NCBI GenBank assembly: GCA_947593655.1
Contig: CANQDS010000015.1
Coordinates: 1-38,180, forward strand
Source of the DNA: an uncultured Lachnospiraceae bacterium
Lineage (GTDB): Bacteria; Bacillota; Clostridia; Lachnospirales; Lachnospiraceae
Direction: 5' to 3'
Length of the DNA: 38,180 nucleotides
Below, piece by piece: positions 1 through 38,180 of the stretch (within the stretch, counting starts at the first letter, position 1; each line of letters starts with the position of its first letter). The notes under the pieces are model-generated. The model saw only the letters and a list, made by a program, of their open reading frames with translations. It was not told the DNA's origin and did not search any database. The position numbers and the translations under genes were made by a program.

Positions 1-193
1 CAATAAGGGGATCCGTTTCCGCGTGACGGATGAAAAACTGCTGGAAGAAACCGGCGGCATCGTTCAGGGGATGAGCGGGAGCCCGATCATTCAGAACGGG
101 AAGCTGATCGGCGCGGTCACGCATGTGCTGGTCAGCGATCCGGCGAAAGGGTACGGGATCTTTGCCGAGACGATGACCGGGCGGCAGGAATAA
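1..193 (+). CDS. spoIVB: SpoIVB-type serine peptidase (S55 family), C-terminal fragment
   Basis: This is the last 63 codons of a gene that begins before the window; the reading frame starts at base 2 and ends with TAA at 191-193. The fragment contains [20 protein letters not shown] followed by [16 protein letters not shown], which matches the C-terminal end of the SpoIVB protease family; the serine within GMSGSP is the family's catalytic serine. SpoIVB is secreted from the forespore and triggers SpoIVFB-dependent activation of sigma-K in endospore formers. The usual neighbour spo0A does not follow; an oxidoreductase does. The N-terminal PDZ region lies outside the window and cannot be checked. 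A small GC-rich hairpin (about 218-233) without a T-run lies in the gap to the next gene. Confidence 0.85.
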
Positions 194-253
194 GTAAGAA
201 AACTGCGGAGATGAAAAGCCGCCGATGCGGCGGAAATAAACAGGAGGGTGCAT

Positions 254-1042
254 ATGAATCATAAAAAGAAAACATCTTATTACGCCGTGGTGACGGGCGC
301 AAGCTCCGGAATCGGCGCAGAACTGGCAAAAAGGCTGGCAGAAGAGGGATTTTCCCTCGTGCTTACCGCAAGGCGCAGGGAGCGCCTGCAGCAGCTGGCG
401 GAGGAACTGAAAGAGGAAGGACGCGACTGCATCGTTTTTCCGGCGGATCTGTCCAAACCGTCCGAATGCAGGCGGCTGATGATGGAACTCGAAGGCTTAA
501 AAGTCGCGGTTTTTGTCAATAATGCGGGATTCGGGGACTGCGGGAGCTTTTTAGAAACGGATGACGGGAAAGAAATGCAGATGATCGACGTCAATGTCCG
601 GGCGGTCCATCTGCTGACCAAGCTCATGCTTCAGAAGATGCAGAAGCAGAAGAAAGGCTATCTGCTCAATGTGGCGTCATCCGCGGGACTGATGCCCGCG
701 GGACCGTATATGGCATCATATTACGCATCGAAAGCCTATGTCACAAGCCTGACGCGGGCGGCCGCAGAGGAACTCCGGGAAAAGAAAAGCCCGGTCTATA
801 TCGGCTGCCTGTGTCCGGGGCCGGTGGATACGGAATTTAACGACAGGGCAAACGTGGAATTTGCCCTGCCGGGCATCAGCGCGCAGTACTGCGCGGATTA
901 TGCGATCCGCCAGATGAAAAAGCGCAGGGTGGTCATCGTGCCGACGCTTACCATGAAAGCGGCGGTGTTCTTCGGGCGTTTCGTGCCGCAGGATCTTCTG
1001 ATCCGGATCACGGCACGCCAGCAGAAGAAGAAAATGCAGTAG
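254..1042 (+). CDS. SDR-family NAD(P)-dependent oxidoreductase
   Basis: A 262-residue classical short-chain dehydrogenase. The Rossmann cofactor motif TGASSGIG is at residues 14-21, NNAG at 89-92, the catalytic serine region NVASSAG near 140, and the catalytic pair Y156/K160 in YYASK. The ATG at 254 is preferred over the in-frame GTG at 248 because AGGAGG at 242-247 is then 6 nt from the start, while the GTG directly abuts it. The arginines after the cofactor loop (TARRRERL) suggest NADP(H) preference, which is inference. The substrate cannot be deduced; relatives are annotated as DltE- or YqjQ-like dehydrogenases. The last codons and stop lie in a sequence repeated just beyond the downstream toxin gene. 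Confidence 0.9.
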   Translation: MNHKKKTSYYAVVTGASSGIGAELAKRLAEEGFSLVLTARRRERLQQLAEELKEEGRDCIVFPADLSKPSECRRLMMELEGLKVAVFVNNAGFGDCGSFLETDDGKEMQMIDVNVRAVHLLTKLMLQKMQKQKKGYLLNVASSAGLMPAGPYMASYYASKAYVTSLTRAAAEELREKKSPVYIGCLCPGPVDTEFNDRANVEFALPGISAQYCADYAIRQMKKRRVVIVPTLTMKAAVFFGRFVPQDLLIRITARQQKKKMQ

Positions 1043-1060
1043 TTCTCTGCTGATCTGGCG
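1031..1060 (+). repeat. Left imperfect direct repeat flanking the toxin-antitoxin segment
   Basis: About 30 bp starting AAAATGCAGTAGT and continuing CTCTGCT. It matches 1942-1971 with five or six differences. Each copy carries the stop codon (TAG) of the gene it overlaps: the SDR gene here, the toxin gene at the other end. Confidence 0.65.
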
Positions 1061-1081
1061 CGGGTGTGAAAAGCAGCTACT

Positions 1082-1155
1082 GATATTTTTATCTATAAAA
1101 ATATCGATATTAAGATTGATGTTTTTCTGGCTTCTGCGTATAATATAAGCAGAAG
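1082..1155 (+). promoter_or_regulatory. Promoter of the toxin-antitoxin operon with two palindromes
   Basis: The -35 is TTGATG (1116-1121) and the -10 is TATAAT (1139-1144), with a 17-bp spacer. A perfect inverted repeat CTTCTGC / GCAGAAG (1131-1137 and 1149-1155) brackets the -10, as expected of an operator for an autoregulating antitoxin. Upstream, an AT-rich perfect inverted repeat has arms GATATTTTTAT (1082-1092) and ATAAAAATATC (1095-1105). Operator function is inferred from position. Confidence 0.7.
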
Positions 1156-1175
1156 AGGAAATACTGCCCGTAGAA

Positions 1176-1271
1176 GGAGCCTGGTACTGTCCCGCGAACG
1201 GAGTGAGCCAATGACAGTACTGGCATCCGACAAGTCTGAGTCAGATATAGACTTATGTTGATAGAGGAGGA
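1176..1271 (+). repeat. Leader repeat, copy 1 (upstream of the antitoxin gene)
   Basis: First of three near-identical elements of about 95 nt (others at 12191-12287 and 25444-25538). It begins about 25 nt after the predicted transcription start and ends with the AGGAGG that serves the antitoxin gene. Predicted hairpins: P1 pairs CTGGTACTGTC (1181-1191) with GACAGTACTGG (1213-1223); P2 is TCTGAGTCAGA (1235-1245); P3 pairs 1246-1252 with 1257-1263 and is imperfect in this copy. The P1 arms are identical in all three copies, and most differences fall in the P1 loop. Confidence 0.85.
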
Positions 1272-1278
1272 ATGGTTT

Positions 1279-1605
1279 ATGAGCGAACTGTCTGTTATGG
1301 GTGTTATGAGATCCATCGTTCCCATTACCCGCTTCAATAAAGGCGAGGCCAACCGGATTTTTGATGAGGTGGCATCCAGCGGTACGAAGATTGTGATGAA
1401 AAACAATCGTCCGGCCTGTGTGTTAATGTCTCCAGATCAGTATGAGTCCCTGATGGAGATGGTTTCTGATTATCTTTTGCAGGAAGAAGCAGAAAACAGG
1501 ATGGCACATTATGATCCAGGCACATCCCTGTCCCAGGAGGATATGATGAAGGAACTGGGGATTGCCGAGTCCGATTTGGATGATATAGAGGTAGAAATCG
1601 AATAA
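1279..1605 (+). CDS. Antitoxin of the Phd/YefM (RelB-like) type
   Basis: A 108-residue protein whose first ~60 residues (PITRFNKGEANRIFDEVA, then KIVMKNNRPACVLMSPDQYE) show the Phd/YefM antitoxin pattern: a DNA-binding N-terminal fold followed by an acidic tail (DLDDIEVEIE) expected to wrap the toxin. ATG 1279 is chosen because GAGGAGG (1264-1270) is 8 nt upstream; the ATG at 1255 lies before that site and the ATG at 1272 is out of frame. The toxin gene follows 12 nt after the stop. The antitoxin, alone or with the toxin, probably represses its own promoter through the inverted repeat around the -10. Confidence 0.82.
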   Translation: MSELSVMGVMRSIVPITRFNKGEANRIFDEVASSGTKIVMKNNRPACVLMSPDQYESLMEMVSDYLLQEEAENRMAHYDPGTSLSQEDMMKELGIAESDLDDIEVEIE

Positions 1606-1617
1606 GGAGCTGTGCAG

Positions 1618-1953
1618 ATGAAGTGGAAGATCGAGTACATCAATGAAGCGCAGCGGGATTTGAAGCGGCTGGATCCTTATAACCGGAAAGCAATTTTGAA
1701 AGCGATTGATCAGACGGCAGAGCGTCCGCTGCCGCCTCCGGATGGGATTCGCAAACCGCTTGGAAACCATGCCGGCTCTAAGCTGAGTGGGTATTATAAA
1801 ATCAAACTGCGCAACCTTGGCTACCGGGTTGTCTATCAGCTGGTAAGAGAGGGCGAAACCATGAGGATTATTGTGATTTCCATTCGCGATGATGAAGCTG
1901 TTTATAAAGAGGCGGAGCGAAGGATTCATGGTATGGCCGAAAAAATGCAGTAG
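1618..1953 (+). CDS. RelE/ParE-superfamily toxin (probable mRNA interferase)
   Basis: A 111-residue basic protein with the RelE-type order of elements: IEYINEAQRDLKRLDPYNRK helical start, then KPLGNHAGSKLSGYYKIKLR, GYRVVYQLV, and the C-terminal strand IVISIRDDEAVYKEAERR. RelE toxins cleave mRNA in the ribosomal A site, while ParE toxins act on gyrase; the YKIKLRNLGYRVVYQ and RDDEAVY pattern favours RelE, but the motifs alone do not settle it. ATG 1618 is preferred because AAGGAG (1604-1609) is 8 nt upstream; the GTG at 1612 is too close. The last residues KMQ and stop coincide with the right direct repeat, so the C-terminus may have been reshaped by the insertion. Only 8 nt separate its stop from the convergent aroC stop. 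Confidence 0.82.
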   Translation: MKWKIEYINEAQRDLKRLDPYNRKAILKAIDQTAERPLPPPDGIRKPLGNHAGSKLSGYYKIKLRNLGYRVVYQLVREGETMRIIVISIRDDEAVYKEAERRIHGMAEKMQ

Positions 1954-1971
1954 TCCTCTGCTTACCTGCGG
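1942..1971 (+). repeat. Right imperfect direct repeat flanking the toxin-antitoxin segment
   Basis: Partner of 1031-1060, 911 bp away in the same orientation. It overlaps the toxin stop codon and the end of aroC. Confidence 0.65.
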
Positions 1972-3065
1972 TAGAAACCGGCGATCCCGTCTAGCTTTGC
2001 GGTCATATTGGAAAGCAGGGCGTCTAAGACCGTAATGGCGGTCATGGCTTCGACAACAACGACGGCGCGCGGCACGATCACCGGATCGTGGCGTCCTTTA
2101 ATGCGGATCTCGATTTCTTCGCCCGTCCGGCTGACGGTCTGCTGTGCGGCGGAAATCGACGGCGTCGGCTTAAACGCCGCGCGGAGAACAAGCGGGGCAC
2201 CGTCGCTCATACCGCCGAGCGTTCCGCCGGAGTGGTTCGTTTTCTTCTCAATGGAGCCGTCCGCGCTTCTGCCGAACGCATCGTTATTGGTCAGGCCGGT
2301 CGCGCGGGCGGCGGCAAAACCGTCCCCGATCTCAAAACCTTTCACGGCGCCGATCGAGAAGATGGCTTTCGCCAGATTGGCGTCGAGTTTTTCAAAAACC
2401 GGATCTCCGAGCCCGGCCGGAAGGCCGTTTACCACGCACTCCACGACACCGCCGGAAGAATTGTTTGCGGCAAGGCATTCGTTTAAGTAGGCTTCGGCTT
2501 CGGCCGCCGCCTTCTCATCCGGCATGTTTAAGGCGTTTCTGCCGATGGCGTCTGCATCAAAACGCGCCCGGTCGATGCTTACAGGGCCGACCGCGCATAC
2601 ATAAGACAGCAGCGTGATCCCGAGTTCGTTTAGGATTTTTGCGGCGATCGCGCCGCCCGCAACGCGTCCGATCGTTTCCCGCGCGGACGAACGTCCGCCG
2701 CCGCGGTAATCGCGGAAGCCGTATTTCTGGTCAAACGGGTAATCCGCGTGCCCCGGACGGTAACAGGAAGCGATCTCGCTGTAATCGTGGGAGCGCTGAT
2801 CCGTATTTAAGACGGTCATTGCGATCGGCGTTCCGGTGGTCTTTCCCTCGAAGATCCCGGAGAGGATCTCCACGCTGTCCGCTTCTTTCCGCTGTGTGGT
2901 AAAACGGGACTGTCCCGGCTTCCGGCGGTCTAAATAACTCTGAATGTCCGCTTCGGACAGAGGCAGCCCGGCCGGGCATCCGTCCACAACGACGCCGATG
3001 CCTTTTCCGTGGGATTCCCCCCATGTTGTGATTCGAAACAGGTTTCCAAATGAAGATCCGGCCAT
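1962..3065 (-). CDS. aroC: Chorismate synthase
   Basis: A 367-residue protein that converts 5-enolpyruvylshikimate-3-phosphate to chorismate, the last shared step of aromatic amino acid and folate synthesis, using reduced FMN. Signature stretches are visible: FGNLFRITTWGESHGKGIGV at the N-terminus, RPGHADYPFDQKYGFRDYRG, GGRSSARETIGRVAGGAIA, and the C-terminal RHDPVIVPRAVVVVEAM. Length is normal for the short bacterial form. On the minus strand the ATG is preceded by GGAGGG. It stands alone rather than in a shikimate cluster and converges on the toxin gene with almost no intergenic space. Confidence 0.96.
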   Translation of the reverse strand: MAGSSFGNLFRITTWGESHGKGIGVVVDGCPAGLPLSEADIQSYLDRRKPGQSRFTTQRKEADSVEILSGIFEGKTTGTPIAMTVLNTDQRSHDYSEIASCYRPGHADYPFDQKYGFRDYRGGGRSSARETIGRVAGGAIAAKILNELGITLLSYVCAVGPVSIDRARFDADAIGRNALNMPDEKAAAEAEAYLNECLAANNSSGGVVECVVNGLPAGLGDPVFEKLDANLAKAIFSIGAVKGFEIGDGFAAARATGLTNNDAFGRSADGSIEKKTNHSGGTLGGMSDGAPLVLRAAFKPTPSISAAQQTVSRTGEEIEIRIKGRHDPVIVPRAVVVVEAMTAITVLDALLSNMTAKLDGIAGFYRR

Positions 3066-3137
3066 ATTGTTTCCCTCCTGCTGGTGTGTTATTCTTGGTT
3101 ATGGAATCCGGCTCATTTACACTTTGCCGTGATTCTA

Positions 3138-3167
3138 ATTATACGGAAACACAAGTTGAATAGTCAA
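3138..3167 (-). promoter_or_regulatory. Probable aroC promoter
   Basis: Read on the minus strand: -35 TTGACT (3167-3162), 18-bp spacer, -10 TATAAT (3143-3138), about 70 nt before the aroC start. Confidence 0.65.
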
Positions 3168-3188
3168 GAAAGTTATGATATATTTTTA

Positions 3189-3506
3189 GTAACAGATCAG
3201 CCAGCCGGAAGCCGATGCAGAAAATGATGCTTGCATCAATCTGCTGCATTGCTTTCCGGCTGAGGGAACGCCCCTTTATGAGCAAAGGTGGCGCGAGTAA
3301 CAGTTGGTACAGGACTTTGCATTTGTTGCAAAGTCCGTAAGAATGTGTAAATTTTGCCAAGTGGGAATCCGGCTCTTTGCCGAAGGCAAACTTTAAATGA
3401 GCCGGATTCCGTAACTATGAAGCCGAAGGCTGAATAGTTACAGGCGTGAAAGCGCCGGAGAGCGCGTCAGCGCGACTTTGCGAATGGGCGTGGGCTGAGC
3501 TGTTAC
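3189..3506 (-). repeat. Composite hairpin element, locus A (interrupted single unit)
   Basis: Read on the minus strand, this is one core unit of the family seen at 6614-7082 and 27763-28148. It starts GTAACAGCTCAGCC, continues through CGCCCATTCGCAAAG, and ends in a cap hairpin with a TGCAAGCAT loop and GGCTGATCTGTTAC. Its outer ends form an inverted repeat (GTAACAG at 3189, CTGTTAC ending at 3506). The core is interrupted at about 3291-3441 by extra hairpins: GGACTTTGC/GCAAAGTCC (3312-3336), GGAATCCGGCTC/GAGCCGGATTCC (3364-3409), and GTAACTAT/ATAGTTAC (3410-3441). No credible protein is encoded here; the short ORFs are by-products of the repeats. Confidence 0.75.
3311..3341 (-). repeat. 31-bp dispersed hairpin repeat, copy 1
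   Basis: On the minus strand it reads CTTACGGACTTTGCA, then CAAATGCAAAGTCCT. It matches 37572-37602 (plus strand) over 31 bp with four visible differences, all in the central part. Confidence 0.6.
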
Positions 3507-3646
3507 GTTTTTTAATAACAGAGTTACTGTTCACAGCAGGTTATGGGGTCTGCGAACAGTAGCTGATCAGCCAGCCTGCGGGCGGCAGAGAACGCGCATC
3601 GGCGTAATTTTGCAGCCGACGCGGCGGGAAATGGGGGGAACGCGTT
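3507..3646. other. Intergenic stretch upstream of the GH13 gene
   Basis: It holds an inverted repeat ACTGTTC / GAACAGT (3526-3532 and 3554-3560) and a further short GC-rich inverted repeat around 3596-3622. No convincing promoter was found for the following gene, although a GGGGGG purine run just before 3647 can act as its ribosome site. Confidence 0.4.
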
Positions 3647-5410
3647 ATGGAATTTAACGGTGTTTATCATCAGGCAAGCGACAATTACTGTTATCCGATC
3701 AATGATGAGGAACTGATCATCAATATCAAGACCGGATACGATGTCAGGGAAGTCAATATTATCAAGGGGGATCCGTTTGAAGCCGGGATTTTAGGCGGAG
3801 GCGAACAGTGGAACGGGGAGAAGGAAGCCATTGTTTTTAAGAAGCGCCTGAAAAACCAGCTCTGGTGGACGACGACGGTCCGCCCGGAATACAAGCGTCT
3901 GAAATATTATTTTGAATTGATCACGGACGAAGAGCACTGGTTTTATTTTGAGGACGGATTTGTCAGCAACGAGCAGTTCAATCTGGAGGGTCGGAGCCGC
4001 CAGTGCTTCGTGTTCCCGTGGATGAATCCGGCCGATGTCGTGGCGTCGCCGAAGTGGGTAAACGATACGGTCTGGTATCAGATCTTTCCGGACCGTTTCT
4101 GCAACGGGGATCCTTCGATCGATCCGCCGGGTGTGGTTCCGTGGCGGAATAAAGGCTCCGTGCAGAACGAAGAGAGTTTCGGCGGGGATTTTGCGGGGAT
4201 CATCCAAAAGCTGGACTATCTGAAAGATCTCGGGATCACGGGGCTTTATCTGACGCCGATCAACGAGTCGCCGTCCAGCCATAAATACGATACGACGGAC
4301 TATACGAAGATCGATCCGCGGTTCGGAGACGAGGAGGTTTTCCGGCAGCTGATCAAAGAGGCGCATGAGCGCGGGATCCGCGTGATGCTCGACGGCGTTT
4401 TCAACCATTGCGGATATTATTTCAAACCGTGGCAGGATGTGTTAAAAAACGGGCCGGATTCGGAATATTTCGACTGGTTCATGATCAACGAATGGCCGTT
4501 TGCCGGGGACGGGAGCGCGGCCAGAAAGAAGCAGTTTTATACGTTTGCGTTCTACGACTGGATGCCGAAGTTAAATACGAATAATCCGAAGGTACGGAAG
4601 TATTTTATCGATATCTGCGCCAACTGGGTGGAAAATTACGGGATCGACGGCTTGCGTCTGGATGTGGCGAACGAGCTTTCCCACCGGTTCTGCAAGGAAC
4701 TGCATACCCGTTTAAAGGAGATCAACCCGGAGATCTATATTCTGGGGGAGATCTGGCACAATGCGATGCCGTGGCTGCGCGGGGACGAGTTTGACGCGGT
4801 GATGAATTACCCGCTGGGGCAGAGCATCAAGGATTTCTGGATCGATAAGAGCCTGACGAACGAAGATTTCGAGTATACGGTCAACCGCTGTTATACTGCT
4901 TATATGCAGCAGACGAACGACGTATTGTTCAATCTGCTGGATTCCCACGATACGAAGCGGCTGCGTTCGGATGTGAAGAATCTGGACGAGTATTTTGCGC
5001 AGCTTGCGGTCCTGTTTGCGATGCCGGGAAGCCCGTGCATCTATTACGGAACGGAGATCGCGATGGAGGGCGGATATGATCCGGACTGCCGCAGATGTAT
5101 GCCGTGGGAGGATATTGACGCCGGAAGGTACAATGAGCGGATCCGGATCGTTTCCCAGCTGCTTCATCTGCGGAAGCAGGAGCCGCTGCTGAAAAGCCGC
5201 AATTTCCATTTTCCGCATGATTATGCGCAGTATCCGCGCGTGATCCAGTTCCAGAAAGTGGGATGGATGGACAATTATATCGAAGTGATCATTAACTGTT
5301 CCGATGAGGATATCGAAGTGCCGCAGAACGGGGAAATCCTGCTTCAGCGCCACTGTATCGATACCACGCTGCTGAAGAACGGAATCCTGATCCGGCGGAT
5401 CAAAGAATGA
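3647..5410 (+). CDS. GH13 alpha-glucan hydrolase (neopullulanase/cyclomaltodextrinase type)
   Basis: A 587-residue cytoplasmic enzyme (no signal peptide). Residues 1-125 form an N-terminal beta domain like CBM34, and the catalytic barrel starts at about 137 (WVNDTVWYQIFPDRFCNGD, the family's typical opening). Conserved GH13 regions: DGVFNHCG (249-256), GLRLDVANE with nucleophile D339, GEIWH with acid/base E368, and LDSHDT with D435 as transition-state stabiliser. Enzymes of this subfamily hydrolyse maltodextrins, cyclodextrins or pullulan. Length and domain order are standard. No maltodextrin transporter lies nearby. tgt follows 17 nt downstream, so the two are probably co-transcribed. Confidence 0.92.
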   Translation: MEFNGVYHQASDNYCYPINDEELIINIKTGYDVREVNIIKGDPFEAGILGGGEQWNGEKEAIVFKKRLKNQLWWTTTVRPEYKRLKYYFELITDEEHWFYFEDGFVSNEQFNLEGRSRQCFVFPWMNPADVVASPKWVNDTVWYQIFPDRFCNGDPSIDPPGVVPWRNKGSVQNEESFGGDFAGIIQKLDYLKDLGITGLYLTPINESPSSHKYDTTDYTKIDPRFGDEEVFRQLIKEAHERGIRVMLDGVFNHCGYYFKPWQDVLKNGPDSEYFDWFMINEWPFAGDGSAARKKQFYTFAFYDWMPKLNTNNPKVRKYFIDICANWVENYGIDGLRLDVANELSHRFCKELHTRLKEINPEIYILGEIWHNAMPWLRGDEFDAVMNYPLGQSIKDFWIDKSLTNEDFEYTVNRCYTAYMQQTNDVLFNLLDSHDTKRLRSDVKNLDEYFAQLAVLFAMPGSPCIYYGTEIAMEGGYDPDCRRCMPWEDIDAGRYNERIRIVSQLLHLRKQEPLLKSRNFHFPHDYAQYPRVIQFQKVGWMDNYIEVIINCSDEDIEVPQNGEILLQRHCIDTTLLKNGILIRRIKE

Positions 5411-5427
5411 GAAAGTGAACGGGAATT

Positions 5428-6573
5428 ATGGCAGAATATAAATTGTTGAAACGGGAGGGGCGGGCGAAGCGCGCCGTATTCCATACCGTACACGGCGATA
5501 TCCAGACGCCGGTATTTATGAACGTCGGGACGGCCGGTGCGATCAAAGGCGCGGTTTCCACAGAGGATCTAAAGGAGATCGGATGCCAGGTGCAGCTTTC
5601 CAATACCTACCACCTTCATGTGCGGACCGGGGATCGGCTGATCCGGGAAATGGGCGGCCTGCACCGTTTTATGGTCTGGGATCGGCCGATCCTTACGGAT
5701 TCCGGCGGATTTCAGGTGTTTTCCCTTGCCAATCTCCGCCGGATCAAGGAAGAAGGCGTGTATTTCCACTCCCACGTCGACGGGGCGAAAATTTTCATGG
5801 GGCCGGAGGAAAGTATGCAGATCCAGTCCAATCTGGGTTCTACGATCGCTATGGCGTTTGACGAATGTCCTTCCAGCACGGCGGAGCGAGGCTATGTCGA
5901 GGCTTCGGTGAACCGGACGACGCGCTGGCTTGCGCGCTGCAAGAAAGAGATGGAGCGCTTAAACAGCCTTGAGGATACGCTAAACCGCGGCCAGCTGCTG
6001 TTCGGGATCAATCAGGGCGCGGTATACGAGGATATCCGGATCGCCCATGCAGAAGCGATCGCGGAGCTTGACCTTGACGGCTATGCGGTCGGAGGGCTTG
6101 CGGTCGGGGAAACGCACGAGGAGATGTACCGGATCCTCGATGAGACGGTGCCGCATCTTCCTGTGGATAAACCGACGTATCTGATGGGCGTCGGGACGCC
6201 GGCCAATATCTTAGAGGGCGTGGAGCGCGGCGTGGACTTTTTCGACTGCGTGTATCCGAGCCGCAACGGGCGGCACGGGCATGTGTATACGAATGAAGGA
6301 AAACGCAACCTGTTTAATAAGAAGTATGAAAAGGACATGCGTCCGATCGAAGAAGGGTGCGGCTGCCCGGCGTGCCAGAAGTACAGCCGCGCTTATATCC
6401 GCCATCTGTTGAAAGCGGGAGAGATGCTGGGGATGCGGCTCTGTGTTCTGCATAACCTTTATTTTTACAACCATATGATGGAGGAGATCCGGGACGCGCT
6501 GGATCAGGGAAAATTCTCGTCTTATAAGGACGAAAAACTCTATCGGATGGGGCAGCTTGAACGGGAGAAGTAA
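5428..6573 (+). CDS. tgt: tRNA-guanine transglycosylase (queuine tRNA-ribosyltransferase)
   Basis: A 381-residue enzyme that swaps guanine-34 of GUN-anticodon tRNAs for the queuosine precursor preQ1. DSGGFQVFSLA carries D91, and DCVYPSRNGRHG carries D273, matching the two catalytic aspartates of the family. The zinc site is CGCPAC (C311, C313, C316) with a histidine near 342 (LHNLYFYNHMM). The ATG at 5428 has only a weak upstream purine run, so translation may depend on coupling with the GH13 gene. In many bacteria tgt directly precedes yajC; here 586 bp of repeats separate them. Confidence 0.96.
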   Translation: MAEYKLLKREGRAKRAVFHTVHGDIQTPVFMNVGTAGAIKGAVSTEDLKEIGCQVQLSNTYHLHVRTGDRLIREMGGLHRFMVWDRPILTDSGGFQVFSLANLRRIKEEGVYFHSHVDGAKIFMGPEESMQIQSNLGSTIAMAFDECPSSTAERGYVEASVNRTTRWLARCKKEMERLNSLEDTLNRGQLLFGINQGAVYEDIRIAHAEAIAELDLDGYAVGGLAVGETHEEMYRILDETVPHLPVDKPTYLMGVGTPANILEGVERGVDFFDCVYPSRNGRHGHVYTNEGKRNLFNKKYEKDMRPIEEGCGCPACQKYSRAYIRHLLKAGEMLGMRLCVLHNLYFYNHMMEEIRDALDQGKFSSYKDEKLYRMGQLEREK

Positions 6574-6576
6574 CGT

Positions 6577-6608
6577 CCTTTTGCTCATAAGAGGGCTCCG
6601 GCTGAACT
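6577..6608 (+). repeat. Truncated composite hairpin unit before the array
   Basis: TTTGCTCATAA followed by GGCTCCGGCTGAAC resembles the right end of a core unit. Its GGCTGAAC pairs with GTTCAGCC of the next unit (6615-6622), giving a junction hairpin. Confidence 0.45.
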
Positions 6609-6613
6609 TTTGG

Positions 6614-7082
6614 CAGTTCAGCCCACGCCCATTCGCAAAGTCGCGCTAACGCGCTCTCCGCTGCTGCCGCAGCTACCTTTGCTCATAAAATGGGCGTTTT
6701 GTGCCATTAGACGGTAACAGTTCAGCCCACGCCCATTCGCAAAGTCGCGCTGACGCGCTTTCCGCTGCTGCCGCAGCTACCTTTGCTCATAAAATGGGCG
6801 TTTTGTGCCATTAGACTGTAACAGTTCAGCCCACGCCCATTCGCAAAGTCGCGCTAACGCGCTCTCCGCTGCTGCCGCAGCTACCTTTGCTCATAAATGG
6901 GCGTTTTGTGCCATTAGACTGTAACAGTTCAGCCCACGCCCATTCGCAAAGTCGCGCTGACGCGCTCTCCGCTGCTGCCGCAGCTGCCTTTGCTCATAAA
7001 TGGGCGTTCCCTCAGCCAGCTTTCGATAGGTGCCGTTCCTGCAAGCATGACGGCGCCTATCGGAAACTGGCTGGCTGAACTG
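6614..7082 (+). repeat. Composite hairpin element, locus B: four-unit tandem array plus cap hairpin
   Basis: Four units begin with TTCAGCCCACGCCCATTCGC at 6617, 6721, 6825 and 6928, giving periods of 104, 104 and 103 bp. In each unit CGCCCATT pairs with AATGGGCG, CGCAAAG lies opposite CTTTGCTC, and inner hairpins GCG/CGC and GCTGC/GCAGC form. The last unit ends GGGCGTTCCCTCAGCC and runs into a cap hairpin (7011-7078, loop containing GCAAGCATG). The array is bounded by CAGTTCAGCC (6614) and GGCTGAACTG (ending 7082). There are no unique spacers, so it is not a CRISPR, and no credible protein is encoded in this 586-bp gap. Confidence 0.85.
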
Positions 7083-7096
7083 TTGAGAAAAAAAGC

Positions 7097-7125
7097 TTGC
7101 CATAAGCAGGTAAGTTGTGTAAAAT
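7097..7125 (+). promoter_or_regulatory. Probable yajC promoter
   Basis: -35 TTGCCA (7097-7102), 17-bp spacer, -10 TAAAAT (7120-7125), immediately after the repeat array and about 28 nt before the predicted transcription start reaches the yajC ribosome site. Confidence 0.6.
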
Positions 7126-7159
7126 ACCAATAGTATTTTGGAGTTAGGAGGAAGAACAA

Positions 7160-7501
7160 ATGTACGCAATTTTGGCAGAAGGCGATGCCGCAGGAACCGG
7201 CGGATTACTCGGCGGCGGAATGATCGGTATGCTGATCTGGATCGTAGTGCTGTTCGGCGTGATGTATTTTCTGATGATCCGTCCGCAGAAGAAAGAGCAG
7301 CAGAAGAAAGAACTGATGTTAAAGGAAGTTGCGGTCGGCGATACCGTGCTGACCACCAGCGGATTTTACGGAACGGTCATCGATATCGCGGATGAGGATG
7401 ATATGGTTATCGTGGAGTTCGGCAGCAACAGAAACTGCCGCATCCCGATGCAGAAGGCGGCCATATCCGCGGTAGAGAAGCCGGAGGATGCACAGGCATA
7501 G
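7160..7501 (+). CDS. yajC: Preprotein translocase subunit YajC
   Basis: A 113-residue single-span membrane protein that associates with SecDF and the SecYEG translocon. A glycine-rich N-terminus (GTGGLLGGG) leads into one transmembrane helix at about residues 19-40, followed by the family signature MIRPQKKEQQKK and a cytosolic domain with VGDTVLTTSGFYGTVIDI. Length and layout are standard. GGAGG at 7148-7152 gives a good ribosome site. The repeat array separates it from its customary partner tgt, and it seems to have its own promoter. leuB begins 91 nt downstream after a GC-rich hairpin. Confidence 0.95.
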   Translation: MYAILAEGDAAGTGGLLGGGMIGMLIWIVVLFGVMYFLMIRPQKKEQQKKELMLKEVAVGDTVLTTSGFYGTVIDIADEDDMVIVEFGSNRNCRIPMQKAAISAVEKPEDAQA

Positions 7502-7523
7502 TAGGAGAACATGAGACAGACTG

Positions 7524-7552
7524 CGCCGCCCTTGGAAAGAGGGGCGGCGTTC
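7524..7552 (+). terminator. GC-rich hairpin between yajC and leuB (weak terminator or attenuator)
   Basis: CGCCGCCC (7524-7531) pairs perfectly with GGGCGGCG (7542-7549) over a 10-nt loop. It is followed only by TTCTATG, so termination would be partial; read-through into leuB is possible. Confidence 0.5.
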
Positions 7553-7592
7553 TATGAATAGGAAATCATGACAAAGAAAGAAGGATGAAAAG

Positions 7593-8693
7593 ATGGAGTT
7601 TCAGATCGGAGTGATCTCCGGCGACGGGATCGGACCGGAGATCGTCGCGGAAGCAAAGAAGGTGCTCGACCGTGTCGGGGAGAAATACGGACATACGTTT
7701 CACTATACGGAGATTTTAATGGGAGGCTGTTCGATCGATGCAAAAGGCGTTCCGCTGACCGACGAGGCGATCGAACAAGCGAAGGCAAGCGACGCCGTTT
7801 TGATGGGTTCGATCGGCGGCAACACTTCCACGTCTCCCTGGTATCGTCTTGCTCCGGAACTCCGTCCGGAAGCAGGGCTTTTGAAGCTGCGCAAATCGCT
7901 GAATCTGTTTGCGAATCTGCGCCCGGCCTACCTGTATCAGGAATTGAAAGCGGCCTGCCCGCTGCGGGACGATATTATCGGGGACGGCTTTGACATGATG
8001 ATCATGCGGGAACTGACCGGCGGCCTGTATTTCGGGGAACGGAAAACCGAGGAAAAAGACGGCGTTCTGACGGCGACCGATACGCTGACCTACAATGAGA
8101 ATGAGATCCGCCGGATTGCTAAGCGCGGCTTTGATATCGCAAGGAAGCGGAGAAAGAAAGTGACTTCCGTAGACAAGGCGAACGTTTTGGATTCTTCCCG
8201 TCTGTGGCGGAAGATCGTCGAGGAAGTCGCCAAAGATTATCCGGATGTTTCCTATGAACACATGCTGGTGGACAACTGCGCGATGCAGCTGGTCAAAGAT
8301 CCGAAGCAGTTCGACGTCATTTTAACGGAGAATATGTTTGGCGACATTTTATCGGACGAGGCGAGCATGGTAACGGGTTCCATCGGAATGCTTTCCTCCG
8401 CCAGCTTAAACGATACGAAATTCGGGCTGTATGAACCGAGCGGCGGTTCGGCACCGGATATTGCCGGGAAAGGGATCGCTAATCCGATCGCAACGATCTT
8501 AAGCGCCGCCATGATGCTGCGCTACTCCTTTGATCTGGATAAGGAAGCGGATGCGGTGGAAGCAGCGGTTTCGGGCGTCTTAAAGGAAGGATACCGCACG
8601 ATCGACATTATGCCGCAGCCAGGAGAGCCGCAGGAGGGCATTACGCAGGTCGGAACCGCAGAAATGGGCGACCGGATCGCAGAACGCATTTAG
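7593..8693 (+). CDS. leuB: 3-isopropylmalate dehydrogenase
   Basis: A 366-residue NAD-dependent oxidative decarboxylase of leucine synthesis. Family signatures include [16 protein letters not shown] at the N-terminus, [13 protein letters not shown], the substrate loop [12 protein letters not shown], catalytic K195 in [10 protein letters not shown], and [15 protein letters not shown] plus [18 protein letters not shown] near the C-terminus. The length matches the family. It heads a run with ilvD and ilvB, but leuA and leuCD are not in the window. The weak hairpin upstream could tune transcription; no leader peptide rich in leucine codons was seen. Confidence 0.96.
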
Positions 8694-8745
8694 GCCGGAC
8701 AAAGAATAACAGATTTCATTTATGATAGAAAGGAAGAACAACCTC

Positions 8746-10422
8746 ATGAGAAGTGATAATGTAAAAGAAGGAATGCAGCAGGCACCGCACAGAAGCCTGT
8801 TCAATGCACTGGGATTTACCGAAGAAGAAATGAAAAAACCGATGGTCGGGATCGTAAGCTCTTATAATGAGATCGTTCCGGGACACATGAATCTGGATAA
8901 GATCGTAAACGCCGTAAAACTCGGCGTTGCGGAAGCGGGCGGCGTGCCGGTCGTATTCCCGGCGATCGCGGTGTGCGACGGCATCGCGATGGGGCATATC
9001 GGAATGAAATATTCCCTCGTAACCAGGGATCTGATCGCGGATTCGACGGAGTGCATGGCGCTCGCGCATCAGTTTGACGCGCTTGTCATGGTGCCGAACT
9101 GCGACAAGAACGTGCCGGGGCTTCTGATGGCGGCGGCGCGGATCAACGTGCCGACCGTATTTGTTTCCGGCGGACCGATGCTGGCCGGACGGGTGAAAGG
9201 GCAGAAACGCAGCCTTTCCTCGATGTTTGAAGCGGTCGGCTCTTATGCGGCGGGCACGATGACCGAAGAGGAAGTCCGTGAGTATGAGCATAACGTCTGC
9301 CCGACCTGCGGCTCCTGCTCCGGCATGTACACGGCAAACTCCATGAACTGCCTGACCGAGGCGCTGGGAATGGGGCTGCGCGGAAACGGGACGATCCCGG
9401 CGGTCTATTCCGAACGCATCAAACTGGCAAAGCACGCCGGAATGGCGGTTATGGAGATGTACCGCAAAAATATCCGTCCGAGCGACATCATGACGAAAGA
9501 CGCGATCTTAAACGCGCTGACCGTCGATATGGCGCTGGGCTGTTCCACGAATTCCATGCTGCACCTTCCGGCGATCGCCCATGAGGTCGGCTTTGATTTT
9601 GATATCAGTTTTGCCAATTCGATCAGTGAAAAAACGCCGAATCTCTGCCATCTGGCACCGGCGGGCCCGACCTACATGGAAGATTTAAACGAGGCGGGCG
9701 GCGTTTACGCGGTCATGAAGGAGCTCGCGGATATCGGCCTTCTGCATACGGACTGTATGACCGTGACCGGAAAAACAGTCGGCGAGAATATCGCGAATGC
9801 GGTCAACCGGAATCCGGAAGTCATCCGTCCGGTGGACAATCCGTACAGCAGCACCGGCGGGCTTGCCGTATTGAAAGGCAATCTTGCGCCGGATGGAAGC
9901 GTCGTTAAGCGTTCCGCTGTTGTAGAGGAAATGATGGTTCACGAAGGCCCGGCGCGCGTCTTTGACTGCGAAGAGGACGCGATCGCCGCGATCAAGGGCG
10001 GAAAGATCGTAGAAGGCGACGTTGTGGTCATCCGCTACGAAGGCCCGAAAGGCGGACCGGGAATGCGCGAGATGCTGAATCCGACTTCTGCGATCGCCGG
10101 AATGGGGCTGGGAAGTTCCGTAGCGCTGATCACGGACGGCCGTTTTTCGGGAGCGTCCCGCGGAGCTTCTATCGGCCATGTTTCCCCGGAGGCGGCGGTC
10201 GGCGGACCGATCGCGTTAGTGGAAGAGGGCGATCTGATCCGGATCAATATTCCGGAGATGACATTGACGCTTCAGGTTTCCGATGAGGAACTGGCGAAAC
10301 GGCGCGCCGCATGGCAGCCGAGAGAGCCGAAGGTAACGACCGGATACTTAAAGAGATATGCGGCACTCGTGACGTCCGGAAACCGCGGTGCGGTTCTGGA
10401 ACTGCCGAAACAGGGAGAATAG
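8746..10422 (+). CDS. ilvD: Dihydroxy-acid dehydratase
   Basis: A 558-residue iron-sulfur enzyme of valine/isoleucine synthesis that dehydrates 2,3-dihydroxy acids. Cluster ligand candidates are C119 in CDKNVPG and C185/C188/C191 in CPTCGSC. The position where some dehydratases carry a further cysteine reads [10 protein letters not shown] here, which is usual for the clostridial/archaeal branch. The C-terminal [11 protein letters not shown] and [14 protein letters not shown] are conserved. ATG 8746 fits the family N-terminus ([11 protein letters not shown]) and has AGGAAG (8731-8736) 9 nt upstream; the in-frame ATG at 8722 precedes that site. Confidence 0.96.
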
Positions 10423-10458
10423 AATCACAGATTACGAAATAGATTAGGGGATTGGAAA

Positions 10459-12147
10459 ATGCAGCTGACAGGAGCACAGATCATTGTTGAATGTTTAAAA
10501 GAGCAGGGCGTGGATACCGTGTTCGGCTATCCGGGCGGCGCAATATTAAATGTATATGATGAACTTTATAAGCACAGGGACGAGATCCGGCATGTGCTGA
10601 CGTCCCATGAGCAGGGAGCTTCCCATGCGGCGGACGGGTATGCCAGAAGCACCGGAAAAGTCGGAGTCTGTCTGGCAACCTCCGGACCGGGAGCGACCAA
10701 TCTGGTCACGGGCATCGCTACCGCCTATATGGATTCGGTTCCGATCGTGGCGATCACCTGCAACGTCAATGTCCCGCTGCTGGGGAAAGACAGCTTTCAG
10801 GAGATCGATATTGCCGGGATCACAATGCCGGTTACCAAACATAATTTTATCGTTAAAGATGCGGCCAATCTGGCGGACACCATCCGCCGCGCCTTTTCGA
10901 TCGCGAGGAAAGGGCGTCCGGGCCCGGTTCTGGTGGATATTCCGAAGGATGTAACCTCGAACAAGGCGGAATATGAGCCGAAAGAGCCGGTAATCCCGGA
11001 ACCGGTATCTTCCACGATCCGGACGGAAGATATTGAACGGGCCGCAGCGATGATCGAAAAATCCAAAAAGCCGTTCGTCTTTGTCGGCGGCGGCGCGGTC
11101 ATTTCCGGGGCAAGCGAAGAATTAAAGAAATTCGTCGAACTAGCGGACGCTCCGGTGTGCGATACCCTGATGGGGAAAGGCGCGTTTGACGGTACAGACC
11201 GGCGCTATACGGGAATGCTCGGAATGCACGGCACCAAAACTTCGAACCTCGGAGTCAGCGAATGCGATCTTCTGATCGCGGTCGGCGTGCGCTTTTCCGA
11301 CCGTGTGCTCGGAAACGCGAAGAAATTCGCCGAACAGGCGCTGATCCTGCAGCTCGACGTGGATCCGGCGGAGATCAATAAGAACATTCCGGCGGACGCG
11401 AGCATCATCGGCGACGTCAATGAGATCTTGAAGCGTCTGAACGCGCGGCTTGACAGACAGGAGCATACCAGATGGATGGAACATCTGGAAGAATATAAAA
11501 AGCAGTTCCCGCTGGTCTGCCCGGAGGGATTCAACGGCCCGTACCTGATCAAAAAGATCTATGAAATGGTAAAAGGCGATGCGATCATGGTAACGGAAGT
11601 CGGGCAGCATCAGATGTGGACCGCGCAGTATTACCAGTATAAAAACCCGCGCACCCTGCTTTCTTCCGGCGGACTCGGAACGATGGGTTACGGGCTTGGC
11701 GCGGCGATCGGCGCCCAGACGGCCAATCCAAACCGTCAGGTCATCAATATCGCGGGGGACGGCTGTTTCCGCATGAATATGAACGAACTGGCGACAGCAG
11801 TCCGGGAAAAGCTGCCGCTGATCGAAGTCATTGTCAATAACCACGTTCTGGGAATGGTGCGCCAGTGGCAGACGCTGTTTTACGAAGGGCACTATTCGGC
11901 GACTGTGCTGGACGACGGCGTGGATTTCGTAAAGCTGGCGGAAGCGCTCGGCGCAGATGCGCGGCGCGTAACGACAAGAGAAGAATTTGAAGCGGTGTTT
12001 GCGGAGGCGCTAGCGTGCAGAACACCGTTTGTGATCGACTGCATCATCGATCCTGACGATAAGGTCTGGCCGATGGTCGCACCGGGAAGTCCGATCGACG
12101 AAGCGTTTGACGAGAAGGATTATGAGGCGGGAACGCATAGTTTTTAG
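10459..12147 (+). CDS. ilvB: Acetolactate synthase large (catalytic) subunit
   Basis: A 562-residue thiamine diphosphate enzyme that condenses pyruvate into acetolactate (or with 2-oxobutyrate) at the start of branched-chain synthesis. The catalytic glutamate is E51 in TSHEQGASHAADGYAR. The diphosphate-binding motif starts GDG at 433-435 and ends with VIVNN. The FAD-region motifs GRPGPVLVDIPKDVT and GMLGMHGT are present. The spacing of 36 nt from ilvD suggests one transcript. The regulatory small subunit gene ilvN does not follow, as a promoter for serC begins at the stop codon; ilvN must lie elsewhere if present. Confidence 0.95.
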   Translation: MQLTGAQIIVECLKEQGVDTVFGYPGGAILNVYDELYKHRDEIRHVLTSHEQGASHAADGYARSTGKVGVCLATSGPGATNLVTGIATAYMDSVPIVAITCNVNVPLLGKDSFQEIDIAGITMPVTKHNFIVKDAANLADTIRRAFSIARKGRPGPVLVDIPKDVTSNKAEYEPKEPVIPEPVSSTIRTEDIERAAAMIEKSKKPFVFVGGGAVISGASEELKKFVELADAPVCDTLMGKGAFDGTDRRYTGMLGMHGTKTSNLGVSECDLLIAVGVRFSDRVLGNAKKFAEQALILQLDVDPAEINKNIPADASIIGDVNEILKRLNARLDRQEHTRWMEHLEEYKKQFPLVCPEGFNGPYLIKKIYEMVKGDAIMVTEVGQHQMWTAQYYQYKNPRTLLSSGGLGTMGYGLGAAIGAQTANPNRQVINIAGDGCFRMNMNELATAVREKLPLIEVIVNNHVLGMVRQWQTLFYEGHYSATVLDDGVDFVKLAEALGADARRVTTREEFEAVFAEALACRTPFVIDCIIDPDDKVWPMVAPGSPIDEAFDEKDYEAGTHSF

Positions 12148-12174
12148 TTGACAAATTTTTCAGAATTGTATAAG
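12148..12174 (+). promoter_or_regulatory. serC promoter, abutting the ilvB stop codon
   Basis: TTGACA (12148-12153) is a consensus -35 directly after the ilvB TAG. The -10 is either TATAAG (12169-12174, 15-bp spacer) or TAAGTT (12171-12176, 17-bp spacer). The leader repeat starts 15-20 nt further on. Confidence 0.65.
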
Positions 12175-12190
12175 TTAGTGTAGTGGAAAA

Positions 12191-12287
12191 GGAGCCTGGT
12201 ACTGTCCCGCGAACGGAGTGAACGGATGACAGTACTGGCATCCGACAGTCTGAGTCAGATATAAAACTTATGTTTATAAGAGGAGGA
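12191..12287 (+). repeat. Leader repeat, copy 2 (upstream of serC)
   Basis: Same element as 1176-1271. The P1 arms are identical to the other copies; the P1 loop carries GTGAACGGAT. The third hairpin (TATAAAAC / GTTTATA) has one bulged A. The copy ends in AGGAGGA, which is the serC ribosome site. Confidence 0.85.
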
Positions 12288-12296
12288 AGTGCAAAA

Positions 12297-13379
12297 ATGA
12301 GCAGAGTTTACAATTTTTCCGCGGGACCTGCAGTACTGCCGGAAGAGGTGCTGAAGGAAGCGGCGGATGAGATGATGGATTACCGGGGCTGCGGCATGTC
12401 CGTAATGGAGATGAGCCACCGTTCCAAGGTATATGATACGATCATTAAGGAAGCGGAACAGGATCTGCGCGATCTGATGAAGATCCCGGACAATTATAAG
12501 GTGCTGTTTTTACAGGGCGGGGCGTCCCAGCAGTTTGCGGCAATCCCGATGAACCTGATGAAGAACCGCAAGGCCGGATATATCGTCACCGGACAGTGGG
12601 CGAAGAAGGCTTATCAGGAAGCGAAGATTTACGGGGAGGCGGTGGAACTGGCGTCTTCCGCAGATCAGACGTTTTCCTATATCCCGGACTGCTCCGATCT
12701 GGACATTCCGGACGATCTGGACTATGTTTACATCTGTGAAAACAATACGATCTACGGCACGAAGTACAAGACGCTGCCGAATACCAAGGGAAAGACGCTG
12801 GTAGCGGACGTTTCTTCCTGCTTCTTATCGGAGCCGGTGGACGTGGAGAAATACGGCGTGATCTACGGCGGCGTGCAGAAGAACATCGGCCCGGCCGGCG
12901 TGGTGATCGTGATCATCCGCGAGGATCTGATCACGGACGACGTGCTTCCGGGAACCCCGACCATGTTAAAATACAAGATCCATGCGGATAATGATTCGCT
13001 TTACAATACGCCGCCGTGCTACGGCATTTACATCTGCGGCAAAGTGTTCAAATGGCTGAAGAAGATGGGCGGGCTGGAAGTCATGAAGCAGCGCAATATC
13101 GAAAAGGCGCAGATTCTTTATGATTTTCTCGACCAGAGCAGCCTCTTTAAAGGAACCGTGCGCAAAGAGGACCGTTCTTTGATGAACGTGCCGTTTGTAA
13201 CAGGAAACGACGAGCTGGATGCGAAGTTTGTCAAGGAAGCGAAGGAAGCGGGCTTTGAGAACCTGAAAGGCCACCGTACCGTAGGCGGCATGAGGGCTTC
13301 CATCTACAATGCAATGCCGAAAGAGGGCGTGGAGAAGCTGGTCGCTTTCATGAAGAAGTTTGAAGAGGAAAATGCATAA
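12297..13379 (+). CDS. serC: Phosphoserine aminotransferase
   Basis: A 360-residue PLP enzyme converting 3-phosphohydroxypyruvate and glutamate to phosphoserine, the second step of serine synthesis. The N-terminal VYNFSAGPAVLPEEVL is the family opening, and the Schiff-base lysine is K195 in GGVQKNIGPAG. GHRTVGGMRASIYNAM near the C-terminus is conserved. ATG 12297 is chosen because AGGAGG (12281-12286) is 10 nt upstream; an in-frame ATG at 12270 lies inside the leader repeat before that site. serA follows 26 nt later, so the two enzymes are co-transcribed, and the leader repeat would influence both. Confidence 0.96.
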   Translation: MSRVYNFSAGPAVLPEEVLKEAADEMMDYRGCGMSVMEMSHRSKVYDTIIKEAEQDLRDLMKIPDNYKVLFLQGGASQQFAAIPMNLMKNRKAGYIVTGQWAKKAYQEAKIYGEAVELASSADQTFSYIPDCSDLDIPDDLDYVYICENNTIYGTKYKTLPNTKGKTLVADVSSCFLSEPVDVEKYGVIYGGVQKNIGPAGVVIVIIREDLITDDVLPGTPTMLKYKIHADNDSLYNTPPCYGIYICGKVFKWLKKMGGLEVMKQRNIEKAQILYDFLDQSSLFKGTVRKEDRSLMNVPFVTGNDELDAKFVKEAKEAGFENLKGHRTVGGMRASIYNAMPKEGVEKLVAFMKKFEEENA

Positions 13380-13405
13380 GGATTGGTATCAGGAAGGAAA
13401 GCAGT

Positions 13406-14569
13406 ATGTTTAAATATCATTGTTTAAATCCGATCGCAAGCGTAGGACTGGATTTGTTTTCGGATCAGTACCAGAAGGTAAAGGATGTTAAGGGAGCGGA
13501 TGCGGTGCTCGTCCGGAGCGCGGCCATGCACGATATGGAGCTTCCGGATTCCCTGCTTGCGGTTGCGCGCGCAGGGGCGGGCGTCAACAATATCCCGCTG
13601 GAGAAGTGCGCGGAGAAAGGAATCGTTGTATTTAATACGCCGGGCGCGAATGCAAACGGCGTAAAGGAACTGGTATTTGCGGGAATGTTCTATGCTTCCC
13701 GTGATATTGTCGGCGGGATCGAATGGTGCTTAGACAACCAGTCCGACGACAACATCGCCAAAACCGCGGAGAAGCAGAAGAAGAATTTCGCGGGAACCGA
13801 GATCTCCGGCAAGAAGCTGGGGGTTATCGGCTTGGGCGCGATCGGCGTACTGGTAGCAAACGCCGCAACCCATCTGGGAATGGACGTCTATGGATATGAT
13901 CCGTATATTTCCGTAAACGCTGCCTGGAACTTGTCCAGAAGCGTCAAGCATATCAGCAACGTAGACGATATTTACCGGGAGTGCGATTTTATCACGATCC
14001 ACGTTCCGCTTCTGGATTCCACCAGAAAGATGATCAATGCCGAGTCGATCGCGCTGATGAAGCCGACCGCGATCCTTTTGAATTTTGCAAGGGATCTTCT
14101 GGTCGATGAGGAAGCGGTCGTAGATGCGCTGGCGGCGGGAAAGATCAAGAAATATGTCTCGGATTTCCCGAATACGACGACGGTCGGCGCAAGAGGCTGT
14201 ATCGTAACGCCGCATCTGGGCGCGTCCACGGCGGAATCCGAAGATAACTGCGCGATCATGGCAGTGCGCGAAGTGCGCGATTATCTGGAAAACGGAAACA
14301 TTATCCACTCCGTGAACTTCCCGGACTGCAATATGGGCGCCTGCCAGAGTGCGGGACGTATTGCGGTCATGCATAAGAACAGCAAGGGAATGATCGGCCA
14401 GTACACGACCGTTTTAGGCGAAGCGGATATTAACGTATCCGATATGACGAACAAAGGAAAAGGCGATTATGCATACGCGCTGATGGATGTGGATTCTCCG
14501 GTTACGGAGGAAGTCATCGAGAAGCTGCGCGCGATCAAAGGCGTGCTGCGCGTGCGCGTGATCCAGTAG
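13406..14569 (+). CDS. serA: D-3-phosphoglycerate dehydrogenase with C-terminal ACT-like domain
   Basis: A 387-residue NAD-dependent D-2-hydroxyacid dehydrogenase catalysing the first committed step of serine synthesis. It has the NAD motif GLGAIG near residue 143, an active-site region NFARDLLVDEEAV (Asn replaces the Ser/Thr often seen just before), and the histidine in VTPHLGASTAESE. Residues from about 325 (GMIGQYTTVLGEADINVSDM) form a short ACT domain, usually the serine feedback site. This short form is common in clostridia. Pairing with serC supports the assignment over other hydroxyacid dehydrogenases. Confidence 0.93.
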   Translation: MFKYHCLNPIASVGLDLFSDQYQKVKDVKGADAVLVRSAAMHDMELPDSLLAVARAGAGVNNIPLEKCAEKGIVVFNTPGANANGVKELVFAGMFYASRDIVGGIEWCLDNQSDDNIAKTAEKQKKNFAGTEISGKKLGVIGLGAIGVLVANAATHLGMDVYGYDPYISVNAAWNLSRSVKHISNVDDIYRECDFITIHVPLLDSTRKMINAESIALMKPTAILLNFARDLLVDEEAVVDALAAGKIKKYVSDFPNTTTVGARGCIVTPHLGASTAESEDNCAIMAVREVRDYLENGNIIHSVNFPDCNMGACQSAGRIAVMHKNSKGMIGQYTTVLGEADINVSDMTNKGKGDYAYALMDVDSPVTEEVIEKLRAIKGVLRVRVIQ

Positions 14570-14583
14570 GCTTAGGAGAGATT

Positions 14584-15840
14584 ATGGCAGATATCAGACC
14601 GTTTTTCTGTGTGCGTCCGGCCGCGGAAAAAGCAGGAAAAGTTGCGGCCCTTCCCTATGATGTGTACAACCGGAAGGAAGCAAAGGCCGTGGTGGAGAAA
14701 AATCCGCAGTCTTTTCTGGCGATCGACCGCGCGGAAACGCAGTTTCCGGACGATGTGGATACGTATGCGCCGGAAGTTTACCGGAAGGCGGGGCAGATGC
14801 TTCAAGAGTGGATCAAGGACGGCACGTTTATCCGGGACGGCAGAAAATGTTATTATATTTACGAACTGACGATGGACGGCAGGACGCAGACCGGGATCGT
14901 GGCCTGCGCCTCCATCGACGATTATGCGGGCAATACGATCAAAAAGCATGAAAATACGCGGGCGGATAAGGAAGAAGACCGGATCCGCCATGTAGATGCC
15001 TGCAATGCGCAGACCGGGCCGATCTTTCTGGCGTACCGCGCAGATTCGACGATCCGTGAGGTTGTCGCAGAAGCGAAAAAAGGCGCGCCTCTTTATGATT
15101 TCGTATCAGAAGACGGGATTCGCCACCGGGTATTCGCGGTTGCGGACGATGTGCAGATCGCGGCGGTTTCGCAGGCTTTTGCCGAGATGGATTCGATTTA
15201 TATCGCGGACGGCCATCACCGCGCGGCTTCCGCGGTAAAAGTCGGGCTGAAACGGCGCGGGGAGCATCCGGATTACGACGGAACGGAGGAATTTAACTAT
15301 TTCCTGTCGGTTCTGTTTCCGGATGAAGAGCTTCTGATCATGGATTACAACAGAGTCGTCAAAGACTTAAACGGGATGACGGAAGCGGAATTTCTGGCGC
15401 GGATGAAGGAACTGTTTGCGGTCGAAAGCTTGGGAAATATTCCGGAAGAAGAACTGGAACAGGCGGCGAGGCCGAAGCGCAAGGGGCAGTTTTCCCTGTT
15501 TCTGGGCGGACAGTGGTACTGCTGCACCATGAAACCGGAAGATATTCCGGACGATCCGGTGGACGGACTGGATGTTTCGGTGCTGCAGAATGTCCTGCTG
15601 GGGCCGGTGCTGGGCATCGGAGATCCGAAAACGGATCAGCGCATCGATTTCGTGGGCGGGATCCGCGGCATGAAGGAATTAAAGCGGCGCTGCGGGGAAG
15701 ATGCGGCGGCGGCGTTTGCGATGTATCCGACTTCGATCGAAGAACTGTTTGCCGTGGCGGATGCGGGGCTTTTGATGCCTCCGAAGTCCACCTGGTTTGA
15801 ACCGAAGCTGCGCAGCGGTTTATTTATTCACGAGATCTGA
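14584..15840 (+). CDS. DUF1015 family protein
   Basis: A 418-residue soluble protein of the DUF1015 family, recognised by the opening IRPFFCVRPAAEKAGKVAAL, the motif AIDRAETQFP, EDRIRHVDACNAQTGPIFLAY, and the strongly conserved YIADGHHRAASA near residue 205. No biochemical function is established for the family that I can cite. It starts 14 nt after serA with a good TTAGGAGAG ribosome site, so it belongs to the serC-serA transcript. This linkage is recurrent in clostridial genomes as I recall, and it suggests a role linked to phosphoserine or serine metabolism; that role is inference. Confidence 0.88.
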   Translation: MADIRPFFCVRPAAEKAGKVAALPYDVYNRKEAKAVVEKNPQSFLAIDRAETQFPDDVDTYAPEVYRKAGQMLQEWIKDGTFIRDGRKCYYIYELTMDGRTQTGIVACASIDDYAGNTIKKHENTRADKEEDRIRHVDACNAQTGPIFLAYRADSTIREVVAEAKKGAPLYDFVSEDGIRHRVFAVADDVQIAAVSQAFAEMDSIYIADGHHRAASAVKVGLKRRGEHPDYDGTEEFNYFLSVLFPDEELLIMDYNRVVKDLNGMTEAEFLARMKELFAVESLGNIPEEELEQAARPKRKGQFSLFLGGQWYCCTMKPEDIPDDPVDGLDVSVLQNVLLGPVLGIGDPKTDQRIDFVGGIRGMKELKRRCGEDAAAAFAMYPTSIEELFAVADAGLLMPPKSTWFEPKLRSGLFIHEI

Positions 15841-15894
15841 CAGCCGCAGTATTGTCCTGTGGACAGGCGTTTGTAGACAGATAGGAGGAAAATC

Positions 15895-16782
15895 ATGCTC
15901 CTAAGTTATGTTTTAACGGAATTGAATACCGAAGAGGCGGTGATCGAGCAGCTGGTGGAGAATCCCGGCATTATCCGGACTTATCTGGAGCGGATCATGC
16001 CGTCGCTTCTGGGCTTTTTGATCCAGGTGATCCTGACGATCATCGTGCTTCTGGTGGGAAGCCGGATCATAAAGCTTCTGGTGCGTATGCTGGGGAAATC
16101 CTTGGAGCGGGGGAATGCGGAGAAAGGCGTGATCACCTTCCTGTGCTCGCTTTTGAAGTATGCGCTCTATTTTGTGCTGGTCATGATCGTGCTTTCGCAG
16201 TTCGGCGTAACCGCCGGTTCAGTCGTTGCGGTCTTAGGTTCCGCCGGACTGACCGCAGGACTGGCCCTGCAGGGCAGTCTGGCCAACTTTGCCGGGGGCG
16301 TGCTGATCCTGTTATTGAAGCCGTTTGTCGTGGGCGATTACATCGTGGAAAACAGCGGGAAGCAGGAAGGGACGGTTTCGGAGATTTCGATCTTTTATAC
16401 GAAGCTGCTGACGCCGGACAATAAGCTGATCCTGATTCCGAACGGCACGCTTTCAAATACGATCATTACCAATGTGACGCATATGGAGAAGCGGCGGATC
16501 GACCTTCTGGTCGGAGTCGCGTATGATTCCGATCTGGCGAACGTCAAAAAGATCCTGCGGCAGCTCGTGGAAGAGGATGAAGCTGTTTTAAAGACGGAAC
16601 CGATCGATGTCTTTGTATCGGAGCTCGGGGACAGCAGCATCCAGATGGGCGTCCGTTTCTGGGTTGGAAAGGATCATTACTGGGAAACCAAATGGAGGCT
16701 GACGGAGAAGATCAAGAACCGGTTTGATGAAAACGGTGTCTCGATCCCGTTCCCGCAGCTGGATGTGCAGCTGAAAAATTAA
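15895..16782 (+). CDS. Small-conductance mechanosensitive channel (MscS family)
   Basis: A 295-residue membrane protein with an N-terminal amphipathic segment, three predicted transmembrane helices (about 40-62, 80-105 and 110-140) and a cytosolic beta/alpha vestibule. The pore-lining TM3 region SAGLTAGLALQGSLANFAGG with small residues spaced for helix packing, followed by GVLILLLKPFVVGDYI, is the MscS signature. It releases solutes on hypo-osmotic shock. AGGAGG at 15883-15888 gives the start. A bidirectional terminator follows, closing the unit that began at serC. Confidence 0.93.
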   Translation: MLLSYVLTELNTEEAVIEQLVENPGIIRTYLERIMPSLLGFLIQVILTIIVLLVGSRIIKLLVRMLGKSLERGNAEKGVITFLCSLLKYALYFVLVMIVLSQFGVTAGSVVAVLGSAGLTAGLALQGSLANFAGGVLILLLKPFVVGDYIVENSGKQEGTVSEISIFYTKLLTPDNKLILIPNGTLSNTIITNVTHMEKRRIDLLVGVAYDSDLANVKKILRQLVEEDEAVLKTEPIDVFVSELGDSSIQMGVRFWVGKDHYWETKWRLTEKIKNRFDENGVSIPFPQLDVQLKN

Positions 16783-16798
16783 ATTCAGAAAAAACAGC

Positions 16799-16862
16799 GG
16801 GGCTGTCGCTTTAACGAATGTGAGCATATCAATGAGAGTTCGTGAAGCGGCAGCTCCTTTTT
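16799..16862. terminator. Terminator between mscS and larC (convergent genes)
   Basis: The arm at 16799-16811 (GGGGCTGTCGCTT) pairs with 16845-16857 (AAGCGGCAGCTCC) through G-U wobbles, with a further inner AACGAA/TTCGT pairing, followed by TTTTT on the plus strand. It can serve mscS and perhaps larC from the other side. Confidence 0.65.
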
Positions 16863-16885
16863 ATATACGAAAGATTTTTACACGG

Positions 16886-18100
16886 TTACTCCTGCTCCTC
16901 TTCGAGGCAGCGTTCCGCCATCTCAATGACTTCTTCCAGCGTCAGGCGGTATTTCTTGGCGATCCGCTTGACATCGTCATATTCGTATTTGACGTGGGTA
17001 ACGCCGTAGCCCTCGCTGATCTTGCGCCAGATGATCCCGTAATCCGTCTGGATCTCCTCCATGCGGACGTCGAGTTTGGCGCGGGAGAAACGCTGGACGC
17101 GGATGCCGCGCGTCGTGGTATTCGTAAAGATCAGATGTTCGAACCGTTCGCGTTCCGGAATCGGGCAGAGACAGTGCAGAAGCGTTCCCGGACGGTTCTT
17201 TTTCATGTAGATGGATTCATAGTAGACATCCAGCGCTCCTTCGTCCAGCAGCAGTTCCATAACGTATCCCAATGCTTCCCCGGTCATATCGTCCAGATTG
17301 CAGGAGAGATCCAGGATCTGATCCTGTTCGCTTTCCTCGGCGTTTCCGCAGAAAATGCGCACGCAGTCGGCCGTTGGAAGGTCTTTGGCGCCGATGCCGG
17401 TTCCGACGGCGTCAATGGAAAGCGTCGGCATGTTTCCGTAAGAGGAAACGAAATGCTTCAGGATCGCCGCGCCGGTTGGCGTGCAAAGCTCCGTCTGGAT
17501 TTCTCCGGTGTAGTACGGAATGCCTTTTAACAGCTCCGCCGTCGCAGGCGCAGGAACCGGGAGCGTGCCGTGCGCACAGGAAACCGTTCCGTTTCCGACA
17601 TGGATCGGTGAGGCCAGGATCTGCTCCGGTTTCAGGTAGTCGATCAAAAGGCAGCAGCCGACGATGTCGCAGAGCGCATCGAGCGAGCCCACTTCGTGGA
17701 AATGGATCTGGTCGATCGTTGTGCCGTGGACTTTGGATTCGGCTTCGCCTAACAGGCGGTAGATCGCCCGTGCATGGCTGCGGACTTCCTCCGGGAGCGG
17801 AAGCGAATCGATCTTCTCTAAGATGGAAGCGTAGTTGTAATGCTCATGGTGCGGGTGCGTATGCTCTCCGTGCGCGTCCGCAGACTCCGGTGTTTCTCCG
17901 GTATGAAGGATTTTCACCTGCATGTGCGTTCCGGCAATCCCGCAGCTTCGTTGTGTCGCAGGCGTGATCTGGATGCTGCTGCCGAAGATGCGGTTCATGG
18001 CAGCAAGAAACGCTTCTTTTTCTTCCGTCAGCTCATAAAGAGCGGCCATCAGCATGTCCCCGGCTGCGCCCATTTTACATTCAATATAAAGTGTTTTCAT
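16886..18100 (-). CDS. larC: Nickel pincer cofactor biosynthesis protein LarC
   Basis: A 404-residue protein matching full-length LarC, the CTP-dependent cyclometallase that inserts nickel into the pincer cofactor of lactate racemase and related enzymes. Visible hallmarks: LYIECKMGAAGDM at the N-terminus, a histidine-rich stretch (GEHTHPHHEH, about 78-87) likely to bind metal, IDQIHFHEVGSLDALCDIVG, LCTPTGAAIL, and the C-terminal SCNLDDMTGEALGYVMELL and MKKNRPGTLLHCL. In some lactobacilli the protein is split by a programmed frameshift; here it is one frame. The start at 18100 is preceded by GGAGGG; an open frame upstream has no family similarity and crosses the promoter. larB, larE and a racemase are not in the window. 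Confidence 0.93.
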   Translation of the reverse strand: MKTLYIECKMGAAGDMLMAALYELTEEKEAFLAAMNRIFGSSIQITPATQRSCGIAGTHMQVKILHTGETPESADAHGEHTHPHHEHYNYASILEKIDSLPLPEEVRSHARAIYRLLGEAESKVHGTTIDQIHFHEVGSLDALCDIVGCCLLIDYLKPEQILASPIHVGNGTVSCAHGTLPVPAPATAELLKGIPYYTGEIQTELCTPTGAAILKHFVSSYGNMPTLSIDAVGTGIGAKDLPTADCVRIFCGNAEESEQDQILDLSCNLDDMTGEALGYVMELLLDEGALDVYYESIYMKKNRPGTLLHCLCPIPERERFEHLIFTNTTTRGIRVQRFSRAKLDVRMEEIQTDYGIIWRKISEGYGVTHVKYEYDDVKRIAKKYRLTLEEVIEMAERCLEEEQE

Positions 18101-18133
18101 GGAACCCTCCTCAATACAAATCTTCTCTCCCCT

Positions 18134-18162
18134 ATTATAAAGGAAATTTCCTGCTTTGTCTC
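18134..18162 (-). promoter_or_regulatory. larC promoter with a palindrome in its spacer
   Basis: On the minus strand: -35 GAGACA (weak), 17-bp spacer, -10 TATAAT (18139-18134). The spacer contains the perfect 12-bp palindrome AGGAAATTTCCT (18141-18152), well placed for a repressor operator. Confidence 0.6.
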
Positions 18163-18208
18163 GTGAATATGCACAAAAAAAGGAAACTATTTTTGGACAA
18201 TCGGTTTC

Positions 18209-18237
18209 TTGAAGAAAAATTAAGTTTATGTTAAAAT
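18209..18237 (+). promoter_or_regulatory. tetR promoter
   Basis: -35 TTGAAG (18209-18214), 17-bp spacer, -10 TAAAAT (18232-18237), about 40 nt before the tetR ribosome site. Confidence 0.65.
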
Positions 18238-18284
18238 AATGGAAAACGAACGAATGAAAACAGTTTCCATGAAAGGATGATGAC

Positions 18285-18863
18285 ATGAAGGAGAAAGAGA
18301 CAGAGGCTGCAAAAGAGAGGATCCTGGAAGCAACCATCAAAGTGTTTAACAAAAAAGGACTGAAATTTACGATGGATGACCTGGCCAATGAGCTTTCCAT
18401 GAGCAAGAAGACCATTTACAACGTATTTCGTGACAAGGAATCCCTGTTTTTCCGGATGGTGGATTACTGCTTCGACCATATCCGGGCGAGCGAGGAGGAA
18501 GTGATCGCGGATCCGACTTTAACTACCGTAGAAAAGATCCGCAATGTGCTCGGCGTGCTGCCGGAAGGCTACAAAGACGTTGATTTCCGCCAGCTTTACA
18601 CGTTAAAGGACCGTTATCCCCAGATCTACCGGAAAGTCGAGGAACGGCTGGAAACCGGCTGGGAGAAGACGATCGCGCTGATCCGGCAGGGAATTGAAGA
18701 GGGGTGCGTCCGCCCGGTCAATATTTATGTTTTGAAAACGATGCTCGAAGCCACGCTCGAACAGTTTTTCGAGAGGGATGTTTTGATCGTCAACGGGATA
18801 TCCTATCAGGAGGCGCTGGATGAAGTCGTCCGTATCATGGTGGATGGGATCACCGTAAAATAA
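18285..18863 (+). CDS. TetR/AcrR-family transcriptional regulator
   Basis: A 192-residue regulator. The N-terminal domain (about residues 8-60) has the TetR layout: AKERILEATIKVFNKKGLK, then the helix-turn-helix TMDDLANELSMSKKTIYNVF with the recognition helix at about 39-48, then KESLFFRMVDY. The C-terminal ligand/dimer domain is not recognisable to a subfamily. It is co-directional with, and 87 nt upstream of, a three-gene sugar operon, and a perfect 9+9 palindrome sits in that gap, so the operon is its likely target. The inducer is unknown. The larC promoter, with a different palindrome, lies on its other side. Confidence 0.9.
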   Translation: MKEKETEAAKERILEATIKVFNKKGLKFTMDDLANELSMSKKTIYNVFRDKESLFFRMVDYCFDHIRASEEEVIADPTLTTVEKIRNVLGVLPEGYKDVDFRQLYTLKDRYPQIYRKVEERLETGWEKTIALIRQGIEEGCVRPVNIYVLKTMLEATLEQFFERDVLIVNGISYQEALDEVVRIMVDGITVK

Positions 18864-18878
18864 TCATAAAGATGGGGA

Positions 18879-18901
18879 ATTCCTTACCGGGTGTAAGGAA
18901 T
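18879..18901. promoter_or_regulatory. Palindrome between tetR and the sugar operon (candidate operator)
   Basis: ATTCCTTAC (18879-18887) and GTAAGGAAT (18893-18901) form a perfect inverted repeat around a 5-nt centre. There is no T-run, so it is not an intrinsic terminator. Its size and site suit a TetR operator. A clear -35/-10 pair for the operon was not found nearby. Confidence 0.5.
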
Positions 18902-18950
18902 AGGAACCATAAATATATTTAGGAGATCATAATTAACAGGAGGGAACAAC

Positions 18951-20444
18951 ATGGAGGAAAAATCAAAAGTAATTTTCGGCAATCCGATCCCGGAGAAGGA
19001 TTACAGGAATGCCGTCCGCTCCAAGAAAAAGTACATCCGGAAATTCGGAGATGATTCCGAGGCGGATTACGAGGTCAGCATCCGGAAGAATCCGTATATC
19101 GGGGATGCACTCGGCGTGCAGGATGTGCTTCTGGGGGAGGACAGCGTTACTGCGGAAGCGGAAGGGGCGCAGGAGTTCGACCGGAAGAAAGGGATCATCG
19201 TCGGGAACATCCGCATGGGATTCGGCCATTACCGCATCAGCATGGCGATGGCGTCCGCCGCGAAATCCATGGGCTATACGCCGTACTGGATGGATTTAAA
19301 CGGCTATCCGCAGACGACCTGCACCAAGGTGATCAGCGCACAGAACGATCTTTATTCGCTGGGATCGCGTATGTCGAAAAATCCGGTGTTTAACCGGCTG
19401 GTATGGGAACCGATGAATTATGAAGGTTTCCGCGCGTTAAGCTATAACGCTTCCGACCAGAAGAACGCGGAGCTGATGGCTCCGGTCTACCGCAACGTGC
19501 CGAAGGAGATCCCGGTGATCGGGACGCATGTCTGGCCGGCGCAGGCAGCGGTTCATGCCGGCATGCAATACGTGGTGAACGCGATTCCGGACAATTGGCC
19601 GATGGCGCTGCATCTGGCGGAAGGAAGCGTACACACGATCCAGTGCCATAACTCTTATATGGGCTACCGCATTTTGAACGGCATGAACAAAGACAAGGTC
19701 AACAAGCCGATGGAAGCGGACAGTCTGGTCTATACCGGCCATTATATCGACCACGAGCTGGTCAGCAATCTGGAAAGCGACTGCGAGGCGCGGATGAAGC
19801 GGAAAGCGGAGAAGAAACCGATGCGCTTTTTACTGACGATCGGCGGGGCGGGCGCGCAGAAAGAGATCTTTGCGGCGATCATCCGTCATCTGATCCCGTA
19901 CATCCGGAGGAAAGAAGCGGCGCTGTATGTCAACGTCGGGGACTACCGGAACGTCTGGGAGGAGCTGCTGGCGGAAATCCCGCAGATGAAGGGGATCACC
20001 CGGGAGCACTTCAACGACTGGGAGAATACGAAGGCTTTTGCGGAAGCGGTGCTGGACGATTCCAACAAGGTGATCGGGATCCACGGCTTCTGGCATGAGA
20101 ATATCTTTGAAGCCGTTTACTGCACCAACCTTCTGATGCGCAGCTGCGACGTGCTTGTGACAAAGCCGAGCGAGCTGGCGTTTTATCCGGTGCCGAAGCT
20201 GTTCATCAAGCGCGTTGGAAAGCATGAGATGTGGGGGGCGATCCACTCCGCGGAGATGGGCGACGGGACGCTGGAATGCCGGGATATCCCGCATACGATC
20301 CAGATGATCGATCTTTTCTTAAATGAAGATTTAATTTTAAATGATATGTGCAGGAATATCATGACCAATAAGTCGATTGGATTATACGATGGGGCGTATA
20401 AAGTGGTAGAACTTGCAATGGGGTTAAGGAGGAATAACAAATGA
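18951..20444 (+). CDS. GT-B-like protein of unknown function in an alpha-galactoside operon
   Basis: A 497-residue soluble protein that I cannot assign to a characterised family. After a charged N-terminal extension (1-80), residues 81-120 (GIIVGNIRMGFGHYRISMAM) resemble the glycine/histidine loop of GT28-type enzymes such as MurG and diacylglycerol glycosyltransferases. A second alpha/beta domain starts at 292 with RFLLTIGGAGAQ, and VLVTKPSELAFYPVPKLF (401-418) resembles the donor-binding region of the same enzymes. So a two-domain GT-B fold is likely, but activity is inference. The start has AGGAGGG 8 nt upstream. Its stop overlaps the transporter start by 4 bp (ATGA), implying translational coupling with a symporter and an alpha-galactosidase. 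Confidence 0.6.
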   Translation: MEEKSKVIFGNPIPEKDYRNAVRSKKKYIRKFGDDSEADYEVSIRKNPYIGDALGVQDVLLGEDSVTAEAEGAQEFDRKKGIIVGNIRMGFGHYRISMAMASAAKSMGYTPYWMDLNGYPQTTCTKVISAQNDLYSLGSRMSKNPVFNRLVWEPMNYEGFRALSYNASDQKNAELMAPVYRNVPKEIPVIGTHVWPAQAAVHAGMQYVVNAIPDNWPMALHLAEGSVHTIQCHNSYMGYRILNGMNKDKVNKPMEADSLVYTGHYIDHELVSNLESDCEARMKRKAEKKPMRFLLTIGGAGAQKEIFAAIIRHLIPYIRRKEAALYVNVGDYRNVWEELLAEIPQMKGITREHFNDWENTKAFAEAVLDDSNKVIGIHGFWHENIFEAVYCTNLLMRSCDVLVTKPSELAFYPVPKLFIKRVGKHEMWGAIHSAEMGDGTLECRDIPHTIQMIDLFLNEDLILNDMCRNIMTNKSIGLYDGAYKVVELAMGLRRNNK

Positions 20445-21850
20445 AACTGTCTTTGAGGGAGAAGATTTCTTACGGGCTGGGAGCGGTAGGCAAGGATATG
20501 GTCTATATGCTTTCGGCAAGCTATATTTTGTACTATTATCAGGATATTCTGGGGGTGAACGCGATCGCGATGGGCGTGATCCTTCTGATCGCGCGTGTCT
20601 TCGATGCGTTTAACGATCCGATCATGGGCGTGCTGGTTGCCAAAACGCGTACCCGCTGGGGCAAATTCCGTCCGTGGCTGTTGATCGGAAGGATCGTGAA
20701 TGCGGTGATCTTATTTATTATGTTTTCCGCACCGCCTGCTCTGGACGGCGGCGGGCTGGTCGCTTATGCGGCGGTTACCTATATCCTCTGGGGCGTGACT
20801 TATACGATGATGGATATTCCGTACTGGTCGATGATCCCGGCGTTTACGGAAGGCGGGAAAGAGCGCGAGAACCTTTCCACGCTGGCGAGGAGCTGCGCGG
20901 GCGTCGGTTCTGCGCTGATCACGATCATCACCATGATCTGCGTGCGCGCGCTGGGTTCGTATGCGGGGGATGACTGGGAGCGTGTCGGTTTCCGCTGGTT
21001 TGCGCTGATCATCGCCGTGCTCTTTGTGGTGCTGGTTGCCATTACCTGTCTCAACATCAAGGAAAAATCGACCGTCAACGTGGATTCCCCGTCGGTGGGC
21101 GATATGTTTAGGGCGCTGATCTCCAACGATCAGGCGATGGCGGTCGTTATCACGATCGTGCTGATCAACTGCGCGGTTTATATTACGTCGAACCTCGTGA
21201 TCTATTTCTTCAAGTACGATTTCGGAGGGGCGGACTGGTTCAACAGCTATACGCTGTTTAACACCTTCGGCGGAGCGGTGCAGATTCTCTCCATGATGAT
21301 CCTGTTCCCGCTGCTCAGGAAATTCTTAAGCGCGGTTACGGTATTTTATGTGAGCTTTACGATGGCGGTCATTGGGTATGCATCCCTTCTGATCCTGTCC
21401 TTTACCAATATGTCGAGCATCTTCCTTCTGTTCATTCCGGGCTTTCTGATCTTTGCGGCGAACGGAATGCTGACAGTGCTGACGACCGTTTTCCTTGCAA
21501 ATACGGTAGATTACGGCGAACTGAAGAACAACCGCAGGGATGAGAGCGTGATCTTTTCCATGCAGACCTTTGTCGTAAAACTGGCTTCCGGCGTGGCGGC
21601 GCTGATCACGGCGGTCAGCCTCAGTATTTTCCACATCAGCGACGACACCAGCAATACGTCGGCGGCGGCGGACGCCGTTGCGGGCAGCTCCGTAGTCGGC
21701 CTGCGCCTGACGATGACCGTGATCCCGATCGTTGTGCTGCTGATCGCGATCCTTTTGTTCCATAAGAAATTCATTCTGACGGAGGCAAAAGTAGAGGAGA
21801 TCGCACAGACGCTGAAGGCAAAGAGGAAGAAAGACGGAGGGCGCGTATGA
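20441..21850 (+). CDS. GPH-family sugar:cation symporter (MelB/major facilitator type)
   Basis: A 469-residue integral membrane protein with about 12 hydrophobic helices. The N-terminal LREKISYGLGAVGKDMVYML and the loop ARVFDAFNDPIMGVLVAKTRTRWGKFRPWLL are signatures of the glycoside-pentoside-hexuronide:cation symporters, where the aspartates of the second helix bind the coupling ion. The central TMMDIPYWSMIPAFT and the C-terminal ANTVDYGELKNNRRDESVIFSMQTF are also typical. The neighbour GH36 enzyme points to alpha-galactosides such as melibiose or raffinose as cargo. Both ends overlap neighbouring genes by 4 bp, and AAGGAGG stands before the start. Confidence 0.92.
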   Translation: MKLSLREKISYGLGAVGKDMVYMLSASYILYYYQDILGVNAIAMGVILLIARVFDAFNDPIMGVLVAKTRTRWGKFRPWLLIGRIVNAVILFIMFSAPPALDGGGLVAYAAVTYILWGVTYTMMDIPYWSMIPAFTEGGKERENLSTLARSCAGVGSALITIITMICVRALGSYAGDDWERVGFRWFALIIAVLFVVLVAITCLNIKEKSTVNVDSPSVGDMFRALISNDQAMAVVITIVLINCAVYITSNLVIYFFKYDFGGADWFNSYTLFNTFGGAVQILSMMILFPLLRKFLSAVTVFYVSFTMAVIGYASLLILSFTNMSSIFLLFIPGFLIFAANGMLTVLTTVFLANTVDYGELKNNRRDESVIFSMQTFVVKLASGVAALITAVSLSIFHISDDTSNTSAAADAVAGSSVVGLRLTMTVIPIVVLLIAILLFHKKFILTEAKVEEIAQTLKAKRKKDGGRV

Positions 21851-24192
21851 TCCGGCAGGCTGGCGCTGTCTGGATCCTGGATACGGCGCATACCACATAC
21901 TGTTTCCGGAAACTGCCGTCCGGTCATCTGGAACATCTGTACTACGGGGAGCGGATCGTGCTGGAGAGCGAAAAAGAAGCGGAGGCGCTTGCGGAGAAAC
22001 ATGCGTTTGCGCCGGGAAATACCAATCCCTACAGCGCGCAGTTTCCGCAGTTTTCCTTAGAGGATATGCGTCTGGAAATGTCGTCCTACGGAAAAGGCGA
22101 TATCCGCGAACCGTTTCTGGAGATTCTGCATGAGGACGGGAGCCTGACTTCGGATTTCCTGTTCAACCATGCCGAAATCTGCGACGGAAAACAGCCGCTG
22201 GCGTCGCTTCCGTCGTCCTACGCCGGAGACGGCGGGGTGCAGGAACTGGTTCTTGTGTTAAAAGATGCGGGGTACGGGCTGACGCTGGAACTGCATTACG
22301 GCGTGTTCGAGGAAACGGACGTTATCACGCGTTCCGCGAAGCTGATCAATTCCGGGATTGCCGCGATCCGTCTGCTGCGCCTCTGCAGCGCACAGGTGGA
22401 TTTTGAAACCGACGGTTTTATCTTTTCCACGTTTAACGGAAGCTGGGCGCGGGAAATGCAGCGGCACGATACGAAGATCACGGCGGGGAAGCATGTCAAC
22501 GCTTCCTACACCGGAAGCTCTTCGAACCGCGCCAATCCGTTTGTCATGCTCTCGCGGGAGGAAACCGGCGAAGATGCAGGCCCGTGCTACGGGTTTAACC
22601 TGATCTACAGCGGCAACCACTATGAGGCGGTGGAAGTCAACGGTTACGGGAAAACGCGCATCGTAACGGGAATCAATCCGCAGTCGTTCTGCTTCCTTTT
22701 GGAGGCGGGAGAGGAATTTGAGGCGCCGGAAGCCGTGATGACGTATTCTTCAGGCGGATTTAACGGCATGAGCCGGAATATGCACGCGTTTGTGCGAAAC
22801 AGCATCGTCCGCGGCGAGTGGAAGGACCGGGTGCGTCCGGTGCTGTTAAACAGCTGGGAAGCCGCTTATTTCCAGATCAGCGAGAGCCGCCTCTTAAAAC
22901 TGGCGAAAGCGGGAAAAGATGTGGGGATCGAGCTTTTTGTCATGGACGACGGCTGGTTCGGGACGCGGGACGACGATACCCAGTCGCTGGGCGACTGGGT
23001 AGTGAATCCGAAGAAGCTGCCGGGCGGGCTTTCCGGGCTTTCGGATAAGATCCATGCGCTGGGAATGGAGTTCGGCATCTGGGTGGAGCCGGAAATGGTC
23101 AATGTCAACAGCCGCCTTTACCGCAGCCGTCCGGACTGGACGATGGAGATTCCGGGAAAGCCGCATACGGAAGGGCGAAACCAGAGGATCCTGGATCTGG
23201 CGAATCCGGAAGTGGTTGACGACCGGATCGAGCAGATGACGAAAGTTTTTTCCTCTGCGGATATTTCCTATGTGAAATGGGACATGAACCGGATCTTTTC
23301 GGATTATTATTCGCAGTACCTTCCGCCGGAGCGGCAGCAGGAGACCGCGCACCGCTATATTCTGGGGCTGTACCGGATGATGAAAACGCTGACGGAGCGT
23401 TTTCCGAAGATCCTGTTTGAAGGCTGCGCGGCGGGCGGCAACCGGTTCGACCTCGGGATATTGTGCTATTTCCCGCAGATCTGGGGCAGCGACGATACGG
23501 ACGCCGTTTATCGCGTGAACGGGCAGACCGGCTACAGCTACGGTTATCCATTGTCAACGGTCAGCGCGCATGTATCCGCGTGCCCGAACCATCAGACGCT
23601 GCGGATCACGCCAATTGCCACACGCTTTGCCGTTGCGGCGTTCGGCATCTGCGGCTATGAATGCAATCTCTGCGATATGAAAAAGGAAGAGCTGGAGGAG
23701 ATCCGCACGCAGATCGCGCTTTACAAAGAGTGGCGGGAAGTGCTGCAGAAGGGAACCTTTTACCGGGGACGGAACGGTAATATCCATGAGTGGACCTGTG
23801 TTTCGCCGGATAAGAAGAGAGCGGTCGGGATGCTGATGCAGGAGCTGGTGCAGCCGAATACGCAGTTCGAACAGTATCAGGCGAAGGGACTTGATCCGGA
23901 AAAGAAGTATCATTTCTTTAATCGTGATTTAAGATATAACATCAAAGAGTTCGGAGATCTGGTCAATACGGTGGCTCCGGTTCATGTGAAGCAGGATTCC
24001 CTCCTGCACAACGTACTCGCGAAATTCGTGACGATGCCGGGGGAGAAAGAAGACTACGCGGTATCGGGAGCAGTGCTGATGAATGGCGGAGTAAAATTAA
24101 AACAGGCTTTTGCAGCCACGGGATACAGCGAAGAAGTGCGCTATTTCCAGGATTTCAGCGCACGGCTCTATTTCATGGAAGAAGCGGAATAG
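21847..24192 (+). CDS. Alpha-galactosidase, GH36
   Basis: A 781-residue cytoplasmic enzyme hydrolysing terminal alpha-1,6-galactose of melibiose and raffinose-type sugars. An N-terminal beta-supersandwich (to about 330) precedes the barrel, which starts near VLLNSWEAAYFQ. The nucleophile is D479 in YVKWDMNR and the acid/base is D549 in WGSDDTDA; their 70-residue spacing is that of the well-studied Geobacillus AgaA enzyme (D478/D548). Other hallmarks are FVMDDGWFGTRDDD, GIWVEPEMVN, and EGCAAGGNRFD. It is about 50 residues longer than many relatives. The ATG overlaps the symporter stop by 4 bp. A strong hairpin follows the stop. Confidence 0.95.
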   Translation: MIRQAGAVWILDTAHTTYCFRKLPSGHLEHLYYGERIVLESEKEAEALAEKHAFAPGNTNPYSAQFPQFSLEDMRLEMSSYGKGDIREPFLEILHEDGSLTSDFLFNHAEICDGKQPLASLPSSYAGDGGVQELVLVLKDAGYGLTLELHYGVFEETDVITRSAKLINSGIAAIRLLRLCSAQVDFETDGFIFSTFNGSWAREMQRHDTKITAGKHVNASYTGSSSNRANPFVMLSREETGEDAGPCYGFNLIYSGNHYEAVEVNGYGKTRIVTGINPQSFCFLLEAGEEFEAPEAVMTYSSGGFNGMSRNMHAFVRNSIVRGEWKDRVRPVLLNSWEAAYFQISESRLLKLAKAGKDVGIELFVMDDGWFGTRDDDTQSLGDWVVNPKKLPGGLSGLSDKIHALGMEFGIWVEPEMVNVNSRLYRSRPDWTMEIPGKPHTEGRNQRILDLANPEVVDDRIEQMTKVFSSADISYVKWDMNRIFSDYYSQYLPPERQQETAHRYILGLYRMMKTLTERFPKILFEGCAAGGNRFDLGILCYFPQIWGSDDTDAVYRVNGQTGYSYGYPLSTVSAHVSACPNHQTLRITPIATRFAVAAFGICGYECNLCDMKKEELEEIRTQIALYKEWREVLQKGTFYRGRNGNIHEWTCVSPDKKRAVGMLMQELVQPNTQFEQYQAKGLDPEKKYHFFNRDLRYNIKEFGDLVNTVAPVHVKQDSLLHNVLAKFVTMPGEKEDYAVSGAVLMNGGVKLKQAFAATGYSEEVRYFQDFSARLYFMEEAE

Positions 24193-24204
24193 AAAAACAG
24201 GGAT

Positions 24205-24257
24205 AAAATACCTCTTTTTGGACATGCTATTTGAAAAAACAAAAAGGGGTATTTTTT
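24205..24257 (+). terminator. Long AT-rich hairpin after the GH36 gene, covering the ldh ribosome site
   Basis: Positions 24205-24220 pair with 24240-24255 in a 16-bp stem with one G-U pair and a 19-nt loop. The 3' arm contains AAAAAGGGG, the probable Shine-Dalgarno of the next gene, and ends in a T-run (24252-24257). It looks like a terminator for the sugar operon, but it could also hide the downstream ribosome site. Confidence 0.65.
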
Positions 24258-24259
24258 AT

Positions 24260-25249
24260 ATGAAGATTTTATTTTATGACGCCAAACCCTATGATATCGA
24301 GTCGTTTGAGAGGGAGCGGGAGGGCTATCCGGACATGGAGATCGAATATCTGAATACGGATATCTCGGTGCGGACGGCGGCGCTGGCAGAAGGATATGAC
24401 GCCGTCTGCGCTTTTGTCAGTTCGGAACTGAATGCGGATGTGTTAAAGAAACTTGCCTCCTGCGGTGTGAAGCTGCTTTTGATGCGCTGCGCGGGATTTA
24501 ATAATGTGGATACCAAAGCGGCCGCGGAACTGGGAATTACGATCCTGCGCGTGCCGGGTTATTCGCCGGAAGCGGTAGCGGAGCATGCGATGACGCTGGC
24601 GATGGCGGTCAACCGCCGCATCCACAAGGAGTATGTCAAGGTACGGGAGAACAATTTCAGCCTGGTCGGCCTGATGGGGTTAAATCTGTGCGGGCGGACG
24701 GCAGGCATCATCGGAACCGGAAAGATCGGCGCGGCGATGGCAAAGATCTGCCATGGCTTCGGGATGCATGTGATCGCCTATGACAAGTATCCGAACCCGT
24801 CGCTGGACTTTATCGAATACCGGAATCTGGAGGAAGTGCTTTCCGGCAGCGACCTGATCTCGCTGCACTGTCCGCTGACGATCGAGAATTACCACATGAT
24901 CAACAAGGAGAGCATCGCCCGGATGAAAAACGACGTCATCTTTATCAATACGTCGCGCGGGGAGCTGGTCGATACGGACGACCTGATCGCAAGCATTCTA
25001 AACCACAAGTTCCACGGGGTAGGACTGGATGTCTACGAAGAGGAGCGCGACAATGTTTTTGAGAACCGGGAAGATGATATTTTGGAAAACGCGGTGGTGG
25101 CGCGCCTTCTGTCGTTTCCGAATGTCATCGTGACCTCGCATCAGGCGTTCTTTACCAAGGAAGCGCTCGCCGCGATCAGCCGGACCACGCTGAAAAACGC
25201 GCAGGATTACGAAAAAGGCGCGCCGGAGAAGGAGAATCTGGTGTGCTGA
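24260..25249 (+). CDS. D-lactate dehydrogenase (D-2-hydroxyacid dehydrogenase family)
   Basis: A 329-residue NAD-dependent enzyme, most like fermentative D-lactate dehydrogenases. It opens MKILFYDAKPYDIESF, has the NAD motif GIIGTGKIGAAMAK near 150, the catalytic arginine in INTSRGELVD, a glutamate in VGLDVYEEE, and the histidine in VTSHQAFFTKEAL, a C-terminal run typical of D-LDH. The reaction reduces pyruvate to D-lactate. The start is ATG 24260: an open frame extends upstream to 24110, but that part overlaps the GH36 coding sequence and lacks similarity. The ribosome site lies within the stem described above, with 10 nt to the start. Confidence 0.9.
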   Translation: MKILFYDAKPYDIESFEREREGYPDMEIEYLNTDISVRTAALAEGYDAVCAFVSSELNADVLKKLASCGVKLLLMRCAGFNNVDTKAAAELGITILRVPGYSPEAVAEHAMTLAMAVNRRIHKEYVKVRENNFSLVGLMGLNLCGRTAGIIGTGKIGAAMAKICHGFGMHVIAYDKYPNPSLDFIEYRNLEEVLSGSDLISLHCPLTIENYHMINKESIARMKNDVIFINTSRGELVDTDDLIASILNHKFHGVGLDVYEEERDNVFENREDDILENAVVARLLSFPNVIVTSHQAFFTKEALAAISRTTLKNAQDYEKGAPEKENLVC

Positions 25250-25280
25250 TACTGATCGGACGGCTGCAGCTTTGGAGGTT

Positions 25281-25423
25281 TTCGTGAAAAACCGGCGATT
25301 AGAAATCGAAAAATTCGGGAAAAATTGGCGAGTAGAAATCGAAAAATTCGGGAAAAACTAGCAGATAGAAATTGAAAAATACGTGAAAAACTGTAGAATA
25401 AGAATTGAAAAATTCGGGAAAAA
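25281..25423 (+). repeat. 33-bp tandem repeat (four units and a partial fifth)
   Basis: Units start at 25281, 25314, 25347 and 25380, each exactly 33 bp, of the form TTCGGGAAAAA, variable middle, AGAAATYGAAAAA. A partial unit starts at 25413. Units 3 and 4 contain TTGAAA; units 1 and 2 have TCGAAA at that site. The TTGAAA of unit 4 serves as -35 for the next promoter. Confidence 0.88.
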
Positions 25424-25433
25424 GGGGTATAAT
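25405..25433 (+). promoter_or_regulatory. Promoter of the AAA ATPase gene, built partly from the tandem repeat
   Basis: -35 TTGAAA (25405-25410) in repeat unit 4, 17-bp spacer, consensus -10 TATAAT (25428-25433). The leader repeat starts 10 nt after the -10. Confidence 0.75.
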
Positions 25434-25443
25434 TATCATAGTT

Positions 25444-25538
25444 GGAGCCTGGTACTGTCCCGCGAACGAAGTGAGTGGATGACAGTACTGGCATCCGACA
25501 GTCTGAGTCAGATATAAACTTACGTTTATAGAGGAGGA
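25444..25538 (+). repeat. Leader repeat, copy 3 (upstream of the AAA ATPase gene)
   Basis: Same element as 1176-1271 and 12191-12287. The third hairpin is perfect here: TATAAAC, loop TTAC, GTTTATA, immediately before GAGGAGGA, the ribosome site of the ATPase gene. The P1 loop has GTGAGTGGAT. Confidence 0.85.
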
Positions 25539-25545
25539 CATAACT

Positions 25546-26898
25546 ATGATCTTTGAACGAAAAATTTATGCGCAGATGCTGAAGTGGAAACAGCTGGCGG
25601 GCGGGAACTCCGCGCTGCTGCTGGAAGGAGCCAGACGGATCGGGAAAAGCACAATCGTAAAGCAGTTTGCGAAACAGGAGTATAAAGATTACCTGATCTT
25701 GGATTTTGCACAGGAAAGCAGGGATGTGAAAAGGAATTTTGAGGACAATATCGGGGATATGGATGTATTTTTCCGGAATCTGTTCCTGCTGAAAGGCAAA
25801 TCGCTGCCGCCGCGGAAGTCGGTGATCATCATGGATGAGGTGCAGCTGTTTCCGGCCGCGCGGCAGGCAATCAAGTATCTGGTTGCCGACGGAAGATATG
25901 ATTACATGGAAACCGGTTCGCTGATTTCCATTAAGAAAAATGTTCAGGACATCCTGATCCCTTCGGAAGAGTACCGCCTGAAAATGTTCCCGATGGATTT
26001 TGAGGAATTTCTGTGGGCGCAGAAGGATACGGTTACGGTACCGGCCATCCGGGAAGCGTTCGAGAAGAGAAAACCGCTGGGTGATGTCGTGCACCGGAAG
26101 ATCATGCAGAGTTTCCGGACGTATCTGGCGGTAGGAGGAATGCCGCAGGCGGTCGCGGCTTTGACAGAAGGGAAAACTTTTGAGCAGATTGATTTTATCA
26201 AACGGAATATTCTCGCTTTGTACGAAGATGACCTGAAAAAATATGATGAAGACAGCAGGGAAAAGGCGTCTGTGATCTACAAAACGATCCCGGAGCAGCT
26301 GGAAAACCGCAATTCGCATTTCCGTTTTTCCAAGATCGATAAAAATGCCCGATATAAAAATTACATGGATGCGGTCAGCTTTGTTGCAGAATCCATGATC
26401 GGAAATGAATGCATCAATGTTACAAAACCGGAAGTGGCATTGGAATCCTTTGCCGACAGGAGCAATTTTAAACTTTATCTGGGGGATACCGGGTTGCTGG
26501 TAACGCAGATGATGAAGAATCAGGGGGAAACGGGAACCGATATTTATAAGGCGCTGATCTTCGGCAGACTGGGGATCGATCAGGGAATGCTGCTGGAAAA
26601 TATGGTCGCGCAGATCCTGCGGGTAAACGGATACGAATTGTATTTTCATGAATTTTTGTACCGGCCGGAAGATGCGGCCAAAGAGAAGAAATATGAGATT
26701 GACTTTCTGATCGTAAAAAAGAAGAAGTTATGCCCGATCGAAGTGAAATCTTCCGGTTATCAATCTCACAAGTCATTGGATTGTTTTATCGAAAAATACA
26801 AGCTGCGGAATGAAGACCGCTATATTCTGTATTCCAAAGATTTGAAAATGGAAGACGGCACGATCTATCTGCCGTTTTATATGGCACTGTGCATATGA
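25546..26898 (+). CDS. AAA-family ATPase with DUF4143-type C-terminal domain
   Basis: A 450-residue protein of the group annotated as ATP-binding protein/DUF4143, common in gut anaerobes and often present in several copies per genome. Walker A is GARRIGKST (28-36), Walker B is VIIMDEVQ (D97, E98), and a sensor-like METGSLIS follows. The C-terminal half (FKLYLGDTGLLVTQMM, then LENMVAQILRVNGYELYFHE and YEIDFLIVKKKKLCPIEVKSS) has the restriction-endonuclease-like pattern of the DUF4143 domain, with D, E and K of a possible nuclease site in EIDFLI and IEVKS. Its biological role is not known. It is a single gene with its own promoter and the leader repeat. Confidence 0.88.
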   Translation: MIFERKIYAQMLKWKQLAGGNSALLLEGARRIGKSTIVKQFAKQEYKDYLILDFAQESRDVKRNFEDNIGDMDVFFRNLFLLKGKSLPPRKSVIIMDEVQLFPAARQAIKYLVADGRYDYMETGSLISIKKNVQDILIPSEEYRLKMFPMDFEEFLWAQKDTVTVPAIREAFEKRKPLGDVVHRKIMQSFRTYLAVGGMPQAVAALTEGKTFEQIDFIKRNILALYEDDLKKYDEDSREKASVIYKTIPEQLENRNSHFRFSKIDKNARYKNYMDAVSFVAESMIGNECINVTKPEVALESFADRSNFKLYLGDTGLLVTQMMKNQGETGTDIYKALIFGRLGIDQGMLLENMVAQILRVNGYELYFHEFLYRPEDAAKEKKYEIDFLIVKKKKLCPIEVKSSGYQSHKSLDCFIEKYKLRNEDRYILYSKDLKMEDGTIYLPFYMALCI

Positions 26899-26993
26899 TC
26901 TGCCGAATTCTTTTTCATGATTCATAAACTTCATAACTTCCATAAATGTTTATAAAATTGTAAGAATTTCACAAAGAAAAACGAAGTAACTTC

Positions 26994-27026
26994 CTCCGGC
27001 CGTTTGCTACAATAAAGGCCGGAGGT
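26994..27026 (+). promoter_or_regulatory. Extended -10 promoter inside a palindrome, upstream of the C39-like gene
   Basis: CCTCCGGCC (26994-27002) and GGCCGGAGG (27017-27025) form a perfect 9-bp inverted repeat. The loop holds TG-c-TACAAT (27005-27013), an extended -10; no good -35 was seen. The 3' arm ends in GGAGG, the ribosome site of the next gene. Confidence 0.55.
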
Positions 27027-27035
27027 GCTTTATTT

Positions 27036-27761
27036 ATGAAGAAAAAACTGCTATTTTTAAGTGTCGGGATCGTATTCCTGCTGCTTCTTTATTTTCTTTC
27101 CGGCTGGATCCGGACGGCGGAGCAGTTAAAGCGGCTTTCGGACGGCTCTATTCCGGGCAGTCTGGTCGAACTGTATGAGCGGAATCCGGAGGCGTGGCAG
27201 TTTGTGTTGGATTATCCCGCAAAAAAGGATCAGAAGGAGGAGATCCGCCTCTCCGGTGAGATCACGAAAGGCGAGATCCCGTTGTTTCTGCAATGGGACG
27301 AGCGGTGGGGGTATGAGACCTATGGCGATGATTTTCTGGCGGTTACCGGGTGCGGCCCGACCTGCCTTGCTATGGTATCCTGCGGTTTGAGCGGCAGCGA
27401 TGAATGGAATCCGTATGCAGTCGCGCAGATGGCGCAGCAGGAGGGGTATTATGTGCAGAACGTCGGCTCTTCGTGGGAGCTGATGACAAACGGCGCAGAG
27501 AAAATGGGGCTTTCGGGAAAGGAACTGGTGTTTGACGAGGCGCATATCCTGGCCGCCCTGCGGGAAGGGCAGCCCATCATCTGTGCCATGCGGAAGGGCG
27601 ATTTCACGGATTCTGGCCATTTCATCGTCTTAAAGGCGGCGGATGAAAACGGGCGGATCCTGCTCTGCGATCCGAACAGCCGGAAAAACAGCGAAAAGGC
27701 GTGGGAGCTTTCGGAACTGATGCCGCAGATCAAGAATTTGTGGGGGTATTCGCTGGCGTAG
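27036..27761 (+). CDS. Membrane-anchored C39-like cysteine peptidase
   Basis: A 241-residue protein with an N-terminal signal anchor (MKKKLLFLSVGIVFLLLLYF, about 1-25) and an extracytoplasmic papain-like domain. The nucleophile is C106 in TGCGPTCLAM, preceded by a glutamine in IPLFLQWDERW that can form the oxyanion hole; the histidine is H195 in SGHFIVLKA, and D212 in CDPNS completes the set. This pattern is that of stand-alone C39-like (BtrH/peptidase_C39_2) proteins. There is no ABC transporter or precursor peptide next to it, so a bacteriocin-maturation role is not supported. The substrate is unknown. Confidence 0.85.
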   Translation: MKKKLLFLSVGIVFLLLLYFLSGWIRTAEQLKRLSDGSIPGSLVELYERNPEAWQFVLDYPAKKDQKEEIRLSGEITKGEIPLFLQWDERWGYETYGDDFLAVTGCGPTCLAMVSCGLSGSDEWNPYAVAQMAQQEGYYVQNVGSSWELMTNGAEKMGLSGKELVFDEAHILAALREGQPIICAMRKGDFTDSGHFIVLKAADENGRILLCDPNSRKNSEKAWELSELMPQIKNLWGYSLA

Positions 27762-27762
27762 A

Positions 27763-28148
27763 GCGTTCCCTCAGCCGTCAGCCTTCTGGGAAAATTCGTG
27801 CGAGCACGATTTCCCAGATTGCGTTTAGTTTCGTCCAGTTCAGCGAACGCCCATTCGCAAAGTCGCGCTGCCGCGCTTTCCGGCGCCTTCGCGCCTGCCT
27901 TTGCTCATAAAATGGGCGTTCCCTCAGCCAAAAGCCGATGCGGAAAATTGATGCGAGCACGATTTTCCAGATTGCTTTTAGTTTCGTCCAGTTCAGCGCA
28001 CGCCCATTCGCAAAGTCGCGCTGCCGCGCTTTCCGGCGCCTTCGCGCCTGCCTTTGCTCATAAAATGGGCGTTCCCTCAGCCAGGTTTCGATGTGTGCCG
28101 TTCATGCAAGCATGACGTCACCCATCAGAAACCGGCTGGCTGAACTGG
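27763..28148 (+). repeat. Composite hairpin element, locus C: tandem units plus cap hairpin
   Basis: GCGTTCCCTCAGCC recurs at 27763, 27917 and 28069 (GCGTTCCCTCAG), giving units of 154 and 152 bp. Each unit has a TGCGAGCACGATTT hairpin segment and the core CGCCCATTCGCAAAG to CTTTGCTCATAAAATGGGCG. The inner hairpin is GGCGC/GCGCC (27882-27895) instead of the GCTGC/GCAGC of locus B. The array ends in a cap hairpin with ATGCAAGCATGA in the loop and GGCTGAACTGG (28138-28148). The short ORFs in this 594-bp gap follow the repeats and are not credible genes. Confidence 0.82.
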
Positions 28149-28181
28149 TGGGAAGAAAACTATAAAAATATCAATTATGGG

Positions 28182-28210
28182 TTGACTTTCCGAGAAAATT
28201 TTGCTACAGT
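28182..28210 (+). promoter_or_regulatory. Promoter of the MATE-azlCD operon
   Basis: -35 TTGACT (28182-28187), 17-bp spacer, -10 TACAGT (28205-28210). The transcript would have a leader of about 138 nt before the MATE gene. Confidence 0.7.
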
Positions 28211-28252
28211 AGAGACACCATCATTGATTATAGTAGGAGTAAGATACATTTA

Positions 28253-28279
28253 ATGGCTTGTACTGGTAATCGAAAGTAG
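28253..28279 (+). CDS. Candidate leader peptide MACTGNRK of the MATE operon
   Basis: An eight-codon ORF (ATG GCT TGT ACT GGT AAT CGA AAG TAG) with AGGAG at 28235-28239, 13 nt before the ATG. Its stop codon overlaps the 5' arm of the terminator that follows, so a ribosome stalled on or clearing the ORF would affect folding of the hairpin. The peptide has no Leu, Ile or Val codons, so control by branched-chain tRNA charging is not indicated despite azlCD downstream. Translation is inferred. Confidence 0.45.
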   Translation: MACTGNRK

Positions 28280-28320
28280 CACAGCGTACTGTCGTTGAGA
28301 GGGTATTGCTGTGCTTTTTT
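28278..28320 (+). terminator. Intrinsic terminator in the MATE leader (attenuator)
   Basis: AGCACAGC (28278-28285) pairs perfectly with GCTGTGCT (28308-28315), followed by a T-run through 28320. It lies between the promoter at 28182 and the MATE start at 28356, so it must be bypassed for expression. Confidence 0.8.
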
Positions 28321-28355
28321 CGTGGTATTTTAGAGAAAGCGGAGGCAGCAGGAAG

Positions 28356-29759
28356 ATGTTTCTGAAAAAGAACGATTTATATGCAGAGGAGAAGAGCGTA
28401 TTTTACCGGCGCATCACAAAGCTGATGCTGCCGATCGTGGTGCAGAACCTGTTGAGCGCGGCGGTAAACTCCGCCGATGTCATTATGCTGAATTATGTGG
28501 GACAGTCTTCGATTTCGGCGGTTTCCCTGGCGGCGCAGTATTCCAGCATCCTGTTCATGGCATATTACGGGCTGGGAACCGGGGCGACGATGCTGTGCGC
28601 CCAGTATTATGGGAAAGGGGATCTGCGGGCGATTCAGGCGGTCGAGGGCATCGCTCTTCGTTTTTCCATCGCGCTCTCCCTGCTGGCGGCCGGAATGGCG
28701 CTGCTCTTCCCGGAGCGGCTGATGCGGATCTTTACGCCGGATCCGGAACTGATCCCGCTTGGCGCGTCCTATCTGCGCTGCATCAGTCTGGCTTATGTCT
28801 GCTGGGGAATTTCGGAGATCTACCTGTCCGTGCTGCGGAGCGTCGGGCGCGTAGTGGCCAGCACCGTCATGAACATGATGGCATTTTCCCTGAATATCTT
28901 TTTTAACGCGGTTTTTATCTTCGGGCTGTTCGGGATGCCGAAAATGGGGGCGGCGGGAGTTGCGATCGCCACTTCGCTTTCCCGGCTGATCCAGCTTCTG
29001 GGATGTTTTGCGATCTCCTTCCGGAGCAAAGACATCAAGCTGGATTTACGCGATCTGTTTGTGAAAAACCGGCTGTTGTTTTCGGATTTTGTGCGGCTGT
29101 CGCTGCCGGCGCTGGGAAATGACCTGATCTGGGGGCTGGCGTTTTCTATGTATTCGGTGATCCTGGGGCATTTGAGCAGCGATGTGGTCGCCGCAAATTC
29201 GTTCATTGTGGTCGTGCGGAATTTTGCGACCATCCTCTGTTTCGGGATCGCGAGCGCGGGCGGGATCCTTCTGGGAAACGTTATCGGCGAAGGAAAGCTG
29301 GAACTGGCGCGGCGCGATGCCGGGCGGCTGCTGAAACTGACGGTGGCCGGTGCGGCAGCGGGAGGGCTTTTGATCCTTGCAGCATCCCCGTTTGTCGTGC
29401 AGTATGCGGATCTTTCGGATCAGGCACGCATTTATCTGAAAGGAATGCTGCTTATCAATACCTATTATGTCATGGGGATCGGCGTCAATACGATGCTGAT
29501 CGTCGGGGCATTCCGGGCGGGCGGAGACAGCCGGTTCGGATTTATCTGCGACTCCCTGGGAATGTGGTGTTACGCGGTGCCGCTCGGCTTTTTCGCGGCG
29601 TTTGTTCTGAAACTTCCGGTCATGTGGGTGTATTTTCTGCTCTGCACGGATGAATTTATCAAGTGGCCGTGGGTATTCCGCCATTATTTCAGCGGGAAAT
29701 GGCTGAAAAATATCACGAGGGAGGATCTGTTCGGTGAAACACGGGAAAGCTGCGAATAG
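28356..29759 (+). CDS. MATE-family multidrug/sodium antiporter
   Basis: A 467-residue integral membrane protein of about 12 helices. The opening FYRRITKLMLPIVVQNLLSA and AVNSADVIMLNYVGQSSISA are characteristic of the first MATE repeat, and a second repeat starts around FVRLSLPALGNDLIWG. MATE proteins export cationic compounds or drugs in exchange for Na+ or H+. ATG 28356 is used because GGAGG (28341-28345) is 10 nt upstream; the open frame begins earlier at a GTG inside the terminator hairpin, which cannot be a start. It overlaps azlC by 26 bp. Expression appears to be gated by the leader attenuator. Confidence 0.92.
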   Translation: MFLKKNDLYAEEKSVFYRRITKLMLPIVVQNLLSAAVNSADVIMLNYVGQSSISAVSLAAQYSSILFMAYYGLGTGATMLCAQYYGKGDLRAIQAVEGIALRFSIALSLLAAGMALLFPERLMRIFTPDPELIPLGASYLRCISLAYVCWGISEIYLSVLRSVGRVVASTVMNMMAFSLNIFFNAVFIFGLFGMPKMGAAGVAIATSLSRLIQLLGCFAISFRSKDIKLDLRDLFVKNRLLFSDFVRLSLPALGNDLIWGLAFSMYSVILGHLSSDVVAANSFIVVVRNFATILCFGIASAGGILLGNVIGEGKLELARRDAGRLLKLTVAGAAAGGLLILAASPFVVQYADLSDQARIYLKGMLLINTYYVMGIGVNTMLIVGAFRAGGDSRFGFICDSLGMWCYAVPLGFFAAFVLKLPVMWVYFLLCTDEFIKWPWVFRHYFSGKWLKNITREDLFGETRESCE

Positions 29760-30489
29760 GAAACAGGAACTGCTCGGCGGAATCAAAGACGGTGTACCGA
29801 TCGCGCTCGGTTATCTTTCCGTCAGCTTCAGCATCGGGATCATGGCGGTATCTTCGGGATTCAGCGTCTTTCAGGGGGCGTTTATGAGCCTTACGAACGT
29901 GACAAGCGCGGGACAGTTTGCGGGGATCCGGGTGATCGCCGCGGGCGGGACTCTTTTTGAACTGGTTTTGACGCAGGTGATCATCAATCTGCGTTATGCA
30001 CTGATGAGCCTCTCGCTTTCCCAGAAACTTTCGGAGGATATTACGCTTTGGCAGAGGCTTGTCATTGCGTTTGCCAATACAGACGAGATTTTTGCCGTCG
30101 CCATGAGCCACGCAAAGAGCCTGACATTTCCGTATATGCTGGGGTTGGAATGCCTTCCGATCCTCGGCTGGACAGGCGGCACCATTCTGGGAGGAGCGGC
30201 GGGGCAGCTGCTTCCGGCGCCGGTCGGCAGCGCGCTAAGCGTCGCATTGTACGGCATGTTTATTGCCGTCGTCGTGCCGGAGGCCGTGAAAAAAAGGCCG
30301 GTGCTGATCGTAGCGGCAGCGGCGGCGCTCGTCAGCTGCGCCTTCCGCTATCTGCCGTTTTTTTCGGGAATTTCGGAAGGAATTTCGATTATTATAAGCA
30401 CGGCGGCGGCCGCTCTGCTCGGAGCTTTGTTTTTTCCGGTGAAGGAGGAAACAAAAGACGGCGGTAACGAGGGAGGGACGGCGTCATGA
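29734..30489 (+). CDS. azlC: AzlC family branched-chain amino acid exporter, large subunit
   Basis: A 251-residue membrane protein with the AzlC pattern GIKDGVPIALGYLSVSFSIG, QVIINLRYALMSLSLSQKL, and the loop FANTDEIFAVAM. With AzlD it exports branched-chain amino acids and analogues such as azaleucine in Bacillus subtilis. The start is GTG at 29734, with GAGGGAGG (29717-29724) 9 nt upstream; the reading frame overlaps the 3' end of the MATE gene by 26 bp. The C-terminal tail is charged (EETKDGGNEGG). The stop overlaps the azlD start. Confidence 0.9.
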   Translation: MKHGKAANRKQELLGGIKDGVPIALGYLSVSFSIGIMAVSSGFSVFQGAFMSLTNVTSAGQFAGIRVIAAGGTLFELVLTQVIINLRYALMSLSLSQKLSEDITLWQRLVIAFANTDEIFAVAMSHAKSLTFPYMLGLECLPILGWTGGTILGGAAGQLLPAPVGSALSVALYGMFIAVVVPEAVKKRPVLIVAAAAALVSCAFRYLPFFSGISEGISIIISTAAAALLGALFFPVKEETKDGGNEGGTAS

Positions 30490-30797
30490 TCTATCTGTAT
30501 ATTCTGGCGATGGCGGGCGTGACGTATCTGATCCGCATGATCCCGCTGACCGTCTTTCAAAAAAAGATCAAGAAGCGGTGGATCCGTTCTTTCTTATATT
30601 ATGTGCCTTACGCCTGTCTGACGGCGATGACGGTTCCGGCTGTTTTTTACGCGACGGGAAATCCGCTCAGCGCGGCGTTCGGCGTTGCGGCGGCGGTGAT
30701 CCTTGCCTGCCGCGGGAAAAGTCTGGTGACGGTGGCGGCGGGCGCGTGCATCACGGTATTTCTGGCGGAGCAGCTGCTTATGCACATTCTTTTGTAA
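30486..30797 (+). CDS. azlD: AzlD family branched-chain amino acid exporter, small subunit
   Basis: A 103-residue, four-helix membrane protein with the AzlD opening YILAMAGVTYLIRMIPLTVF and the conserved YVPYACLTAMTVPAVFYATG. It overlaps azlC by 4 bp (ATGA), so the two are translationally coupled and form the exporter together. It closes the MATE-azlC-azlD unit; no clear terminator follows before the GH3 gene. Confidence 0.9.
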   Translation: MIYLYILAMAGVTYLIRMIPLTVFQKKIKKRWIRSFLYYVPYACLTAMTVPAVFYATGNPLSAAFGVAAAVILACRGKSLVTVAAGACITVFLAEQLLMHILL

Positions 30798-30854
30798 AGA
30801 GAGCGTGCGCTTTTTTGGCGCATTCTTATAAAAATGATTCCAGGAGGGGGAAAA

Positions 30855-33395
30855 ATGGCAAAAATTTATGCGGCGGGATCGCCGGAGATCACGGAAAGGG
30901 AAAGGGAGCACATGGAACTTTCGCGGCAGCTGGCCGGGGAGTGCGTGGTGCTGCTGGAAAACAACGGCGTTCTGCCGTTATCGGGAGGTAAGAAGCTGGC
31001 GCTGTTCGGAAACGGTGCGGCGGATACGGTGAAAGGCGGGACCGGATCGGGCGACGTCAACACCAGAACCAATATCGGGATCGAGCAGGGGCTGGAGGAG
31101 AACGGTTTTACGATCCTGACGAAAGACTGGCTGAGCCGGCAGCGCAGGAAACGCGCAGACGAGAAGGCGGCTTATCTGGACCGCGCATCGGGCAATCCGG
31201 TCGATTCTTTTCTGCATCCGTTTCAGGAGATTGCCCCGGTGGAGATCACCGAAGCGGATCTGGAAGCGGCGGATACGGACACCGCGGTGTATGTGATCGC
31301 GCGCAATTCGGGAGAGGGAGCCGACCGCTATGATAAGCGGGGCGATTATCTGCTGTTTGAAGAAGAGAAGGCGCAGCTGCAGATGTTAGCGGAGCGCTAT
31401 GCGCATGTGGTCGTTGTTTTAAATGTCGGCGGGATCCTCGATATGGCGGAGATCAGGGAAATCTCCGGGATCGATGCGGTCCTTCTGATGACGCAGCTTG
31501 GAAATGTCGGCGGATACGTTCTGGCGGATGTGCTTTCCGGCCGTGTAACGCCGTCCGGCAAGCTGACGGACACCTGGGCGGAGCGCTACAGCGATTATCC
31601 TTCTTCCGCTTCGTTCAGCCACAACAACGGGAATCTGAACGACGAGTATTATACGGAAGGAATTTACGTGGGATACCGGTATTTTGACGCGTTCGGCGTG
31701 GATCCGGTTTACTGTTTCGGCTACGGGAAGAGCTATACGGATTTTGCGATCCGGACGGAGCAGGTTTCGGTGGAAAACGGGCGGATCGTGGTATCGGTTT
31801 CCGTGGAAAATATCGGAAAAACCTATTCCGGGAAGGAAGTCGTTCAGGTCTATTATTCGGCTCCGCAGCAGTCGCTGGCCAAGCCGTATCAGGAACTGGC
31901 GGCATATGGAAAGACCGGGCTTCTTGCGCCGGGCGAAAGCGAGACGCTTCAGATTTCGTTTGAAGTAAGGGATATGGCATCTTATTCGAAAGAGGAGGCG
32001 GCCTGGATCCTGGAAGCGGGAGAATACCTTCTGCGCGTCGGAAACAGCTCGCGGGATACTTTCCCGGCAGCAGTTCTGGTTTTGAAAGAAACGGTAAAAA
32101 CGGAGGCGGTCAGGAATCTGTTTGCGGATTCCGTCAGTCTGGAGGAAATTTCCGCACCGGACCGCGCCGCTTATGGGGAAGAAGCGGATCCGGAGCTTGT
32201 GCGCATGGTGCTGGATCCGGGGACGGTCGATACCCGGACGGCGGTTTATCAGGAAAAACGGGAAGAGATGACCACGGATCAGACGAAACAGCTGACACTG
32301 GACGATGTGCGTGAAGGAAGATGCACGGTGGAAGAGCTTACCGCGCAGCTTTCGATCGAAGAGATGGCCGAACTGTGCGTCGGAACGATGCGCATGGACG
32401 GCGGAAGCGTCGTAGGCAACGCGTCCTACATGGTTCCGGGAGCTGCGGGCGATACCAGCGCGATTCTGGAAGAATCCCGCGGCATCAAGACCATGATCCT
32501 TGCGGACGGACCGGCGGGACTCCGTCTGCAGCCGGTATTTAAGACCGACAAAGAAGGAAAACTGCTTCCGGGCGGCATGATCCTCGGCGATATCGTGGAA
32601 GGATTTTCCCCGGAGTATACAGAGGAAAATTCCGATACTTATTATCAGTACTGCACGGCCATCCCGATCGGCTGGGCGCTGGCGCAGTCGTGGAATACCG
32701 CTCTTTTAGAGGAGATCGGGGATATGGTCGGAAGGGAAATGGAACTCTTCGGGATCGATCTCTGGCTGGCTCCGGCGCTTAATATCCACCGGAATCCGCT
32801 CTGCGGGAGAAACTTCGAGTACTATTCCGAGGATCCGCTGATCAGCGGAAAAACGGCGGCGGCGATCACGAGGGGCGTCCAGAAGCATAAGGGAAAAGGA
32901 ACGACGATCAAGCATTTTGCAGTCAATAATCAGGAGGACAACCGCTATTTTACCAATGCGCATGTCAGCGAACGCGCGCTGCGTGAGATCTACCTGAAAG
33001 GATTTGAGATCGCGGTAAAGGAGTCCCAGCCGTTGTCGATCATGACGTCCTACAACCTGCTGAACGGCATCCATACGGCGAACCACTATGAACTGGTGCA
33101 GTCCGTGGCGCGTGACGAATGGGGATTTGAGGGCGTTATCATGTCCGACTGGTTTACCTCCCAGGAGCAGCCTGCAATGGATAAGAGCATCAAGGTCATC
33201 TATCCGATATCGGCTTCGACCGGCTGCATTTACGCCGGAAACGATATCCAGATGCCGGGCTGCCAGAAAAATGTGGACGATCTGGTGGAAACCCTGCGGG
33301 ACGGGAAGGAGATCGACGGCTATCCGATCACGCTGGCGGACCTGCAGTTTAACGCGGCAAACGTGATCCGTGCGGTGATAAAAACAACTTCATGA
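30855..33395 (+). CDS. GH3 beta-glucosidase with rearranged domain order
   Basis: An 846-residue enzyme without signal peptide. The order is unusual compared with classical GH3: the alpha/beta sandwich domain comes first (LSRQLAGECVVLLENNGVLPL at the N-terminus, GNVGGYVLADVLSGRVTPSG near 220), then a fibronectin-III-like domain (about 300-420), then the (beta/alpha)8 barrel (ADGPAGLR, WNTALLEEIGDMVGREM, KGKGTTIKHFAVNNQEDNRY). The nucleophile is D765 in VIMSDWF. This swapped order is known from ruminal and clostridial beta-glucosidases. The substrates are probably beta-glucan oligomers, in line with the GH16 gene next to it. ATG 30855 has AGGAGGGGG upstream; an earlier ATG at 30834 precedes that site. 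Confidence 0.92.
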   Translation: MAKIYAAGSPEITEREREHMELSRQLAGECVVLLENNGVLPLSGGKKLALFGNGAADTVKGGTGSGDVNTRTNIGIEQGLEENGFTILTKDWLSRQRRKRADEKAAYLDRASGNPVDSFLHPFQEIAPVEITEADLEAADTDTAVYVIARNSGEGADRYDKRGDYLLFEEEKAQLQMLAERYAHVVVVLNVGGILDMAEIREISGIDAVLLMTQLGNVGGYVLADVLSGRVTPSGKLTDTWAERYSDYPSSASFSHNNGNLNDEYYTEGIYVGYRYFDAFGVDPVYCFGYGKSYTDFAIRTEQVSVENGRIVVSVSVENIGKTYSGKEVVQVYYSAPQQSLAKPYQELAAYGKTGLLAPGESETLQISFEVRDMASYSKEEAAWILEAGEYLLRVGNSSRDTFPAAVLVLKETVKTEAVRNLFADSVSLEEISAPDRAAYGEEADPELVRMVLDPGTVDTRTAVYQEKREEMTTDQTKQLTLDDVREGRCTVEELTAQLSIEEMAELCVGTMRMDGGSVVGNASYMVPGAAGDTSAILEESRGIKTMILADGPAGLRLQPVFKTDKEGKLLPGGMILGDIVEGFSPEYTEENSDTYYQYCTAIPIGWALAQSWNTALLEEIGDMVGREMELFGIDLWLAPALNIHRNPLCGRNFEYYSEDPLISGKTAAAITRGVQKHKGKGTTIKHFAVNNQEDNRYFTNAHVSERALREIYLKGFEIAVKESQPLSIMTSYNLLNGIHTANHYELVQSVARDEWGFEGVIMSDWFTSQEQPAMDKSIKVIYPISASTGCIYAGNDIQMPGCQKNVDDLVETLRDGKEIDGYPITLADLQFNAANVIRAVIKTTS

Positions 33396-33449
33396 CATGA
33401 ATCTGACATTTTTTCTCGATTTCTTGTATATGGAACTTTCCGGAATGTC

Positions 33450-33455
33450 TATAAT
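33450..33455 (+). promoter_or_regulatory. Probable -10 of the GH16 gene
   Basis: A consensus TATAAT lies 47 nt before the GTG start. The -35 is poor (TTGTAT at 33424, spacer 20). A palindrome TTCCGGAA (33438-33445) lies between them and may bind a regulator. Confidence 0.45.
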
Positions 33456-33501
33456 AGAAGAACCGGTAAGAAAAAAATCAATCTATAAGGAGGGAAAAAA
33501 T

Positions 33502-36500
33502 GTGAAGAAACCAAAAATTGCAGCGGCGCTTGCTGCGGTTCTGTGCATGATCCTGATGACCGTCCCGGTGATGGCGGCGGGGACAGATGCAGGAGAACCG
33601 ACGGTAACGCTGACAATGGACAAGGACGCCTATAAAACAGGCGAACCGATGACGGCAACGGTAGAAATCCGGAACACGACTTCAGAGCGAATCAAAAATA
33701 TCAGCGTTGAAGTAGAGGTTCCGGAAGGCTATCAGACAGAGGACGGTCAGACAGGCAAAGCGATCATCCAGATTCCGGGCAGCATTGCGAAGGACAAGAG
33801 TTTGAAGCAGGATGTGAAATTTGTCGTAAAACCTTCTACAGCCGCAAAACCAGAAAGCAATAACTCCGGAAATAAGAATGGGGGGGCGAATACCGGTGAC
33901 CCGTCCAATCTTGTGCTCTGGTGCGGACTGGCTCTGGCTGGCAGCGCAGTACTTGTTTTGTTATGGAAGAAACGCAAAACAGGCATTAAGGTGCTTTCAC
34001 TGTTATTAGTCGTAACGCTTACAGGAACTATGATCTGGATGCCGGAGTTTTATGCGAAGGCGGCAGAAACGGAGAAAAATCTGCAGACAGATATGAGTAG
34101 CCTGATCTCCAGCGGCGGCTATCAGTTAAAGTGGAACGATGAGTTTGACGGAACAGAGCTGAATAAGAGCGACTGGAATGTAGAAACCCACGATCCTGGC
34201 TGGGTAAATGAGGAATTACAGGCTTATGTGGATTCCGAAGAAAACATTTTTGTCAAAGACGGCAAGCTGGTGCTTCATCCGATCCAGACAAAAAGCGAAG
34301 ACGGCAAGTATTCTTATACTTCCGGACGCGTGAATACCCAGAACAAGCATGACTATAAGTACGGTCTGTTTGTGGCGCGTGCAAAGGTTCCGACCGGAAT
34401 GGGCTATCTTCCGGCATTCTGGATGATGCCGACCAATGAGAACCTGTATGGACAGTGGCCGAAATGCGGTGAGATCGATATTATGGAAGTTATGGGTCAG
34501 ACAACCAATAAAGCCTATAACACGATTCATTTTGGAGAGCCGCATGATCAAAAACAGGGTACTTATACCACAGCAGCGGATGAGAAAGATTTTGCTGCGG
34601 ATTTCCATGAATTTGCACTGGAATGGCTGCCGGGCGAACTGATCTGGTATGTGGACGGCGTAGAGACTTTCCGCACCAGTGACTGGTTTTCTGCAACGGA
34701 AGGAAAAGGAACCGTATCTTATCCGGCACCGTTTGACCAGAATTTCTATGTCATTTTAAATCTGGCAGTCGGCGGTTCATGGGTTGGATATCCGGACAAT
34801 GCGGCATTCAAGAGTTCCGATTACGAGATCGATTATGTGAGAGTTTACCAGAAAGACAGTTATGATGACAGCAATGTAAAAGCTCCGGTAAAAGAACCTG
34901 TCTTTACTGGAACGATTGATGACGGAAACTACATTGAAAGCGGAGATTTTACAGAAGAAGTTCCGGTAGAAAAACCGGTAGCAGCAGAGAAGAAGTTTAA
35001 GCTGAATGGAAAAGAAAAGGCGCTTTCGGTAAAAATATCGTATTCTTTCGCTGTAAATGCAGAACTGAAAAAGGATCCGGAAAAAGGCAAATGGACATTC
35101 TTGGAAGATAAGAATGGAGTTGCAAGTCAGCAGATTCAGGAAACGGCTGACGGTTCCGGAAAAGAAATTTATATCCAGACGGAAAAAGAAGGAGATGCAG
35201 ATTACAGCGTGCAGCTGGTGCAGCCGGGAATCCCGATGCAGAAGGGCGCAAAGTATAGGGTTACTTTTGATGCGTATGCAGATGCGGCAAGAACAATGCA
35301 GACGAAGATTTCCGCTCCGGATCACAACTGGGCGGAGTACTGGGGGCCGGTGACGGTTGCCCTGACAACCCAGAAGCAGACATTCAGCTATGATTTCCAG
35401 ATGACGGCTGATGACGATGCAAACGGACGTCTGGAGTTTAATATGGGTCATGCGGGGTCTACTGCAGGAATCCATATCAGCAATATCAAAGTGGAAAAAG
35501 TCGGCTATGAAGTCATTCCGGAAGATACCAGCAAGAAAGTGCTTTCGGATGGAAACTACATCTATAACGGTGAATTCCAGGAAGGTGAAGGACGCACAGG
35601 TTACTGGGAATTTGAAACTCCGGAAGGAACGGTTATTTCCGTAACCAATGAGGATCCGGCTGACCGGAGATTGAAGATCGTTGCTCCGGCAGGCACATCC
35701 GAAAATACGCCGGTAAAGATTTTCCAGAATGAGATCTCACTGGAAAATGGTAAATATGCATTCAGCTTTACGGCGCAGGGGCCGAAAGGAAGCAGCATTG
35801 TTGTAACGGTGGCAGGGAAAACCTTCACAGAAACGCTGGATGGCACCAAGCAGACGTTTACGGAAAAATTTGAATTGGGTCAGACGGCTGCAAAGGCAGC
35901 AGCTGCCGGTCAGAGCGTTGAATTTAAGATTACATCGGCGGGAACCTACTATCTGGATGACATTCGTCTGGAAGAAGACGCTTTGATCAAAAACGGAAGC
36001 TTCAATGCAGGATTTACCGGATATCAGCCGTATGTCGAAGGCAGCGCTTCCGCAAGCTATGTAGTAGACAGCCAGAAAGAGGATCATGCGGCAAACTTTG
36101 GCATCAGCGATACCGGCGATGCTGATTGGAAAATCCAGCTGAAACAGAATAATGTGGAAATGGAAGAAGGTCAGTGGTATCGGTTGAGCTTCAAGGCAAA
36201 ATCTACGCTGGATAGAAAGCTGATGTATGCAATCCAGAGAGATGGTTCAACTCATAAGACTCCTGAAGGCGGTGAAGACTGGACTCCTTACTGTCAGAAT
36301 ACGGTAGATTTAACCGGCGAATGGCAGACGATTACGAGAGAATTCCAGATGAAAGAACCGGATGATGCAGGATCGATTTTAAGTATTTCTATGGGCGCGG
36401 TCGGCGGAAAGCAGATTAAGGAAAAGCATGATATTTATATTGACGATATTCTGCTGGAGAAGATTCCGCCGCAGGAAGAGCCGGTCATTCCGCCTACTGA

Positions 36501-37512
36501 AGCTGGTGTAAATCTACTGAAAAATGCAGATTTTGCAGAAAAAGATGCTAATTGGGATGTAGATGGGAAAGACAACAAGTGTACTGCAACCTTTGATAAC
36601 AAAAAAGCGGTATTTGACATCTGGGATGTTGGAACAGACGATTGGGATGTAAAGCTGAGATATAAAGATTATATTACATTAGAAGCTGGTGCAACGTATA
36701 AAGTTAAGTTTAAGGCAACGTCTACAGAAGGGCGTACAATTAAGTTATCCATGATGAATCCTGAGTATGCATGGTATGGCGGAGAGGATATTGAATTGGA
36801 AAAAGATCAGGAGCTATCCTTTGAACGTACCTATACCATTGGAAATGATGAGGATGGAAAGCCGTTGCCGACTTGTGATCAGATTACGTTTGCGATTTCT
36901 ATGGGTAAGATAGGAGAGACTACCCCAACGTCTGTTATTACATTATCTGACTTTTCTTTAGAGAAAGTTTCTGGAGGAGAATCGGATAATCCGGGGGGGT
37001 CAACTGATCCGAGTGATCCAACGGTTTCTGCGGAGAATATGCTGAAAAATGCTGATTTTTCAAAAGGAGAAGAATCATGGGAGGTTGTAACTGCCTCTTC
37101 TGCAGTAGCTGATCCATCCTTTGATAGTACAAATAAAAAGGTAGTTTATCAAATAACAAATGTTGGAGAAGATGAGTGGCATATACAGTTGAAGCAATCT
37201 GGCCTATCTTTGAAAAAAGGTGCAAAATATAGTTTGAAATTTAAGGCAAATTCAACCGAAACTCGGAAAATTAAGTGGGCATTCAACAAGGGTGATGCTT
37301 ATATTCAGGGCGGTGAATTTGACTTGAATGCAAATAAAACAGAAGAGTGTAAAGATGAAGCCATTACCTTCACCGGAGAGGATAATGCAAATGTTACATT
37401 TGTTGTTTCAATGGGGCTGATGTTCCAATATGATGCTAATGCTAGGACTCCAATTAACACACCTGTTTCTACTATCACCTTATCCGATTTCGAATTAGTG
37501 GAAGTGAAATAA
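33502..37512 (+). CDS. Multimodular membrane-anchored GH16 beta-glucanase with five CBM4/9-like modules
   Basis: A 1336-residue surface enzyme. The start is GTG 33502 with AAGGAGGG about 7 nt upstream; ATG 33500 meets a stop at once. Order: signal peptide (1-25, ending VPVMA), small beta domain (about 32-112), Asn/Gly-rich linker, NTGD (130-133) plus hydrophobic helix (136-155) and KKRK (156-159), second hydrophobic segment (162-180) ending FYAKAAETE, GH16 catalytic domain (about 206-455) with EIDIME (nucleophile E324, acid/base E329), then five modules starting near 473, 683, 826, 1001 and 1178 that each end in a strand like IYIDDILLEKI. The active-site region resembles laminarinases (endo-1,3-beta-glucanases). 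The last two modules are visibly more AT-rich. Confidence 0.9.
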   Translation: MKKPKIAAALAAVLCMILMTVPVMAAGTDAGEPTVTLTMDKDAYKTGEPMTATVEIRNTTSERIKNISVEVEVPEGYQTEDGQTGKAIIQIPGSIAKDKSLKQDVKFVVKPSTAAKPESNNSGNKNGGANTGDPSNLVLWCGLALAGSAVLVLLWKKRKTGIKVLSLLLVVTLTGTMIWMPEFYAKAAETEKNLQTDMSSLISSGGYQLKWNDEFDGTELNKSDWNVETHDPGWVNEELQAYVDSEENIFVKDGKLVLHPIQTKSEDGKYSYTSGRVNTQNKHDYKYGLFVARAKVPTGMGYLPAFWMMPTNENLYGQWPKCGEIDIMEVMGQTTNKAYNTIHFGEPHDQKQGTYTTAADEKDFAADFHEFALEWLPGELIWYVDGVETFRTSDWFSATEGKGTVSYPAPFDQNFYVILNLAVGGSWVGYPDNAAFKSSDYEIDYVRVYQKDSYDDSNVKAPVKEPVFTGTIDDGNYIESGDFTEEVPVEKPVAAEKKFKLNGKEKALSVKISYSFAVNAELKKDPEKGKWTFLEDKNGVASQQIQETADGSGKEIYIQTEKEGDADYSVQLVQPGIPMQKGAKYRVTFDAYADAARTMQTKISAPDHNWAEYWGPVTVALTTQKQTFSYDFQMTADDDANGRLEFNMGHAGSTAGIHISNIKVEKVGYEVIPEDTSKKVLSDGNYIYNGEFQEGEGRTGYWEFETPEGTVISVTNEDPADRRLKIVAPAGTSENTPVKIFQNEISLENGKYAFSFTAQGPKGSSIVVTVAGKTFTETLDGTKQTFTEKFELGQTAAKAAAAGQSVEFKITSAGTYYLDDIRLEEDALIKNGSFNAGFTGYQPYVEGSASASYVVDSQKEDHAANFGISDTGDADWKIQLKQNNVEMEEGQWYRLSFKAKSTLDRKLMYAIQRDGSTHKTPEGGEDWTPYCQNTVDLTGEWQTITREFQMKEPDDAGSILSISMGAVGGKQIKEKHDIYIDDILLEKIPPQEEPVIPPTEAGVNLLKNADFAEKDANWDVDGKDNKCTATFDNKKAVFDIWDVGTDDWDVKLRYKDYITLEAGATYKVKFKATSTEGRTIKLSMMNPEYAWYGGEDIELEKDQELSFERTYTIGNDEDGKPLPTCDQITFAISMGKIGETTPTSVITLSDFSLEKVSGGESDNPGGSTDPSDPTVSAENMLKNADFSKGEESWEVVTASSAVADPSFDSTNKKVVYQITNVGEDEWHIQLKQSGLSLKKGAKYSLKFKANSTETRKIKWAFNKGDAYIQGGEFDLNANKTEECKDEAITFTGEDNANVTFVVSMGLMFQYDANARTPINTPVSTITLSDFELVEVK

Positions 37513-37529
37513 TTTCACAATGAATCAGG

Positions 37530-37567
37530 AAAATCAGCCTGTGCCGGAGTGCATGGGCTGATTTTTT
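37530..37567 (+). terminator. Terminator after the GH16 gene
   Basis: AAAATCAGCC (37530-37539) pairs with GGCTGATTTT (37556-37565), followed by further T residues. Confidence 0.85.
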
Positions 37568-37571
37568 CCGA

Positions 37572-37602
37572 CTTACGGACTTTATAGCAAGTGCAAAGTC
37601 CT
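37572..37602 (+). repeat. 31-bp dispersed hairpin repeat, copy 2
   Basis: CTTACGGACTTTATAGC, then AAGTGCAAAGTCCT. It is the plus-strand counterpart of 3341-3311, and GGACTTT can pair with AAAGTCC. Confidence 0.6.
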
Positions 37603-37647
37603 ATGTTGAATTGTCCTAAAAAACATCGCTGATTATGAGAATTTTTC

Positions 37648-37675
37648 TTGCATTTTCCCATAAAGTCTGTATAAT
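37648..37675 (+). promoter_or_regulatory. Promoter of the terminal Rpn-like gene
   Basis: -35 TTGCAT (37648-37653), 16-bp spacer, -10 TATAAT (37670-37675). The 5' leader of about 135 nt up to the start at 37818 shows no clear hairpin or ORF. The whole gap 37513-37817 holds only the terminator, the 31-bp repeat and this promoter. Confidence 0.65.
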
Positions 37676-37817
37676 AAATACAAAGGCATAGAAAAAGCAT
37701 ATCCTATTTTTGTTTTACTCTTTTTTCGTTTCAACGCTGCTTCGTCAGATGGAACCGGAAAAGAATCCGAAAACAGGAAATCCCTTTTTACCAACAATTG
37801 AATTAGGAGAAGATGAT

Positions 37818-38180
37818 ATGGAAAACACGAAAGAAAGCGGATCGCTTCCGGGAAGCATGGAGACGCTGAGCACGCTCCAGCTGACCGAAAACATGGAGGG
37901 GCTGGATGCACAGAGCAAGCAGCTTTTACACAGCAGGGAAGTTCTTGCGGTTATTCTGCAGGGTGTAGTAGAGGAATACCGGGGCTACAGCCGGAAAGAG
38001 ATCATGGAGATGATCGAACCGGATTCGATCTCCGGGGAGAAGGAAGTTTCGCCGGGAAGGACGAACAGCACGATACAGGGAAGCGCAACGGAATTTACGC
38101 AATTGAATGAAAAAGCATCGCGTTTTGATGTGGCATTCCGTGCCAGAAATCCAAAGCTGTCAAAGAAAGACATGCTGGTC
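37818..38180 (+). CDS. Rpn/PD-(D/E)XK nuclease family transposase, N-terminal part
   Basis: The first 121 codons of a gene that runs out of the window. After a variable N-terminus, LLHSREVLAVILQGVVEEYRGYS, then KEIMEMIEP and the EVSPGRTNSTIQGSATEF stretch followed by ASRFDVAFRAR, match the start of the PD-(D/E)XK (Rpn-like) proteins that are abundant in Lachnospiraceae. In this family the strand FDVAFRAR carries the first catalytic aspartate, and an NVEAQ-type motif should follow just beyond the window edge. These proteins are thought to promote recombination or transposition. ATG 37818 has AGGAGA (37805-37810) 7 nt upstream. Confidence 0.72.
   Translation, partial: MENTKESGSLPGSMETLSTLQLTENMEGLDAQSKQLLHSREVLAVILQGVVEEYRGYSRKEIMEMIEPDSISGEKEVSPGRTNSTIQGSATEFTQLNEKASRFDVAFRARNPKLSKKDMLV

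Follow-up and report, generated by a model that had tools for sequence, protein, structure and literature searches.

A repeat of approximately 90 nt, dispersed in the genome of an uncultured Lachnospiraceae bacterium, is probably a mobile, non-autonomous element with a single orientation of insertion, immediately 3' of the tetranucleotide GGAG. Most of the occupied GGAGs are cores of Shine-Dalgarno (SD) sequences, and the layout observed is GGAG, about 90 nt ending in GAGGAG, a spacer and a start codon. An earlier note on this DNA had considered, as one of two readings, that the repeat is mobile, prefers leaders and supplies a ribosome site; the present data support this reading, the element being located within the SD core, with a 3' end that would form a replacement SD. 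Insertion would convert ..AGGAG-GA-spacer-ATG into ..AGGAG-element..GAGGAG-GA-spacer-ATG; the old SD would stay upstream of the element, the gene would receive a new SD with a spacing close to the native one, and the terminal GGAG presumably serves as the SD in vivo.

The three copies that the earlier note had located in the window, i.e., the whole stretch of DNA that was analyzed (38,180 nt), were all recovered at the same positions on the plus strand upon inspection of the sequence, and their near-identity was confirmed, with copies 2 and 3 each being 92% identical to copy 1. In copy 1 the left GGAG (1176-1179), which we interpret as the target, i.e., the part of the split SD that remained upstream, is followed by a body of 90 nt (1180-1269) that ends in GAGGAG (1264-1269), the putative SD of a gene starting at 1279. 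The first hairpin (P1) of this copy spans positions 1181-1223, with arms at 1181-1191 and 1213-1223. Copy 2 is composed of the target GGAG (12191-12194) and a body of 91 nt (12195-12285), where the terminal GAGGAG (12280-12285) is the putative SD of a gene starting at 12297, while in copy 3 the target GGAG (25444-25447) precedes a body of 89 nt (25448-25536), the terminal GAGGAG (25531-25536) of which is the putative SD of a gene starting at 25546. The downstream genes are those named previously: a Phd/YefM-type antitoxin, a class-V aminotransferase (serC-like) and an AAA_14/DUF4143 ATPase, respectively, all on the plus strand. In addition, the window contains tandem arrays at 6614-7008 and 27763-28083, the units of which measure approximately 104 and 153 nt and have sequence in common; stretches near these arrays match Rfam Clostridiales-1 at 33.6 and 29.6 bits, below the cutoff of 48.

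Gene context of the repeat family

The source genome is a metagenome-assembled genome (MAG) with 186 contigs that total 3.09 Mb, and because it is only 87% complete, further copies of the element may exist. Within this genome, BLAST yields 42 matches to the hairpin-rich, approximately 90-nt element, with E values of 1e-31 to 1e-44 for the window copies, i.e., a resemblance far above chance. A covariance model trained on 34 copies (33 from the source genome and one from locus L044) identifies 60 copies in the source genome (E 0.01), with scores between 119 bits for the strongest and 31 bits (E 0.001) for the weakest match, several of the weak ones being partial. The termini of the element are CCTGGTACTG.. 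at the 5' end and ..TATAGAGGAG at the 3' end. Two copies on contig C66 (L039:128-221 and 1697-1791) have near-identical flanks and are located before two similar neighboring ORFs, probably as the result of a gene duplication in which the element was included.

The 3' end reads GGAG in 51 of the 60 copies. In 42 copies (42/60, or 42/51 of those with the terminal GGAG) this motif is followed, on the same strand and after 3-14 nt, by ATG, GTG or TTG opening an ORF of at least 50 codons or one that runs off the piece of sequence. The start codons are ATG in 36 cases, GTG in 4 and TTG in 2, the observed distances from the terminal GGAG are 3-13 nt, and the 3' end of these 42 copies is a near-constant TAGAGGAG. 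Among other GGAGs of the same genome, in the examined sequence away from the element, 246 of 1204 (20%) are found in the same context (binomial P 4e-21 for 42/51 against this background); for GGAGs outside crude ORF calls, i.e., those that are roughly intergenic, the fraction is 62/137 (45%; P 6e-8). The bias for strand and leader position, which had been perceived from the three window copies, is strong genome-wide, as seen in the same-strand placement before start codons. The 18 copies that lack this placement include copies at contig ends, tandem copies, decayed copies, copies before short ORFs and a few true sites away from start codons.

The relation to promoters is different. A -10-like hexamer precedes each window copy, as the earlier note had described (by eye, TATAAT at 1139-1144, TATAAG at 12169-12174 and TATAAT at 25428-25433), but the arrangement is not general: such hexamers are found 5-45 nt upstream of 10/57 copies, while in controls displaced by 100, 200 and 300 nt the numbers are 9/54, 3/53 and 3/51, i.e., there is no clear enrichment. 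The rule that the element follows a promoter and forms a leader was therefore rejected. In 44 of the 60 copies a same-strand ORF ends between -65 and +80 nt of the left end of the element, a figure counted from the list of a rough ORF finder in which some ORFs may be spurious. Placement before start codons, combined with the lack of clear -10 enrichment, suggests that the element follows translation starts, often within operons, rather than promoters. A tandem array with a 33-nt unit (25281-25423, 4.3 copies) immediately precedes the promoter-like site of copy 3.

Among 30 of the 42 downstream ORFs that were scanned, 27 display Pfam matches to many different functions and three display none. 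The genes include those for ribosomal protein L20, subunit A of a type II topoisomerase and several tRNA synthetases, some of which are likely essential, an observation consistent with insertions being tolerated because the SD is rebuilt. Because the scanned genes are functionally unrelated, a co-regulated regulon was rejected.

The insertion point at GGAG

The tetranucleotide to the left of the 60 copies is GGAG in 36 cases, AGAG in 5, GGAA in 4 and another sequence in 15, two of the last group being contig-end copies that lack a left end. An A precedes the left GGAG in 30 of the 36 copies. The site as it would be before insertion can be seen in relatives at the rpmI-rplT junction, where the flanks of one element copy were matched in 55 of the 62 genomes of the genus (the source genome included). 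When the loci of 29 relatives were aligned, 26 were found to be without insert, all 26 carrying AGGAGGA before rplT, while the remaining three (G018, G037 and G025) harbor other inserts. Fifteen of the 55 matched genomes show, by eye, a subject overlap of exactly 5 nt between the two BLAST pieces, and on the query side each of the two overlapped stretches is AGGAG. Thus, the SD core is present once in the relatives and twice in the source genome, which places the element inside the SD.

In G034, a relative with a complete genome of which 2.0 Mb were compared, both flanks of 16 of the 60 copies are syntenic and no copy of the element was found in the sequence compared. At the orthologous start codons GGAG is found in 7 of 14 cases (determined with a script that mis-mapped three starts), compared to 37% of long ORFs. 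These numbers are compatible with SD targeting; outside the rplT site they do not prove that the target is chosen.

The earlier note had regarded flanking target-site duplications as a sign of passive insertion. A short repeat, GGAG, is indeed found on the flanks, but the left and right tetranucleotides differ in several copies. A plain target duplication is therefore not established, and drift of the left copy would explain the differences as well. At six places (contigs C134, C89, C3, C142, C39 and C63) a GGAG forms the junction between neighboring copies or remnants, which is what one would expect if a further copy inserts at the terminal GGAG of a preceding one. These data bear on the possibility that insertion is passive, without choice of site, and that only copies that rebuild an SD survive. 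Such a scenario would fit with the fact that GGAGs outside genes are often SDs in any case (the 62/137 above), and with the presence of a few copies away from start codons. The left junction is, however, GGAG in 36/60 copies and GGAG-like in most of the others, and neighboring copies or remnants are joined at GGAG; both observations point to a choice of GGAG that passive insertion leaves unexplained, and we consider this scenario very improbable. For the mobile element with a preferred target, the enrichment at SDs would be a consequence of the choice of GGAG together with the survival of those insertions that leave translation intact. The enrichment itself could be due to selection alone, and the target may be either the SD as such or simply GGAG, with selection accounting for the rest.

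Structure and possible regulatory function

Three hairpins, P1, P2 and P3, are conserved in the alignment, where paired cells amount to 94.6% and 93.0% for the two halves of P1, 82.3% for P2 and 87.7% for P3. The P1 arms (CTGGTACTGTC and GACAGTACTGG), which had been described as invariant, are the same in all three window copies but vary genome-wide; for example, one P1 pair is G-T in 18, A-T in 10 and G-C in 6 of the 34 copies. The three hairpins differ in sequence, and a C-A mismatch in P2 is kept in 33 of 34 copies. Genome-wide copies were used to build the covariance model, as had been suggested, and covariation within the genome is weak: the shuffle controls, at 32/500 for cells paired and 41/500 for pairs changed on both sides, are marginal. 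Therefore, structure in the source genome is supported chiefly by conservation, and two related copies in G146, a genome from another genus of the same family, lend some support from across genera. The z-scores of the folds are modest, from -1.3 to -2.3, for three copies folded as RNA (one of them on both strands) and two as DNA (both on both strands).

The earlier note had recognized no known riboswitch class, and the window yields no Rfam match to the element at the gathering threshold, by which known Rfam riboswitches and leaders were excluded; relaxed thresholds also yield nothing over the element. The predicted accessibility of the SD is 0.56 with the element and 0.54 without it (28 copies). 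Stop codons in all three frames are found in 47/60 copies, but also in 55% of shuffled consensus sequences, and were rejected as a feature of the element.

The alternative that the element is a cis-regulatory RNA, i.e., a riboswitch, a protein-binding leader or an attenuator that defines a regulon, where the RNA includes the flanking GGAG and copying into leaders was selected for co-regulation, is consistent with the window copies residing between the mRNA start and the start codon, with pairing of P1 in 93-95% of cells and with the G146 copies, in which P1 differs in sequence and still folds. As the reason for the placement of the element it is not supported. The downstream genes are unrelated, no Rfam family matches over the element, covariation is marginal, predicted SD accessibility is unchanged, and many copies appear to follow the stop of the upstream gene rather than a promoter. 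Furthermore, the empty site of the relatives splits the SD exactly and no copy was found in the 61 congeners searched. We therefore consider this alternative, co-regulation by copying included, to be very unlikely. A ligand-sensing leader in particular is unlikely; the element may have a regulatory side effect.

Mobilization, relatives and occurrence

In the IS200/IS605 family, similar hairpins at the left and right ends are bound by one TnpA. According to parts of PMC5934647, IS608 of this family inserts 3' of a tetranucleotide that is kept in the left flank and has its right cleavage site at the 3' end. In common with IS608 as described there, insertion of the element is 3' of a fixed tetranucleotide, which remains part of the left flank, a cleavage-type sequence is present at the right end, hairpins are located near the ends, one strand is used and inverted terminal repeats are lacking: the ends of the element, CCTGG.. 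and ..TATAGAGGAG, are not complementary upon inspection of the alignment. Different from IS608, the element is without a linked tnpA, its target GGAG coincides with the SD, its hairpins differ in sequence and the left hairpin starts 1-2 nt from the join. By inspection, following the description in parts of PMC5934647, no clear IS608-type guide, i.e., a tetranucleotide that pairs with the cleavage site, was seen 5' of the hairpin bases at P1, P2 or P3. Because no partner enzyme was found in the genomes searched, no guide is visible and the hairpins differ, we describe the element as working like an IS200/IS605- or REP-type passenger and do not assign it to these families.

REPs are palindromes of 20-40 bp tagged with GTAG or CGTC (parts of PMC3733652). 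Similar to REPs and REPINs with their RAYT transposases, the element is short, structured, extragenic and present in high copy number, with a tetranucleotide beside a hairpin and with tandem copies, but it is about 90 nt long, its tag is GGAG, and wherever a gene start was found it is oriented with the next gene. No RAYT (TnpA-REP) transposase was found in the genomes searched (the source genome, G100, G101 and G146). The element may also be compared with BOX, RUP, SPRITE and other prokaryotic MITEs, which are small, structured, dispersed repeats that enter mRNAs. In parts of PMC3049150, BOX and RUP of pneumococcus are described with terminal inverted repeats and target duplications, SPRITE as enriched near the 3' ends of genes, and insertion into the SD is not among the features given there. 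A DDE-type MITE was rejected because inverted terminal repeats are lacking and the left and right tetranucleotides differ in several copies. The main text of a MITE review (PMC10969869) contains neither "Shine-Dalgarno" nor "ribosome binding", and no mobile element inserted in SDs was recognized from titles and the beginnings of abstracts in the openly licensed PMC literature; on this literature the novelty of an SD-inserting element is provisional.

As to the mechanism, the element could move as single-stranded DNA by means of an IS200/IS605- or REP-like HUH transposase acting in trans, a route that we regard as plausible, if short of being the expected one. No mobilizing enzyme with matching ends was found in searches with PF01797 (Y1 transposase) of the source genome, G100, G101 and G146, an absence that says little because the source genome is an incomplete MAG. 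PF01797 has one match in the source genome, a remnant with two stops at L042 (contig C67) with neighbors that look by eye like surface-polysaccharide genes; G101 has three matches, G146 one and G100 none. A BLAST comparison of the element with the Y1 loci of G101 and G146 yielded only chance matches of 14-16 nt. Half-copies as the ends of a longer autonomous element were dismissed, as the 21 copies viewed offered no evidence for them. The missing HUH partner is in line with a different route, i.e., an SD-inserted mobile element that moves by another recombinase or via RNA and cDNA, perhaps addressed by pairing with the SD. This route would also fit with the distance of 1-2 nt between P1 and the join, which leaves no space for an IS608-type guide, and with the dissimilarity of P1, P2 and P3. 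The architecture, however, matches the scheme described for IS608 in parts of PMC5934647, and the enzyme search covered the HUH class; we find a non-HUH route rather unlikely. A broader proposal, put forward tentatively and with some doubt, is that the element represents a class of SD-addressed mobile elements, found across genera and with an exchangeable P1, that rebuild the SD on insertion, colonize the leaders of vital genes and use an enzyme that has yet to be tied to a known transposase family.

In compact genomes mobile DNA must avoid killing its host, and this element apparently spreads among genes while leaving them translatable. Residing in, and repairing, the translation-start sequence would explain its entry into the leaders of L20, topoisomerase and tRNA synthetase genes. 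Because a folded RNA of about 90 nt is added to dozens of leaders, natural pairs of leaders, one with the element and one lacking it, would make the influence of leader structure on translation measurable. Should base pairing determine the target, the element would be a natural SD-addressed insertion system.

Outside the source genome, the covariance model (used with stricter filters and with part of the candidates scored) found no match in the 61 other genomes of the genus and, under the same settings, one divergent copy among 391 other genomes sampled from the order. Two rabbit-gut Lachnospiraceae MAGs carry four and two copies, with identities to window copy 3 that reach 98.9%; contigs in MAGs may be misbinned. 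The flanks of the copies in these two MAGs, G100 and G101, match none of the source-genome pieces compared, which make up part of that genome. Both G146 copies are located before start codons and share with the element the P2 start CATCCGAC, and G102 carries a degenerate match before a start codon. Plasmids and phages gave no blastn match to the element, and viral contigs gave none to five exact or gapped element patterns.

A different dispersed repeat, composed of two hairpins, is found in G018 and G037 of the same genus (28 and 10 BLAST matches; L094, L095 and L129-L148). It is arranged in tandem in places and sits just 5' of SDs, with an SD-like motif and a start codon after 11 of 24 module ends (22 loci). 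One repeat of this type is located at the same rpmI-rplT junction as the element copy of the source genome, while the rpmI-rplT locus of G025 (L097), a genome in which the G018/G037 repeat has no match, contains a third, unrelated insert.
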